45,576 bases of DNA from positions 1-45,576 of IMG/VR virus record IMGVR_UViG_3300037961_004642. One strand, written 5' to 3'. Position numbers and translations under genes: made by a program. A model generated the notes under the pieces. That model saw nothing but the letters and a program-made list of their open reading frames with translations. It had not been told where the DNA came from and made no database searches. The stretch comes from a virus. This document shows positions 1-45,576 of the stretch, piece after piece. Positions within the stretch are counted from its first letter, which is position 1; each line of letters starts with the position of its first letter.

Positions 1-1
1 T

Positions 2-99
2 ACCGCCCCCCGAGGCTGAGCAGGAGCGTGAGCATGGTTCTCCTGTCGATTGATCCTGGCCGATCTTTTAAGGGAGAGAAGACTATTGGATGGGCATTG
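2..99. repeat. Terminal direct repeat, left copy
   Basis: These 98 bases are identical to 45479-45576 at the other end of the window; the base before each copy differs (t at 1, a at 45478). Each copy lies inside overlapping coding sequence: the end of a 96-residue gene and the start of the RuvC-like gene. Both genes become intact only when the ends are joined. This is what an assembler leaves when closing a circular or circularly permuted genome, and is less like a physical terminal repeat, which would normally not cut genes this way. Confidence 0.95.
3..53 (+). CDS. 3' end of the small protein encoded at 45240-45530
   Basis: The last 16 codons and the TGA stop of the 96-residue gene whose full copy is at 45240-45530. 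It appears here only because the ends of the window repeat. Its stop lies 20 bases inside the following RuvC-like gene, so the two genes overlap and are probably translationally coupled. Confidence 0.85.
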   Translation, partial: PPPEAEQEREHGSPVD

Positions 100-513
100 T
101 TCTTTACAGATGCCAGGCCCCCTCAAAAAAATGGCTGGGTAACCGGGGAGATTTCCTTTGAAGGTCTCATTGAGTCTCTTGATATCGAAGATGGCTTGTG
201 GTGGTCCCATGAGAGGAAACTGACCTTAATTACCGAAGTAGTGATAGAAGACTTTGTGAACAACTCCCAGAGCAAAGGCGGACAACGTAACGGTACAAGT
301 GAGTGTATTGGGGCGGTCGAATTCGCGTGCATAAAAACCGACACTCCATTTACTCGACAAAGAGCTGACCGACTTGTCCCCGCAAAACTTCATGCGGGCT
401 ATGTCGACACGCATAAGCATCTCCCTCACCAGGACAGTGCCTACCTTCACGGCTATTACTATCTGGTAGGCAAAGGAATCTTGACCCCCAAGGGTCTCGC
501 TGATACTCTGTGA
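34..513 (+). CDS. RuvC-like Holliday junction resolvase / RNase H-fold endonuclease
   Basis: About 159 residues with the RNase H-fold pattern of RuvC-type resolvases. A first-strand Asp sits in SIDPGRS (D7) and is followed by TIGWALF. A second acidic site is VVIEDF (E72). A C-terminal helix HQDSAYLHG supplies the last acidic residue, in the position of the family's H-x-x-D. Such phage enzymes resolve branched DNA before packaging. The start is set at ATG 34, with AGGAG seven bases upstream, rather than GTG 28. It is the last gene of the rightward replication arm and runs into the terminator at 537-579. The fold assignment is by motif; substrate specificity is inferred. Confidence 0.75.
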   Translation: MVLLSIDPGRSFKGEKTIGWALFFTDARPPQKNGWVTGEISFEGLIESLDIEDGLWWSHERKLTLITEVVIEDFVNNSQSKGGQRNGTSECIGAVEFACIKTDTPFTRQRADRLVPAKLHAGYVDTHKHLPHQDSAYLHGYYYLVGKGILTPKGLADTL

Positions 514-536
514 GCGAGGATCTCCAATCGCTCAGC

Positions 537-579
537 GGAACCCCCTAGGGACTGTCAATCTGACTCCCTAGGGGGTTCC
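537..579. terminator. Bidirectional intrinsic terminator between convergent arms
   Basis: A perfect 15-bp inverted repeat (537-551 with 565-579, GGAACCCCCTAGGGA and its complement) with a 13-base loop. It lies between the end of the rightward arm (513) and the end of the leftward arm (622). There is no long T tract on either strand, but stem strength and position make a two-way terminator the natural reading. Confidence 0.85.
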
Positions 580-621
580 ACCATTTGTGAACTTGGTCTC
601 CTCAAGTCCGATCAATAGCGG

Positions 622-1377
622 CTATCTACGAGACTGATCCTTGTCAGGAAAATACTCCCAGTGCCACGGCTCATTCCAACGCTGACCGACCCAATGCCAC
701 CCAAACTGTGCAGCATTCTGTCGAAGCCAAGCGTGTTGCTTTGACCCGACATTGTTGATCGACCCGTTGATGTCAACGGCGGTGCCATATCCATGCACAC
801 CTGTACCCGGCTTGGAGGCCATAGGCCCCTGCCCGGAAAGATACCTGTTCCAGTAGTACGCTTCCTCGTCCATCGACCGCCAGGCAGTGCCGACAGAGAA
901 GTTCTCCCCAAACGTGTTCCGGTAGGCACTCTCTAGCTTCGTGAATGAGTCGGAGGCAGGGACCGTGAGGCCGTATCGTCCTTTGAATGGCTCGTACCCG
1001 TAGGGGCCTATCTTGGACGTTCGCCCCCCGCCTCCACCAGCGCTATAGCCGCTCGTCGGGTACTTACCGGATGCTCCGCCAGCCTGAGAGCCACCAGCAC
1101 CTGTCCCGGCAAGAGCCGCACGCTGGGACGCCTCCCGCTGCTTCTGGAAGCCCTCAAGCGCAGTCTGGTGCATCCGCTTACCGGACTCTCGCACCTGATC
1201 CAGGAAGGCGGTAGAGCTTCTCTTCGGAGCAGAACGAGCCATCCGCTCAGAGGCAGTATCCCCAATGGAAGTACCGAGAATTGACGGGGCATCGACGTTG
1301 GAGCGAGTACCCGACAAGAGGCCACCGAGACGCTGACTCTTGAACTCAGCGAGAGCCTGGGATGAGCTATTGACCAC
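622..1377 (-). CDS. Virion-associated M15 (VanY-like) peptidase
   Basis: 251 residues from GTG 1377, with AGAGG six bases upstream; the start overlaps the end of the 1738-residue gene by 11 bases. The N-terminal ~90 residues are helical and polar, followed by a Gly/Ser-rich linker (about 90-120). The C-terminal domain carries the zinc-peptidase signatures of D,D-carboxypeptidase-like M15 enzymes: GTGVHGYGTAVDING (H195, D202) and PWHWEYF (H239). It should cleave peptidoglycan peptides. Its place at the end of the ejection-protein genes, far from the holin/M23 lysis cassette, suggests a particle component that opens the wall during DNA entry rather than the lysis enzyme. Catalytic residues are visible; the virion role is inferred. 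Confidence 0.85.
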   Translation of the reverse strand: MVNSSSQALAEFKSQRLGGLLSGTRSNVDAPSILGTSIGDTASERMARSAPKRSSTAFLDQVRESGKRMHQTALEGFQKQREASQRAALAGTGAGGSQAGGASGKYPTSGYSAGGGGGRTSKIGPYGYEPFKGRYGLTVPASDSFTKLESAYRNTFGENFSVGTAWRSMDEEAYYWNRYLSGQGPMASKPGTGVHGYGTAVDINGSINNVGSKQHAWLRQNAAQFGWHWVGQRWNEPWHWEYFPDKDQSRR

Positions 1378-4300
1378 CGTTCGCCTCTCTCATCTTCTCA
1401 AACTCCGCGTAGTTGATGTAGTTCGGGCGGGACAGGTTCTGCACACCGAGGCCCGTGAACCAGTTCGCCAGGCTGAGAGCCTTGTCGAAGTCTGTCTTAT
1501 TGCCTCGTTCGATCTGAGCCTGCGGGTCAAGCCCGCGCCCACCTAGGACAGATTCTAGGCTCCCTGTCGGTGAGACACCAGAGAGGTTCGCAATGTAGTT
1601 CACGCCGGGGAGGGACTGGTCAACATAGTCGCTCCAGTCGTTGATGCGACCACCCGTGCTCCAGGAGCCTCCCGAGAGAAGCTCAGCAGGCACGCGAATG
1701 AGCGGCGAAGTCATTCCGGCAATCCCACGGAGGGGATCGGCACCGAGCGTGTCAAACACGTCCAGGTGGGCGATGCCGGGGTTCATCCGAATGTACTGGC
1801 CTCCGGGCATCTGGAACTGAGGCCCGATAGCGGATTCTGTGAGGAAGCTCGGGAAGAGCTGATCGTTCGGGAAAGGATCACTCAGGTTCTCCGGGTCGAG
1901 TCCGTTTGCGACAGCCCAGTTGTAGCTCGCCTTGTTGAACGTGGACAAGCGACCGGGATGCATAATCATCGACTCGACAAGGGCAGGGATGATCTTGCCG
2001 AACCAGGAGTAGAAGGGGATGGCGAGACGGATCTTGGACTCTGCTGTCGTGAGAAGAGAGGCATCCGGGTGGTACTTGATGACTTCCTTTACAGCGGCGT
2101 CGATTAGATCCTCACGGCTCTTGTACGTGCCCGCCTTCGCTTCCTGTCGAAGAATCTGAATGAAATGCTGGAACCTGGAGAGGTGGTCACGACCTTCCGA
2201 CACTCCTCCTGCGACTCGTCCGACAGGGGTATCACGCAGCGACACCTTGCCGAGGATCTGGTCAAGCTTTCCTGACGCCTCCAGGAAGTCCTCACCGACG
2301 TTGTAGGTCGGGAGAGCACCGCGCTCCGACAGGAGAGCATAAAGTTCATCGGCAGTGAACTCGCCGTACTTACCGCCATCGAAAATCTTGGCCCCGCCTG
2401 TGGGCACATCTTTGAAGCCGTAGCGAGTGGCTGCTTCCCGCATGTTGACATCACGGTAGTTGCCGCGTACGGACAGAACCTTTACAGCGTCCTTCCACGA
2501 CTGTCCGAAATATCGGTTGCCTCGCCGCATCCAAGTGACCGAGGTATCACCGATCATGTTTCGGATGTGGTGGCCAGGACGAGGGAGCGTGATAGCGAAC
2601 TTCCAGGAGTTCAGCAGGGGAGCATAGATCGTCCGAACGAAGTCACCAAGCTCTCCCTGGAACTGCCTGCTGGTGCGGAATACCTGCTCCACACGCTGAA
2701 GCTCTTGCGCCATCTCCTTCTTGATGTAGATATCCTCCGGGAGATGGGCAATGAACCGGCTCTGCCCTGACGCCTGGAGACGCACATAGCCGGAAGCCTT
2801 CTTTGTCGACACGGCACCCACGCCCTTTGCCATTTCGACAAAGCTGAGCGCGGTGCCCTTGTTGAATGCCAACTCCTGTCGAGCCAGGCTGAGCTTGTGC
2901 AGGAACTCCAGCGGGTCTTTCACGTCCCACTCTCGCCACTGATCTGCGAGTGCCTGATCGAGCGGAGTGTCCGTGCTCTTGGAGAGACGGGCTGCTTTGT
3001 CCATATCGAAGGCGTAGTCGAGACCCTTAGCCTTCAACATGTCGTTGATGATTTCAGGCTCGGAGGCAGTGCGAAGGAAGACGTTGCCCATCGACCCGGC
3101 TGCGTCAAGATCGAAGAATTCATCCAGCATCCCCGAGAGCATGTCGTACAGCTCTGCCTGCTTCGCGTCCGTGGGTCGGGTTCCCTGTCGGAGCATGTTG
3201 TAGGCACTGGGGAGAAGATCTTGCTGAGGACTGAGTTGCTTGGCTTTGCGAGAAATCGCGTTGAGCTGACTGTTGACGTACGCCGTGCGCATCGACATGC
3301 TGTTCTGCCATGCGTGTGCGATAGGCATAGCCTGCTGAGCCATGTAGTTCTGGTTGAACCACTGCTGGATCTTGTGCTTCGCTATCCCGTAGGGGTCGAT
3401 GATCCGGTTGCCGAACTGATCGACCATTGCAGGGACATCCTCAGATAGGTCCCTGTATGGCCCGCTGCGGCCCTTCTTCTTTTTCTTCGTCTTCGTGACA
3501 AACTCTGCGGCCTCATCGAAGAGCATGTCCCGCCAGTCACCCGACAGGGGGGTTGTCTCATCGACAACTTCTGCCCACTCCTCATTCGCTCCAAGACCGT
3601 CATCGCCCTTCTCAGGGCGAGAGCGGAAGTCGACATCCACGTCATCCCACACACCGTCTGTAAAGGTGCTCTCGGCTCGACGCAATTCGATAGCAGTAGA
3701 CGCGGATGTAGCTTGCGTGTCAGCACGGGAAGCCGCGTTTGTCGTGGCGACAAGCTCCCTGCCCAGGGCAGCATCAACCAGTTCTTCCGCGACAGTCTCG
3801 CCATCGGGAGTAGCGTTGATCTTCGATCCCTCCGCCTCGACACGCTTCTTACGGGCCTTCAGGGCGCGAGTCTTCAGGATCGCACCTGAGGGGTCCTTCA
3901 TAAAGGATTCGATCTTGGCCAGTTCGTCGCTAGAGAGCTTGTGCGCCTCTCCCCTGGCCCTGGCAGCGAACGCCGCCTCATTCTGTGCCGCACGAGCCCG
4001 AAGAAGTGGGGCAGCATCCATGATGGTGTCGGCCAGGGCCTCCGCCATATAGTTCGTCCCGCCCGTACGGTACTGAAGGTAGTAGTGCGTCTTCTCTCGC
4101 CCTGCTCGTCCGCTTTCTTTCTTGCGGATCATCGCCTTGACAGTGGCGTTGTCGACGCCCAGTTCTCGGGCGATGTCAGCGAGGGACGAGTAGTTGAGCG
4201 AACCCCAGCCGTGCCCTGAGTCGACAAGGTTGTTGGGCCGCCGCCCTTCAGCGTTCTTCAGCAGGCCCTTGTTGCCATACTTCTTCGAGTCCGTGAGGAT

Positions 4301-6583
4301 CTCGATGACCTCTTCTCGGGACTTCCCTGCCAGTCCCGCTGCAACAGCGTCAGTGACGGCAGTAGGAGCCGCCTGGGTGCCGTAGTTGAACAGTCCCTGG
4401 TCGATGGTGCGGCTCATACCAAGGCTGTCTCCGCTGGCAAGCAGGCCCCGATAGACCTCATCCATCGAAAGCATCACTGTGTCGGTTCCGACACCGATGC
4501 CCATGTGCGCCCCGATGTCGTCAAGGAGCTTTGCCTGGTCCGCCATGACCTGCATTACGGCAGCCTTATAGACACCGGTCCTCTGCTGGCTGTAAAGATC
4601 CTGGAAGCGCTTGCCCTTGATTCCCCGCGAACGCATCACATCGAGCGCGGCAATCTCGATAGCGTCTGACTGCTGTCGAAGCATGGTGTACTGACTGAAT
4701 CCGTTGAGCTGATCCACGTACCGGCCCAAGCCCTGCCCACGAGCCTTCTCAGTCCGGGCTACCTTCATGCCCATCTTCTTGAGGTAGTGCAGGTAGCCCT
4801 TGCTCTTCAGGTCTGTCAGTTCAGCGTCAAGAGCACGCGCAAGACCCTCACCGAGCTTGGCCCAATAAGGGTCATTGTTCTCCAGAAGACGCTGAGACGC
4901 TTCCGCCGCTTCTTCGGGGGTCTTCGGCTTGGACGCGCGGGGAACTCCGAGCCGATCCGACAGGATGCGGGCCAAGTTCTGGTCCATGTTGCGGAGGGTG
5001 TCGAGAACGTCGTCCCCCGGCTCGATGACATTCTTGATGTCAACAAGACGACGGGTGAGCTTGTCGTCCTTGTTCACCTTGCGGAGATAGTCGAACAGTT
5101 CGTCCCCGATAGCGTTTCGAACACTACTCTCGTCGGCCACTGCACGAGCCTGGAATGCGGACACAGAATCGACTACATCACCCTGCGGTGCGACAGTACG
5201 CCGATACTCGTTCTTCAGCAGAGCGAGGCGCTGTTCGATGTACTCCTTGCGGGGCTTGAGGCCCTGGGGAACGTCCTTATCCGCGTACGCGGCAAGGTCG
5301 CTTCGGAGCTTGGAGAGTGTGAAAGGCTGAGTCGCACCTGAAGGGTCGACCACTCGATGGGAGGCAGGGAGAGAGTTGGCCCACTGATTATAGGGAGGGG
5401 CCTGCTGGGCTCCCCGTGCTACGTCATCTGACAGTCCGCCGAGGAAGTCTGAAATAGGGCCTCTGTTGGGGCTCATCCTGATCGTGTCCGCGACAGAGGG
5501 AGCGGCCATAGGAGCAGGAATCTCATCTGCGGCACCCACAGGCACCTCTACGTCCGGGGCCTTGGCTGTCGCACCGAGAATCTCATCGAGAGGGGAGGAG
5601 ACAGCAGGAGGCACAGGAACGTCATCCGCTGCGGCAGGAAGCGCACGCTGGGCGGCTGATGCAGAGGGAGCAGTAGGTGCACTGGGCACGCCACGAAGAA
5701 TGTCCTGAGCCTTCTCAAGATCGGTGCCGAAGAACTCCAGGTTCTCCGTCTTTACAGGCGCGGCAGACGTGCCTGTGGGGCGGAAGTCCTCCGGGGTGAA
5801 TGTCGTCCCGCCCTCAAAGGGGTTCTCATTCTGGAACGTGGAGCGCTGCTGTTCCTTCTCAGCCTTAGCCGCCTTCGTCCCTGCCGTGGGAGTAGGAAGC
5901 TCGGTTGGGGCTTTCGCACCCACCAAACCGCGAGAAGCCGAACGAAGACCTTTGTCCGCACCACGAGCAAGAGCGCCAGCGCCCTTGATGAGACCCGTAC
6001 CCGACACCCACGTCAGAGGGTCAAGAGCAACATCGGCTGCGAATCCCGCAACCCCCTTGAATGCAGGGGAAACGTTGTCCTGAACATCCTTGTAGTCCGG
6101 GTTGAATGCTGCCTGACTCTTGTCGTACCCGTACTCAATCAGATCCGAGTTGGACTGCTTCATGGACGGGCTGTTGGACGTGAGCCCCTCAACGAACTTC
6201 TTGTTCGTGTCGTTGCCTGCCAACATCTTGAAGATCGACAGAGCAGGGCTCCCTGCAAGTCCGCCCGACAGGAGGGGCGGCATCTCAGGGATGCCCGAGA
6301 TGTACTCCCCGATCCCGCCCAGGAAGTCACCTTCCTGCGTTCGCTTGGCTCCGCTGACCTGCCGGTCGATGTTGCTCCGGTTAGCATTCGTCATGCCGTA
6401 TGTGGGGCGTGAAATCAGATCCATCGCCCAGTTCACAGCGGAAGAGAATGGCTCAGAAGCCTCCTCTGCAAGAGACTTGTTCCCCGACGACCAGTTGGGG
6501 AGGGAGGACGACTGCGGCTTGGCCGTGGCAGACGATCCCCTCTTGCGGAGTTCGTCCTGGTAGTAGTCCATGAACGAAGCCAT
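1367..6583 (-). CDS. Giant internal virion / DNA-ejection protein (1738 residues)
   Basis: The largest gene of the window. Residues 1-215 are mixed; about 215-370 is a low-complexity Pro/Ala/Ser stretch; the remainder is mostly helical. A helix-turn-helix-like segment (LADIARELGVDNATVKAMI) lies near 797-820. A motif LPRPGHHIRNMIGD near 1332-1345 leads into a Trp/Arg-rich segment. Short-tailed phages usually encode one very large internal protein in this position that is ejected with the DNA and spans the envelope. No peptidase or transglycosylase signature was seen; that activity sits in the next gene. ATG follows GGTAGGTTC. Family assignment rests on size and position, so the function is inferred. 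Confidence 0.65.
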   Translation of the reverse strand: MASFMDYYQDELRKRGSSATAKPQSSSLPNWSSGNKSLAEEASEPFSSAVNWAMDLISRPTYGMTNANRSNIDRQVSGAKRTQEGDFLGGIGEYISGIPEMPPLLSGGLAGSPALSIFKMLAGNDTNKKFVEGLTSNSPSMKQSNSDLIEYGYDKSQAAFNPDYKDVQDNVSPAFKGVAGFAADVALDPLTWVSGTGLIKGAGALARGADKGLRSASRGLVGAKAPTELPTPTAGTKAAKAEKEQQRSTFQNENPFEGGTTFTPEDFRPTGTSAAPVKTENLEFFGTDLEKAQDILRGVPSAPTAPSASAAQRALPAAADDVPVPPAVSSPLDEILGATAKAPDVEVPVGAADEIPAPMAAPSVADTIRMSPNRGPISDFLGGLSDDVARGAQQAPPYNQWANSLPASHRVVDPSGATQPFTLSKLRSDLAAYADKDVPQGLKPRKEYIEQRLALLKNEYRRTVAPQGDVVDSVSAFQARAVADESSVRNAIGDELFDYLRKVNKDDKLTRRLVDIKNVIEPGDDVLDTLRNMDQNLARILSDRLGVPRASKPKTPEEAAEASQRLLENNDPYWAKLGEGLARALDAELTDLKSKGYLHYLKKMGMKVARTEKARGQGLGRYVDQLNGFSQYTMLRQQSDAIEIAALDVMRSRGIKGKRFQDLYSQQRTGVYKAAVMQVMADQAKLLDDIGAHMGIGVGTDTVMLSMDEVYRGLLASGDSLGMSRTIDQGLFNYGTQAAPTAVTDAVAAGLAGKSREEVIEILTDSKKYGNKGLLKNAEGRRPNNLVDSGHGWGSLNYSSLADIARELGVDNATVKAMIRKKESGRAGREKTHYYLQYRTGGTNYMAEALADTIMDAAPLLRARAAQNEAAFAARARGEAHKLSSDELAKIESFMKDPSGAILKTRALKARKKRVEAEGSKINATPDGETVAEELVDAALGRELVATTNAASRADTQATSASTAIELRRAESTFTDGVWDDVDVDFRSRPEKGDDGLGANEEWAEVVDETTPLSGDWRDMLFDEAAEFVTKTKKKKKGRSGPYRDLSEDVPAMVDQFGNRIIDPYGIAKHKIQQWFNQNYMAQQAMPIAHAWQNSMSMRTAYVNSQLNAISRKAKQLSPQQDLLPSAYNMLRQGTRPTDAKQAELYDMLSGMLDEFFDLDAAGSMGNVFLRTASEPEIINDMLKAKGLDYAFDMDKAARLSKSTDTPLDQALADQWREWDVKDPLEFLHKLSLARQELAFNKGTALSFVEMAKGVGAVSTKKASGYVRLQASGQSRFIAHLPEDIYIKKEMAQELQRVEQVFRTSRQFQGELGDFVRTIYAPLLNSWKFAITLPRPGHHIRNMIGDTSVTWMRRGNRYFGQSWKDAVKVLSVRGNYRDVNMREAATRYGFKDVPTGGAKIFDGGKYGEFTADELYALLSERGALPTYNVGEDFLEASGKLDQILGKVSLRDTPVGRVAGGVSEGRDHLSRFQHFIQILRQEAKAGTYKSREDLIDAAVKEVIKYHPDASLLTTAESKIRLAIPFYSWFGKIIPALVESMIMHPGRLSTFNKASYNWAVANGLDPENLSDPFPNDQLFPSFLTESAIGPQFQMPGGQYIRMNPGIAHLDVFDTLGADPLRGIAGMTSPLIRVPAELLSGGSWSTGGRINDWSDYVDQSLPGVNYIANLSGVSPTGSLESVLGGRGLDPQAQIERGNKTDFDKALSLANWFTGLGVQNLSRPNYINYAEFEKMREANGGQ

Positions 6584-6592
6584 GAACCTACC

Positions 6593-7843
6593 TTACCCTT
6601 GGAAGAGCTTACGATACAGGTCGAGCTGCTTGATCTGAGTGTTCGGCTCGTCCGACAGAGACACCAGGCCGTTGTTCTGAAGCTGGTCAATGTACTGCCA
6701 GAATGCATTCGGATCGTACGTGGGCTGCTGCTGTTGTGCCGCCAGTTCCATCGCCGCCTGCTGGTTCTGGTCGTCACGCTGCTGGTTGTACTGATCCATG
6801 CCCAGCATCTGCTGCGCTACTGCCATCGCCTCCGAGAACGAGTTGTCCTGAACGTTCTGGTTCTGGCTCTGTTCCTGCATGTCGATCTCACCAAGAAGAG
6901 CCTGGAGGCGTGCCTGGTTCTGTGCACGCTGAAGGTTGCCCTCCAGCCCAGCGGCGTTTCCGACGTTGGTGTTGTGCGTGAGCGCGGATGCCTGATTCGA
7001 CACGAGACGGTCACCGGCTGCCTGGCCCTTGGAAGCCTGGTCTGCGATCTGGTTGGCCGTCTGCGAGTTCAGATCCCGGCCCTCCTGGATGATGTTCCCC
7101 TGAGCCTTGCCGATTCCGAGGTTGTTCAGGACTTCCATGTTCCGGGAATTTGCGGCATCTGTAGCCTGCTGTGTCTGAGCCTGTGCCGTCTGGCTGTTGT
7201 CAGCAGTCGAGTCAATGGCCGTGTCGTACGCTTCCTGGAGCACAGGAGCGTCAGCGTCGATGGAGCCGCGAAGCTGCCGGTACATGGCCTCCAGACGAGC
7301 GTCGTTCTCTGATGCCTGCCCCCGAAGGGTTTCCCGCTGCGGGTCGTAGTTGACGCCGCCTCCGCCATTGGCCTGCTCGCCAATGATCGACATGGCTTGG
7401 TTGAGGTAGTCCGCGAACGTGGACTCCTCTTCCTGGGGTGCCTGGTTGTTGCGACCGTCATAGTCCCGCATCATGCCCAGCACAGAACCAAACAGATTCT
7501 TTACAGAAGTGTTGTCCCCTCCTGCGGGGGCCGACCCAGCGCCGGGGTTGGAGCCGAGAAGAAAGTCCCCGTACCCGCCGCTCTGCGTGCGAGGAGAGAA
7601 GGGTCGAACGACATCTCCCAGGAAGTTCGTCCAGTCCCGCATCCGATCCGTCAGAAAATTGCTCTGCTCAGGGGCTGTCGGAGCGAATGTCGTACCTGGC
7701 TTCACTTGGTTGTACTGAAATATGTTCTTCTCTTCAGGGGCGTCAAAAGACCCCCCTCCCGGACGATCACGACTGCCGGGCGTGGCAAGAGTGTCCCGTG
7801 TAGCAGGGCGAGCGACACGAGGCTTGAGCTTGTTGTCTGCCAC
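6593..7843 (-). CDS. Gln/Asn-rich internal virion protein
   Basis: 416 residues from GTG 7843. The ribosome site AGGAGG is the end of a CTGTAAAG motif copy (7853-7860), with five bases to the start. The C-terminal half is very rich in Gln and Asn (runs such as QQQQ near 370) and predicted helical, with repeated QNQ/NQA patterns. This is typical of structural or ejection proteins of short-tailed phages. It lies between two other candidate internal proteins in one run of genes. No enzymatic motif was recognised. Confidence 0.6.
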   Translation of the reverse strand: MADNKLKPRVARPATRDTLATPGSRDRPGGGSFDAPEEKNIFQYNQVKPGTTFAPTAPEQSNFLTDRMRDWTNFLGDVVRPFSPRTQSGGYGDFLLGSNPGAGSAPAGGDNTSVKNLFGSVLGMMRDYDGRNNQAPQEEESTFADYLNQAMSIIGEQANGGGGVNYDPQRETLRGQASENDARLEAMYRQLRGSIDADAPVLQEAYDTAIDSTADNSQTAQAQTQQATDAANSRNMEVLNNLGIGKAQGNIIQEGRDLNSQTANQIADQASKGQAAGDRLVSNQASALTHNTNVGNAAGLEGNLQRAQNQARLQALLGEIDMQEQSQNQNVQDNSFSEAMAVAQQMLGMDQYNQQRDDQNQQAAMELAAQQQQPTYDPNAFWQYIDQLQNNGLVSLSDEPNTQIKQLDLYRKLFQG

Positions 7844-7854
7844 GATGGCCTCCT

Positions 7855-8640
7855 TTACAGCCCGTACTGCGCTGCGCGTCGCTGAAGCGCCTCAGCCCGA
7901 GCGGCCTGCTGACTGGCAGTGTTCTCTGCCTTGTAATTCGCCGTCTGGTTGTCAAGGTCGGTCATAAAGGTCGTCTTCGCGCCCGACAGAGCATCGTACT
8001 GCTGGCCAAGCATCCGCTGAAGTTCGTTGAACGCATCCGCGTAGCCCTGGCTCTGGAGCATGTTCCTGCCCGCAAAGTCGTTGAGCTGGTTCTGGTAGCC
8101 ACGTCCCGAAGCAGTGATTGGGTCCTCCCAGTTCCACGTCCCCTGGCCCTCGTCATAGCCAAGATCACGGAGGCTCTTGCCGTAGTCCGTGGTATACGTG
8201 CTCCGCTGGAAGTCCACGTCAGAGAGGTAGCGCTCAAGAGCACCGAGAAGCGCCGACTTCTGTGTCTGGAAGCCACTGTCACCAGCAAGATAGTCTTCCT
8301 TGCTCGGGGCAGTCACAACAGGAGCAGGGGCGCTACCTCCGCCTCCGCCGCCACCAAAGGTATTGCCGCCGAAGTAACCGATGCTTCCGCCGCCTGTACC
8401 GCCTCCACCAGAACTACCGCCCGACGAAGGAGCAGAACGCTGGGAAGGCTCTTTCAGGACTGTTCCGGTACCCACCGGGAGGAACGGCGCACCATCAGAC
8501 TCATACGTCTTCTTCGTCACAGGCGCGGCGAAAGGGTTGCGCATTGTGTTCGAACCGACGCCACTACCACCGCTACGCCCATTTCCTGCCCCCCGCGTGG
8601 TTTTGGCGGGATTTGTCCGACCTGCCCACTGTCTGGCCAT
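7855..8640 (-). CDS. Gly-rich virion protein
   Basis: 261 residues from ATG 8640 behind GGAGG. Residues 1-45 are basic. About 75-105 is a Gly/Ser run (clusters of 4-7 glycines). The C-terminal 140 residues look like a helical coiled-coil domain rich in Gln and Ala. Architecture and place among the ejection-type proteins suggest a tail or internal particle protein. Nothing catalytic is visible. Confidence 0.6.
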   Translation of the reverse strand: MARQWAGRTNPAKTTRGAGNGRSGGSGVGSNTMRNPFAAPVTKKTYESDGAPFLPVGTGTVLKEPSQRSAPSSGGSSGGGGTGGGSIGYFGGNTFGGGGGGGSAPAPVVTAPSKEDYLAGDSGFQTQKSALLGALERYLSDVDFQRSTYTTDYGKSLRDLGYDEGQGTWNWEDPITASGRGYQNQLNDFAGRNMLQSQGYADAFNELQRMLGQQYDALSGAKTTFMTDLDNQTANYKAENTASQQAARAEALQRRAAQYGL

Positions 8641-8645
8641 CTCAC

Positions 8646-8852
8646 TTACCTCCCGGCGTAGCGCATGAGCGCGTTCTTACGAGCTTCGTTCTGAATATCT
8701 CGGGCCTTGTACCCTGCTTTGTTGGCTGTCTTCCCCTGGTTGGGATTCTGTCGGCCCGAACCATAGCGCTTTTTTCCGGCAGAATACCCGTTGTATCCTC
8801 CGCCGCCCGTCATAGACGTGTTACGCCCTGTGATCGGATTGAAGCCAGCCAT
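8646..8852 (-). CDS. Small basic Gly/Asn/Lys-rich protein
   Basis: 68 residues. ATG 8852 is preferred over the upstream TTG because AGGA lies seven bases ahead of it. The product is strongly basic and of low complexity (GGGGYNGYSAGKKRYGSG). It lies 5 bases upstream of the Gly-rich virion gene and so is co-translated with the tail genes. It may be a minor virion or DNA-binding protein; the family was not recognised. Confidence 0.6.
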   Translation of the reverse strand: MAGFNPITGRNTSMTGGGGYNGYSAGKKRYGSGRQNPNQGKTANKAGYKARDIQNEARKNALMRYAGR

Positions 8853-8866
8853 GTGCAAATCCTACC

Positions 8867-10402
8867 TCAGGATACAGACTTTGACACTGTCTCCTTGGTC
8901 TCTACGTATGCGGTCAACGTGAAGAGGTTGACGGGGGCTGTGCCAATACCTCCGTCTGTGTCGAAAACGACCCTGAACTGGATCTGTCGGAATCGCATCG
9001 ACTTGAACATCTTGACGAACTTCCGAATCGGACCTGTGCCGCCGAGATCGTAGTCCGTGTTGAGCGACAGATCACCGATGTAGGGGGAGCCCCACGTCCC
9101 GGCAAGAAGTTGACCCCAGGTGACACCATCGGAGTAAAGCTGATTCCATGTCACCTGCATGTGATGAACAATGGGAATAGCCCAACCCTGCACTCGATCA
9201 CGGAACGTCGCATCGACACCCCACCAGAAGAGTCGCTTGAAGTTCGAGCTGAGTTGGTAGCTGTAGTTCTTCGTTCTGATTTCGCAGGAGAAGCTCTCTG
9301 TCGCTGCGGTGATTCGATCTTCAATTTTCAGAAGATCGCACTCTCGACTGCCTCCTGTTGCTACCTCGACAGAGGGGAGTGCGTAGGCTTCGTCCGTCAG
9401 CACACCAGCCGGGGACATGATCTGCCCGATTGCCGTGTGCTCTGTGGACCGCCATTTCGTCCATGTCCTCGTCCTGAGCGAGTACACGTACATGGTGTCG
9501 TAGTAGTGAAAGATTGCCCTGTTGTTGAACAGCGACACAGCAAAGGGGTAGGCGATTCCCGCCTGACTGCTGGCTGTAAAGGGGACCTTGATGTTGATCT
9601 GCTGGGCGTTGTTGTTGACGAACTGGTACGCCTTCTCGTCGTACATGAAGTACAGGTAGTTCTCGTGCTCAATGAGACAATCACGAGAAGCCAGCCCGAC
9701 ACCTGGCACCAGGAGCGAAATGTTGCCCTGTGCCGGGTCAGAGTTGAACGCGAACGAGTAGACACTCTGGGTCCTGAATGCGACAAGGGTGTTGTAGTAG
9801 GTGGTCAGCCGAACAATGTCCTGACCGTCCCCCTGCCCGATGTCGATGAATGCGGGGCTGTCCCAGAAATCCGGCTGTCCCAGCACCTTCGAGTAGTAGA
9901 CGCGGGTGCCCTCTGGGTTCCCCTTGCCAGATGAGGTCCACAATCTGCTCTTGTGAGCGACAATGGTGTCCCCGTGCGGCATGTCCGCATCGGCTGTAAA
10001 GCCTCCACTGGAGGTCCAATACCCGCCAGGGCTGGATTCCCCGACAGGGGAGGACATCCACGCTTTGTTGTCGAACTGCACCATCGCCGTTGCCGCGAAA
10101 GTGTCAGTGACGAGGGACCACGAACTGCCGTTGTACGCCCATGTCGAACTGAGCCCGTCAGAGGCGAACAGGTACGTAGTCGTCCCGGTGTAGTAGAAAC
10201 CCAGAAGTCGGGCATCCCCGGACGCACCGAGAGTCAGCGGAGCGTCCTCAGAATGAAACGGGGGACGAGAGCGGAGAGAGCCTTCCAGACCGGGGTCCCA
10301 GTTAGTGCACTCGACAAGCTCAGTGTCTTTGATGGCTGTAGCGTCGTCATAGGTGTTCAGTCCACCCGCGAACGGTCCTATGACCAACGGTTCTCTGGCC
10401 AT
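8867..10402 (-). CDS. Tail protein (tubular B / stabilisation-protein-like)
   Basis: 511 residues beginning with a pattern common to large tail-hub proteins of short-tailed phages (GGLNTYDDATAI, then a Trp-Asp and an SLRSRPP segment). The body has many short beta-like blades rich in Trp and Tyr, compatible with a beta-propeller. Its ATG overlaps the stop of the adaptor gene (TGATG). The adaptor + ~500-residue tail protein pair is the usual tail-tube replacement of podoviruses. Two CTGTAAAG sites lie in it (9574, 9994), both read as Phe-Thr. Fold and role are inferred from length, sequence style and context. Confidence 0.6.
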   Translation of the reverse strand: MAREPLVIGPFAGGLNTYDDATAIKDTELVECTNWDPGLEGSLRSRPPFHSEDAPLTLGASGDARLLGFYYTGTTTYLFASDGLSSTWAYNGSSWSLVTDTFAATAMVQFDNKAWMSSPVGESSPGGYWTSSGGFTADADMPHGDTIVAHKSRLWTSSGKGNPEGTRVYYSKVLGQPDFWDSPAFIDIGQGDGQDIVRLTTYYNTLVAFRTQSVYSFAFNSDPAQGNISLLVPGVGLASRDCLIEHENYLYFMYDEKAYQFVNNNAQQINIKVPFTASSQAGIAYPFAVSLFNNRAIFHYYDTMYVYSLRTRTWTKWRSTEHTAIGQIMSPAGVLTDEAYALPSVEVATGGSRECDLLKIEDRITAATESFSCEIRTKNYSYQLSSNFKRLFWWGVDATFRDRVQGWAIPIVHHMQVTWNQLYSDGVTWGQLLAGTWGSPYIGDLSLNTDYDLGGTGPIRKFVKMFKSMRFRQIQFRVVFDTDGGIGTAPVNLFTLTAYVETKETVSKSVS

Positions 10403-11052
10403 CAGTAGAACCCGACCTCTTGGATAACGGGATACACCATATGTGCCGCCTGACGCTCATCCTCCATCTGCGCCTCAAGTGCAGTACGGAAACGTTGCTC
10501 AGCAAGCTGAGAGGCATCGAACGCCTCATCCATCTCATAGCACTTGGCCAGAACATAATCCACGACAGAGTTGTAGAACTTGTCCGGGACGCCCAGGAAC
10601 TCATCGGAGCTTCCCGACATCTCTTCCGGGTATGCCGTGTAGTAAAGCGTCAGAGGGGCGGCAGCATCCGGCTTCGGCCAGAGAGACAGTGTGCCATCCC
10701 ACTCGTACCAGAAGGACGGGACACCCATCTCTTCCTGCTGAGGGTCCTGGGTGAGAATCTGCTGTTCCGCCTGAGCGAAAGGCACGTTCGGAATGGGAGC
10801 GTTGTCGTAGTGGAGCGAGGCAATCTGCTGAATCTTCACATCCGGGAATGTGTATGATGCTTGGCCTGCAACAGTGGATATCGAGGACCGAGCCTTCAGC
10901 GCTTTGTTGCTGGTGACAATCTCCATCTGGGCATCATTGACCCAGCGGGTAATGTCGGCGTTGTCGAGCTGCACGCCTGCTTCATCGCCAAAGATCCTCT
11001 TGACGTTCTGAGTCAGATCACCAAGAGTCCTCGTAGAGGGGCGGAGCGGCAT
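10402..11052 (-). CDS. Head-tail adaptor / tail tubular A-like protein
   Basis: 216 residues from ATG 11052 behind AGGAGG with five bases spacing. The N-terminus (TLGDLTQNVKRIFGDEAGVQ, then an ITRWVNDAQ segment) and the TLYYTAYPEEM beta segment match the general pattern of phage adaptor proteins that dock on the portal and carry the short tail. The downstream gene is the 511-residue tail protein. Recognition is by pattern and context. Confidence 0.6.
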   Translation of the reverse strand: MPLRPSTRTLGDLTQNVKRIFGDEAGVQLDNADITRWVNDAQMEIVTSNKALKARSSISTVAGQASYTFPDVKIQQIASLHYDNAPIPNVPFAQAEQQILTQDPQQEEMGVPSFWYEWDGTLSLWPKPDAAAPLTLYYTAYPEEMSGSSDEFLGVPDKFYNSVVDYVLAKCYEMDEAFDASQLAEQRFRTALEAQMEDERQAAHMVYPVIQEVGFY

Positions 11053-11061
11053 GACGGCCTC

Positions 11062-11532
11062 CTAGCGGCGGAATGTCTTTCCATTGTGACGGAAGAAATG
11101 CTTCTTGTCCTGTCCGCCCGACAGGAGGGCCGTAGCAAGTTCCTGTCGCTCAGCGGCAATGTCCTGCTCTTTCTTCAGGTCCATCGCCTCTTCAGCCATT
11201 CTCTTCAGTTCGGTTCGCTTCATCACATCGACAAGAGAATGCTTCGACAGGTCACCCTCCCACAGCCACGCAAGAATACGCTCTGGGTGTTCCAGTTCGG
11301 CCTCGGTCATGTGTTTGATGATATAACCACCACGCCAGGGCGAATTGTCCCGAAGAGCGTATGGATGCGTGTCTGTGGAGTCCCGCTTTGAGCTGGGGAT
11401 GAACACCAGTTCGAGATAGGGGTTGTAGTCGTGCAGAATCTCCTGGAATCGGGCTGTCTTGCTCGACAGAAACTCCCCGAACTCTGTGGAGTAGAAGGGT
11501 GCGTCGACAACGAAGGCAGGATTCACACTCAT
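11062..11532 (-). CDS. Hypothetical virion-module protein
   Basis: 156 residues from ATG 11532 with AGGA eight bases ahead. The N-terminal half is mixed alpha/beta with several aromatic residues. The C-terminal half is a charged helix rich in Glu, Lys and Arg, probably a coiled coil (about 95-135). It lies between the tail fibre and adaptor genes. The family was not recognised; a head completion or fibre-attachment role would fit the position. Confidence 0.55.
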   Translation of the reverse strand: MSVNPAFVVDAPFYSTEFGEFLSSKTARFQEILHDYNPYLELVFIPSSKRDSTDTHPYALRDNSPWRGGYIIKHMTEAELEHPERILAWLWEGDLSKHSLVDVMKRTELKRMAEEAMDLKKEQDIAAERQELATALLSGGQDKKHFFRHNGKTFRR

Positions 11533-11608
11533 GGATCACATCCTACAGCAGAGCGTCCTTCACTTGTTGTGCGCCAGTGTGACCCAATATGAGATGTTTA
11601 GGGGCTGG

Positions 11609-13894
11609 TCAGAGTTGACGGATGCGGTAGTCGCGCCACCGTGACGCCCCGCCCTCCGATGCGGACGAGAACAGGCCGTGCACGGTTTCCGTGTCGAACT
11701 TGGTTTCATCCCCACCCGCGAGGGTGTGCGAAACGGAGAACACGTTATCCACGTAAACGTCGATCTGCTCGCCGAAAATCTGCACTCTCAGGTCGTACCA
11801 CCGGCCGGTTTGGTAGGTGACGGCGGGGCCAGATTGAAGGGTGACGAGCGTGGTGTCTCGCTTCGCGATGACCACGCCAGCCGTCGAGAGGTAGACGCAT
11901 AGGTACTCAGCCGCCGCGACACGACGCATGATGACTCCGGGATACCCGGTGAGCTTGACCTTCACGCCGATCTCGACATTCGCCGCGTTGGCGTCGATGT
12001 ACGAGTTCGCCCGCGAGACGCTTCCGGTCTCGGATACTTCACCGCTCAGGGTGTCCGAGACCCATGTGCCCAGCCCGACGGTCCACTCCTGCCCCGTGAT
12101 TGCGACGCCGAAGGCGTCGCCGCTCGGTGGCGCGATGCGGAAGTCATCCGCGACCTTCACCAACGATGAGGACGGCTGTTGCGGAAGACTGAGGGTGGGT
12201 GCCGCAGTAGGGCTAACCATGATCTTCCGGTAACCGTCCGTGGCGTGCAGAGTGATGTCATCAGGGTTGTATGTGACCGATGCGTTAGTGGCAGACAGGC
12301 GAACCTCGACACCCACCCGCACGTTCTCCAATCGGTCGATTCCGACCCGATGGCCGTCCCCGCCCCAAAGGGCGACCGCGCGCCACGAGTTCGCCGCCCC
12401 CACGTTCTTGACCCGCACACGGTCGATCGTGTGATTGGTGCCGTTCAGGGAAACGTCGTGGGCTGCGCTCGTGCCCGATGTCGTGTGCGCTACCTCAACG
12501 TCCAGGTCGATTACGCGACAGTTATCGCCCGCGACGATCCGCATCGGGATTCCGTCGCTGACCATCTGGATGTGCACCTTGCGGATCGTGATGTTCTTCT
12601 GTTCGACGGTCTGATCCATCGTGATGGACCCGTAGTCGCTGGTATTGGTGTCGCTCAGGGAGACGATGGTGTCGATTGTCAGATCATGGTTGTCCATCAG
12701 ATTGAGCGCACCTGGGCACCCGTTCGCCTGCAAGGTGCCGACATGTCCGCGCGTAACACCCTTGAACTGGAACGCCTGCCCACCCGCTCCGCCCTCGTAG
12801 CTCGCTACACCGCCACCCACCTCGATATCGGTATTCTCGCCCCCAGTGCCAGAGAAGTAGATCAGATGCGGTGGTCGCGTGCCGCCTGTCGGGTATCGGT
12901 ACGAACCACGCACAGACCCGAGCTTCGGCCTTGACACGCCCTGCACCACATACCCGAACTCAACGTTTTGGCACAGCACGGTGCCAACTTCGACATCTGC
13001 CACTGTCCCCGACGCAGACCCTGCATCCCGGTCCCAGTTGGTGACGCGCACGACGGACGAGAAACCGTTGCCGCGAATCCAGGGGATCGTGAGCCTGTCC
13101 GCACCCTTGTATGCGTTCACGACCGTCCATCGTGAAGAGATGATCGACAACTCCCAGGATGCGGTCATTCCCGTTACATCAAGCGCGCCGAGGTCGCCGA
13201 TGGCGTCCACGCCGTCGAGGCGTACATCAGGGGCAGTCACGTTGAATACCGACTGACCATCGACGCCCTGCCGAAGAGGCGCGCCCCACGCATCCAACGT
13301 AGTTCCGGCCACGGAGACTTCGAGCGGCCCGCTGATGAGGTAACGACCGGTCGTGGCGGGGAGCCGCCAGCGTCCACCTTGATCGAGGCACGCCTGGATC
13401 GCCGCGAGGTTGTCCGTCGCGTCGTCATCGACAACCCCCGAGATGACACCAATAGAGGCATTTAGGTTCGGTGGCGACAGCGCAGGAGGAAGGCTCCCAT
13501 AGCCGATCACACTAGGCTCAGAGCCATCCCAATCTTCAGGCTCTCGATCTGCGATTCCTGTGTTGAATGTCGTGAGCGTGCTCGACAGATCGGAAAGCAA
13601 TTCCAGCCCAAAAGACATGATCTGTGCAGGGAAAGTGTCTGAACGGGGCTCAATACGAACATCAGTCCGATAGCCTGCATCGACCTTCCGGGCCTGAAGA
13701 TAGGTGCCGGGAACCAGAACTCCGACAGAGGCACCTGCCGTGCTGGAAAGAATGCTGATGAGGTCAGAGAGCTGCACAATGGGGAAGTAGGCTTCCGCCG
13801 TGTCAGAACCGGGATAGCGAATCAAAAACTGATCCTGCTCAGAAATCTCGCCCTTTTCGACCTCCCAGAAGGAGCCCTGAACTGAGCTACTCAT
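11609..13894 (-). CDS. Tail fibre / tailspike with pectate-lyase-like beta-helix
   Basis: 761 residues. Residues 1-145 resemble the N-terminal particle-binding part of phage fibres and have the base composition of neighbouring genes. From about 150 (near 13,450) a VDDDATDNLAAIQACLDQGG motif starts a right-handed beta-helix of the pectate-lyase type, recognisable by the D-A/T-x-A-I-Q helix capping segment, with G+C-rich codon use. The last ~170 residues (from about 590) look like a LamG/concanavalin-like beta-sandwich (GRWYDLRVQIFGEQIDVYVD). This should be the receptor-binding, possibly glycan-degrading, protein. The start overlaps the preceding stop (ATGA) and has GAGGAG upstream. The composition break inside the gene suggests domain exchange. 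Confidence 0.75.
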   Translation of the reverse strand: MSSSVQGSFWEVEKGEISEQDQFLIRYPGSDTAEAYFPIVQLSDLISILSSTAGASVGVLVPGTYLQARKVDAGYRTDVRIEPRSDTFPAQIMSFGLELLSDLSSTLTTFNTGIADREPEDWDGSEPSVIGYGSLPPALSPPNLNASIGVISGVVDDDATDNLAAIQACLDQGGRWRLPATTGRYLISGPLEVSVAGTTLDAWGAPLRQGVDGQSVFNVTAPDVRLDGVDAIGDLGALDVTGMTASWELSIISSRWTVVNAYKGADRLTIPWIRGNGFSSVVRVTNWDRDAGSASGTVADVEVGTVLCQNVEFGYVVQGVSRPKLGSVRGSYRYPTGGTRPPHLIYFSGTGGENTDIEVGGGVASYEGGAGGQAFQFKGVTRGHVGTLQANGCPGALNLMDNHDLTIDTIVSLSDTNTSDYGSITMDQTVEQKNITIRKVHIQMVSDGIPMRIVAGDNCRVIDLDVEVAHTTSGTSAAHDVSLNGTNHTIDRVRVKNVGAANSWRAVALWGGDGHRVGIDRLENVRVGVEVRLSATNASVTYNPDDITLHATDGYRKIMVSPTAAPTLSLPQQPSSSLVKVADDFRIAPPSGDAFGVAITGQEWTVGLGTWVSDTLSGEVSETGSVSRANSYIDANAANVEIGVKVKLTGYPGVIMRRVAAAEYLCVYLSTAGVVIAKRDTTLVTLQSGPAVTYQTGRWYDLRVQIFGEQIDVYVDNVFSVSHTLAGGDETKFDTETVHGLFSSASEGGASRWRDYRIRQL

Positions 13895-14352
13895 GTCGAA
13901 CTCCTCTTACTTGGTTCAGTCTGCTCCAGAAGGTCAATCCGATCCTCGTGTTTGTCAGACCTGATATTCAGTCGAGAGATATCCTCCCTAACTGTATCAA
14001 TCTTTCTATCTAGCTTTCGGTCAATGTGATCTAGCTTGCTGAGAACTCTGTCGTGCTTATCGTCGTTATCGTCTCGAAGATTGACGGTATGGCTGTTCTG
14101 CACTTGCTCCCGAACAATCCCGGTGTCCTTTACCGCCCGGAATAGGGGTGGGCCGACAACTCCCAGGACAAGTCCCAGGAAAGCGATGAGCTGGGCAATG
14201 ATGCTCGTTTCGATGAGCGGGTCACCATTGGCATCATCGACTGTGGAAAGAACAAGAATTCCTATGAGAGCAATACCTGTAGTCAAAGCAGTCCAAAGAA
14301 GAGTGCGCGACTTTTTGTGAGGGGAAGGGTGGGTGGAGGCGGACACATTCAA
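13891..14352 (-). CDS. Membrane protein, DUF2746-like
   Basis: 153 residues from ATG 14352 behind GGAG. Two hydrophobic segments are visible (about 18-38 and 50-73). They are followed by a long charged coiled coil (about 95-145) with repeated DHIDRKLDRKID-type heptads. This architecture matches the DUF2746 proteins common in actinobacterial phages, whose role is unknown; holin or spanin-like functions have been considered for similar layouts. It is the first gene after the capsid terminator and overlaps the fibre gene by 4 bases. Confidence 0.6.
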   Translation of the reverse strand: MNVSASTHPSPHKKSRTLLWTALTTGIALIGILVLSTVDDANGDPLIETSIIAQLIAFLGLVLGVVGPPLFRAVKDTGIVREQVQNSHTVNLRDDNDDKHDRVLSKLDHIDRKLDRKIDTVREDISRLNIRSDKHEDRIDLLEQTEPSKRSST

Positions 14353-14369
14353 CTCCTAACTACAAGACT

Positions 14370-14400
14370 GAGGGGACGGGCCTGTGAGACCCGTCCCCTC
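14370..14400. terminator. Intrinsic terminator after the major capsid gene
   Basis: A perfect 11-bp stem (GAGGGGACGGG, 14370-14380, with 14390-14400) and a 9-base loop, 23 bases past the capsid stop codon on the minus strand. It would separate abundant capsid transcription from the fibre and tail genes. There is no long T tract. Confidence 0.75.
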
Positions 14401-14423
14401 TACTGACATCAGGCTGTTGGGGA

Positions 14424-15638
14424 TCAGCCCGCAATGATGTCAGTGATCTTGCCGTGAGAGTTCCGTCGTCCGGTTCCCAGCTCATGGCGCTCAACCATGT
14501 GAGCCTCCCAGATGTCGTAACGCCCGTTGGCGTCCGTCTTCTGCTTGAGGATCGAGTTGTCCCGGTTCAGCCAGTGAATGTCCTCGTCACGGTAGAACGT
14601 GAGTTCGTCCTCGTTGAGGAAGTGCATCACACCGAGCGGGGCGTCGTAGTCCGACACCACAGGGATTTCCTGGTTGCCCGCGATGAACTTGAGCCCCTTG
14701 AAGCCACCCGTGAACTCTTCCGTGTTGACGAAGGAGCGGAGCTGCGACAGGAGAGCCCAGTAGGCCCGGAAGGAGCCGTCGTCCGTGAGGATGACGCTGG
14801 TCTTGCTGCTGCCGCGTCCACGGATGTTGTCGTTCATTCGGATCATCAGGGACTCAGAGAGTGCCCGAGGGGTTCCGCTGTTGGAGTCAACCTCAGCCGT
14901 CCACTCAGGCTCAGTGGACGGGTTCAGGTTGTATAGGACACCCGAGTTCTGGACGATAGCGCCCAGGCCCGTAATCTCCCGGTTGACCGATCCGGTGAGG
15001 GTGATGAGCTGACCAGCGGTGACGTTGAACGTCGCACCCGAGAGCGTGATCGTGTTGGCACCGGGAGCCAGCGAACGGGCGGTGACCGTCCGGGCACTGA
15101 CTGCGACAGTTGAGGGAGCCGTCACGATGTCAACAACGTGAGCACCGATCCAGAAGTGGCGGGCGTCCACGACAGGGACCACGTTGACGCCGGTACCGTT
15201 GGCACGGACGGTCGTGATCGCGCCGGAACCGTTGCCGTAAATCTGGCGGTTCAGGTCCTTCTTGAAGTCCATACGACCCCGCTCCATCTCCTCATCGAGA
15301 GACTTTGCGAAAGCCTTGGGCTTCTCGTCGGACATGTCGATGGCGTGGCCGGTGAGCGAAATACCGAGGTAGTCGCTCTTGAGGGCCAGACGGGCGGCGG
15401 CGTAGCCCTGCTGACCGGCAGCAGGAAGAGCCTCGGACTCGTTACGCGAGCCGAGACCGCCATTGCGGCGGACGTGCACGGGGAACGTGACGTACTTACC
15501 GTTCGTCTCATTCGAGACACCATCGCTGGAGCGAGTGACTCGCTTCAGAGCAACAATGTCGTCATTGAGCTGACGGCGGATGTCACCTTCGTACACTTCC
15601 TTGAGGGTTGCGTCGATGGTTGCAAGGGTGGAGCCCAT
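14424..15638 (-). CDS. Major capsid protein
   Basis: About 404 residues. ATG 15638 (MGSTLATIDATL) is preferred over ATG 15647 because AAGGA lies nine bases before it but touches the upstream one. The N-terminal LATIDATLKEVYEGDI, the VHVRRNGGLGSRNE strand and the C-terminal mixed alpha/beta region fit phage coat proteins of the HK97-fold superfamily. A Ser/Thr/Gly-rich insertion around 185-225 looks like an added surface domain. The gene follows the scaffold and is closed by a strong terminator, as expected for a highly expressed coat gene. Confidence 0.8.
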   Translation of the reverse strand: MGSTLATIDATLKEVYEGDIRRQLNDDIVALKRVTRSSDGVSNETNGKYVTFPVHVRRNGGLGSRNESEALPAAGQQGYAAARLALKSDYLGISLTGHAIDMSDEKPKAFAKSLDEEMERGRMDFKKDLNRQIYGNGSGAITTVRANGTGVNVVPVVDARHFWIGAHVVDIVTAPSTVAVSARTVTARSLAPGANTITLSGATFNVTAGQLITLTGSVNREITGLGAIVQNSGVLYNLNPSTEPEWTAEVDSNSGTPRALSESLMIRMNDNIRGRGSSKTSVILTDDGSFRAYWALLSQLRSFVNTEEFTGGFKGLKFIAGNQEIPVVSDYDAPLGVMHFLNEDELTFYRDEDIHWLNRDNSILKQKTDANGRYDIWEAHMVERHELGTGRRNSHGKITDIIAG

Positions 15639-15671
15639 GTCAGGCATTCCTTCCGGGAGAGAGGTTGAATG

Positions 15672-16535
15672 CTACTTCCGCTGAAGCATCTGCGACACAA
15701 GGTCCTGTCGCTGCTGCTTCGTCATGGTGCTCGGATCAACGGGAGCCGAGGAGGGGGAGCCTCCTGAGCCACCGGGGAGCCGAGGCGCACTTGCGGAAGG
15801 TCGCGGTGCAGTGCGGATACGGTCTCTCAGTTCGGCAAACTTTCCATACGCTTGATCCAGAGTGATCTCTTCGCCCTGCTGGGCTGCGAAGGCGGCGATC
15901 CTGACGACTTCCTTCATGTCCGCATCATCAAGATCCTGATGCGTGTTGCGAAGGGTGTCGATCTCCGACTTGAGTTCCTGGTCGGCCTGAGCTTCCATCT
16001 GCTGCCTCTGTGCCGTTTCGTACTGGCCCTGGAGGAACTGCTGAATTTTGCTCTGCTGTTCCTGAAGCTCTCGAAGCTGAGCATCACGGGGATCGGCCTC
16101 CTCTTCAGGAGACTCCTCGTTATCCTCAACCTCTTGGCTCAGTTCAGCCTGGTTCGGGAGACGACCTTCACGCTCAAGGAACGTTCGGAGGCTCTCGTAG
16201 ACCTCGACCTGGCCCTGTGGATCGTTGAGTCGCTGAACGACACCAACAGACTGCGTAACTTGGTCAGGAGTGATTCCCTGATCTGCAAACGCTTTCCACG
16301 GGGCATAGCTCTGGTTCAACTCGGAGATCCGGTTACGGGCCTCCGTGTCTGCCTTTGTGAGATGTGGCTGGATGAGCTTGTAGTTGTTCGGCCCGATTGC
16401 TTCCTCAACTTCTTTCCAGAAGGGGTTGCTATCGGATGATCCCTGTTCGCTGTGGTCTTCCTGGGGCTCTGGGGCCTCTACGGGCTCCGGTGCTTCGGTC
16501 GACTCCTGGCTGGTTTCGGCTTCACCAAACGACAC
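15672..16535 (-). CDS. Capsid scaffolding protein
   Basis: 287 residues, very acidic at the N-terminus (EAPEPVEAPEPQED). A long Gln/Glu-rich helical centre (about 140-215) and a short basic C-terminal helix (TKQQRQDLVSQMLQRK) follow; this is the usual scaffold layout, with the basic tail binding coat protein. The GTG start is preceded by AAAGGGA. It has its own candidate promoter and sits directly ahead of the coat gene. Confidence 0.75.
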   Translation of the reverse strand: MSFGEAETSQESTEAPEPVEAPEPQEDHSEQGSSDSNPFWKEVEEAIGPNNYKLIQPHLTKADTEARNRISELNQSYAPWKAFADQGITPDQVTQSVGVVQRLNDPQGQVEVYESLRTFLEREGRLPNQAELSQEVEDNEESPEEEADPRDAQLRELQEQQSKIQQFLQGQYETAQRQQMEAQADQELKSEIDTLRNTHQDLDDADMKEVVRIAAFAAQQGEEITLDQAYGKFAELRDRIRTAPRPSASAPRLPGGSGGSPSSAPVDPSTMTKQQRQDLVSQMLQRK

Positions 16536-16579
16536 TTGTTCATCCCTTTCCGCTGTACCTGATGGCCCTGGCTTAGAGG

Positions 16580-16608
16580 GAGCATAACATATTTCAATTC
16601 ACTGTAAA
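16580..16608 (-). promoter_or_regulatory. Candidate promoter for scaffold-capsid genes
   Basis: On the minus strand, TTTACA is followed after 16 bases by TATGCT, a good match to a sigma-70-type -35/-10 pair, just downstream of the terminator at 16616-16641 and ahead of the scaffold start. The -35 element is part of a CTTTACAG motif copy. This would let scaffold and coat genes be transcribed independently of the portal. Confidence 0.5.
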
Positions 16609-16615
16609 GAGAAAT

Positions 16616-16641
16616 GCCCCCTGACCAAAAGGCCAGGGGGC
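16616..16641 (-). terminator. Intrinsic terminator upstream of scaffold gene
   Basis: Stem GCCCCCTG (16616-16623 with 16634-16641) and a 10-base loop. On the minus strand it is followed by ATTTCTCTTT, a weak T-rich tail. It ends the portal/67-residue unit. Confidence 0.75.
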
Positions 16642-16663
16642 AGACAGTGGATTATGCCGGACT

Positions 16664-16867
16664 TTACAGTCCGTCCACCGTTAGCTCGTGAATGCGTGCA
16701 GCAGAGATCATGTCATTCTTGGTCATCGAATTGAGTCGAGAAGTCGTGTAGCTGTCGCCGGAATTCACTTCTGCGAGAGCGGTGCGAAGATCACCTACTG
16801 TCGGCTTCGAAGGACGCTTGAGCACGTTGACAGGTGCCACATCGTTCAGAACATCGTGATTCGCCAT
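16664..16867 (-). CDS. Small hypothetical protein between portal and scaffold
   Basis: 67 residues from ATG 16867 behind AAGGAG. The C-terminal half (LNSMTKNDMISAARIHELTV) resembles a short SAP- or Rho-N-like helical module that binds nucleic acid, but the match is only by eye. It lies 14 bases after the portal gene. Confidence 0.6.
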   Translation of the reverse strand: MANHDVLNDVAPVNVLKRPSKPTVGDLRTALAEVNSGDSYTTSRLNSMTKNDMISAARIHELTVDGL

Positions 16868-16881
16868 GTCAAACTCCTTGA

Positions 16882-19035
16882 TTAGGCCGGGGGTGCGCCG
16901 GGGTCCTCTGTCGGAGCCATAGTACCAGAGGGAGGCTGAATGCCCTGCTCTTCTTGTCCTTCGGCTGCGATTTCGGGCGGCATCTGTGACATGAGCGAAT
17001 TCTGCATGGCAACGGCACCCATTTGCTGATGGTACGCAACATGCTTCTCGAACTGCTCTTTCACTTCATCCGGGAGCGTTTCGTATTCCTGGCTCATGCG
17101 GAATCGGTTGTGCGTTTCGATATGCACTTCATGGACATCGAAATCATCCACGTCCACGACAGGGGGGAGATTCTGCTGGAACTGCTGAAGAATAGGCAGA
17201 ATCTGCTCGGGCGACATCCCAGGGGGAAGCTGTTGCACTGCCTGCTGGAGCACATCGGAATTGTGCTGTTCGATGATCTCCGGGTGCTCCCGGAAAGACT
17301 TCATCTTCATGTTCTCTCGCTGCGCCTTGCGTTCTGCGGCGTTCACGATATCGAGGATCTTCTGCGGCCCACCAATTTCCAGCATCTTCAGGGCCTGATC
17401 GGGTCCGATGATCCCCAGTCCGACAAGATCCATCACTTGGGCTTGTTTCGCGGCCTGGGACTGTCCCACTGCGGTCCCCGGCTCGACACGAATGTCCGTG
17501 CCGTTCTGGATGTCAGAGCCCGACAGGAGCATGGTGTCGAAAGCTCCGTCCAGTCCGACGACCTTGATCTTCCGCTTCATGTCGACGTACTGCTGGAAGA
17601 GGAGAAGAGTCTGGCGGGCGATGCGCTCTACCGCGTCCTCAATTCCCTGGTACTGAGGGGTCAGGAAGTTATCGTCTCGCTCACCCAGGTACGCCAGGGC
17701 AGTACCAGCAGTGACCCCCGAAGGTGCCTGACCACGCGACACCTCATGCTGTCCCGACAGATCCTCAAAGTCCATGATGATTCGGTCCTGCTGATCCGTG
17801 AAGTAGGACGGGAGCTGGGACAGGGGCATCGGGGTAGGCTGAGGAAGTCCGGGTCTGTAAAGAATCACCGAACCGGGTTCGTTCGTCATCTTTCCCGGAA
17901 CAATCGAGTTCTGTGCCGCCAGAAGCTGAGGCATGGCCATCCGTCGACCGGCGACGTTGATGTCCGTGCGGATCTCGTTGTACTCCTTCTGGAGCGGAAT
18001 CAGGTCAACGAGAGGACTGTCGGCCCAGAAGGTGTCGTTGAACAGGTGCTCCATCTTGGTGTACGGGTACTCGCCGTGCGTGTACGGCAGGCCCTCGTAG
18101 TAGTCGACAAGGATATCTTCGACCATGACGAAGAAGCCGCCCTTGGGGAGGTGCTTTGTCGTCCCTGGCTTGACCCAGAACTCCTTGACCACGACAGAAT
18201 CGAGGTTGTTTTCGCTGTTCTGGAGGTTCAGGTACGCCTCATCCAGAATGGTGTTCGCGGCGTTGGTCGAAGGGGACAGATCCATTCCGTTGAGCTTGTC
18301 ACCGTAGAACGACTTCACCCATTCGACTGTACGAACGCGAGCCTCAATGACGTAGGGCTGGTCGTCTATCTCCCGCTCACGAAGCTCAGGAACGAAGATA
18401 TGGAACGGAGTGACCTTCAGGTACTCGATATCCCCGTAGTCGACACCTTCCGGCATCTTGACTTCAACTTCAGGGTTCCAGCACGTCTTTACAAATCCCG
18501 TACCCGTGAGGACAGCCCACCACACACCAGCACTGTACTGTCGGCGGAACTTCTTGACCTCCGAGTAGCTCATCCATACCTGCTCGGCGGCATACGCGGC
18601 ACGAACGTCTTCGTCCTCCGCTGTCGAAGGAACAGACACGACATTGGGGAGCGTGCTCAGGAACTTGCTGGTCTCTGTCCGAACGAAGGACCGAAGCCTG
18701 TTGATCGTCTTCCTACGAACATGCTTAGGGGCCTGGGCGACCTGGAGCTTCCCTGCTGCACTTCCCGCCCCGGTAGCGACCGTCAGCCACTGCTGACCGA
18801 ACACCATCGCAAGATTCGTGTACCACTGACGCTGCTTCGGCAGTTTGGCTGTCTTACAGCGAGTGAACTCACCGTCACCCCAGGAGACAAGATCCTGGCC
18901 TTCCTTGGTCTCTCGAAAAGCAACAACGTCAATTCGAGGGTCAGGGACCACAGGGGCCGGGCCAGGGAGATGTTCTTTGTCAACTGCCTCGGGCTCGTCA
19001 GAAGAGGGCACCGAGGGCATCGCGTTCTTCGCCAC
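16882..19035 (-). CDS. Portal protein
   Basis: 717 residues from GTG 19035, with GGAGG and ideal spacing. Large size, place between TerL and scaffold, and content (RFVRTETSKFLSTLPNVV, a Trp-rich wing around 160-180, a helical segment DLSGQHEVSRGQAPSGVTAG around 420-445, Gln/Met-rich C-terminus) fit the large podoviral portal proteins, which form the 12-subunit DNA gate. P22-type portals have a similar length. The N-terminal 40 and C-terminal 60 residues are Pro/Gln/Glu-rich and probably disordered. Confidence 0.8.
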   Translation of the reverse strand: MAKNAMPSVPSSDEPEAVDKEHLPGPAPVVPDPRIDVVAFRETKEGQDLVSWGDGEFTRCKTAKLPKQRQWYTNLAMVFGQQWLTVATGAGSAAGKLQVAQAPKHVRRKTINRLRSFVRTETSKFLSTLPNVVSVPSTAEDEDVRAAYAAEQVWMSYSEVKKFRRQYSAGVWWAVLTGTGFVKTCWNPEVEVKMPEGVDYGDIEYLKVTPFHIFVPELREREIDDQPYVIEARVRTVEWVKSFYGDKLNGMDLSPSTNAANTILDEAYLNLQNSENNLDSVVVKEFWVKPGTTKHLPKGGFFVMVEDILVDYYEGLPYTHGEYPYTKMEHLFNDTFWADSPLVDLIPLQKEYNEIRTDINVAGRRMAMPQLLAAQNSIVPGKMTNEPGSVILYRPGLPQPTPMPLSQLPSYFTDQQDRIIMDFEDLSGQHEVSRGQAPSGVTAGTALAYLGERDDNFLTPQYQGIEDAVERIARQTLLLFQQYVDMKRKIKVVGLDGAFDTMLLSGSDIQNGTDIRVEPGTAVGQSQAAKQAQVMDLVGLGIIGPDQALKMLEIGGPQKILDIVNAAERKAQRENMKMKSFREHPEIIEQHNSDVLQQAVQQLPPGMSPEQILPILQQFQQNLPPVVDVDDFDVHEVHIETHNRFRMSQEYETLPDEVKEQFEKHVAYHQQMGAVAMQNSLMSQMPPEIAAEGQEEQGIQPPSGTMAPTEDPGAPPA

Positions 19036-19333
19036 TTAGTTCCTCCGGGTCCCATCCATGTCTTTCGGCTTCTCGACGGGCTTCAGCCTCGTCAGAGGGG
19101 TCGTAATTCTCATCGTACCCGACAGAAGGCTCCCGGCCCATTACCTGGATTCCCTGGTAGGCCGCAACATCCTTGGAGGCCGCAAGAGTGGTGGCTTTGT
19201 CCACCAGTTCAAGCTGCCGAAGAAGGACGGGAGAAACAGACTCTACGACTTCTTTCGAGACCTTCAGGACTCTAATCGCCAGATACGCCATCAAGGCTGT
19301 CGAGCCAACGACGAAGAGTGCTAGCAACCACAT
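18998..19333 (-). CDS. Membrane-anchored small protein
   Basis: 111 residues from ATG 19333, chosen because GGAG lies six bases ahead; a GTG at 19345 has no site. A single transmembrane segment fills residues 1-22, followed by a charged helix and an acidic tail. It overlaps the upstream gene by 62 bases and the portal gene by 38 bases, an unusually dense arrangement. The function is unknown. Confidence 0.6.
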   Translation of the reverse strand: MWLLALFVVGSTALMAYLAIRVLKVSKEVVESVSPVLLRQLELVDKATTLAASKDVAAYQGIQVMGREPSVGYDENYDPSDEAEARREAERHGWDPEELSGEERDALGALF

Positions 19334-19619
19334 CAATGTCTCCACCGAGACCCTCCTTCAGTCCTTCGAGCTTTCCCTTGGCGATGAGCTGCTCTTCCCG
19401 TTCCGGGGTAGCCGCCTGCTCTGTGAGTCCCGCCACCTGAGCCAGATACCGGATCGTGTCGACAGAGAGGTAGAGGCGTTCGGTTCGACCTCGAAGCTCA
19501 GGGCGGAATCCAATGTCCACTCCCGTATCAACAAAAGGGCCTTGGCCAGATCGAGTCACATAGTCAACCGCAGGCGCTTTGTCCGGGGCCGTAACAAGCT
19601 GGAAATCTCCACGAGCCAT
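19272..19619 (-). CDS. Hypothetical protein after TerL
   Basis: 115 residues. ATG 19619 follows the TerL stop directly, with GAGG inside the end of TerL serving as ribosome site. Mixed alpha/beta, no recognised motif; the C-terminal part (LIAKGKLEGLKEGLGG) is helical. Conserved position between terminase and portal suggests a packaging or head function (inference). Confidence 0.6.
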   Translation of the reverse strand: MARGDFQLVTAPDKAPAVDYVTRSGQGPFVDTGVDIGFRPELRGRTERLYLSVDTIRYLAQVAGLTEQAATPEREEQLIAKGKLEGLKEGLGGDIDVVASTLRRWLDSLDGVSGD

Positions 19620-21200
19620 TCACATCACCTCATCGAATTCAGACAGATACTCGTTATCCCAGTCCTGTCGGTCAGTTACGAACTCTACCCTATCGTCTGC
19701 CCTGAGCATAGCCATCGTCTGCTCGTAGTTCATCTGAATACCCTCTTCAGCCTTCTTCTCCATGATCTCTTCGACAGAGGGCTGGAGTTCAGGCATGAGC
19801 GTGAACAGATAGCGGGCGGAGTCGAAAGCGTGGTCATCTTTCTTGTGGATGACTTCCTGCTTGTTCGTGTCGAACGCTTTCTTGCTGCTCTCATATGAAG
19901 CCCATCGGAGCTTCTTCATTTCGCTGATGAGGTTGACGCAGTTCGGGGACACCATCCAGCGGGGCTTGTTCGCTCCCCATCCGTTCTGCTTCTCCAGCCG
20001 AACGTACTGCTGCATCTTCTCGACGCCGATCATCACGTCACGGGGGATGTTGTCGATTCCAATGTAGATGCCCCGGTTCGCGTACTCAGAGATGTAGCTT
20101 GTCCCTGTTGTGCCATAGCGAGCACTGCCGTTGTTCGGGTCACCGACACGGATGATGCTGGATGAGTCGACCTTCCAGAACGCTTCCCGTGCGATCACCA
20201 GTTCGGAGTGCTGTTGGACATTCAATTCGCTCTTGTACTGCTCAGCGAAAGTGTAAATCCTGCCGTCCGGGGCAACAGCGTGCCAGAGCCAGGCAGTCGG
20301 GTTGTTGTATCCGAAGTCGACAGAGGTGTACCAGCGCCATTCACGAGGCGGCGTCCAGTGCTCGGAGAGGACGTGCGTGTGGATCGTCCAGTTCGGAAAC
20401 ACTCGACCTGACCGAGGAACGAAGTCACCGTCCTCGCGGATCTTTCGCTCGTTAGCATCCATGCCAATGTAGAACTTGCCTCGCCCCTGCATTTCCGTGT
20501 GCAGGTAGGGATTGTCTTTCTGGCTGAGCTGGAAGATGCCAATGTGGTCGACCTTCTCTTCTACGACCGGCTCCCAGAGAAGCTCATAGGTCCAGCCCAT
20601 TCCGTCGACAGAAGTAGCCGAGAGAATCCATCGGCCCTCATAGTCGATGAGTCGCATGAGGTTCTCATTGAACACTGCTTGCGGGGGGATCTCGTCAAAG
20701 AAGAGAAGGTGGAGCGCGACACCACCATGCTTGTCCAGTTCCATTCCGTGCGTGAGGAACTGAATGGTGGAGCCGTTGTTGAAAGTGAACACGAGGCGGG
20801 TGTTGTCCCATGAATCCTCGAATGATCCGTTCACAAGCTGAGAGGTCGGCACCCACCGTCGAAGCTCGGGGAGGACGATTTCCTTCACGCCCTTTTCCAC
20901 GTCCACGCACACGAAACGCATACGGAGGGGGCCTTGGCCCCAATTCTTCGGACGCTTCAGGTAGGGGTGTGTATTGGTTCCCCACCAGATAGCTTCGATG
21001 ACAGCGGCAGTCGTCTTTCCTGCTCGATTGCCCGCCGACAGATACCGGCCTGTTTTGTCGCACTGATGAAAGTCAAGCTGAGCCGGGTAGGGCTTGTAGC
21101 TGAGAATGTTGGGGCGGGTGATGGCCGCGTCAAGCTGAGAGATCGCAAGGCCCATGAGCCCTTCGAAATCTGTTAGTTCCTTTACAGCTTTCCTGGCCAT
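19620..21200 (-). CDS. terL: Terminase large subunit
   Basis: 526 residues. Walker A GNRAGKTT (57-64), Walker B LLFFDE (165-170), the SATS coupling segment near 194, and an RNase H-like nuclease domain with YTSVDFGYNNPTAW (D295) and KKDDHAFDSARY near 455-464. It is the ATP-driven motor and nuclease that cuts and packages phage DNA into the portal. ATG 21200 has AGGGAA upstream. The N-terminal codons contain a CTGTAAAG site. An HNH endonuclease gene ends 15 bases upstream, and the small subunit is separated from it by the lysis cassette. Confidence 0.92.
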   Translation of the reverse strand: MARKAVKELTDFEGLMGLAISQLDAAITRPNILSYKPYPAQLDFHQCDKTGRYLSAGNRAGKTTAAVIEAIWWGTNTHPYLKRPKNWGQGPLRMRFVCVDVEKGVKEIVLPELRRWVPTSQLVNGSFEDSWDNTRLVFTFNNGSTIQFLTHGMELDKHGGVALHLLFFDEIPPQAVFNENLMRLIDYEGRWILSATSVDGMGWTYELLWEPVVEEKVDHIGIFQLSQKDNPYLHTEMQGRGKFYIGMDANERKIREDGDFVPRSGRVFPNWTIHTHVLSEHWTPPREWRWYTSVDFGYNNPTAWLWHAVAPDGRIYTFAEQYKSELNVQQHSELVIAREAFWKVDSSSIIRVGDPNNGSARYGTTGTSYISEYANRGIYIGIDNIPRDVMIGVEKMQQYVRLEKQNGWGANKPRWMVSPNCVNLISEMKKLRWASYESSKKAFDTNKQEVIHKKDDHAFDSARYLFTLMPELQPSVEEIMEKKAEEGIQMNYEQTMAMLRADDRVEFVTDRQDWDNEYLSEFDEVM

Positions 21201-21215
21201 GTGGTTCCCTATGCT

Positions 21216-22028
21216 CTATCGAGACCGATACCGTCTAGTGGCTTCCAGCCGACAGTTCTTGCACACCCTCCGCTTGAGCGACTCAGAGTACTCTAGCGGG
21301 TGCCCCTCCTTGCACATGTCTTTAGCGGGCGGGGACGGGTGCTGTGATCTCCACTTTTCATTACGACATTGACGGCACAGCTTTCTGCGAATGCCTGTCG
21401 TAGCGTTGACCTTTCCGTAGGTCGTGTTCTCAGGGGTAAATTCGTGCCCTTTTGTGCAGTGAGTTTGTTCGACTCCTTTCTGTCTTGCTCCGCGTAGACG
21501 ACGTTTTTGCTCTCTGGCTACTCTGGTTTTTTCGTTAGTAGTCCTTCTACTGTTTGCGTACTTTAATGTCGTTTTCCAGTAGTGGAACCACAATTTCCTA
21601 CATACATTGCACTGAGCGTGCCCGTCAGGGTAAACATACTCCCCCTCGACGTTTTCAACATGCCCGTCCCCTATCATCGGGTAGGCGTGCCACAGGGTGC
21701 TCAGCCTGTCTCTCTTGACGTTGCCTACACGGGTAGTAGCCTGAAGGTGCAGGGGGTTTACGCACTTTCGATGTGAATCCCTCGGCCCTCCTGCGCAGAT
21801 AGTTGCGTCATGGCAAAGATGATCGACCACCTGGTCGTCAGATATTGAACCGTACGCAAAAATATATGCTGCCCGGTGTGCTCCAGTTGTCTTCTGTTTT
21901 CCGTCAACTACAACACTGAAACTCCCGTATCCACTTGAGTTCACTGACTTCCCATAATGGATGCAGCCAGAATCGACCTGTTCTACTTCGTCGTACAGCC
22001 TCAGGTAATCCCGATCATCGTAATTCAT
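21216..22028 (-). CDS. Free-standing HNH homing endonuclease
   Basis: 270 residues. The HNH core is visible as AHRAAYIFAYG (H51), VVDHLCHD (H70, H73) and CVNPLHLQ (N91, H94). Downstream are zinc-ribbon-like repeats, each a Cys pair with a Cys-x-x-Gly-His partner (about 139-142, 190-226 and 237-263). No ribosome site precedes ATG 22028; instead TATAGT lies just upstream on the coding strand, so translation may be leaderless. Lower G+C and different codon use from terL suggest recent arrival. Such genes spread by cutting alleles lacking them. Confidence 0.8.
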   Translation of the reverse strand: MNYDDRDYLRLYDEVEQVDSGCIHYGKSVNSSGYGSFSVVVDGKQKTTGAHRAAYIFAYGSISDDQVVDHLCHDATICAGGPRDSHRKCVNPLHLQATTRVGNVKRDRLSTLWHAYPMIGDGHVENVEGEYVYPDGHAQCNVCRKLWFHYWKTTLKYANSRRTTNEKTRVAREQKRRLRGARQKGVEQTHCTKGHEFTPENTTYGKVNATTGIRRKLCRQCRNEKWRSQHPSPPAKDMCKEGHPLEYSESLKRRVCKNCRLEATRRYRSR

Positions 22029-22054
22029 AACTATAGGATACCACGGAAACCTTG

Positions 22055-22348
22055 CTATGCACTTGTCGAGTCTGTCGCTCCCAAAGCCACCAACGCTTGA
22101 ATGACCGACAGGAGAGCGATGTTACCTCCGCGAGCGCCTGTCAGAGTGACGCCAGAAAGAAGCTGAACAGAATCCCCGCCTCTGTGATTGTGGGAGCCTT
22201 TGGCTGCTTGGTTGTCGCCCACGCCCAGTGTGTGGTGAATGGCTTCCGCCCGCGAGTCAGTGTCAGCGTTCTGGTGGAGAGTGGTTACTTCATCGGCTGT
22301 GGGAGGTCGATCCTTTTTCGTCAGGTCTACGCCTTCATCGTCAGCCAT
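22055..22348 (-). CDS. Small protein of the lysis/tail cassette
   Basis: 97 residues. The middle has an unusual His-rich segment (TLHQNADTDSRAEAIHHTLG and GSHNHRGGDS) and the end a small hydrophobic helix (ALLSVIQALVALGA). The HNH-x3-DS pattern looks like a metal-binding loop of a trimeric tail component, but no family was recognised with certainty. It starts 3 bases after the holin stop. Confidence 0.55.
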   Translation of the reverse strand: MADDEGVDLTKKDRPPTADEVTTLHQNADTDSRAEAIHHTLGVGDNQAAKGSHNHRGGDSVQLLSGVTLTGARGGNIALLSVIQALVALGATDSTSA

Positions 22349-22351
22349 CGG

Positions 22352-22588
22352 TCAACTCACTCCACTGGGCCGCTTGATATAGCCCGCTGCAAGCGCAAGT
22401 CCGGCTGCGACAAGAGTCAGGATCGAGCCCTCGACAGCAGTAGGAAGGTCGACGCTGGACAGGCTCTCGAAGATGTAAACACCGAGCGTAGTGATCGCAC
22501 CGCCGACACCTGCACCGATGGTGCTGGCGACAACCTTGGGCTGGACCTTGTTGGTGGGCTCACCGACCGAGTTGGTAGTGATGGACAT
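22352..22588 (-). CDS. Holin
   Basis: 78 residues from ATG 22588 behind AAAGGAG. Two hydrophobic segments rich in Gly and Ala (about 20-42 and 50-70) are joined by a short polar turn, with a small basic C-terminus (YIKRPSGVS). This is the standard layout of two-helix phage holins that open the cytoplasmic membrane at the end of infection. It directly follows the M23 endolysin gene. Confidence 0.75.
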   Translation of the reverse strand: MSITTNSVGEPTNKVQPKVVASTIGAGVGGAITTLGVYIFESLSSVDLPTAVEGSILTLVAAGLALAAGYIKRPSGVS

Positions 22589-22671
22589 GATTTCTCCTTT
22601 GTTGGTCGAACTCGATATGTCGAGTCTTCTACTCGGCAAGCGCGAACAATACCCTAGACACCAGGGGTAGC

Positions 22672-23598
22672 CTACCCTGCGAGGCGTCGGGCTTGTTCGT
22701 CCGCTACTGCCGCCGCAAGTCGAGCCACGTCGTCGTCGCTGAGCGCCCCCACTTGATCGGTGACGAGTCCGGCGAGGTGCGGGGCGAGTTCCGCCGCGAC
22801 CTTGGCGCTGTCGACACCATCACGGGCGAGGAGGGCACGGACACCCTTGAGCGTCTCAACGAGGTGCGCGTTCGTCGCACCCTGCCCCCGCACCCCAGCC
22901 TTGCCGGGGAGCAGTTCCCGTAGTTCGGCGAGAATCGTGGCCGTCGTGTCCTGCGCGACCTGGGATGTTCCCTTGATGTCACGCGAGTTACGCAGTGTCT
23001 CTGCGATGTACCCAGCGATCACTCCGGGCGTCTTCTCGTTCTCCTCGCCGGGGAGAAGCTCCTGATAGAGCGCTCGCAGCATCTTGTCCTGTTCACTGTT
23101 CATTTCGTCCTCCTCGAACGGTGTGGAATCGGTGGCCGCTGCGGTAACGGTGCTGCGGTTGAAGTAGCCCCACGGCGAAACCCTTTGCCGCGTCCTCGGG
23201 TTCCACGTCTCCATGTGCAGATGCGGTCCCGTGACGAGCCCGGTGGCGCCGATCCGACCCAGAACAGTGCCGGGCTGTGTTCGGTCGCCTACCTTGGGGC
23301 CGTCGTCGTGGGGGCGGTGCATGTACCGGACCATCACACCGTTGTCGTAGAGCACGTCGATCGAGTCGCCCGCGTTCCGGTTCGGGCGGTCGAACGTCGG
23401 CCAGTCCGACCCCGGCTCCCACCCGGAACGGAGCACACGCCCACGCCCGGACGCGCGGATGATCGCACCCGCGACGACACCCCGCGACCGGGACGAGAAA
23501 TCGAGCCCATTGTGTGGGCTGCCCGGCGAGTACGGTGGACGGGTCTCGCCATAGTCGAGAACGATCGACGCCGCGGGGAACGGCAGTGGAAGAGTCAT
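22672..23598 (-). CDS. Endolysin, M23 metallopeptidase
   Basis: 308 residues. The M23 zinc site is complete: SPHNGLDF (H29, D33) and TGPHLHMET (H126, H128), with RYMHRP (H94) in between. M23 enzymes cut peptide bridges of the cell wall. The C-terminal half (about 165-308) is helical and charged, without a recognised wall-binding domain. Together with the holin it forms the lysis cassette. The ATG overlaps the preceding stop (TGATG). G+C is clearly higher than in the flanking genes and no CTGTAAAG site is present, which suggests module exchange. Confidence 0.85.
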   Translation of the reverse strand: MTLPLPFPAASIVLDYGETRPPYSPGSPHNGLDFSSRSRGVVAGAIIRASGRGRVLRSGWEPGSDWPTFDRPNRNAGDSIDVLYDNGVMVRYMHRPHDDGPKVGDRTQPGTVLGRIGATGLVTGPHLHMETWNPRTRQRVSPWGYFNRSTVTAAATDSTPFEEDEMNSEQDKMLRALYQELLPGEENEKTPGVIAGYIAETLRNSRDIKGTSQVAQDTTATILAELRELLPGKAGVRGQGATNAHLVETLKGVRALLARDGVDSAKVAAELAPHLAGLVTDQVGALSDDDVARLAAAVADEQARRLAG

Positions 23599-24134
23599 CA
23601 GCCCGCCTCGACGGAGCCCTGGAGGTACAAGCGGTCACCCGCAGTCGGCGCCGCAGGGTACGCGTTCGACAGGTTCCCCACGGACACGATCGGCGCGGAC
23701 GAGTTGAACAGGGACGCCGTGATCGTAGACCCGCCCGTGATACGCGCCTGCACCGGGTACTGAGTTCCCGACTGACGCGCCCACACCCCCGTCCCGACAT
23801 GCATCGTGGCGGAACTCGCCAGCGTCACCGGCACTGAGAAACCGATGCTCCCCGACGCGGACGACGTAGAACCCCACGTCAGCTCGATGATGAACAGCAC
23901 CAGACCGTTCGACCGGCGGTACCTTGCGTCCAGAGTCCCGTTACCGAGCGAGAAACCAGACAGAGAGGGCGTCCATGCGGTGACCGGCTGCATCAAAAAA
24001 CTCTGCGCCCAATCATCAATAAGGTCCATGTTGTTGTTGATCTTGTCGATGTCGACAGTCTCATCAGGTGTGTTAGTGCCCGTGGAACCGCCGCCTGGCT
24101 TGTACAGTCCGAGGAAGGACGTAGTTTCAGCCAT
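23598..24134 (-). CDS. Minor tail / receptor-binding appendage protein
   Basis: 178 residues. The N-terminal pattern FLGLYKPGGGSTGTNTPDET, followed by VDIDKINNNMDLID, is typical of phage tail appendage proteins. The rest is beta-rich, Ser/Thr/Gly-rich, and resembles a trimeric fibre head. GGAGG precedes ATG 24134, which overlaps the end of terS by 8 bases. Like the endolysin it is more G+C-rich than its neighbours. A host-surface role is inferred from sequence style and from pairing with the lysis genes. Confidence 0.65.
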   Translation of the reverse strand: MAETTSFLGLYKPGGGSTGTNTPDETVDIDKINNNMDLIDDWAQSFLMQPVTAWTPSLSGFSLGNGTLDARYRRSNGLVLFIIELTWGSTSSASGSIGFSVPVTLASSATMHVGTGVWARQSGTQYPVQARITGGSTITASLFNSSAPIVSVGNLSNAYPAAPTAGDRLYLQGSVEAG

Positions 24135-24849
24135 CTTGAGCGACCTCCTTTAGACCAGACGTAATCGCCACGGCTTGAGTCTTCATAGTAACCTCATCCA
24201 TTATCAGTTTCAAAGCGTCTTTCTCAACATACTTCTGGACTGCTTCCATGAAGATCAGTACGACCTGACGGGCATTCTGCACATCCTGCTGTTGCGGATT
24301 CCACCTACCTGACATTTCCAGGATCTTCTCAATGGCTCGTGCATCGCCTGATTCCGCATTGGAGATGAGCTTGTTGATGGCCATTTGCACAGAGTCACCG
24401 AGGTTGTTCTCTGCCTGCTCGCGCATGAGCTGAGAGAACAGCTTGTTCCGCATCCAGGCCCGGTACTTCGGCATCGACACTCCGATGCTGGCCAGCTTGG
24501 CGGACGTGGACCGCCCATCGGAAGGGTTCTGAAGGACGAGAAGAGCGGTCGCCTGCTCAGCCGACAGACCGGCCTTCGGATTCATCTCGATTCCCCGGAT
24601 GGCGAGAGCCTTCTTCATCTCCGGGCTGACAAACGCCTTCGACACTTCATCCCGACTGAAGCCGTCCCATTCCTTCAGGATCTCGGAGACTGTCGGGAAG
24701 ATCCCATTCCGTCTGTAAAGAACGTCAGCGGCTGCGAGAACGTGGCGGAACGTTGCGGGCTTGATCCCGGCAGGGACAGGGGACCTCTCCACTCGCCCGT
24801 CTGTGGCGATGAGAACCTCTTCGCCTTCAACCTCGAAAGCCCTACTCAC
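24127..24849 (-). CDS. terS: Terminase small subunit
   Basis: 240 residues. An HTH-like N-terminal region (about 30-75, FPTVSEILKEWDGFSRDEVSK) is followed by the segment common to small terminases: SVQMAINKLISNAESGDARA, then IEKILEMSGRWNPQQ (about 155-190). It recognises phage DNA and recruits TerL. The GTG start overlaps the stop of the 40-residue membrane protein gene (GTGA). It is separated from terL by five genes, an uncommon arrangement. Confidence 0.75.
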   Translation of the reverse strand: MSRAFEVEGEEVLIATDGRVERSPVPAGIKPATFRHVLAAADVLYRRNGIFPTVSEILKEWDGFSRDEVSKAFVSPEMKKALAIRGIEMNPKAGLSAEQATALLVLQNPSDGRSTSAKLASIGVSMPKYRAWMRNKLFSQLMREQAENNLGDSVQMAINKLISNAESGDARAIEKILEMSGRWNPQQQDVQNARQVVLIFMEAVQKYVEKDALKLIMDEVTMKTQAVAITSGLKEVAQDG

Positions 24850-24968
24850 TTCGACCGTCCCGCCAGTTTCGAGATGACCCAGCCGACAGCGGCCACTACG
24901 GCAAATCCTGCAAAGTAGACGAACAGCGCATTGGAGATCGGGTCAGCGATCACATAGATATCTGGCAT
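24846..24968 (-). CDS. Small membrane protein (40 residues)
   Basis: ATG 24968 overlaps the preceding stop by one base (TGATG) and has AGAGGA upstream; the stop overlaps the terS GTG. One hydrophobic segment (about 12-33, NALFVYFAGFAVVAAVGWVI) is followed by the basic tail SKLAGRSK, so an N-out/C-in single-span protein is expected. Tight coupling on both sides supports that it is translated. Function unknown; small single-span proteins can act as antiholins or superinfection-exclusion factors. Confidence 0.65.
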   Translation of the reverse strand: MPDIYVIADPISNALFVYFAGFAVVAAVGWVISKLAGRSK

Positions 24969-25486
24969 CAGCTTGTTCCTCTCTTCTCATGCCACCGAAG
25001 CTGAGACGTGTTCAACTGCTCTACGTGCTGATAGCCCATCTCTGTCAGGGCCTCTCGGATGGCTTCCGGCATGGTGCGCTGTCGCCCATCGGCGTAGCGC
25101 TGCACAACCACATCCGCGACAGCCAACGTCTGCGCCGTCTTCGACACAGAACCGATGGCACGCACCACACGGGCGAACGGGGTGATGCTCGGATCGTCTT
25201 TCACCTTCGCGGGCAGTTTGACCCGGTTCGTGATCCGACGATTCGACACCCACCGCTGGTAGGCGACATCAATGTCTGTGGTCTGGTACTCCGCATCAAA
25301 CTCGTCAACGTCGATTCCCCGGTCTCGCCATTCAGACCACAGTGCCGCTTGGATTCGAGGTGTGACGGATTGGAGCCGTCCCTGCACCAGCCTTCCCAGG
25401 ACGTTCTTACCGAACCCATGCTTTACAGCAAATTCGGTTCGGTTCAGCCCGGTACGGGCGATAGCAAAATCAACGGGATTGCGCAT
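24968..25486 (-). CDS. HTH DNA-binding protein upstream of terS
   Basis: 172 residues from the second ATG (25486), which has AAGGA five bases ahead; the first ATG (25489) is too close. Residues 8-45 (FAIARTGLNRTEFAVKHGFG) form a Cro/CI-like helix-turn-helix. A central acidic segment and a C-terminal helix (TMPEAIREALTEMGYQHVEQ) follow. It could regulate the leftward arm or take part in packaging with TerS. It is the best candidate for a phage transcription factor here, but no operator can be tied to it from sequence alone. Confidence 0.6.
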   Translation of the reverse strand: MRNPVDFAIARTGLNRTEFAVKHGFGKNVLGRLVQGRLQSVTPRIQAALWSEWRDRGIDVDEFDAEYQTTDIDVAYQRWVSNRRITNRVKLPAKVKDDPSITPFARVVRAIGSVSKTAQTLAVADVVVQRYADGRQRTMPEAIREALTEMGYQHVEQLNTSQLRWHEKRGTS

Positions 25487-25494
25487 CATGTTCC

Positions 25495-25728
25495 TTATGC
25501 TCGTTCAATGCTGAACGGATTGGGTCCTGAGTCTTCCGGGTCGAACCACACGGTATCTCCTTCTTCTACGACAACCATGCGCGCATTCCCGACAGGGAGG
25601 TAGAGACGGGATTCCGTGGCCACGATCTCTCCCTGAACAGCACGGTCCTGCACCCACAGCCGAACCTCACGGAAAGTCTGCGGCGTGAACAGTGCACCCT
25701 TCAGGCCGTTTGCGGATTTCTCTTGCAT
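25495..25728 (-). CDS. Small beta-rich hypothetical protein
   Basis: 77 residues. ATG 25728, with GAGGAAG upstream, is preferred to an ORF start 39 bases earlier. The sequence alternates short beta strands (REVRLWVQDRAVQGEIVATE, RLYLPVG, VVVEEGDTVWF), compatible with a small barrel. It directly follows the stop of the preceding gene. Function unknown. Confidence 0.6.
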   Translation of the reverse strand: MQEKSANGLKGALFTPQTFREVRLWVQDRAVQGEIVATESRLYLPVGNARMVVVEEGDTVWFDPEDSGPNPFSIERA

Positions 25729-25729
25729 A

Positions 25730-25969
25730 TCACTTCCTCTTTCGGTATTGCCGCATGTACGCCGCATTTGCTGCCCGAGCTTCGGGAGTGCGACTCCCTC
25801 TCTTGTACTGGGACATCAACGTCCCTCCCGCGACAGGGAACACCTTGTGACAAGAGCAGAACTGTGTCCCTCCGCAGACCTCTCGTATCGGAGGAACGTC
25901 AGGAATGGGATCATGCAGAACAGAAAGGATTGCCTTCACTTTTTCATCCCGTGTCAACTTCTGAATCAC
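25730..25969 (-). CDS. Small Cys-motif protein with basic tail
   Basis: 79 residues from GTG 25969, chosen for GGAG six bases ahead over the TTG at 25981. A possible metal site is formed by CGGTQFCSCHK. The C-terminal 20 residues (TPEARAANAAYMRQYRKRK) are strongly basic and helical, as in small DNA-binding or HNH-associated phage proteins. Function unknown. It is separated from the upstream gene by a terminator and a TACCCTA motif. Confidence 0.55.
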   Translation of the reverse strand: MIQKLTRDEKVKAILSVLHDPIPDVPPIREVCGGTQFCSCHKVFPVAGGTLMSQYKRGSRTPEARAANAAYMRQYRKRK

Positions 25970-25988
25970 TGTGATCTCCAATCAACGG

Positions 25989-26021
25989 AAAAGGGACTCC
26001 CCCGAATGAGGAAGTCCCTTT
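25989..26021 (-). terminator. Intrinsic terminator between early leftward genes
   Basis: Stem AAAGGGACT (25990-25998 with 26013-26021), loop of 14 bases, followed on the minus strand by TTTTCCG. It lies after the 125-residue gene and before the 79-residue gene. Confidence 0.7.
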
Positions 26022-26039
26022 AGGGTAACACCACCCTAA
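26021..26039 (-). promoter_or_regulatory. TACCCTA motif with inverted partner
   Basis: On the plus strand TAGGGTA (26021-26027) and, six bases later, ACCCTAA (26034-26039) form an inverted pair. On the minus strand the motif reads TACCCTAA, 52 bases upstream of the GTG at 25969. It overlaps the terminator stem, so it may restart transcription just past it or bind a regulator. Confidence 0.45.
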
Positions 26040-26055
26040 CCGATTGTGCAACCGA

Positions 26056-26433
26056 TCACGAAAGCTCCTTGCGAAGCTGCGCAATCGCACCCTCGATCTT
26101 CGTCACGTCGGAGGCCAGCACCTTGAACGGCGCATCCCCGACCCAACCCTGAAGTGAGAACGACAGCACAGCACGTCCGCTGTACTCCTCCACCGACAGA
26201 AGCACCTCATCGACAGAGACCGACAGAGGCAGCTTGCTCGCGTCCACATCCAGAAGCGGGTCGTCCTTCTTCTTCGCCGTCTTCGGTGCAGGCTTCTTCT
26301 CCGTCACCGCACCAGCAGGGTCAGAGGGCTCACCCTCTTCTGCCGGGTGGGTCACCTGTACGGTCGGCTCTTCATCCGGCGCAGGCTTGTTCTCTTCCGC
26401 AGCCTTCTTCTGGCCATTGGGTGCAGCAGTCAT
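26056..26433 (-). CDS. Acidic/Pro-rich protein with beta domain
   Basis: 125 residues from ATG 26433, the start fixed by AAGGAGG six bases upstream. Residues 1-60 are a disordered Glu/Pro/Lys/Ala mix (KKPAPKTAKKKDD). Residues 65-125 are beta-rich (LPLSVSVDEVLLSVEEYSGR) with a final helix (ASDVTKIEGAIAQLRKELS). No family recognised. A TACCCTAA motif lies 16-22 bases upstream. Confidence 0.6.
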   Translation of the reverse strand: MTAAPNGQKKAAEENKPAPDEEPTVQVTHPAEEGEPSDPAGAVTEKKPAPKTAKKKDDPLLDVDASKLPLSVSVDEVLLSVEEYSGRAVLSFSLQGWVGDAPFKVLASDVTKIEGAIAQLRKELS

Positions 26434-26448
26434 TCGATCCTCCTTGTT

Positions 26449-26455
26449 TAGGGTA
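26449..26455 (-). promoter_or_regulatory. TACCCTA promoter-like motif
   Basis: Reads TACCCTAA on the coding strand, with TG three bases before it, immediately upstream of the AAGGAGG ribosome site of the 26433 gene. Fits an extended -10 element of form TANNNT. Confidence 0.45.
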
Positions 26456-26496
26456 GACACCAGGCTACAGGGTATTCCGGGTCAGGTCAACGGGGA

Positions 26497-26724
26497 TTAG
26501 GGTGCCTCAGCTACCACTTCCCAGGGACGTGCAGTACGTGTGGTGCCGGTCTCCATTGAGTTGAGGAGTACGTATAGCGACCCAGACCCCGAACTCAGCA
26601 CATACACGCTTACGACCTTCCAACTGATCTTTCCTGTTCGATACCGAACAATCCTCCCAGGAGCGATCTTCTCCTTGTCCAGCATTTCTCTTTGCTCATC
26701 GACGGACGGCATTTTCCAGCTCAT
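26497..26724 (-). CDS. Small beta-barrel-like hypothetical protein
   Basis: 75 residues from ATG 26724 with AAAGAGA upstream. The middle (GRIVRYRTGKISWKVVSVYV, then SLYVLLNSM) is a run of beta strands compatible with an SH3-like fold, followed by a short polar end. It is similar in style to the 105-residue protein at 33083. Function unknown. Confidence 0.6.
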   Translation of the reverse strand: MSWKMPSVDEQREMLDKEKIAPGRIVRYRTGKISWKVVSVYVLSSGSGSLYVLLNSMETGTTRTARPWEVVAEAP

Positions 26725-26737
26725 GGAAATCTCTTTC

Positions 26738-26744
26738 TAGGGTA
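26738..26744 (-). promoter_or_regulatory. TACCCTA promoter-like motif
   Basis: On the coding strand TTGCTACCCTAG, i.e. a TGC-extended -10-type hexamer, 14-20 bases upstream of ATG 26724. Confidence 0.45.
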
Positions 26745-26776
26745 GCAACAAGTCAGGGAGAGGCGACAAGGGAGAT

Positions 26777-26848
26777 TTAGCGGAAGCCGCGCCCAACCAG
26801 CCCAGCGCGCTCGCCCTTGTTCTTACGTGGCTGTCCACGCCTCTCACC
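26777..26848 (-). other. Open extension after a UGA stop, or gene without visible start
   Basis: Directly after the stop of the 102-residue gene the same frame stays open for 23 codons to TAA. It encodes a basic, coding-like peptide (containing RRGQPRKNKGERAG, then LVGRGFR). No ATG, GTG or TTG occurs in the frame. Either UGA 26849-26851 is read through, or a start was lost, or this is chance. Confidence 0.35.
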
Positions 26849-27157
26849 TCAACTCTTGGTGCCCGGCACCGTCCCGGTCAGGATGTACTGCTCAATCTGG
26901 GAAGCAACATCAATCAGATCATTCGGGCCGTCGAGGGTATCGAGGAACCCCCGCTGTGCGTACTGAATGGCCTGCATCCGAATGTTGGTGCGGACCTCAT
27001 CCACATCCTCCGACACAGGCTCATTGCTACCGTCAGTCGACTGCTCAGTCAGCCCCTCCAGAACGTCAATCGCATTCAGTATTGTCCTCTGGTCTCTTCC
27101 TGTGGCCCACTTCAAAGTCTCTCGAAGCTCTACAACAAGGTCAGAGTGGTTAGTCAT
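26849..27157 (-). CDS. Hypothetical helical acidic protein
   Basis: 102 residues from ATG 27157 behind AAGGAG, overlapping the upstream gene by 8 bases. Predominantly helical and acidic; no motif recognised. The N-terminal part (DLVVELRETLKWATGRDQRT) and C-terminal part (LIDVASQIEQYILTG) could form a small bundle. Early leftward gene of unknown role. Confidence 0.6.
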   Translation of the reverse strand: MTNHSDLVVELRETLKWATGRDQRTILNAIDVLEGLTEQSTDGSNEPVSEDVDEVRTNIRMQAIQYAQRGFLDTLDGPNDLIDVASQIEQYILTGTVPGTKS

Positions 27158-27341
27158 GTCGATCTCCTTCTTTCATCAGTTCTTCAAATCCAACGGGCTC
27201 AGCAGTCAGGAAGTGTTCGACTGCCTCTGCTGCCTCTTCCTTGGACTCGTAATAGCCCAGGTGTGTTCCTCCGCGCATGTTCAGCCGAATGGCTATGGCA
27301 GGCCATCGGAAGTCTGCTGACGGATGGTCTCTACGTCCCAT
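27150..27341 (-). CDS. Small AP2-like / single-domain protein
   Basis: 63 residues. ATG 27341 is chosen because AAGGAG lies in front of it; an in-frame GTG at 27365 has none. The segment IAIRLNMRGGTHLGYYESKE, continuing EAAEAVEHF, resembles the strand-strand-helix end of AP2-type DNA-binding domains found in phage homing proteins, by eye only. It is the first gene of the leftward arm. Confidence 0.55.
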   Translation of the reverse strand: MGRRDHPSADFRWPAIAIRLNMRGGTHLGYYESKEEAAEAVEHFLTAEPVGFEELMKEGDRHD

Positions 27342-27359
27342 TCGAATCTCCTTCTTATC

Positions 27360-27554
27360 AGTCACCGATCTGGTGTGTCTCTAGGGTAGCATAGCTCCCT
27401 GTCTGAGTCTAGGGTATGTGAGGATTGGGGCTGTGGGTTAGGGTAGTCAAGGAAACTGCATTTGTCAGTGTGGTAGCAGTCAAATAGATGAATGCTCCTC
27501 CTTCCTTACAAGATGCTTTGATGAATCCAAGTTCAACCTCAACGGGAGACAGAC
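27360..27554. promoter_or_regulatory. Divergent promoter region between the two arms
   Basis: This gap separates the first leftward and first rightward genes. Leftward, three TACCCTA motifs stand in series (plus-strand TAGGGTA at 27382, 27410 and 27439). The one nearest the gene reads TATGCTACCCTAG, and CCTTGACTACCCTAA is the farthest. Rightward, TTGTCA (27462-27467) and TAGATG (27485-27490) are 17 bases apart, a plausible sigma-70-type promoter. This is likely the main early control region. Confidence 0.6.
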
Positions 27555-27752
27555 ATGACCTCAACCATCGTTCGCAAGAACCACCGCGCTATCTACCGCA
27601 CACTCGCTGCCCTGCCTGGTTGGACGCACAAGGATGAGGTACTGTCCGCTACCTACCGGATCATGGGCAACACGGAGCAGATGTACCACGACCGTCGCTC
27701 AGACATCCTCATCACTAACACGTCGAGGGCCGTGGGGATCTCGGCATACTGA
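27555..27752 (+). CDS. First rightward gene, small basic protein
   Basis: 65 residues from ATG 27555 with GGGAG upstream. Basic, with a helical N-terminus (STIVRKNHRAIYRTLAALPG) and a wing-like centre (WTHKDEVLSATYRI). It could be a small winged-helix DNA-binding protein. As the first gene after the divergent promoters it is probably expressed immediately. Family not recognised. Confidence 0.6.
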   Translation: MTSTIVRKNHRAIYRTLAALPGWTHKDEVLSATYRIMGNTEQMYHDRRSDILITNTSRAVGISAY

Positions 27753-27760
27753 CCCATAGG

Positions 27761-27786
27761 GCGGGTCCGGCTACGGCCGGGCTCGC
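27761..27786 (+). terminator. Stable hairpin with UACG tetraloop
   Basis: An 11-bp stem (27761-27771 with 27776-27786, two G-U pairs in RNA) closed by a cUACGg tetraloop, one of the most stable RNA loops. It lies 8 bases after the stop of the first rightward gene. No T tract follows, so attenuation, RNA stabilisation or processing are as likely as termination. Confidence 0.5.
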
Positions 27787-27807
27787 TCTCCAGGGTGGAG
27801 GAATCAA

Positions 27808-27885
27808 ATGGATCTAGCACACCGCTCTCCCATCCCTGACAGATTCTTTACAGCACCAACCACACGACGAATGAAAGCACCGTAG
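27808..27885 (+). CDS. Micro-ORF (25 residues)
   Basis: ATG 27808 has a textbook ribosome site (GGAGGA, five bases). The product is short, basic at the end (RFFTAPTTRRMKAP). The codons TTC TTT ACA GCA include a CTTTACAG motif. It may be a genuine small peptide or a leader for the next gene, whose own GGAGG overlaps the stop. Confidence 0.5.
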   Translation: MDLAHRSPIPDRFFTAPTTRRMKAP

Positions 27886-27897
27886 GAGGTAGCACGC

Positions 27898-28059
27898 ATG
27901 ACTCTCTGGCAGCACGCATTCAATTGGGCTTACGCGCATGGAATCCGCGACGCATTCGGTTACGCCGAATGGTACGCCGATGAGTACCCCGACGGGGAAT
28001 GCTCGCACCCATCCGTGTATGAGCAGTACGCCGAACTTACGGAAGGCGCGGACGCATGA
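27898..28059 (+). CDS. Small acidic aromatic protein (53 residues)
   Basis: ATG 27898 behind GGAGG. Aromatic and acidic (NWAYAHGIRDAFGYAEWYAD), single Cys. Typical of the many small early proteins of actinobacteriophages. Function unknown. Confidence 0.6.
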   Translation: MTLWQHAFNWAYAHGIRDAFGYAEWYADEYPDGECSHPSVYEQYAELTEGADA

Positions 28060-28071
28060 GCGCCCACCGCT

Positions 28072-28151
28072 AGGTTTGACATACCCCTAAGAGGTACGTA
28101 CAGCCTCAGTACCCTAGTCCGCCCTATCTCTCGGCCACCCTATATACCCTA
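28072..28151 (+). promoter_or_regulatory. Candidate promoter cluster
   Basis: TTGACA (28076-28081) with TACAGC 17 bases on gives a weak sigma-70-type pair. Two TACCCTAG motifs (28110 and 28145) follow, the second as TATACCCTAG, 54 bases upstream of the next start. The region is non-coding and marks the beginning of a new unit. Confidence 0.55.
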
Positions 28152-28204
28152 GGAAGAATGAGAGAGCGCGGCGAACGTGACAGCGAAAGAAAAGGGGAAG
28201 AGCG

Positions 28205-28405
28205 ATGAATGCAGGCAAAAAAGTCCGCACGCAACTGACAAGCAAATCCGGGAACTCGATCAACGTCTACGGACAACTGACCGAGGAGGGTAACTACGTA
28301 GCAGCATGGACTGCCAGCCAACACCTTGGCTACTTTCGGATCGAACGTTTCGCCGGCAGCACACTCACTGCACGCACATTGCACGACCTACTGACAGGAG
28401 CATAA
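28205..28405 (+). CDS. Small hypothetical protein
   Basis: 66 residues from ATG 28205 behind GGGGAAG. Starts basic (MNAGKKVRTQLTSKSG), then a beta-rich part (INVYGQLTEEGNYVAAW) and a helical end. Its stop overlaps the next ATG (TAATG). Function unknown. Confidence 0.55.
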   Translation: MNAGKKVRTQLTSKSGNSINVYGQLTEEGNYVAAWTASQHLGYFRIERFAGSTLTARTLHDLLTGA

Positions 28406-28563
28406 TGTCTTGGCGTTCGATTCATCGTGACTACCTCCACGCACAAGCAATGGCAGCACACACAGGAGAACCCTGGCGGAAAGAGGAAGCTGACATCCTT
28501 AGAGACGCAGCAATCCTCGCCTTCCAGGAAACCCTCTACTCTCAGGCGGCGGACCCGCGCTAG
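28405..28563 (+). CDS. Small hypothetical protein (52 residues)
   Basis: ATG 28405 overlaps the previous stop by one base and has AGGAG upstream. Helical, with HRDYLHAQAMAAHTGEPWRK. Function unknown. Followed by a non-coding region of about 320 bases with hairpins and repeats. Confidence 0.55.
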   Translation: MSWRSIHRDYLHAQAMAAHTGEPWRKEEADILRDAAILAFQETLYSQAADPR

Positions 28564-28615
28564 CGGGTCAGTCCGCCAGCCTGATCTGATCCCACTGCGA
28601 CCTACACGAGAGCAT

Positions 28616-28640
28616 AAAAAAAGACTCCCTGTCGCGGGAG
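28616..28640 (-). terminator. Intrinsic terminator pointing leftward
   Basis: On the minus strand CTCCC-loop-GGGAG is followed by seven T residues (plus strand A 28616-28622). A terminator in this direction inside the rightward arm implies leftward transcription arriving from the 28.65-28.88 kb gap. The stem is short (5 bp plus one). Confidence 0.5.
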
Positions 28641-28658
28641 CCTTCCTCTCATCATCTC

Positions 28659-28699
28659 AATCCCTATCTATGCTGCTGGTCGCCAGCATAGTAGGGATT
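28659..28699. terminator. 16-bp inverted repeat
   Basis: Bases 28659-28675 pair with 28684-28699, interrupted by one bulged T, with an 8-base loop and TTTAA behind it on the plus strand. It could terminate the 52-residue gene's transcript or serve as a protein-binding palindrome. It is adjacent to the leftward terminator. Confidence 0.5.
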
Positions 28700-28882
28700 T
28701 AATACCCCCCGCAAGTTAAACTTTCAAACACTTCCCTCTGACCTGGGCTTTTGTGCCAAAACTTTCTTTTGAGCCACCCTAGTCACCCTAACTACCCCAA
28801 ACTTTCTATGGACTTTCCAAAGAGCAAGTACCCTAGACTCGATCCCACACCTACCAGCAACACCGACAGAGAGAGACGCACC
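28700..28882 (+). promoter_or_regulatory. Non-coding control region with three AAACTTTC repeats
   Basis: AAACTTTC occurs at 28718, 28759 and 28799, spaced 41 and 40 bases, about four helical turns, so all face the same side of DNA. Two are preceded by CC and A. The A+T content is higher than around it. A TACCCTAG motif (28829) stands 54 bases ahead of the next start. CACCCTA variants occur at 28775 and 28784. Operator array or origin-type iterons are both possible. Confidence 0.45.
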
Positions 28883-29254
28883 ATGAGCACCGAACTAGCC
28901 GCAGAGTACGCCGACAGCCTTGTCGAGCAGATCCGAGAGAACGTGTCGAATGGAACCCCGTTCGGCGTTTCGACAGAGGATGAGCCGATCCTGGACCGTG
29001 AGCCGGGCGACGAGGGCAGCGCAATGGATTACCTCTCGGACGTGCTGGACATTCAGTACATCGTGGACAGTGACCGCACGTACCGCGCTGGTCGTGTGCT
29101 GATCACATTCGGTGGGCCTAACGCCTGGGTCAACACACAGACCAGCAACCTGGAGGTTGCATGGTGGAGCGACACCGAATATCGGTCACTTCCCGCAGAG
29201 TTCATCAGCGGGCTCGATGGGGCACTTGAAGAGCTGTGGGAGATGGGCGCATGA
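28883..29254 (+). CDS. Accessory protein (123 residues)
   Basis: Start at ATG 28883 (MSTELAAEYADSL); an earlier in-frame start would lie within the control region. Weak ribosome site (GAGAGAC). Acidic, with central strands (AGRVLITFGGPNAWVNTQTS). The general pattern is common among small proteins of actinobacteriophages; the function is unknown. First member of a run of G+C-rich accessory genes. Confidence 0.65.
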   Translation: MSTELAAEYADSLVEQIRENVSNGTPFGVSTEDEPILDREPGDEGSAMDYLSDVLDIQYIVDSDRTYRAGRVLITFGGPNAWVNTQTSNLEVAWWSDTEYRSLPAEFISGLDGALEELWEMGA

Positions 29255-29406
29255 GTGACGCCACACGCTCCTCTGTCGCTCGACAGAGCGCCCAGTCACG
29301 CCGCATGGACAATCGCATCCGCACCGCTCAGGACCGACTCGCAGACCTTGCCTTCGAACGTTTCGTTCGGGAGCACAACCAGAGCCTCACGAAAGGACAG
29401 AGCTGA
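29251..29406 (+). CDS. Small basic helical protein (51 residues)
   Basis: ATG 29251 overlaps the previous stop (ATGA); the stop overlaps the next ATG (TGATG). Ser/Arg-rich N-terminus and a long helix (RMDNRIRTAQDRLADLAFER). It ends in GQS like the gene after it, because both genes close with an AAAGGACAGAGC segment that serves as ribosome site for the next gene. Confidence 0.55.
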   Translation: MSDATRSSVARQSAQSRRMDNRIRTAQDRLADLAFERFVREHNQSLTKGQS

Positions 29407-29705
29407 TGATCCCGTACCACGAACGCTTCGCTGAGGCCTTGCGAGCAGAGCTTCCCGAGGGCTTCACCGTCCAAGCAGACGCAACGCTAGCGGTTGCAGG
29501 TTTCGGCAGCGCAATCCTTGTCGGATACCCACCGAGCCCCGCCGACAAACGCAAGCCGGTAGACAAGTCTGATGTACTCGACTGGATCGCCAGCGAGGCG
29601 GCAACCCTGCGCCGCAACTCCTACCACTTCACACCGGAAGCCAAGGCAGCGGCTGAAGAGCTGATTAACGCTCTCATGCCAGACCGAGAGAAAGGACAGA
29701 GCTAA
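29406..29705 (+). CDS. Accessory protein (99 residues)
   Basis: ATG 29406, coupled by TGATG. N-terminal HERFAEALRAELPEGFTV and a strand-rich middle (LAVAGFGSAILVGYPP) suggest a small alpha/beta domain. Its last codons repeat the AAAGGACAGAGC sequence of the preceding gene, suggesting duplication of gene ends. Function unknown. Confidence 0.55.
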   Translation: MIPYHERFAEALRAELPEGFTVQADATLAVAGFGSAILVGYPPSPADKRKPVDKSDVLDWIASEAATLRRNSYHFTPEAKAAAEELINALMPDREKGQS

Positions 29706-30149
29706 ATGCTGACCCCCGAGCAGATCGCCGCACAGGCGGTCAGGAATCACTACCCGGAGTCCGTAGCCGGATGGCTCGGAGGACCGGACAACCCTATGGG
29801 CCGACTCGATCACGCCCTCTTCTACGACCGGATCACCAGCGGTGACATTCTCGCGATGCTGGCCGCTGCCGTTGAGTCCGACCGTGCGCAGCTCCGCGAG
29901 GCGATCCGCTCCGATCGCCCGATCCCCGGCCTGCGTCCATACCGTCTAGCCACGGTCGATGAACTCCTCAACGCCTGGGACCAATTCGACAGCTACAGCG
30001 GCGACGTGAGCGAGTTCGTGGACGCCTGGAACAACTACACCGCCGGCCTCGATTTCGCCTGTCCAGACTCCCCGGATGGCCTGCACGCCGTAACGGGCGG
30101 ATCATGCGACAACTGTGGCGATAAGAACCGAGAGGCGTACACATTGTGA
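29706..30149 (+). CDS. Accessory protein with C-terminal Cys cluster
   Basis: 147 residues from ATG 29706, one base after the preceding stop. Mostly helical (LTPEQIAAQAVRNHYPESVA), ending in a Cys cluster (FACPDSPDGLHAVTGGSCDN, then CGDK) that could bind zinc. Function unknown; coupled to the next gene by GTGA. Confidence 0.55.
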   Translation: MLTPEQIAAQAVRNHYPESVAGWLGGPDNPMGRLDHALFYDRITSGDILAMLAAAVESDRAQLREAIRSDRPIPGLRPYRLATVDELLNAWDQFDSYSGDVSEFVDAWNNYTAGLDFACPDSPDGLHAVTGGSCDNCGDKNREAYTL

Positions 30150-30328
30150 CTTACGTCAACGAAACCATGCTTCGACTTGAAGCTATCCGCGCACACGACA
30201 TTGCAGCGGATCGGATGAACTACAGCACAGGGGAAGATCGCCCCGAGGCTGTTCCCTACTTCGATGACTTGACCGACACAGAGCAAGAGCAGGTCATCCG
30301 GGAGTGGGCTGAGATCAATGGATGGTAA
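30146..30328 (+). CDS. Small acidic protein (60 residues)
   Basis: GTG 30146 overlaps the preceding stop. Acidic, with DDLTDTEQEQVIREWAEING at the C-terminus, a pattern shared with the following protein's DDLDPEYQAHQLQNWEDD. This suggests that the two adjacent genes are paralogous in part. Function unknown. Confidence 0.55.
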   Translation: MTYVNETMLRLEAIRAHDIAADRMNYSTGEDRPEAVPYFDDLTDTEQEQVIREWAEINGW

Positions 30329-30815
30329 GCGCATGATGTTCGCCAGTAAGACGCCCCGCGACCTGCTGCACGCGGAATGCAAGCGGGCGTGGAACTCCAC
30401 GGCCCACGAAACGCATTACGCGATGAACGACGCGAGCCGCCCCGAGCCCATGCCGGAATGGGATGACCTTGACCCCGAATACCAGGCGCACCAGCTCCAA
30501 AACTGGGAGGATGACTTGCTCCCACCTGAACCGCTCAACGAGCCGAATCCGATCCTGGTGGCGTTCCGTGAAGAAATTGACGGAGGTGCGGGGCGAGACC
30601 GCTACTCATGGGGCGCGGGATGCTTTGTCCGCTATAGCGAGGCCGAGGCTTTCGCTCACGCCGTTGGCTACTTCCTGACTCAGATGGAGCCGATGGGGGG
30701 CGATCCGAGACTCCCTCGCGTTGCGTTCGGCATCGACGCGACGCCGAGCCACATCACCCACGCCCGCGCCATCCTCACTCGCCTCGCCAACCTCGCAGAC
30801 AAGGAGCAAGCATGA
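30318..30815 (+). CDS. Accessory protein (165 residues)
   Basis: ATG 30318 lies inside the end of the previous gene; ATG 30333 or 30336 are alternatives. The part up to about residue 60 resembles the preceding 60-residue protein. The rest is a mixed domain with YSWGAGCFVRYSEAEAFAHA. Function unknown; no CTGTAAAG site is present in this whole stretch. Confidence 0.5.
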   Translation: MDGKRMMFASKTPRDLLHAECKRAWNSTAHETHYAMNDASRPEPMPEWDDLDPEYQAHQLQNWEDDLLPPEPLNEPNPILVAFREEIDGGAGRDRYSWGAGCFVRYSEAEAFAHAVGYFLTQMEPMGGDPRLPRVAFGIDATPSHITHARAILTRLANLADKEQA

Positions 30816-31270
30816 CCAACGCAGAGCACTACGCCGCCTACCTGGTGGCCGATCAGATCGCCAAGCGCATCGAATCCGTCGGGCACCGAGTCGCGTTCTA
30901 CCAGGCCCACCCTGCTTCCGGCTATGGTCACGGCGTCACAGGCGTGACGCTTCTCGTTCGGGACGCCTACACGCCGGTCATTCGCGAGCAGTTCGCTAAC
31001 GACTTCCTGGACGCCTTCCCCGACACGCGCATCACGCGGGAGCCGGGATACGGCGGTATCCCCGAGATCAAGCTGCACGGCACGGCGCACGCCGGGGTCG
31101 AGTGGAGCATAGACGTCGGTACCGGCGTATGCGAGCGAGTCCAGGTCGGCACCAAGAGCGTCGAGAAGTATGACAGCGACGCGCTGCTGTCCATCCCGAA
31201 GATCACCGTGGATGAGCCGGTCTACGAATACCGCTGCCCTGACCCGATCCTGGCGGGGGTGCCCCGATGA
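30812..31270 (+). CDS. Accessory protein (152 residues)
   Basis: ATG 30812 overlaps the preceding stop (ATGA), with GGAG upstream. N-terminal helix (AEHYAAYLVADQIAKRIES), then strands and a beta-rich C-terminal half. G+C-rich with strongly G/C-ending codons. Function unknown. Confidence 0.55.
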   Translation: MTNAEHYAAYLVADQIAKRIESVGHRVAFYQAHPASGYGHGVTGVTLLVRDAYTPVIREQFANDFLDAFPDTRITREPGYGGIPEIKLHGTAHAGVEWSIDVGTGVCERVQVGTKSVEKYDSDALLSIPKITVDEPVYEYRCPDPILAGVPR

Positions 31271-31485
31271 CCACCCTGCTGCACCCGCACCAGGCTGACG
31301 AGCTGCATGACAAGCTCATGTCCGAGGTCCCCTCTGTCGTGGTCATCGACAACGCGATCCAAGCTGAGTGCGAGAATGAGCGAGACATGACGGGCGAATG
31401 GCCTGATCTGGATAGCCCGTTTGTCTGGGATCACATCAAGACTCTGACGATAGAACGTCTCGACCTCACCTGGATGCACTCGTGA
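31267..31485 (+). CDS. Small acidic protein (72 residues)
   Basis: ATG 31267 overlaps the preceding stop (ATGA). Acidic; HPHQADELHDKLMSEVPS at the N-terminus. Its stop overlaps the GTG of the next gene. Function unknown. Confidence 0.55.
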   Translation: MTTLLHPHQADELHDKLMSEVPSVVVIDNAIQAECENERDMTGEWPDLDSPFVWDHIKTLTIERLDLTWMHS

Positions 31486-31637
31486 GACTCTGGTACGCAG
31501 TAGAACTGATTTGCGCCCTTGTGTTCTTCACCCTCTTGGTGACATACCTGTTCGATTCGAACATTGACGGGAGACTGTTTCTCTCAGCCCTTGCAATCGC
31601 AGGGTTCGCATACGCAAACGACAAGGCGGAATCATGA
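31482..31637 (+). CDS. Small two-helix membrane protein (51 residues)
   Basis: GTG 31482 overlaps the preceding stop. Two hydrophobic segments (about 4-23, YAVELICALVFFTLLVTYLF, and 31-44) flank a short polar turn. The stop overlaps the next ATG, which also starts a membrane protein, so the two may form a pair at the membrane. Function unknown; exclusion or holin-like roles are possible. Confidence 0.6.
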   Translation: MRLWYAVELICALVFFTLLVTYLFDSNIDGRLFLSALAIAGFAYANDKAES

Positions 31638-31846
31638 AGAACACAGACAAACAACGGTTCGAGTGGAGGTTGTGGGCTGTCGCTCTCGGCCTGGGCCTGC
31701 TGATCGGTATTGGCCTGGCTCTGGCCTATATGGCACACGAGGCGGACCCGGACCCTGGAACTCTCTTCGAACAAACGCAAAGCCCTATCACTGTCTGCAT
31801 GACCGATGACCCGCCCGCACCGTGTGAGAGGAGTGAGCATGGTTGA
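31634..31846 (+). CDS. Single-span membrane protein (70 residues)
   Basis: ATG 31634 is coupled to the previous membrane gene by ATGA. A basic N-terminus precedes one hydrophobic helix (about 14-33, WAVALGLGLLIGIGLALAYM), followed by an acidic, Pro-rich tail with two Cys near its end. The charge pattern suggests N-in topology with the Cys-containing tail outside. Function unknown. Confidence 0.6.
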   Translation: MKNTDKQRFEWRLWAVALGLGLLIGIGLALAYMAHEADPDPGTLFEQTQSPITVCMTDDPPAPCERSEHG

Positions 31847-32147
31847 CCCGAACGAAGCCCAAGAAGCGCTGGTGCAGACGGACGAAGCGCTGGCAAGCCT
31901 TGGCACACCATTGGAGCGGGAGTATCTGCTTCACCACGCCGCGGTGCGTGCCCGTCGCGTCCTGCTGGCCCTAGTGGACGCGCAGAAGCCGACCGACGAC
32001 GCGGTGAGTTTCGACGGCCTCACGGATCAGGTGGCGCAGCACTGGACAGCCGATGAACGTCGCGTGCACGATGCGGCCGTTCGCGTCTTTGAGGGCGAGA
32101 TGGCTGCTCGCGTGATCGACGCAGACGTGGAGGAATCCGATGAGTGA
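31839..32147 (+). CDS. Accessory protein (102 residues)
   Basis: ATG 31839 with AGGAG five bases ahead; the frame is open further upstream but without a site. Helical. Its first codons (31849-31872) match 37754-37777 in 23 of 24 bases, giving NEAQEAL here and NEAREAL there, although the rest of the two proteins diverges. This points to a shared source or recombination between accessory genes. Confidence 0.55.
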   Translation: MVDPNEAQEALVQTDEALASLGTPLEREYLLHHAAVRARRVLLALVDAQKPTDDAVSFDGLTDQVAQHWTADERRVHDAAVRVFEGEMAARVIDADVEESDE

Positions 32148-32331
32148 CCTTGACCTAATCGAAAAAGCCTACGCAGAAAATGACGTGGCATATCTCATCG
32201 AAATCAGGGAAATCTATGACGGATGGAGCATTCTCGTGAGGCAGTCAGATGGTGCTCGACTGAATCGTTGGGAACCAGGCACAAAGAGATTCATACTGAC
32301 ACAGGAATACATCAAGGAGACAACCAAATGA
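32140..32331 (+). CDS. Small hypothetical protein (63 residues)
   Basis: ATG 32140 overlaps the preceding gene by 8 bases. Helix then beta strands (DGWSILVRQSDGARLNRWEP). Function unknown. Lower G+C than the gene before it. Confidence 0.55.
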   Translation: MSDLDLIEKAYAENDVAYLIEIREIYDGWSILVRQSDGARLNRWEPGTKRFILTQEYIKETTK

Positions 32332-32594
32332 CATTCAATCTCGCCAAGACAGTCAGCCCCGGCAAGGGGAGACTGTGGAGCATCACCCATCAGCCAAGGA
32401 AGCAGACCAAACCCGTCCGTCTTGAACTTCGACAGAGGACCATCGACGCGAACCACAAGCATGCACCGCTGAGCTTCACCCGTCTGCTAGGGAGCATCGA
32501 CACCATTGCAGACGAAACCTCACTGGTCGAGGCAGCAAAGGATCTTCTCACGCGAGTCGGGAAGGTAGACGACCTGATCGGAGTGTACGAGTGA
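32328..32594 (+). CDS. Small basic protein (88 residues)
   Basis: ATG 32328 is chosen because it overlaps the preceding stop (ATGA). Basic N-terminal half (KGRLWSITHQPRKQTKPVRL) and helical C-terminus. Precedes and is coupled to the winged-helix gene. Function unknown. Confidence 0.55.
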   Translation: MTFNLAKTVSPGKGRLWSITHQPRKQTKPVRLELRQRTIDANHKHAPLSFTRLLGSIDTIADETSLVEAAKDLLTRVGKVDDLIGVYE

Positions 32595-33028
32595 AATGGT
32601 CACTGTCTCAGGAGATTGTCGAACAGGCACTGCTCAAAGCCCCAAAGACGACACGACAGCTCATTGATGAGACGGGCTACACCTACCCGACAGTGAAGCG
32701 AGCGCTAGATCGAATAGAAGAGCGTGGGCAGCTCAAGAGGACGGCCACACGACCTGTTCGATTCTCTCTCCTGTCGGTTGATGGGGAAGAATCCCTTTCC
32801 CTTGTCGAACCTCTACGGATTCCCATGCTGGAAGTCGGCCCACGTTGGCAGGCAGGGTCGGAGAAGCTGGGCAAGGAGATTATGAAACTTGATCTTCGCG
32901 TCTCCTCACTGGGGAAGTCGATCAAGATTCTAGAGGCGGAGGCAGCGTCGATACTTGGGGTACTCGCTGTCCTCCGCGCTCTAGAAGATGGGCCGGACTG
33001 GCGGGAGCAGATTGGGCTGCCTGCTTGA
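32591..33028 (+). CDS. Winged-helix DNA-binding protein
   Basis: 145 residues from GTG 32591 (GTGA overlap). Residues 1-60 form a winged helix: IVEQALLKAPKTTRQLIDET, then GYTYPTVKRALDRIEERGQL and a basic wing (KRTATRPVRFSLL). The C-terminal half is a coiled-coil-like helix (about 95-130) likely for dimerisation. A transcription regulator role is the natural reading. It stands immediately before the promoter of the replication genes. Confidence 0.7.
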   Translation: MKWSLSQEIVEQALLKAPKTTRQLIDETGYTYPTVKRALDRIEERGQLKRTATRPVRFSLLSVDGEESLSLVEPLRIPMLEVGPRWQAGSEKLGKEIMKLDLRVSSLGKSIKILEAEAASILGVLAVLRALEDGPDWREQIGLPA

Positions 33029-33053
33029 CCTTCTACCCTAGCCAGAGTAGGCT
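33025..33053 (+). promoter_or_regulatory. Promoter ahead of the replication module
   Basis: TTGACC (33025-33030) and TAGGCT (33048-33053), 17 bases apart, fit a sigma-70-type promoter (TANNNT -10). A TACCCTAG motif lies in the spacer (33034) and a CTGTAAAG copy overlaps the -10 (33052-33059). The next start codon is 30 bases on. Confidence 0.6.
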
Positions 33054-33082
33054 GTAAAGACACGAATCGACAGGAGATCCAA

Positions 33083-33400
33083 ATGACTGAAGTAGCAGCA
33101 GGGCAGGTATGGCGGGACAAGGACAAGCGACGCAACACCGCTGTCCGAATCGAAAGCGTCAATCCTCTGGAGGTTACCGCTCGTGTCGTGGGGACGACCG
33201 AAGTGCGAACCTACGGCCTTGCTCGTTTCGCTCACAGATGGAAGATGTCCTCAGACGTGCGGAAGAAGCAGGGAGTATACATGCTCAAAATGGCATGTAA
33301 TCAGGACCCGACATACTTCCTCCGCATGACTCAGACGAAGATCGACAACTGGGGTGCCCCTCTCTGCCCCTGCCATCACGAGGCGATGATCGAAGCGTGA
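33083..33400 (+). CDS. Small SH3-like / zinc-site protein
   Basis: 105 residues from ATG 33083 with AGGAG upstream. N-terminal VAAGQVWRDKDKRRNTAVRI, then ESVNPLEVTARVV, looks like a small SH3-type barrel. The C-terminus has CPCHHE plus an earlier Cys, a possible metal site. It overlaps the helicase GTG by four bases, so the two are translated together. Function unknown. Confidence 0.6.
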   Translation: MTEVAAGQVWRDKDKRRNTAVRIESVNPLEVTARVVGTTEVRTYGLARFAHRWKMSSDVRKKQGVYMLKMACNQDPTYFLRMTQTKIDNWGAPLCPCHHEAMIEA

Positions 33401-36171
33401 GCGATGCAATCACGAAAGAGCGCCACGACCTCGCTGCTGATGCAGCAAGTCGAGAACGCTCAGTGCAGGATCGTCGTGCTGCTTACGAAGAGCACTTCCG
33501 AGGTCTGGCACAAGGTCACGCCTGGTTCGATGGGATCTTTGCTCATCAATGGGGAGGTGCCTGTTATGGTGCAGTGGCTCGTCGTTGGTTTCTTGGAGAC
33601 GAACCTGGAGCCGGTAAGGGGTCTCCCTTGTGGGAGAAGGTCCTCACACCTACTGGCTGGACAACTTACGGAGCGATCTCTGAGGGAGACCGAGTTATCG
33701 GATCTGACGGGAAAGCACATCGTGTCACAGGCGTCTACCCTCGGGGTGTTCTCGACACCTACCGCGTGACGTTCAACGATGGAGCCTCTGTGGTTGTCGA
33801 CGGCGATCACCTATGGGAAGTTCAGACCAAGAGGCAGTCGCAAGGGGGCTATCACGCTCAGGCCATCGCCACCACAGACCTCCTAGAGCTTATCAAGACA
33901 GCCACGTATCGAATCCCCCAGGTAGCTCCTGTCGAGTTCGACATGGCAGGGGATCTGCCTTTGCATCCGTACGTACTGGGGGCCATTCTCGGTGACGGCT
34001 ACCTCTCACAGAAGAGTTCCGTATCTATCACCTCAGAAGACCCTGAGATCATCGAGAGGATGCAATCCCTTCTTCCTGACGATGTGAGTTTGAACGCCTG
34101 GGCGGTAAATGGACATACCCCTGCCTGGGGGCTAGTGTCACACGGCAGGCGTGGGCTAATTCCCGGGATCATCAAAGACCTGGGTCTTGCAGGTACGAAG
34201 TCTGCGACGAAGTTTATTCCCGCGCAGTACCTCCTGTCATCAGCCGAAGATCGTCTAGAAATGATCCGAGGACTAATGGACACAGATGGGCACGCCACCA
34301 CAGCAGGCGTTGAGTACGTCACAGTGTCGCCCAGCCTTTCAGAAGGAATGACGTTCCTGGTGCAAAGCCTAGGGGGGACGGTAAGAACATCAACTAAGAC
34401 CCCTACGTACATCAACCGCCACGGCAATAAGATCAACGGGCAACTTGCTTACCGACTGAGCTTCAACATGCCAGAGGGCATGATCCCATTCTCGCTGAGC
34501 CGTAAAGCAGACAAATACCGCCCGTCATTCAAATACCCGCCTCTTCGTTCAATCAAGAGCATCGAGCCAGAAGGACGAGAAGAAGTCGTCTGCATCTCTG
34601 TCGATTCTCCTGATGCCTTGTATGTCACTTCGGACTTTATCGTGACCCACAACACGAGAACTTCAATCGCTTGGCTGGATCTCATTGGGGCCACGCGGGT
34701 CATCCTTGTGGCAGAGGCGAATATCTGCGCTCAGTTCGCTGGTGAAATCATGGACCTTGCTCCTCACCGCACCATTGTCAACCTTGCCGGGTTGACCCGA
34801 CAGACCCGACACGAGCGCATCAACAAACTCCTCCGCAAGAAGGAAGGGGTTGTCGTCCTCAACTACGAGATGTTCCGCCGTGATGAGGAGGCGCTGGGGA
34901 AGATCCTTCAGTGGCGTGCCGACACACTTCTTGTCGATGAAGCGCACAACATGAAGAGCACCAAGACGGCGAACTACAAGTATGTCGAGAAGCTCGCTTT
35001 CGCTCACAACACATGCCCCGACTGCGACAGCCTGGTATACGGACTCAACAGGCCGTGCGGCTCATGCGGGTGGAGAATCGAAGAGGGCGGTGTTCGTACC
35101 TGGGATCGTGAAGCCTCTACGGACAAGGAGAAGTTCCTCAGCACACGGTCTGTAAAGAACATGCTGTTGCTGACAGGGACGCCCGTACTCAACACCCCTG
35201 TAGACCTTTACAGCATCTACCACTTGATCGACCCCGTAGCATTCCCCTCTGAAGCATGGTTCAAGCGTGTGTTCACGAAGCCTGACTACTCGGCACGTCG
35301 ACACACTTTCACTCCGAAGGGCCTAGAACGCATTCAGTCACTGCTGAAGGGCCGCTACCTGGCACGGACGTTGAAGGAAGTGGGGATTGATCTTCCGAAA
35401 CAGCGTATCCACATCGAGCGTGTCGAAATGGACCCGAAGAAGTACCCGCTCCAGGCGAGGACTGTCGAGCAGGTAAGCAAGCACGCGGCGGTGATGTTGT
35501 CGAGCGGTGAGACAGCGACACTCATGCATGTCATTGCAATCATTCTCCGCAAGCGACAGGCAAACGTCTGGCCTGGCGGCATCACCTTTAAAGACCCGAA
35601 CACAGGAGAGATTCTGTTCTCTGTCGGGCAGGAGGTCCAAGAGTCCTGCAAGATGGACGCCGCACTAGAGCGCATCAAGGAGTACCACAAGGAGGGACGG
35701 CGACAGATCGTGTTCAGTCAGTTCCAAAGTGCTCTCGCAGAGTTCGAGAGCCGGGTCAATGCAGCAGGTATTCGGGCTGTGCGGTTCGATGGCTCAACTC
35801 CTGGTCGACTTCGGGAAGCTGTAAAGAACAACTTCTATGCGGCAAAGGGTGAGGAAGCCAAATGGGACGTTGTTCTGGTTCACTACAAAACCGGTGGCGC
35901 TGGCTTGAATCTCACTGCTGCAACAGTGACTCACATTCTCGATGAAGAATGGAATGCCGGGAAACGTGACCAGTCATATGCGCGTTCGCACCGTATGGGA
36001 CAAACGCAGGAGACGGACGTGCATGTATACCGAGTGCCTGCGAGTGTTGACGTGTGGATGGCGAACTTGATCCACATGAAAGAACGAATGGTCAACAAAC
36101 TTGGAGAGGCTATGTCTTCTGAGAAGCAGAAGAGTCTCATTATCAATGCGATCAAAAAGGGAGAAATCTAG
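33397..36171 (+). CDS. SNF2-type helicase interrupted by an intein
   Basis: 924 residues as encoded, 579 after removal of the intein (75-419). Extein motifs: Walker A GDEPGAGK/T split by the intein at K74/T420, DEAH box near 514-517, LTGTP near 591-595, GGAGLN near 833, and RSHRMGQ near 863-869, the classical SNF2 motif VI. A zinc-ribbon insertion (CPDC and CGSC, about 540-560) lies between motifs II and III. Such enzymes translocate on duplex DNA and in phages act in replication or branch processing. The GTG start overlaps the previous stop. Three CTGTAAAG/CTTTACAG sites are in the gene (35150, 35206, 35819). Confidence 0.85.
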   Translation: MSDAITKERHDLAADAASRERSVQDRRAAYEEHFRGLAQGHAWFDGIFAHQWGGACYGAVARRWFLGDEPGAGKGSPLWEKVLTPTGWTTYGAISEGDRVIGSDGKAHRVTGVYPRGVLDTYRVTFNDGASVVVDGDHLWEVQTKRQSQGGYHAQAIATTDLLELIKTATYRIPQVAPVEFDMAGDLPLHPYVLGAILGDGYLSQKSSVSITSEDPEIIERMQSLLPDDVSLNAWAVNGHTPAWGLVSHGRRGLIPGIIKDLGLAGTKSATKFIPAQYLLSSAEDRLEMIRGLMDTDGHATTAGVEYVTVSPSLSEGMTFLVQSLGGTVRTSTKTPTYINRHGNKINGQLAYRLSFNMPEGMIPFSLSRKADKYRPSFKYPPLRSIKSIEPEGREEVVCISVDSPDALYVTSDFIVTHNTRTSIAWLDLIGATRVILVAEANICAQFAGEIMDLAPHRTIVNLAGLTRQTRHERINKLLRKKEGVVVLNYEMFRRDEEALGKILQWRADTLLVDEAHNMKSTKTANYKYVEKLAFAHNTCPDCDSLVYGLNRPCGSCGWRIEEGGVRTWDREASTDKEKFLSTRSVKNMLLLTGTPVLNTPVDLYSIYHLIDPVAFPSEAWFKRVFTKPDYSARRHTFTPKGLERIQSLLKGRYLARTLKEVGIDLPKQRIHIERVEMDPKKYPLQARTVEQVSKHAAVMLSSGETATLMHVIAIILRKRQANVWPGGITFKDPNTGEILFSVGQEVQESCKMDAALERIKEYHKEGRRQIVFSQFQSALAEFESRVNAAGIRAVRFDGSTPGRLREAVKNNFYAAKGEEAKWDVVLVHYKTGGAGLNLTAATVTHILDEEWNAGKRDQSYARSHRMGQTQETDVHVYRVPASVDVWMANLIHMKERMVNKLGEAMSSEKQKSLIINAIKKGEI
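33619..34653 (+). other. Class 3 intein with LAGLIDADG homing endonuclease
   Basis: 345 residues inserted after the Lys of Walker A, a common intein site. The first residue is Gly, which cannot start normal splicing. The three residues that define class 3 inteins are present: Trp two after the block B His (GDHLWEV, intein 66), Cys in block F (VVCISV, intein 325) and Thr before the last His-Asn (VTHN, intein 343), followed by extein Thr. In class 3 splicing the block F Cys attacks the upstream junction. Both endonuclease motifs are intact (LGAILGDG, GLMDTDG), so mobility should still be possible. Confidence 0.88.
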
Positions 36172-36172
36172 A

Positions 36173-36295
36173 ATGATCTGTGAGGCATGTGGTCGAGTAG
36201 TAGATGAGCTATGGCAAGCAGGACAGGACCGAGAAGGAAGACACCTGTTCGTCTGCGATAGCTGCATCATCGAACCGACAGGAGTAGGGCTCTAG
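36173..36295 (+). CDS. Zinc-finger micro-protein (40 residues)
   Basis: ATG 36173 two bases after the helicase stop, with GGGAG upstream. Two Cys pairs (CEAC near the start, CDSC near the end) separated by about 23 residues form a likely zinc-binding finger. The stop overlaps the next GTG (TAGTG). Many actinophages carry such tiny zinc proteins; role unknown. Confidence 0.6.
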   Translation: MICEACGRVVDELWQAGQDREGRHLFVCDSCIIEPTGVGL

Positions 36296-37047
36296 TGCCG
36301 TTCATCACAGGGATCTGCAACGCCTGTGCCGCAGGCATTCTAGAGGAGTGCGAGAACCCCGAGGAAGTGCCAGGGCATCCTGAATGGATTATCCCGTGTG
36401 CCGGGAAGTTCGAAGGGCTGGCAGTCCAGGTCGTCAAGGGAGAGCCCGGACAGATCGGTAGGCCCCCTCTCGATCCCGGCAAGGTCACAGACCCCACCAG
36501 TACAGGCAGGAAGCGGGCGAAGATGCTCGCACCGATCCTCGCTGGACAGAGGTGCGGCTGGGCCGGACTGAAGCACGCTGGAGGCGGTGTTACCCCGATC
36601 CTTGGCTGCAACGGCCATCTCATGGTCGAGAAGAAAGGTGGCGAGGGAGACCACTATCAGGGCGACAGGCACCACGGCCCCGATAAGAACACACTCAACA
36701 ACAGTGTCGGAGTCAACCTTCATTCGGTCTGCGTTGAGTGCCACCATCGGTGGCACGCACTCAATGATGAGTTCTATGACGAAGAGGGCAGACCGACCGC
36801 TGAGTTCCCTTTCCTTCCTGTCGAGGCGTACTACCTGCATGATCCGAACACTGCCTTTACAGAAGAAGAGTACGAAGTAGCTGAGGCATGGTGGGATCTT
36901 CCGAGGTTTGACCGAGGCCCGTATCCGTTCAGCCCGCCAGATGAGGCGAAGAAAGTGTTGCCCATGCTGCCTCAGCCTGCTACCCTAGACCCTACGGAGA
37001 ATCCATTCCCGGATTCGCCGTTCGCAGAGATTGGAGACTCTGAATGA
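36295..37047 (+). CDS. HNH-type endonuclease-like protein
   Basis: 250 residues from GTG 36295. Several Cys pairs lie in the N-terminal part (CNAC, later Cys 35, 87, 105). The centre has a His-rich segment DHYQGDRHHGPDKN (119-132), and CVECHHRWHALN (146-157) gives the C-x-x-C-H-x3-H ending of many HNH nucleases. The first catalytic His cannot be fixed by eye. In phages this type may nick or resolve replication intermediates. The C-terminal 60 residues are Pro/acidic. Confidence 0.6.
   Translation: MPFITGICNACAAGILEECENPEEVPGHPEWIIPCAGKFEGLAVQVVKGEPGQIGRPPLDPGKVTDPTSTGRKRAKMLAPILAGQRCGWAGLKHAGGGVTPILGCNGHLMVEKKGGEGDHYQGDRHHGPDKNTLNNSVGVNLHSVCVECHHRWHALNDEFYDEEGRPTAEFPFLPVEAYYLHDPNTAFTEEEYEVAEAWWDLPRFDRGPYPFSPPDEAKKVLPMLPQPATLDPTENPFPDSPFAEIGDSE
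36981..36987 (+). promoter_or_regulatory. TACCCTAG motif inside gene end
   Basis: CTGCTACCCTAG, i.e. TGC-extended, 57-63 bases upstream of the exonuclease start and inside the last codons of the HNH-like gene. Same orientation as transcription. Confidence 0.35.
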
Positions 37048-37622
37048 CCGCTTTTGTCTTTCTTGACGTTGAAACCACCGGACTCGACCCCACTGAGGAT
37101 CACATCCTGGAGATCGCATGGCAGGTGACGGACGAGAAGCTGAGGGTTCTCAGCCCGGCTCGATCCTTCATTGTCGATCACGTTCACGACTGGGGCGATG
37201 TGTTCGCCTCTCTCCTGTCGAATGAGGTAGTTCGTCAGATGCATCAGGACAGCGGTCTGTTCGATGCCATGCGACAGGAGGACGGCACTCCTATGGACGA
37301 CATTCTGGATCAGCTTTTGATGGATATTGGTCGGGTTGAAGGTCCGATCCACCTTGCAGGGTTCAGTGTCCACTTCGACCGGGACTTCCTCTCAGAAGCC
37401 GGGTGGAGTGCTCTGTTCAACAGCGATGCTCTGGGAGTGAAGATCCATCACCGACTCTTCGACCTCAGTGCTGTAAAGATCATGCTGGAAGTGGCTGGGC
37501 TACCTGTCCCTGAGGTGTCGAACCCTCGGCCCCACCGGGCAAAGTTCGATGTCACTGAATCACTGGAGTTTGCTTTGGCTCTCCAGGATCAGCTTGATTT
37601 CCGCATCCGGGGGGAAAACTAA
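37044..37622 (+). CDS. DEDDh 3'-5' exonuclease (DnaQ-like)
   Basis: 192 residues. Exo I FLDVETTGLD (D8, E10), Exo II GFSVHFDRD (D112 or D114) and Exo III HRAKFDVTES (H164, D169), the DEDDh set of DnaQ/oligoribonuclease-type enzymes. It could proofread or trim DNA, or degrade small RNA. The ATG overlaps the previous stop; the stop overlaps the next ATG. It carries one CTGTAAAG site (37471). Confidence 0.82.
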   Translation: MTAFVFLDVETTGLDPTEDHILEIAWQVTDEKLRVLSPARSFIVDHVHDWGDVFASLLSNEVVRQMHQDSGLFDAMRQEDGTPMDDILDQLLMDIGRVEGPIHLAGFSVHFDRDFLSEAGWSALFNSDALGVKIHHRLFDLSAVKIMLEVAGLPVPEVSNPRPHRAKFDVTESLEFALALQDQLDFRIRGEN

Positions 37623-37747
37623 TGGCGTACTGGCCGACACACAAAGCCAAGGCTCAGGCCCAGCAACAGCTCAAGCATTCCCGAAAGAAGCGGGGGCGTA
37701 AGGTTCGGAAGCTCTATCGAGACGGGAAAAGAGGTGAGTTCCAATGA
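37622..37747 (+). CDS. Small highly basic protein (41 residues)
   Basis: ATG 37622 (TAATG overlap); the stop overlaps the next ATG (ATGA). Rich in Lys, Arg and Gln (AQQQLKHSRKKRGRKVRKLY), probably nucleic-acid binding. Function unknown. Confidence 0.6.
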   Translation: MAYWPTHKAKAQAQQQLKHSRKKRGRKVRKLYRDGKRGEFQ

Positions 37748-38112
37748 CTAACTCGAACGAAGCCCGAGAAGCGCTGGCCGAGGTGCGAGGAATCCGAAAG
37801 GCCGCTGACCATCTACGCCTCATGCAGAACGGCGGGGGGAGCGGGAAAGGACTGGTGTGGGGCCTACTGGATTGGGCAGACGAGATGGAGAAAAAGACCT
37901 CCGCAGCCTTGGCAATGGACCTACGTGAGCAGGGCTTCCGCCGCCCCGAGCCGGTACCGGATACCTACGAGTGGGAGTACGCCTACATGGCGGATGCATA
38001 CAGCGCGAATCATTACGCCACCCGCGAGGAGGCCGAGGAATACATGGGCAATCCGCAACTGTTCCGCCGCCGCAAGCCTGGCCCATGGGAGCCCGTAGAG
38101 GGTGATTCCTAA
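37744..38112 (+). CDS. Accessory protein (122 residues)
   Basis: ATG 37744. Helical N-terminus with NEAREALAEVRGIRKAADHL, then an acidic, Tyr-rich part (YEWEYAYMADAYSANHYATR). G+C-rich like the 27.9-32.1 kb accessory genes and sharing a 24-base near-identity with the gene at 31839. It seems to be an accessory gene inserted among replication genes. Function unknown. Confidence 0.55.
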   Translation: MTNSNEAREALAEVRGIRKAADHLRLMQNGGGSGKGLVWGLLDWADEMEKKTSAALAMDLREQGFRRPEPVPDTYEWEYAYMADAYSANHYATREEAEEYMGNPQLFRRRKPGPWEPVEGDS

Positions 38113-39173
38113 TGGGATCTGTCTCCCATTCTCGTGTCGACTCCTACCTGACGTGTCGACGTAAGGAGTATTACTCCTACCACCGGAAGCTCACCAAGAT
38201 CGACAACAGCACTGGGCTTGTGCTCGGAACTGCGATCCACCGTGTGCTCGCTGCCCTCTATCAGCATGTGCTCGATGCAGGGAACTCTCTGGCTGCACAG
38301 AAAAAGGCATACCCGGAGGCTGTAAAGGTTGCATGGCTGGAGGTGGATCGAATCTACTCAGAAGGATTCGAAGACACCGACAAAAGGGCACCACTCCGAC
38401 TCATCATCGAGAAGTACCTCCAACGCGAGCCTTTCATCGACAGAGAGTGGCATGACAACAAGAGGCAATGGCGCATCCTGGGTGTCGAGAAGGAGTTCAA
38501 CCTGGAGTACGACTCCGAAACAGGAGGCCGTTACCCGTTCGTTATCGACCTGATCGTGCAGGACCCGACAAAGAAGATCGTGGTTGTCGACCATAAGGGG
38601 CTGTACGACTTCTATAGCTACGAGACGACCAACCTCATGCCTCAGATTCCGAAGTACATCGGAGCGCTGAGAGCACTGAACTACAACGTCTCCTACGGCA
38701 TGTACAACATGATCCGCACCAGGCCCGAGAGCAAGGGCAACAAGCTCAATAAGGCTGAACTGGTAGAACTGCTGAGCAAGTCGGACATCGGGGAGATTGA
38801 CCCGAAGATGAAGGTCACTGAATTGGAAGCGATTGCCGACGAACACGACATCCCCTACTACGAAGGCCGGGTGCTGGATGACTGGGCTTTCGCTATGGAG
38901 ATTCAGCCTTCCGGGGTTCGAGTGCAGCGATCTTTCCTGGAGCAGATCAACGCCTCAATGGAGGTGGCGGAACTTGACACGTTGGATGATGAGACGCGCG
39001 ACATCAAGGCGTACCGCATCGGCAACTCAATGATCTGCAAGTCCTGCCCCTTTAAAGACATCTGCTCCGAGGAGCTTCGCGGGGGTAATGTGGCTCTCCT
39101 GCTGCAAACGGAATACAAGATCAAAGACAAGCGGGACGAGATTCTCGTCTCTGAGGAGTTGAGCGACGAATGA
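38112..39173 (+). CDS. Cas4/RecB-like PD-(D/E)XK nuclease with Fe-S motif
   Basis: 353 residues. N-terminal SYLTCRRKEYY (C15) and C-terminal ICKSCPFKDIC (C309, C312, C318) supply the four Cys of an iron-sulphur cluster, as in Cas4 and AddB-type nucleases. The nuclease core shows TAIHRVLAALY (H43), PFVIDLIV (D146), VVVDHKG (D160, K162) and a PQIPKY helix. It should be a DNA exonuclease that makes 3' single strands for annealing. The next gene encodes a Sak4-like recombinase, so the two probably act as a recombination pair. It has a CTGTAAAG site (38320). Confidence 0.82.
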   Translation: MGSVSHSRVDSYLTCRRKEYYSYHRKLTKIDNSTGLVLGTAIHRVLAALYQHVLDAGNSLAAQKKAYPEAVKVAWLEVDRIYSEGFEDTDKRAPLRLIIEKYLQREPFIDREWHDNKRQWRILGVEKEFNLEYDSETGGRYPFVIDLIVQDPTKKIVVVDHKGLYDFYSYETTNLMPQIPKYIGALRALNYNVSYGMYNMIRTRPESKGNKLNKAELVELLSKSDIGEIDPKMKVTELEAIADEHDIPYYEGRVLDDWAFAMEIQPSGVRVQRSFLEQINASMEVAELDTLDDETRDIKAYRIGNSMICKSCPFKDICSEELRGGNVALLLQTEYKIKDKRDEILVSEELSDE

Positions 39174-39178
39174 TGTGC

Positions 39179-39185
39179 TACCCTA
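39179..39185 (+). promoter_or_regulatory. TACCCTAG promoter-like motif
   Basis: TGTGCTACCCTAG, TGC-extended, 44-50 bases upstream of ATG 39229 in a 55-base gap. Candidate promoter for the recombinase gene. Confidence 0.5.
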
Positions 39186-39228
39186 GAAGTATCGCAACAT
39201 TGAGCACCGACACCGAAAGTGAGAACTG

Positions 39229-40140
39229 ATGCCTGCTGCTAAAGCCAACCTCGCAAAGATCCTGTCCAGGATGAATGACCTGGAGCACCAGGAAGTCGAG
39301 AAAGACTTCATCGGGATGTTCTTCGGTGGTCCCGGTGTAGGCAAGACTGTCGCATCCGTAGGGCTTGCTCAGAAGCTCCGGGGCGAAGGTCGAGCACTCT
39401 ACCTCGACAGCTCAGACGGATGGGTTTCCATCGACAACCACCCGTCCCTCAAGCGAGGCATCGACCGAATCGAAGTGTCCGACCCTCGTGACCTGATGAC
39501 CATTGCCAACGCTCTGCGATCCCGACACAAGGGATTCGAGGGCTACCGTGTTGTCATCCTCGATGAAGTGTCAAGCTGGTACACCGACATCCTCCACGCC
39601 TACGTGCGAGAGCAGACAGGGACCAAGGATGACGAGGACCTTCCTGAGATCGAAGGCTCCATGCACGCCGCACCGCAGGCGATGTTTCTGAACGTCATCA
39701 AGACGTTCCACAAAACGGAGAACCTTCACGTCATCATGGTCGCCCACGAACAGGGACGACCGATCAAGGGCGAATCTGGCGCGTTGCTCATGTCGCCCTC
39801 CCTCGGCCCGAAGATCACCTCTGGCCTAGCTCAGCTTTCCCACCTCATCGCTCGCTTCGAGAGCCGCAAGGTGAAGGACAAGTATGAGAGGGAAGCTCAG
39901 GTTTGGCCCACGCGCTACGTCATGGCCAAGAGTAGGATCGGCGGACTGGACCTGAAACTCCCTGTCGCTTCTCTGGTGAAAGCCGTGTCCGAATGGATCA
40001 ATAGCTCCCGTATGGGGGACGACCTCATCAAGCCGGAAGAGAAGGTTCTCGCTGAAGAGCCGGACGACGATGATGAGGATGAAGATTTCGAAATCTCGGA
40101 TGATGACTCCGAAGATGACGATAAGGACGGAGAGAGCTAG
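39229..40140 (+). CDS. Sak4-like RecA-fold ATPase (recombinase)
   Basis: 303 residues. Walker A GGPGVGKT (33-40), Walker B RVVILDEVSS (D111, E112), and a sensor segment VIMVAHEQGR near 168. These match the AAA_24/Sak4 type of phage annealing ATPases. The C-terminus is very acidic (DDDDEDEDFEISDDDSEDD), a likely contact to an SSB or other partner. The neighbouring Cas4-like nuclease and SSB-like protein complete a recombination/replication-repair set. Confidence 0.8.
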   Translation: MPAAKANLAKILSRMNDLEHQEVEKDFIGMFFGGPGVGKTVASVGLAQKLRGEGRALYLDSSDGWVSIDNHPSLKRGIDRIEVSDPRDLMTIANALRSRHKGFEGYRVVILDEVSSWYTDILHAYVREQTGTKDDEDLPEIEGSMHAAPQAMFLNVIKTFHKTENLHVIMVAHEQGRPIKGESGALLMSPSLGPKITSGLAQLSHLIARFESRKVKDKYEREAQVWPTRYVMAKSRIGGLDLKLPVASLVKAVSEWINSSRMGDDLIKPEEKVLAEEPDDDDEDEDFEISDDDSEDDDKDGES

Positions 40141-40162
40141 CATCCCTCTGCTTGCTCTCTCC
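40129..40162 (+). other. Hairpin at the end of the recombinase gene
   Basis: GGAGAGAGC (40129-40137) pairs with GCTCTCTCC (40154-40162), a 9-bp stem with a 16-base loop containing the stop codon. No T tract follows. It stands immediately before the tRNA-like element. Confidence 0.45.
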
Positions 40163-40163
40163 C

Positions 40164-40207
40164 GAGGTCTTGGTAGGAGTTGCAGGGGTTCGATTCCCCT
40201 GGCCTCA
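40164..40207 (+). ncRNA. tRNA T-arm-like element without anticodon arm
   Basis: AGGGGTTCGATTCCCCT (40184-40200) is a perfect tRNA T-arm with the GGTTCGATTCC consensus. It is followed by GGCCTC, which pairs with GAGGTC at 40164-40169 (one G-U). The 14 bases between hold TTGGTAGGAG, like a D-loop. There is no anticodon arm, and no TGAGGCC that would complete a full acceptor is seen upstream. It may be a tRNA remnant, a tRNA mimic in the mRNA leader or a former attachment-site core. Confidence 0.5.
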
Positions 40208-40253
40208 CGGATCGACCGATCCAGCACCACACACACTGTAAAGGAATGATGCA

Positions 40254-40751
40254 ATGGGACTCTTTGACGATTTTGGTATCGACGCTGACGATGTGGAAGC
40301 ACCGAGCTTCTCGAACCCTGACGATGGCTTCTACGGATTCGAGATCACTGAAGGACTGATCCAGGAGGGCACGAAGAAGAAGCCTGACGACACCTTCTTC
40401 ATCATCAAGTACAACCTTGATGAAGCCGGGGAGAAGCAGGAGTGGTTTACTACTGCTCAGGACGGGGAACTCACGGAACGGGCTCTTCAGAGCCTGGGCT
40501 ACCTGAAGAACCGTCTCACCGATCTGGGCCTCGACCCGAAGAACACGGACCCGGAGGACCTCGAAGGAATCCGGGGTGTCCTCCAGCTCGTGACCACGAA
40601 GAATGCCAAGGGTGAATTCCAGAACGTCCGAAAGGTCACTCTGGAAGAAGAGCCTGAGAAGCCTGCGAAGGCGAAGCAGTCGGCCAAGAAGCCTGCTGCG
40701 AAGGCCAAGAAGGCGGTCTCTGACGACGAGAACCCGTTCGAAGACGACTGA
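40254..40751 (+). CDS. SSB-like single-stranded DNA-binding protein
   Basis: 165 residues from ATG 40254; the ribosome site AAAGGA is the end of a CTGTAAAG motif (40236). The N-terminal 110 residues are beta-rich with aromatic residues (FYGFEITEG, FFIIKYNLDE, EWFTTAQDGE), compatible with an OB fold. A Lys/Ala-rich linker follows (about 130-155), then an acidic tip DDENPFEDD. Such tips are the protein-interaction tails of SSBs. Position next to the recombinase and before the replication genes agrees. Recognition is structural in style, not by strict motif. Confidence 0.6.
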   Translation: MGLFDDFGIDADDVEAPSFSNPDDGFYGFEITEGLIQEGTKKKPDDTFFIIKYNLDEAGEKQEWFTTAQDGELTERALQSLGYLKNRLTDLGLDPKNTDPEDLEGIRGVLQLVTTKNAKGEFQNVRKVTLEEEPEKPAKAKQSAKKPAAKAKKAVSDDENPFEDD

Positions 40752-40763
40752 TCTTCACCCAAG

Positions 40764-40801
40764 GAAGAAGGCCCCGTCTTATTGGGGACGGGGCCTTCTT
40801 C
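40764..40801 (+). terminator. Strong intrinsic terminator after SSB-like gene
   Basis: Perfect 15-bp stem (40764-40778 with 40787-40801) and 8-base loop; the arm ends in CCTTCTTC, so the T-rich tail is built in. It would make the SSB-like gene the end of a transcript and keep its abundance separate from the polymerase genes. Confidence 0.85.
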
Positions 40802-40835
40802 TCGCGTGAGGCTGAGAACAGGAGGAGACCTTTAC

Positions 40836-41135
40836 ATGCCTACAATTGATATCATAGGGTATCTAGCTGAGAATTCACAAGATTTCGGCCTTCCCGACCC
40901 GAAAATCAAGCCAGATTCTTTTCTCTCTGCCGCATTGTCTATTGCCGTGGACTTGGATTCTGTCGGAGTGAAGTGTTTCATCCTGAAGCACGTTCCCCAC
41001 AACCAAATCGAATGGTCTGTCTATTTGCGCGGACATCGACACGAGGTGTGGGATGCAATGGTGAATGACGCATTGTCTTCTGCTCTTGTCGACCGTGCCA
41101 TTAGCAGAATCAACGAGGGGGCTGGTTCTGAATGA
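40836..41135 (+). CDS. Small hypothetical protein before primase-helicase
   Basis: 99 residues from ATG 40836 behind GGAGGA. Mixed alpha/beta with a beta middle (VGVKCFILKHVPHNQIEWSV) and C-terminal helix. Lower G+C than most genes. Its stop overlaps the next ATG. Function unknown. Confidence 0.6.
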   Translation: MPTIDIIGYLAENSQDFGLPDPKIKPDSFLSAALSIAVDLDSVGVKCFILKHVPHNQIEWSVYLRGHRHEVWDAMVNDALSSALVDRAISRINEGAGSE

Positions 41136-42925
41136 CCAAATCAGACGACCTCAGAGCTTTCTTCGATCAAGTCTGGAAAGACACTGAAGGATACGTCTAC
41201 CTTCCTGTAAAGGGAGTCAATGGCTTCAAGAAGTTTATGATTCCCTGGCCTCGTAAGGCAGACGCCGTAGTCAACCATGTCCTTACGTACGCCGCTGACG
41301 AAACCAGCCAGGTGTTCTACAGCCCGGCAATCTACTCCAAGCCGAAGCCGACACAGGACAATGTTCTAGGGTCCTGGTACGCCTGGTGTGACTTCGATGG
41401 GAACTTCCCTGACGAGTGGCCTGAGAACATCGCTCCGCTGCCGACAATCGAGATCCAGAGCAGTACCTCGAAGAAGAGGCACACCTATTGGGCGATGAAC
41501 GAACTCATCCCCGGCAAAAAGATAGCCGAGATCAACAAGGCGCTCGCCTATGCTCTTGAGGCCGACCTGTCGGGATGGGATGCAAGCCAGTTCCTTCGCC
41601 CTCCGTTCACTGTCAACCGCAAATACAGCAAGCCGATCACCGCGAAGATTCTGAAGAACCGTCTTGACCGTCGCTACACTGTCGAGTCGTTCGCGCACAT
41701 CCCGAAGCCGAAAGAAGCAATCGCCTCCCACATCGAGTTGAACCAGCTTCCTTCTGTCGATGAAGTTCTCGCAGAAGCCAAGTGGGACGGTGAACTGCTG
41801 AAGCTCTTCCGTACCTCGGGGGACGAGATGCAGCGAGCAGGGCGCGACCGTTCCGGTGCGCTCCAGAGGCTGGCGTATGAGGGTGCGGAGCACGGATGGT
41901 CCGATGAGCAGATCATGGTCACGCTCACGGACGCTGACGACCGCTGGGGGAAGTACGTAGGCAGGAACAATCGCAAGAAGATCCTTGTCGACCTCATCAA
42001 CCGGGCCAGGCAGAAGGTCGGCTATGAGCCGACAGCAGAGCTAGAGGGACTGGCTAAGGCCCTTACTAAGTCTCCTGTCGAAGAGGACGATGACCAGATT
42101 CTTTTCTCTGTCGATGAACTGGCCACGCTCAAAGGAATTGAGGACTGGCTGGTAGGCGATCTTCTCACTCCTCGTGGCATGGGACTTTTCACTGGGCGAC
42201 CCGGAGTCGGGAAGACGCAGGCTAGTTTCCAGTTGGCTGCTGATCTTGCGTCAGGGCGACAGAGCTTCCTTTCCCGTGATCTTCCCGGCAAGCCGACTCG
42301 TGTGCTGTACCTCAGTTTGGAGATGAACAAGCATCAGCTTCCGCACATCGCCAAGCCACTGAGTGAGCGGTACCCCGATCTGGTGCAAGACAACCTTATG
42401 GTCTACGCCAAGGGGGAACGTCTCCCTTTGGATCAAGACAGCGGGCAGAACTACTTTGAAGTCCTCGTTGACAAGTTCAAGCCGAAAGTGGTGTTTGTCG
42501 ACTCGCTGAGCCACATGGTGGCTGCTGATCTGACCAGCGATAACGAGATGAAGGAAGCATTTGAGTTCCTTCAGCGTGCACGAAACCAATTCGACTTCGG
42601 GCTCATCATCGTGCATCACCACAGGAAGAAAGCGAATGATGCCGCGAGTCGGAAGAACCCGAACAGCCTCAGCGATGTGTACGGCTCGTTCTACATCACC
42701 GCTGCTGTCGACTTCGTGCTCGACCTAGAAGTCCTCGCATCTGACGTTGATGAGGGAACGATCACAATGTCTTTGTTGAAGAACAGGTATGCGCCAATTC
42801 CTGAGCCGACAAAGATATCCCGGAACAACAAGTTGCATTTCGAAATCACTGAAGACATGGTGAAACATTTCACAGAGAGAGGGGGAGACGATGACGACGA
42901 CAATTCCCCGAGTCTCGGTCTCTGA
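41132..42925 (+). CDS. Primase-polymerase / RepA-type helicase fusion
   Basis: 597 residues. The N-terminal domain has archaeo-eukaryotic primase features: WCDFDG (D87, D89), a KKRHTYW motif (H117) and GWDASQFLRPPFTVNRKY (D150). A linker with a helical PriCT-like segment (about 225-300) follows. The C-terminal domain is a RecA-fold helicase: TGRPGVGKTQ near 353-362, KVVFVDSLSH near 452-461, and IIVHHHRKK near 493. The protein should both start DNA strands and unwind the fork. ATG 41132 overlaps the preceding stop, and the end overlaps the polymerase gene by 35 bases. It has a CTGTAAAG site (41205). Confidence 0.8.
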   Translation: MTKSDDLRAFFDQVWKDTEGYVYLPVKGVNGFKKFMIPWPRKADAVVNHVLTYAADETSQVFYSPAIYSKPKPTQDNVLGSWYAWCDFDGNFPDEWPENIAPLPTIEIQSSTSKKRHTYWAMNELIPGKKIAEINKALAYALEADLSGWDASQFLRPPFTVNRKYSKPITAKILKNRLDRRYTVESFAHIPKPKEAIASHIELNQLPSVDEVLAEAKWDGELLKLFRTSGDEMQRAGRDRSGALQRLAYEGAEHGWSDEQIMVTLTDADDRWGKYVGRNNRKKILVDLINRARQKVGYEPTAELEGLAKALTKSPVEEDDDQILFSVDELATLKGIEDWLVGDLLTPRGMGLFTGRPGVGKTQASFQLAADLASGRQSFLSRDLPGKPTRVLYLSLEMNKHQLPHIAKPLSERYPDLVQDNLMVYAKGERLPLDQDSGQNYFEVLVDKFKPKVVFVDSLSHMVAADLTSDNEMKEAFEFLQRARNQFDFGLIIVHHHRKKANDAASRKNPNSLSDVYGSFYITAAVDFVLDLEVLASDVDEGTITMSLLKNRYAPIPEPTKISRNNKLHFEITEDMVKHFTERGGDDDDDNSPSLGL

Positions 42926-44741
42926 ATTCCTGGATTGGTTGTACCGTCACCCGGATCAGCCATTGGCAGTTGACACAGAGACAAGAGGCGTAGACGACCC
43001 CTCACTGGGGCTTCGAGTTGACGACAATAGAGCCATTTGTATTGGCATCTCGTTCAGCACACGCATCAAAGGAAAGATGCAGTCTGCATACGTTCCGACA
43101 GCACATGTGATCGGAAAGAATGCAGACGAGAAGACAATCTCTCGCCTGAAATACGTGCTCAAACAGGGCAGACCGCTGATCTATGCGAACTGCCAATTCG
43201 ACATGCTCAGCCTGGAAACACTGGGTATTCGGGTGTCGGAAATGCCTTTCTACGACATTCAGACAATGGCCAATCTGGTGCGTGAAGACTGGCCCATAAT
43301 GAAAAGCCTTGACATGCTCGCCACCGTCTATCTTGGGGATGACGAAGGAAAGATCAAGGAATGGGATTATGTCGAATACGAGGAGATGAAGAACGGCAAA
43401 CTTCGTCTCCGAAAAGAGTCGACACTGGACTGGCAGAAGAAGAATGGGTGGCCGACAGCCACACCTGAGATGATCTACGACTATGCCTGTGTCGACACAG
43501 ACCAGACATATCGCATATGGGAAGCGCTCATGCGACACCCGAATTGGAAAGAACAGCCGAAGGATCTGTGGGACAACAAGCAGAAACTGATCCGAGTCCT
43601 CGTGGAGATGAAGCGGAGAGGTATCCGGGTAGACACAGAACTAGCCCACGAACTGGAGCTTGAGGGCACGGCTGTAAAGGAAGAACTGCTCAAGCGGCTG
43701 GGAGGGCTGAATCCTAGTTCTGTAAAGGATGCCCCGAAAATCTTCCTGGAGAAGCTGGAACTGCCTGTCCTGAAGAGGACTCCGAAAGAGGCCCCGAGCT
43801 TCACGAAGGCAGTGTTGGAAGAATACGACATGATCCTCTCCAACCGAGAAGGCCCTCAGCCTCCCGAGGTGGGATACGTCAAGGCATGGCGGGGCTGGAC
43901 AACAGCGATGGGGCTTTTGCTTCGCCCATATCAGGAGCGGGTTTCGCCGGATGGAAGACTGAGAACCAGCTACACCACGCATGTCACTTCGACAGGGAGG
44001 TTGTCAGCGCGAGAGCCGAACCTTCAGCAGATATCGAAGGAGGGCGGGAGCCCCTGGAACAACCGGGTGAAGAAGTGCTTCCTACCGAAGCCGGGCTACC
44101 GGCTTCTGTCTGCGGACTACTCTCAGCTTGAGCTTCGTTTGGCTGTCGCGTACGCACAGGAACCTGAGCTTCAAGCCATCTTCGATGAGGGACGTGACAT
44201 CTTCAGCGAGATGGCAGCAGAGATGGGATGGCCCAGGCCGAAGACGAAGAGCTTTGTCTACGCGACACAGTATGGGGGCGGGGATGCCCGAATCTCTTAC
44301 ATCTTCAACGTCAGCATCGAGCAGGCTAAGCAACTGCGAGAGAAGTTCTACCGGAAGTATCCCCGATTCAGGAAGCTCGACATGGCATGTCGGTCGAGGG
44401 TGCAGGAGACGAAGAAGCTGAAGCTCTGGTCTGGCCGCATCCGACACTTCCGTAGTGCGGAGGAGAGCTACAAGGCGATGAACGCTCTCTTGCAGGGTGG
44501 GGCAGCGGATGTGGTTGAGCGGGTCTGGGTGCATGTGATGGACGTGCTGGACAGTGAGGGCTGTCGCTGTCTTCTTCAGGTCCACGACGCTCTTGTCTTT
44601 GAGGTTCGTGAGGATCTGGTTGAGGAGTACCGGGAGAAGATCCGTGTCGTTATGGAGGACGTGAACGGTATTTGTGACCCTGGTTCGACAGAGCCGCTAT
44701 TTCCGGTGCGGTTCGCGGTCGACGTGACCGACTGGGAGTGA
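42891..44741 (+). CDS. Family A DNA polymerase with 3'-5' exonuclease
   Basis: 616 residues. Exo I LAVDTETRG (D28, E30), Exo II ANCQFDML (D104) and Exo III YDYACVDTDQT (near 197-207) indicate a live proofreading domain. Polymerase motif A SADYSQLELRL (near 407-417), motif B RPKTKSFVYATQYGGG (near 449-464) and motif C LLQVHDALVFE (near 561-571). Motif B has Phe-Val-Tyr in place of the more usual Asn-Phe-Gly part. It is the replicative enzyme. Two CTGTAAAG sites lie 48 bases apart (43672, 43720), the closest pair apart from the two at 16.6 and 35.2 kb. Confidence 0.92.
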   Translation: MTTTIPRVSVSEFLDWLYRHPDQPLAVDTETRGVDDPSLGLRVDDNRAICIGISFSTRIKGKMQSAYVPTAHVIGKNADEKTISRLKYVLKQGRPLIYANCQFDMLSLETLGIRVSEMPFYDIQTMANLVREDWPIMKSLDMLATVYLGDDEGKIKEWDYVEYEEMKNGKLRLRKESTLDWQKKNGWPTATPEMIYDYACVDTDQTYRIWEALMRHPNWKEQPKDLWDNKQKLIRVLVEMKRRGIRVDTELAHELELEGTAVKEELLKRLGGLNPSSVKDAPKIFLEKLELPVLKRTPKEAPSFTKAVLEEYDMILSNREGPQPPEVGYVKAWRGWTTAMGLLLRPYQERVSPDGRLRTSYTTHVTSTGRLSAREPNLQQISKEGGSPWNNRVKKCFLPKPGYRLLSADYSQLELRLAVAYAQEPELQAIFDEGRDIFSEMAAEMGWPRPKTKSFVYATQYGGGDARISYIFNVSIEQAKQLREKFYRKYPRFRKLDMACRSRVQETKKLKLWSGRIRHFRSAEESYKAMNALLQGGAADVVERVWVHVMDVLDSEGCRCLLQVHDALVFEVREDLVEEYREKIRVVMEDVNGICDPGSTEPLFPVRFAVDVTDWE

Positions 44742-44756
44742 TACCCTAATAGGGTA
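44742..44756 (+). promoter_or_regulatory. Perfect palindrome TACCCTA-A-TAGGGTA
   Basis: Two half-sites of the TACCCTA motif face each other around one central base, directly after the polymerase stop and 31 bases before the next start. The symmetry suggests binding of a dimeric regulator, or two overlapping divergent promoter elements. Confidence 0.55.
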
Positions 44757-44786
44757 GTTGTTGACGCTGAGAAAAGGAGATCAACC

Positions 44787-44813
44787 ATGAGACACACGAA
44801 CAGGAGCCAGTGA
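44787..44813 (+). CDS. Possible leader peptide (8 residues)
   Basis: ATG 44787 with an excellent ribosome site (AAGGAGA, six bases), ending TGA at 44811-44813, which overlaps the next ATG (TGATG). A reinitiation leader for the zinc-motif gene is a reasonable guess; too short to be called a gene with confidence. Confidence 0.35.
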   Translation: MRHTNRSQ

Positions 44814-45088
44814 TGCGAACCAACGTCGAGAAGTGCCCGTATTGCGGGCGCTACATGGCCTACCTGGACGATGCGGAGTGGGGCGAGCACTGGGTCTGCG
44901 CCCACCAGGCTGCGCACATTCTCGCTGACCCCGAAAGCTGGTCCGTCGACACAATCGCGCTCGGGCCGGATGCGATAGACAAGGATGGCGATCCGCTGTA
45001 TGGCATCGTCGGCGCACACCGCCTCACGTCCGAGCAGTTGCGCGTCGCCCTCGGGCTGGTCTCCCGACCGACCGAACGGGAGTCGTGA
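44813..45088 (+). CDS. Zinc-motif accessory protein (91 residues)
   Basis: ATG 44813 with AGGAG six bases ahead. CPYCGRYM near the N-terminus and WVCAHQAAH further on form a likely C-x-x-C / C-x-H metal site. G+C-rich. The stop overlaps the next ATG. Function unknown. Confidence 0.6.
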   Translation: MRTNVEKCPYCGRYMAYLDDAEWGEHWVCAHQAAHILADPESWSVDTIALGPDAIDKDGDPLYGIVGAHRLTSEQLRVALGLVSRPTERES

Positions 45089-45243
45089 TGGCCGCCCCGC
45101 TCGAAATCGAGATCCTCAGATACCTCACCGAGAACTGGTCCGACCGCATCGACCGCATCGACCGCATCGTTCTCGCGGCGGGCCTAGCGAGCGCGCTCCA
45201 ACCGACCGCTCCGTCACCAGACCCCGAGAGGAACGAGACATGA
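45088..45243 (+). CDS. Small protein with triple Asp-Arg-Ile repeat (51 residues)
   Basis: ATG 45088 (TGATG overlap). It contains three tandem copies of the 9-mer GACCGCATC, giving DRIDRIDRI in a predicted helix, a recent slippage expansion. Function unknown. The end overlaps the next ATG (ATGA). Confidence 0.55.
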   Translation: MAAPLEIEILRYLTENWSDRIDRIDRIVLAAGLASALQPTAPSPDPERNET

Positions 45244-45530
45244 GCGAACGAATAGCGATACCCGGCGGTGGATCGTGGGTTCGACCGGCACTCGAAAGCG
45301 ACGACGAGTATGGACTCGGGTGGAAGCTGCGTTACTCCCCCGACGCCATCAGTCGCGCGGACCAGATCGCCCTCGCTGAGATCGTGGACGCCTACGGTTA
45401 CCTGCTGCTCAAAACCACCCGCGATCAGCGCGACCGAATCTGCCGAGGCATCCGCGTTCGGATGCAGTCAGGCACTGAACCGCCCCCCGAGGCTGAGCAG
45501 GAGCGTGAGCATGGTTCTCCTGTCGATTGA
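45240..45530 (+). CDS. Accessory protein (96 residues)
   Basis: ATG 45240 (ATGA overlap). N-terminal GGGSWVRPALESDDEYGLGW, then helices (AISRADQIALAEIVDAYGYL) and a Glu/Pro-rich end. The last 17 codons lie in the terminal repeat and are seen again at 3-53. The gene overlaps the RuvC-like gene that follows across the junction. Function unknown. Confidence 0.6.
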   Translation: MSERIAIPGGGSWVRPALESDDEYGLGWKLRYSPDAISRADQIALAEIVDAYGYLLLKTTRDQRDRICRGIRVRMQSGTEPPPEAEQEREHGSPVD

Positions 45531-45576
45531 TCCTGGCCGATCTTTTAAGGGAGAGAAGACTATTGGATGGGCATTG
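45479..45576. repeat. Terminal direct repeat, right copy
   Basis: Identical to 2-99; see the left copy. Removing one copy gives a circular map of about 45,477 bp. Confidence 0.95.
45511..45576 (+). CDS. 5' end of the RuvC-like gene
   Basis: First 22 codons of the gene that is complete at 34-513, cut by the end of the window. Same AGGAG ribosome site and ATG. Confidence 0.8.
   Translation, partial: MVLLSIDPGRSFKGEKTIGWAL

Follow-up and report, generated by a model that had tools for sequence, protein, structure and literature searches.

Scattered through a viral genome of 45,576 nucleotides (IMG/VR record IMGVR_UViG_3300037961_004642, analyzed over this whole length and called the window below) is an identical 8-mer, CTGTAAAG, which raises the question of what reads it. 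Whatever the reader, it calls for an explanation that a 45-kb genome retains 28–46 exact copies of an 8-mer at a cost to the proteins that it encodes. An earlier note on this DNA had listed several possible functions; the comparison presented here suggests one that was absent from its list, recognition by a primase.

Distribution of the Word in the Window

CTGTAAAG is the top over-represented 8-mer of the window. It occurs 28 times (27 in the earlier note, which was right about the excess and one short in the count), 16 times as CTGTAAAG on the plus strand and 12 times as CTTTACAG on the minus strand. The excess, previously put at ∼20-fold, is stronger than that: the former expectation of 1.4 copies came from a uniform composition, whereas an order-2 Markov model predicts 0.51 (∼55-fold, z ∼38), so that the excess remains after the Markov correction that had been proposed as a check. 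The sites, from the first copy at 102–109 to the last at 43720–43727, are as follows.

102–109, minus, inside 28–513 on the opposite strand
2087–2094, minus, coding AVK
2480–2487, minus, coding AVK; kept in Shocker
3658–3665, plus; kept in Shocker
4590–4597, plus; kept in Shocker
5750–5757, minus, coding PVK
7499–7506, minus, coding SVK
7853–7860, minus, covers the TAA stop of 7855–8640 and the next gene's ribosome site; kept in Shocker and G020
9574–9581, plus; kept in Shocker
9994–10001, plus
16602–16609, plus, intergenic, pairs with 16662
16662–16669, minus, covers the stop of 16664–16867
17855–17862, plus, portal gene; kept in Shocker and G020
21180–21187, minus, terminase gene
24713–24720, plus, small-terminase-like gene; kept in Shocker and G020
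25421–25428, minus, tandem-HTH gene
27846–27853, minus, accessory region
33052–33059, plus, intergenic
35150–35157, plus; kept in G020
35206–35213, minus; kept in G020
35819–35826, plus
36855–36862, minus; kept in Shocker and G020
37471–37478, plus
38320–38327, plus
40236–40243, plus, intergenic, upstream of 40254–40751
41205–41212, plus, within the PrimPol gene; kept in Shocker and G020
43672–43679, plus, DNA polymerase gene
43720–43727, plus; the aligned place is CTGTCG in Shocker and G020

As described before, the word lies in genes and gaps, on both strands, and in several reading frames. Twenty-three sites (82%) are wholly within genes, where they encode xVK (13), FT[DEA] (5), LY[SR] (4), or CK (1), and the remaining 5 are intergenic or at gene edges. 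Codon use, already dismissed as the cause, is excluded, because shuffling of synonymous codons leaves 0.8 ± 1.0 copies within CDS (maximum of 5 in 60 shuffles) compared with the 23 observed. The word is also sharp, because its single-mismatch neighbors are without enrichment (13 seen, 21 expected). It is asymmetric, yet nearly palindromic as CTNTANAG.

With respect to transcription, 18 sites of the window are oriented with it and 10 against it, and the numbers are nearly even in Shocker. Regularity of spacing beyond random was looked for in CTGTAAAG and not seen; regular spacing was seen for the words CTGTGG and GTGTGG in several phages. Pairs of sites 50–76 bp apart show a weak excess (15 versus 9.2, p = 0.05), and a Shocker pair at 11366/11421, 55 bp apart, resembles the window pair 16602/16662. 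The fibre, lysis, and accessory regions had been described as lacking the word, but the largest word-free gap (6.6 kb) is non-significant (p = 0.31), and the site at 27846 lies in an accessory region.

Individual sites had been assigned to functional elements. The positions at 7853 and 40236 do coincide with stop or ribosome sites. In contrast, the site at 33052 is not a −10 box itself but lies 18 bp downstream of TACCCTA, an extended −10-like element at 33034, and the case for a −35 box at 16603 is weaker than claimed, with no −35 role shown for the site at 16602. A search of the window for RNA families and tRNAs returned none.

Conservation among Relatives and Rarity in the Host

The two nearest relatives, Microbacterium phage Shocker and the IMG/VR phage G020, carry 45 and 46 copies, the latter against a synonymous-codon null of 1.4. 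Among these three genomes, 37–74% of the CTGTAAAG sites are retained at the homologous place, compared with 9–13% for all 8-mers, the outcome expected from the proposed comparison with relatives if the sites are constrained. The Markov excess and this positional conservation bear out the view that the word is a distributed DNA-level signal under selection.

Sixteen Microbacterium genomes (3–4.5 Mb) contain 0–8 copies each, fewer than a reversed control, whereas the density in the phages is 0.6–1 per kb, and three other phages of Shocker's host, M. paraoxydans, have 0–1 copies. These counts rule out a host Chi site or a host regulator and speak against the earlier suggestion of a host defense mark. 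No prophage turned up when genomes were scanned with the capsid protein, and a literature search returned no paper on CTGTAAAG in connection with phages and none on Shocker.

Replication Genes and a Family of Related Words

The window encodes an AEP primase-polymerase with a helix bundle and a helicase (PrimPol), situated among the following genes.

40254–40751, plus, putative SSB-like protein with an acidic tail, encoded immediately upstream within the replication operon
40782–41135, plus, small gene, clade-specific, that overlaps the start of PrimPol; candidate accessory factor
41132–42925, plus, AEP-type primase-polymerase with a fused DnaB/RadA-like helicase, the enzyme proposed to read the CTGT-words
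42891–44741, plus, Family A DNA polymerase

PrimPol possesses the AEP motifs WCDFDG, SSTSKKRHTYW, and RPPFTVNRK, with matches to phrog_10514 and DnaB-like proteins. Its structural model, which is of medium quality (pLDDT 66), matches the fold of the RSF1010 RepB′ primase (PDB code 3h20, E 1e-8) and of DnaB helicases. RepB′ is a sequence-specific initiating primase, as is proposed for the enzyme of the window. RepB′, however, uses two origin sites, ssiA and ssiB, whereas the word of the window is genome-wide.

Words of similar form accompany the enzyme in other phages. Some [CG]TGTNN word (CTGTGG, CTGTAG, CTGTAC, or CTGTCG) is over-represented in all 15 lineage genomes, with a best rank of 1–18 among ∼2,000 hexamers. 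We also compared 11 unrelated phages of Actinobacteria, Gammaproteobacteria, and other hosts that share only a distant primase-polymerase-helicase. GTGTGG ranks first in 8 of these and third in another, and the other two are enriched in CTGTGG (rank 2 or 9). The best rank of such words in nine control phages is 89–309, and in D29, a tenth control outside the listed relatives of the enzyme, GTGTGG is seen 29 times versus 26.7 expected. Synonymous-codon nulls agree with these ranks.

Published recognition sites of phage primase-polymerases are GTG or GTGG; the NrS-1 enzyme also reads an 8-mer, TTTGGTTA, and pRN1 ORF904 recognizes GTG (PMC8718748). These systems resemble the one described here in pairing an AEP primase-polymerase with a helicase on a phage or plasmid, and GTGTGG and CTGTGG of the relatives contain GTGG. 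NrS-1 further combines an exact 8-nt site with a short frequent one, a likeness to CTGTAAAG and CTGTCG in the window. However, the NrS-1 and pRN1 sites were found biochemically, whereas the present words come from genomic enrichment, and the letters of CTGTAAAG differ. CTGTAAAG has only its CTGT prefix in common with the word family, a sharing that by our estimate could arise by chance at the 1–4% level. CTGTCG is enriched to an equal degree in the CTGTAAAG clade (1.9–2.6-fold) and in the genome G017 (2.4-fold); therefore, CTGTAAAG is an addition and not a replacement.

PrimPol as the Proposed Reader

We consider it about evenly probable (∼50%) that the phage's own replication machinery, and most likely its PrimPol-helicase, recognizes CTGTAAAG on a single-stranded template. 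We infer that PrimPol reads the CTGT-words and that CTGTAAAG is one of their set. The enzyme would meet the word on either strand during replication, bind it, and begin DNA or primer synthesis alongside. Phages with this PrimPol family would keep many copies of the word that is read, GTGTGG in the distant families and CTGTNN words in the lineage, and the clade that unites the window with Shocker and G020 may have gained the longer, sharper, and host-rare CTGTAAAG, possibly together with the 40782–41135 protein. The result would be a phage-specific start signal on both strands, placed in any coding slot that permits. The sharpness and asymmetry of the word, its presence on both strands, its mostly coding location, and its freedom from any rule of transcriptional orientation favor PrimPol recognition.

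Other features, besides the prefix that could be shared by chance and the undiminished CTGTCG, count against it. Both the near-palindrome and the CCTGTAAAGG form of the word carried by Shocker would also suit a protein that binds double-stranded DNA, the spacing is no more regular than random, G017 lacks CTGTAAAG despite a PrimPol that is 56% identical, and the PrimPol model is of medium quality. In favor of the reading, the gene 40782–41135 is present in all three genomes with CTGTAAAG, and no relative was found in seven lineage genomes without the word. The gene 33083–33400 has the same clade-specific distribution; therefore, the co-distribution of 40782–41135 and CTGTAAAG is a correlation only.

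A more far-reaching version, which we put forward tentatively and hold at well under even odds, is that of a private replication address. A host-rare 8-nt word, read by PrimPol with the help of the newly gained subunit 40782–41135, would have been placed dozens of times on both strands through adjustments of the encoded proteins, and the replisome would thereby start on phage DNA but not on that of the host; in a wider form of the idea, phages that carry a PrimPol would, across unrelated hosts, write their primase's word genome-wide. If the PrimPol reading is correct, template specificity, which for PrimPols is usually worked out enzyme by enzyme in vitro, could be read from phage genomes. A broad range of phages whose words are mapped would be at hand to test how specificity depends on the helix bundle, and the clade would be a concrete case of a virus labeling its own genome with a host-rare word.

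Alternative Explanations

The strongest competitor, though an unlikely one, is a duplex operator, silencer, or nucleoid site, similar to stoperators or the sites of nucleoid proteins and read by one of two proteins.

24968–25489, minus, tandem HTH protein (AF2 pLDDT 90)
32591–33028, plus, winged-helix protein whose recognition helix varies within the clade

The near-palindromic form of the word would fit such a site. The AF2 model of the first protein is a confident tandem HTH, clade members share 70–73% identity in this protein, and the three word-bearing phages have the same second recognition helix, ADVVVQRYADGRQR, which is different in phages outside this group. However, the tandem-HTH protein is lineage-wide: it also occurs in G017 and G009–G011, and a Jasmine-like phage yields a structural match, yet none of these phages has CTGTAAAG. 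A stretch of 8 contiguous bp is also little room for two HTH units that occupy adjacent grooves. This exact, asymmetric word lacks the variants that operators typically show, and among intergenic sequences TACCCTA is the better candidate for a regulatory word. We rejected the winged-helix protein as a reader because its recognition helix differs among the three word-bearing phages; a search of IMG/VR found no relatives of it.

Stoperators of the cluster A mycobacteriophages L5, D29, and TipsytheTRex are 13 bp long, variable, intergenic, and oriented with transcription (PMC9283540, PMC6550527). The word resembles them in its ∼20–45 asymmetric copies over an actinophage genome of 45–50 kb and in its core (TGTAAAG compared with TGTCAAG). 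It differs in being 8 bp long, exact, mostly coding, and unoriented. D29 served as a positive control, in which the same scripts recover the true stoperators: 20 of 27 are intergenic, and 23 of 27 share one orientation (15 of 15 is also given). On location, orientation, and sharpness we rejected a stoperator identity, and the phage-wide repressor site of the earlier note is not supported. No relative of the two-domain monomeric repressor of the L5 gp71/TipsytheTRex type was found: the PDB gave no sequence match, and none of this type is among the top 50 fold matches of the tandem-HTH model.

Somewhat less probable still is a signal, Chi-like or for self-recognition, that would guide the recombination or nucleases of the phage and protect phage DNA or load recombination on it and not on host DNA. 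Candidate readers come from the phage's own recombination set.

38112–39173, Cas4-like exonuclease
39229–40140, Sak4-like protein

Like the Chi octamer of Escherichia coli RecBCD, CTGTAAAG is exact, asymmetric, and distributed, on both strands and independently of coding, and its rarity in Microbacterium would suit self/non-self discrimination. Chi, however, is over-represented in its host. Moreover, genes for the exonuclease and for annealing are found across the lineage whereas CTGTAAAG is clade-specific, and no RecBCD/AddAB-like Chi reader was found. The word may be a recombination signal or a replication signal, and the comparison among phages points to primase recognition.

A modification or host-defense mark, such as a methylation target or a restriction-modification or other defense site, is highly improbable: the word is suitably sharp and short, but phages gain nothing from accumulating defense targets, the other phages of Shocker's host nearly lack it, and no methyltransferase is among the proteins scanned. 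Chance, codon usage, or composition, which has nothing but the small number of reading frames in its favor, is already refuted by the Markov and synonymous-codon nulls, the agreement of three genomes, and the positional conservation.

An exact 8-mer shared by three phages

The window is a phage genome of complete size. Among sequenced phages it is closest to Microbacterium phage Shocker (L001), with shared genes at about 70-75% nucleotide identity; more distant relatives are the Arthrobacter phages Jasmine, Casserole, and Brad, the Cellulosimicrobium phage DS1, and IMG/VR contigs.

Left arm: virion genes
Right arm: SNF2-like helicase, HNH-like protein, exonuclease, Cas4-like exonuclease, and Sak4-like protein
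Right arm: primase-helicase and family A DNA polymerase

In the SNF2-like helicase gene (33397-36171), an intein-like insertion adjoins the Walker A motif (GDEPGAGKGSPLWEK...FIVTHNT); the Shocker homologue is far shorter (582 aa), and the insertion is apparently absent from it.

The top 8-mer of the window is CTGTAAAG, with 28 copies (16 on the plus and 12 on the minus strand) from 102 to 43727 versus 0.51 expected from an order-2 Markov model. The genome-wide excess described in an earlier note (at least 27 copies) thus persists in the Markov comparison proposed there. One-mismatch variants are not enriched in the window (13 observed versus 21 expected), and the sequence beside the sites carries low information; among 115 sites pooled from three genomes, position -1 disfavours A and +1 favours G or A. 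Within genes, which are ORF-based calls in the window and the IMG/VR contigs, the word encodes xVK (13), FT[DEA] (5), LY[SR] (4), and CK (1), while five sites are intergenic or lie across gene ends. The CTG-TAA frame occurs only at true stop codons (six in Shocker). Synonymous-codon shuffling leaves 0.8 copies versus the 23 observed in window genes, confirming that codon use is not the cause.

Shocker carries 45 copies (0.13 expected) and contig G020 (3300046814_000005; L090) 46; with the window, three genomes have the word. The members of the lineage are not independent of one another. G017, the next relative, has one copy, and the remaining relatives have 0-4. Exact conservation in related phages, also suggested as a check, holds for 9 of the 18 window sites that can be aligned with Shocker and for 7 of the 15 that can be aligned with G020; between Shocker and G020, it holds for 14 of 19 Shocker sites. 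The figure for all 8-mers is 9-13%. Certain sites face unrelated codons in the relatives' alignments and were therefore gained or lost together with amino-acid changes. These alignments indicate that selection acts on CTGTAAAG itself and on many of its positions. In Shocker, sites at both ends repeat with identical spacing, which suggests terminal direct repeats (about 1-480 and 44950-45431).

A word family and the primase-polymerase

A [CG]TGTNN word is over-represented in every genome of the lineage. CTGTGG ranks first in Jasmine, Casserole, Brad, and G019, and CTGTCG in DS1, G017, and G010; the latter is also over-represented in the window, G009, and G018, as are CTGTAG in MW202795 and CTGTAC in G013. 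The window holds 128 copies of CTGTCG, 123 of them in genes versus 37 expected from codon shuffles. Several family words (e.g. Shocker CTGTCG and Jasmine CTGTGG) are spaced more evenly than random.

Eleven distant phages, of Gordonia, Mycobacterium, Serratia, Pseudomonas, Yersinia, and other hosts, have in common with the window only a PrimPol-like enzyme (21-26% identity). GTGTGG ranks first in 8 of the 11 and third in one, a pattern first noticed in three phages and then checked in eight more; CTGTGG ranks 2 and 9 in the remaining two. Nine control phages have no comparable word (best ranks 89-309), and cluster A phage D29 has no GTGTGG excess (29 versus 26.7 expected). Codon shuffles are concordant with this pattern. 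Certain comparison phages were covered over their first 40-60 kb. GTGTGG spacing is under-dispersed in several of the distant phages from the five named genera (records L065-L068, L075-L076, L219-L226, and L236-L241).

The proteins and genes considered in connection with the word are as follows.

41132-42925 (+): PrimPol, an AEP primase-polymerase fused to a helicase
40782-41135: gene between an SSB-like gene and PrimPol that overlaps the start of PrimPol; about 90-117 codons in the three phages
33083-33400: second gene with the distribution of 40782-41135
24968-25489 (-): tandem-HTH protein
32591-33028 (+): winged-helix protein

The AEP primase motifs WCDFDG, SSTSKKRHTYW, and RPPFTVNRK were recognised in PrimPol by eye; the protein also has a helical region and an ATPase resembling DnaB/RadA. 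The AF2 model of PrimPol (pLDDT 66, the N-terminal part better) matches RepB' primase and DnaB helicases. In G009, G010, and G011, the primase-helicase consists of two overlapping ORFs of about 184 and 417 aa (L032:10619-12414, L034:2429-4227, and L030:1-950). Published PrimPol recognition sites are GTG and GTGG, and NrS-1 PrimPol recognises GTG(G) as well as one exact 8-mer, TTTGGTTA (PMC8718748). Given these sites, the GTGTGG excess in phages with distant PrimPols, and its absence from controls, the CTGT/GTGT words are probably PrimPol template sites (probability about 0.8). That CTGTAAAG would be a longer, clade-specific member of this family has roughly even odds.

All three phages with CTGTAAAG carry gene 40782-41135 or its counterpart, which was not seen in G017, G018, G009, G010, G011, DS1, or Jasmine; its product is a candidate specificity factor. 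Gene 33083-33400 is distributed identically, so the co-occurrence with CTGTAAAG is a correlation only. Its G020 homologue (L090:6983-7825) has an inserted SprT-like metalloprotease segment (HELVHAIDDGKSGH). At the 5' end of gene 40782-41135, a 75-bp stretch (40790-40864) shares 93% identity with Shocker and 86% with G020, although the protein reaches only 33-35%; this stretch is possibly an origin, operator, or RNA element.

Other candidate readers and a second word

The reader of CTGTAAAG is most likely phage-encoded. Besides PrimPol, it might be the tandem-HTH protein (pLDDT 90), whose conservation within the clade is unusually high and whose second recognition helix is identical there, but relatives lacking the word also encode this protein; it has no tandem counterpart among solved structures. 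Alternatively, the recombination proteins encoded by the phage might use the word as a Chi-like signal. The winged-helix protein, a candidate of the earlier note, is disfavoured because its recognition helix is not the same in the three phages that carry the word.

Sixteen Microbacterium genomes (3.0-4.5 Mb) contain 0-8 copies of CTGTAAAG, fewer than of the reversed control, and three other phages from Shocker's host M. paraoxydans contain 0-1. These counts, which cover the genus of Shocker's host and phages of that host, rule out a host Chi sequence, and a host regulator is very improbable in view of them.

A stoperator-like role is rejected, because CTGTAAAG is 82% coding with an 18:10 orientation (even in Shocker), whereas in D29 the same scripts found 21 copies of the stoperator word CTGTCAAG (1.9 expected), and, of the 27 TGTCAAG cores, 20 lay between genes and 23 pointed the same way, as did all 15 full sites, in agreement with the published pattern (PMC6550527, PMC9283540).

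A second word, TACCCTA, is enriched in the window (17 copies), Shocker (24), and G020 (20). It is mostly intergenic and co-directional, with the look of an extended -10 element (TGnTACCCTA).

22650, 26021-28145, 33034, 36981, 39179, 44742, and others: TACCCTA in the window

Its place is taken by ACTACC[TC]CA in G017 and by TACGCTAA in G010 and G011.

Follow-up and report, generated by a model that had tools for sequence, protein, structure and literature searches.

In leaderless sigma-A promoters of actinobacteria, a TANNNT hexamer lies roughly 12 bp upstream of the start codon (PMC3160421). The operator-stoperator system of cluster A mycobacteriophages, described for L5 and TipsytheTRex, comprises asymmetric short sites, of which L5 contains more than 20 (PMC9283540). 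Several actinophage clusters are known to have uniform repeated motifs in front of their genes, with a function reported as unclear. One of them is the 18-bp intergenic motif TAGaCTATaGGTgTaAgC of the cluster EC Microbacterium phages (PMC7302621).

The stretch of viral DNA analyzed here (the window, 45,576 nucleotides) belongs to a virus of soil actinobacteria in which one identical seven-letter word, TACCCTA, very probably starts most transcription units. The initial annotation had listed about 17 copies of TACCCTA/TAGGGTA, and all 17 were found again at the same positions, while only about one is expected (mean 1.01 and maximum 4 in 100 shuffles). It was verified that 13 of the 17 are oriented in sense direction ahead of a start, that the following base is G or A in all of these 13 cases, and that four copies are preceded by TGC (26738, 27382, 36981, 39179). 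An automatic count placed 11 of the 17 copies in intergenic regions less than 100 nt upstream of a start on the same strand, compared with 2.5% of random positions (P = 2.4e-14). The 12-bp consensus around the motif is WRN-TACCCTA-RA. Like the EC motif, the word is repeated, uniform and asymmetric; the EC motif lies 21–30 bp upstream of starts and contains TAGACTA, a TANNCTA form, but it is longer than TACCCTA, and the EC phages encode a sigma factor.

Several positional details had to be revised. The distance between motif end and start codon had been given as 10–65 nt, but it was measured to be 13–88 nt. Beyond the earlier range lie the copy at 28110, 88 nt from the ATG at 28205, and that at 27439, which is 73 nt away from its own start. 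The copy at 19686 had been regarded as the only one deep in a gene, but those at 36981 (in 36295-37047) and 40855 (antisense, at the start of 40836-41135) are also located in genes. The starts had been described as uncoupled to a previous gene, but the copy at 36981 precedes an overlapping and hence coupled gene. The copy at 26021 had been placed just upstream of a start, but the nearest well-supported start is far off and an intrinsic-terminator-like hairpin adjoins the motif.

Because a query with the AAA-ATPase and a scan of viral contigs with terminase as the single protein yielded few or no relatives, alignments were used for the relatives. The two closest relatives, Microbacterium phage Shocker and the IMG/VR contig G001, contain 25 and 20 copies of TACCCTA, respectively. 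Both have the motif ahead of the same genes as the window, which agrees with the earlier proposal of a phage-family promoter motif; its loss in front of these genes, named as a possible refutation, was not observed. The sense-upstream placement and the excess of TACCCTA were highly significant in the three phages (P = 2e-12 to 1e-18). Motif discovery did not reveal an enrichment of TACCCTA in four unrelated Microbacterium phages or an excess in the distant relatives DS1 and ctEqG8, and Jasminevirus exhibited at most a weak hint of TATGCTA. A literature search did not retrieve any report of TACCCTA in Microbacterium phages.

On the minus strand, the promoter-like copy at 26021..26027 is directly followed by the hairpin (25985..26020, minus strand; -22.4 kcal/mol), which would contain the predicted +1 and has a stability of -9.5 kcal/mol if it is trimmed near this position. 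The copy at 26449..26455 is located 15 nt before the start of 26056-26433, and the orthologs have it likewise (Shocker 1915/1927, G001 32963/32975). TGC-TACCCTA at 26738..26744 is 13 nt away from the ORF 26497-26724 and is thus the sense site nearest to a start; a leaderless TACCCTA gene is absent from the window. Three copies stand in tandem before the ORF 27150-27365, i.e., TGC-TACCCTA at 27382..27388 and TACCCTA at 27410..27416 and 27439..27445.

On the plus strand, the early rightward region contains copies at 28110..28116 and, 53 nt before the ATG at 28205, at 28145..28151. The copy at 28829..28835 precedes the gene 28883-29254 by 47 nt, and counterparts in gene order were found in Shocker (44321/44343) and G001 (30359/30389). 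The copy at 33034..33040 directly follows a gene for a winged-HTH protein and has equivalents in this location in Shocker (41825) and G001 (27867). TGC-TACCCTA at 36981..36987 lies upstream of 37044 in the 3'-end of 36295-37047, roughly 60 nt short of the end of this gene, and the site together with its rare CTA codon is conserved in Shocker (38741) and G001 (23633). TGC-TACCCTA at 39179..39185 is situated between the genes for a Cas4-like exonuclease and an AAA-ATPase, as in Shocker (37379) and G001 (21065). After the DNA polymerase I gene, the copies at 44742..44748 (plus strand) and 44750..44756 (minus strand) form the left and right arms of a single perfect palindrome, TACCCTAATAGGGTA, of which G001 retains only the antisense arm (15345).

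Three further copies are antisense: 22650..22656 (plus strand) in an intergenic gap of the late operon, 40855..40861 (minus strand), the rare ATA codon of which is also present in Shocker (35339) and G001 (19240), and 19686..19692 (plus strand) in the 3'-part of the terminase gene. The last is conserved with the same codons, GAT AGG GTA, in the four relatives Shocker, G001, L018 and L020, and is thus not noise. The sites inside genes retain the rare codons AGG, GTA, ATA and CTA, and the antisense ones among them do so in all relatives. Late genes have a second class of promoters on the minus strand, i.e., leaderless TAAGGT-N6-ATG (6590..6595), TAGGAT-N6-ATG (8859..8864) and TAGGAT-N7-ATG (11540..11545). 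A role of TAGGGTA at late junctions as a translation signal was considered and dropped, as these junctions hold leaderless TANNNT promoters, which may have given rise to the antisense copies at late junctions as by-products.

Judged from sequence and spacing, TACCCT very probably acts as a -10 element of the TANNNT class of host sigma-A promoters. The comparison with the host covered 400 kb of DNA from one Microbacterium genome, in which TANNNT peaked 6 nt (45 cases) and 7 nt (16 cases) before start codons. Four sites in Shocker and G001, including two that precede the same gene, show the arrangement TACCCTA-N5-ATG without a Shine-Dalgarno sequence, which equals TACCCT-N6-ATG and thus the 6-nt spacing of host leaderless promoters; none of the sense sites is closer than 5 nt to an assigned start. 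No -35 box was enriched above shuffles, in agreement with the expected small contribution of such a box and with the dispensability of the -35 region at the host promoters. The earlier suggestion of an extended -10 element was supported with respect to the -10 role by the host-like leaderless spacing in the relatives, while the preceding TG appeared as a tendency (17 of 44 sense sites).

In contrast to this common geometry, the spelling differs from that of the host. TACCCT is followed by A in 26 of 27 upstream sites, whereas A follows the hexamer in only 2 of 61 host promoters, and CCC is almost fixed genome-wide, while the middle bases of host promoters vary and are uninformative. In addition, near-copies accumulate beside the true sites: of six copies of the variant CACCCTA, five are no more than 60 bp away from a true site, compared with 0.26 expected. 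They include 28136..28142 (plus strand, 9 bp upstream of 28145), 26498..26504 (minus strand) and 26032..26038 (plus strand, beside 26021 on the opposite strand); at 28775..28799 (plus strand) CACCCTA, CACCCTA and TACCCCA follow each other in a row, and TACCCTG at 26468..26474 (minus strand) lies 19 bp upstream of 26449. Promoter function alone accounts neither for the near-copies and the antisense sites nor for the fixation of CCC and of the following A; a selection of the bases beyond promoter needs is supported by the sequence. The same features lend indirect support to the initial annotation's idea of a regulator site overlapping the promoter, and we infer that a phage-encoded DNA-binding protein also reads TACCCTA, besides the host RNA polymerase.

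The best candidate for such a reader appears to be gp10 (24968..25489, minus strand; 173 aa). A structural model based on two sequences was of low confidence (pLDDT 55) and was replaced by a later AlphaFold2 model (pLDDT 95), which predicts two tandem Cro/CI-like helix-turn-helix units with helices starting at residues 5, 17, 28 and 44 and again at 104, 115, 126 and 142. The N-terminal unit of the predicted structure superimposes on 434 Cro with a Z-score of 6.5 and an rmsd of 2.1 over 57 residues. Profile searches against solved structures yielded no significant match for gp10, and a Foldseek search against the PDB gave no E-value under 0.001 and no L5-type repressor among the matches listed. 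In size, gp10 is similar to the monomeric L5 repressor (183 aa), in which an HTH is combined with a second DNA-binding domain, and with its two predicted HTH-like units gp10 may resemble this protein in architecture as well. TACCCTA is present directly ahead of the gp10 gene in Shocker and G001, but absent there in the window. The winged-HTH (MarR-like) protein encoded at 32591..33028 (plus strand) is a second candidate regulator.

Related lineages have other uniform words at similar places, again ending with CTA (TACGCTA, TAAACTA, CATACTA), and gp10 was found in lineages that have uniform words. The partial contigs G003–G005 encode gp10, and a uniform promoter word was not found in them. The form TANNNTA is shared by the words found in the window clade, in the TACGCTA lineage and in G008, and CATACTA of G006 is a near form. 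G007 has its own word, CTACCTCA, also at the terminase codon aligned with 19686 of the window and in the same phase. As CTACCTCA lacks the form of a TANNNT hexamer, not every lineage is covered by the -10 reading. The agreement between gp10 type and word among the lineages could be due to shared descent alone.

The explanation we moderately favor is a -10 hexamer of host sigma-A promoters, the exact spelling of which is fixed by a phage-encoded binding protein, with gp10 as the best candidate. TACCCT would serve as -10 hexamer without a conserved -35 box at most early and middle units of this podovirus family, and the spelling TACCCTA would be fixed because the same bases are read by a sequence-specific protein of the phage. 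This protein would switch the TACCCTA promoters, in the simplest form by shutting off early transcription, and would act at the antisense sites, too. That plain host sigma-A promoters suffice, with one strong -10 spelling favored throughout for its activity alone and no phage regulator, is unlikely. Placement, leaderless spacing and the absent -35 box all match ordinary actinobacterial promoters, and the late genes of the same phages have ordinary leaderless TAGGAT-type promoters, but the host's avoidance of A after the hexamer and its variable middle bases speak against it, and the near-copies, the conserved antisense in-gene sites and the differing lineage words are left unexplained. It is distinctly improbable that the sites are pure operators or stoperators of an L5-type repressor and resemble a -10 element only incidentally. 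The two systems share a similar number of asymmetric sites, mostly along transcription and located in promoters and short gaps, and the tandem and antisense copies, the modeled tandem-HTH protein gp10 and the word CTACCTCA would fit. However, four sites have the exact leaderless -10 spacing, and TANNNTA or a near form recurs in several lineages. The L5 sites are 13-mers, while the site here coincides with the -10 element. L5 is temperate; no lysogeny genes were identified among the window proteins scanned, and no integrase was found in the annotation of Shocker.

The sigma factor gp55 of phage T4 recognizes a strict -10 word without a -35 box. Promoters for a comparable phage sigma or a phage-modified RNA polymerase would account for one strict -10-like word lacking a -35 element, and the EC phages with their similarly fixed TAGACTA encode a sigma factor (PMC7302621). 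Nevertheless, this is very unlikely here: the window proteins that were scanned showed no sigma-factor domain (a divergent one is possible), early sites are needed before any phage protein exists, and the leaderless spacing is that of host sigma-A. A low probability, similar to that of pure operators, is given to symmetric bidirectional promoters. TACCCTA and TAGGGTA both contain TANNNT, and thus the symmetry of TANNNTA would set divergent starts 18 bp apart, the commonest spacing at bidirectional promoters, as described for E. coli (PMC12825309). The last A would be kept for this reason, and in several lineages it hardly varies at the sites upstream of starts; late junctions hold AGGGTANNNT, for which the same arithmetic results in 23 bp, also a common spacing. 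However, the fixed CCC is not explained, most sites serve genes on a single side, and, unlike in E. coli, the central bases are exactly fixed and divergent transcription is a prediction from the symmetry.

Taken together, one of the uniform actinophage motifs is linked here with the geometry of host promoters, with a selection that exceeds promoter needs and with a specific candidate protein. If the motif is bound by gp10, operators located on the -10 element would provide lytic phages with a switch that acts genome-wide, and the words of the lineages would make it possible to test directly how regulator and sites change together. It is tempting to speculate, as a tentative and rather doubtful extension, that in this lytic actinophage family the promoter word used throughout the genome changes in step with a tandem Cro-like regulator, with every lineage rewriting the same sites, including the antisense terminase site, to its own word (TACCCTA, TACGCTA, TAAACTA, CATACTA or CTACCTCA), which would be an L5-like operator code on the -10 element. 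The conserved antisense copy in the terminase gene would clearly exemplify antisense control under selection.

The word TACCCTA (or TAGGGTA on the opposite strand) was found 17 times in the window, whereas dinucleotide shuffles contained 1.01 copies on average and never more than 4. The initial annotation, which had proposed that TACCCTA followed by G or A marks most starts of transcription units and fits an extended -10 element, had placed all copies correctly, and its interpretation turned out to be largely right; the finding is real. It was verified that 13 copies are in sense orientation ahead of a start, that the base following them is always G or A, and that TGC stands in front of four of them. 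The distances to the start had been given as 10-65 nt and range in fact from 13 to 88 nt, and the site at 19686, given as the only one deep in a gene, is not the only intragenic copy, as 36981 and 40855 also fall within genes. Automatic counting placed 11 of the 17 copies in gaps at most 100 nt upstream of a start on the same strand, where 2.5% of random positions fall (P = 2.4e-14).

The window spans its IMG/VR record from end to end (45,576 bases). Its nearest isolate is the Microbacterium phage Shocker (72% terminase identity), the annotation of which contains no integrase, and a third relative, contig G001 (IMGVR_UViG_3300046814_000005, 45,631 bases), was located via alignments. We infer that the host is Microbacterium or a close relative. 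The gene of a SNF2-type helicase (33397-36171, plus strand) carries an inserted LAGLIDADG homing-endonuclease domain, which is probably an intein. A different word, CTGTAAAG, was present in 28 copies (about 0.6 expected), mostly within genes and on both strands, e.g., at 3658, 9574, 33052 and 43720 (plus) and at 2087, 21180 and 36855 (minus). It is often in frame as (A/S/P)-V-K and then uses GTA, a rare codon. Shocker and G001 each contain 45-46 copies, and the word is common to the relatives G003-G005. In other relatives the leading word is different, and in several cases it starts with CTGT (CTGTGGG in Jasmine, CTGTAGG in ctEqG8, CTGTCGG in G008, CTGTCGC in DS1).

TACCCTA itself occurs 25 times in Shocker and 20 times in G001, where the reversed control word occurs once, and the sense-upstream enrichment was highly significant in both (P = 1e-18 and P = 2e-12, respectively). 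Each of the sites 26449, 33034, 36981 and 39179 is matched by a site ahead of the orthologous gene in both Shocker and G001, and 28829 is matched by gene order, so that the motif is indeed kept ahead of the same genes, as the initial annotation had demanded. A common host genus does not explain this conservation, because 0 to 2 copies are present in Burro, Hamlet, ArMaWen and Quhwah, which are four unrelated phages of Microbacterium. A perfect 15-bp palindrome, TACCCTAATAGGGTA, directly follows the DNA polymerase I stop codon (44742-44756); at this locus Shocker has two tandem sense copies and G001 one antisense copy. Both ends of the Shocker record (63 and 45010) have the same TACCCTA context, which suggests that several hundred bases are directly repeated at the termini.

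Host promoters were analyzed at 348 starts with an upstream gap, taken from 400 kb of a single Microbacterium genome. Upstream of the start codon, TANNNT was found 45 times at 6 nt, 16 times at 7 nt and 0 to 4 times at each other distance, a peak that matches the published form of the leaderless promoter of Actinobacteria (PMC3160421). The middle bases were variable, and TACCCT was present in 1 of 61 cases. The same 6-nt spacing was found at four phage sites with TACCCTA-N5-ATG and without a Shine-Dalgarno sequence, i.e., Shocker 538, 695 (its small downstream ORF is absent from the annotation) and 3570, and G001 34379; the latter two both precede the gene of gp10, a candidate DNA-binding protein. 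No sense site is less than 5 nt from the assigned start, and no -35 box stands out, as had been supposed. TACCCT is thus well supported, at the sequence level, as a sigma-A -10 hexamer. In the window, none of the genes with TACCCTA is leaderless, and the closest site is 13 nt from the start.

Late genes have leaderless TAGGAT or TARRGT promoters with the spacing of the leaderless TACCCTA sites. On the minus strand of the window, the form TAGGAT/TAAGGT-N6/7-ATG was found at 6590-6595 (ahead of 1367-6583), 8859-8864 (ahead of 8646-8852) and 11540-11545 (ahead of 11062-11532), and Shocker and G001 have orthologous promoters at orthologous genes. At late gene junctions of the relatives, several antisense copies of TACCCTA overlap such promoters. 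The promoter-like site 26021 reaches into a strong terminator-like hairpin (site and hairpin together 25985-26027, minus strand; -22.4 kcal/mol, and -9.5 if trimmed near the predicted transcription start). The predicted start falls within the stem, so its own transcript would miss part of it; the promoter appears to be positioned such that the hairpin would end upstream transcripts while its own transcripts would get past.

Promoter function would not by itself account for several further features. TACCCT is directly followed by A in 62 of 90 cases, a share that rises to 26 of 27 among the upstream ones; after the host hexamer A was found in 2 of 61 promoters, and G predominated. Among the TANNNTA words of the three phages only TACCCTA/TAGGGTA was enriched (62 versus 3.1). 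True copies are commonly in tandem, and of the six CACCCTA near-copies, five are no more than 60 bp away from a true site, where 0.26 would be expected. Within genes, the terminase codons GAT AGG GTA are kept in five phages, and a rare ATA codon and a rare CTA codon are kept at the sites in 40836-41135 and 36295-37047, respectively. The codons AGG (6.8% of those for Arg), GTA (9.5% for Val), ATA (2.6% for Ile) and CTA (3.3% for Leu) are all rare, and codons are identical across all three phages at just 30-39% of conserved amino acids. Of these in-gene sites, two are antisense and are therefore selected for something besides the downstream gene. Alternatively, the fixed last A could reflect symmetry, as TANNNTA is readable as a -10 element on both strands; 18 bp is the commonest spacing of divergent starts at bidirectional promoters of E. 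coli (PMC12825309), but symmetry leaves the CCC unexplained. The account favored here is a host-type -10 element, the exact spelling of which would be held by a phage DNA-binding protein. Its promoter part is probable, and its protein part is plausible, with slightly less than an even chance.

The leading candidate for this role, though less likely than not to be the right one, is gp10 (24968-25489, minus strand, 173 aa). The protein shares 70-73% identity with its counterparts in Shocker and G001 and has homologs in the relatives G003 to G008 and in many contigs of other lineages, some of them above the Pfam cut-off for HTH_3 and HTH_31. In an AlphaFold2 model (20-sequence alignment, pLDDT 95.4) the helix starts 5/17/28/44 are repeated at 104/115/126/142, and according to this model gp10 is two Cro-like units in tandem; the N-terminal unit matched 434 Cro (Z 6.5, rmsd 2.1, 57 residues), and the C-terminal unit was assigned from the helix pattern alone. 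A structural relative is present in Jasminevirus. The L5 repressor of 183 residues binds asymmetric 13-mers as a monomer, using two domains (PMC9283540), which is a parallel of working principle and not a claim of homology. A second candidate is the winged-HTH protein at 32591-33028, found among these genomes in the window clade and G007 only.

Relatives at a greater distance use uniform words of their own in similar places. In G008, TGGTAAACTAAC has six copies, all sense and upstream, and in G006, CATACTAA has seven, including an antisense copy near the terminase end, 18 codons off the window's position. In a contig group with about 50% G+C, no TANNNTA word was as enriched as TACGCTA (92 versus 28 expected); upstream of starts it is followed by A in 31 of 32 copies, whereas elsewhere the next base is mixed, and some in-gene copies lie in conserved protein sequence and may be uninformative. 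L088 and L089 have TAAGCTA, and Quhwah (cluster EC) has eight copies of TAGACTA, of the form TANNCTA and all upstream of genes. All these words end in CTA. TAGACTA falls within a published 18-bp repeated EC motif, the function of which was reported as unclear (PMC7302621), and which may be a promoter too. G007 uses CTACCTCA, which does not have the form of a TANNNT hexamer (TACCTCA, 27 versus 2.45). Its antisense terminase copy is codon-aligned with 19686 of the window in identical phase, an agreement that would point most readily to a single kind of trans-acting factor that changes its specificity, although it concerns one site and G007 has about 17 other in-gene copies.
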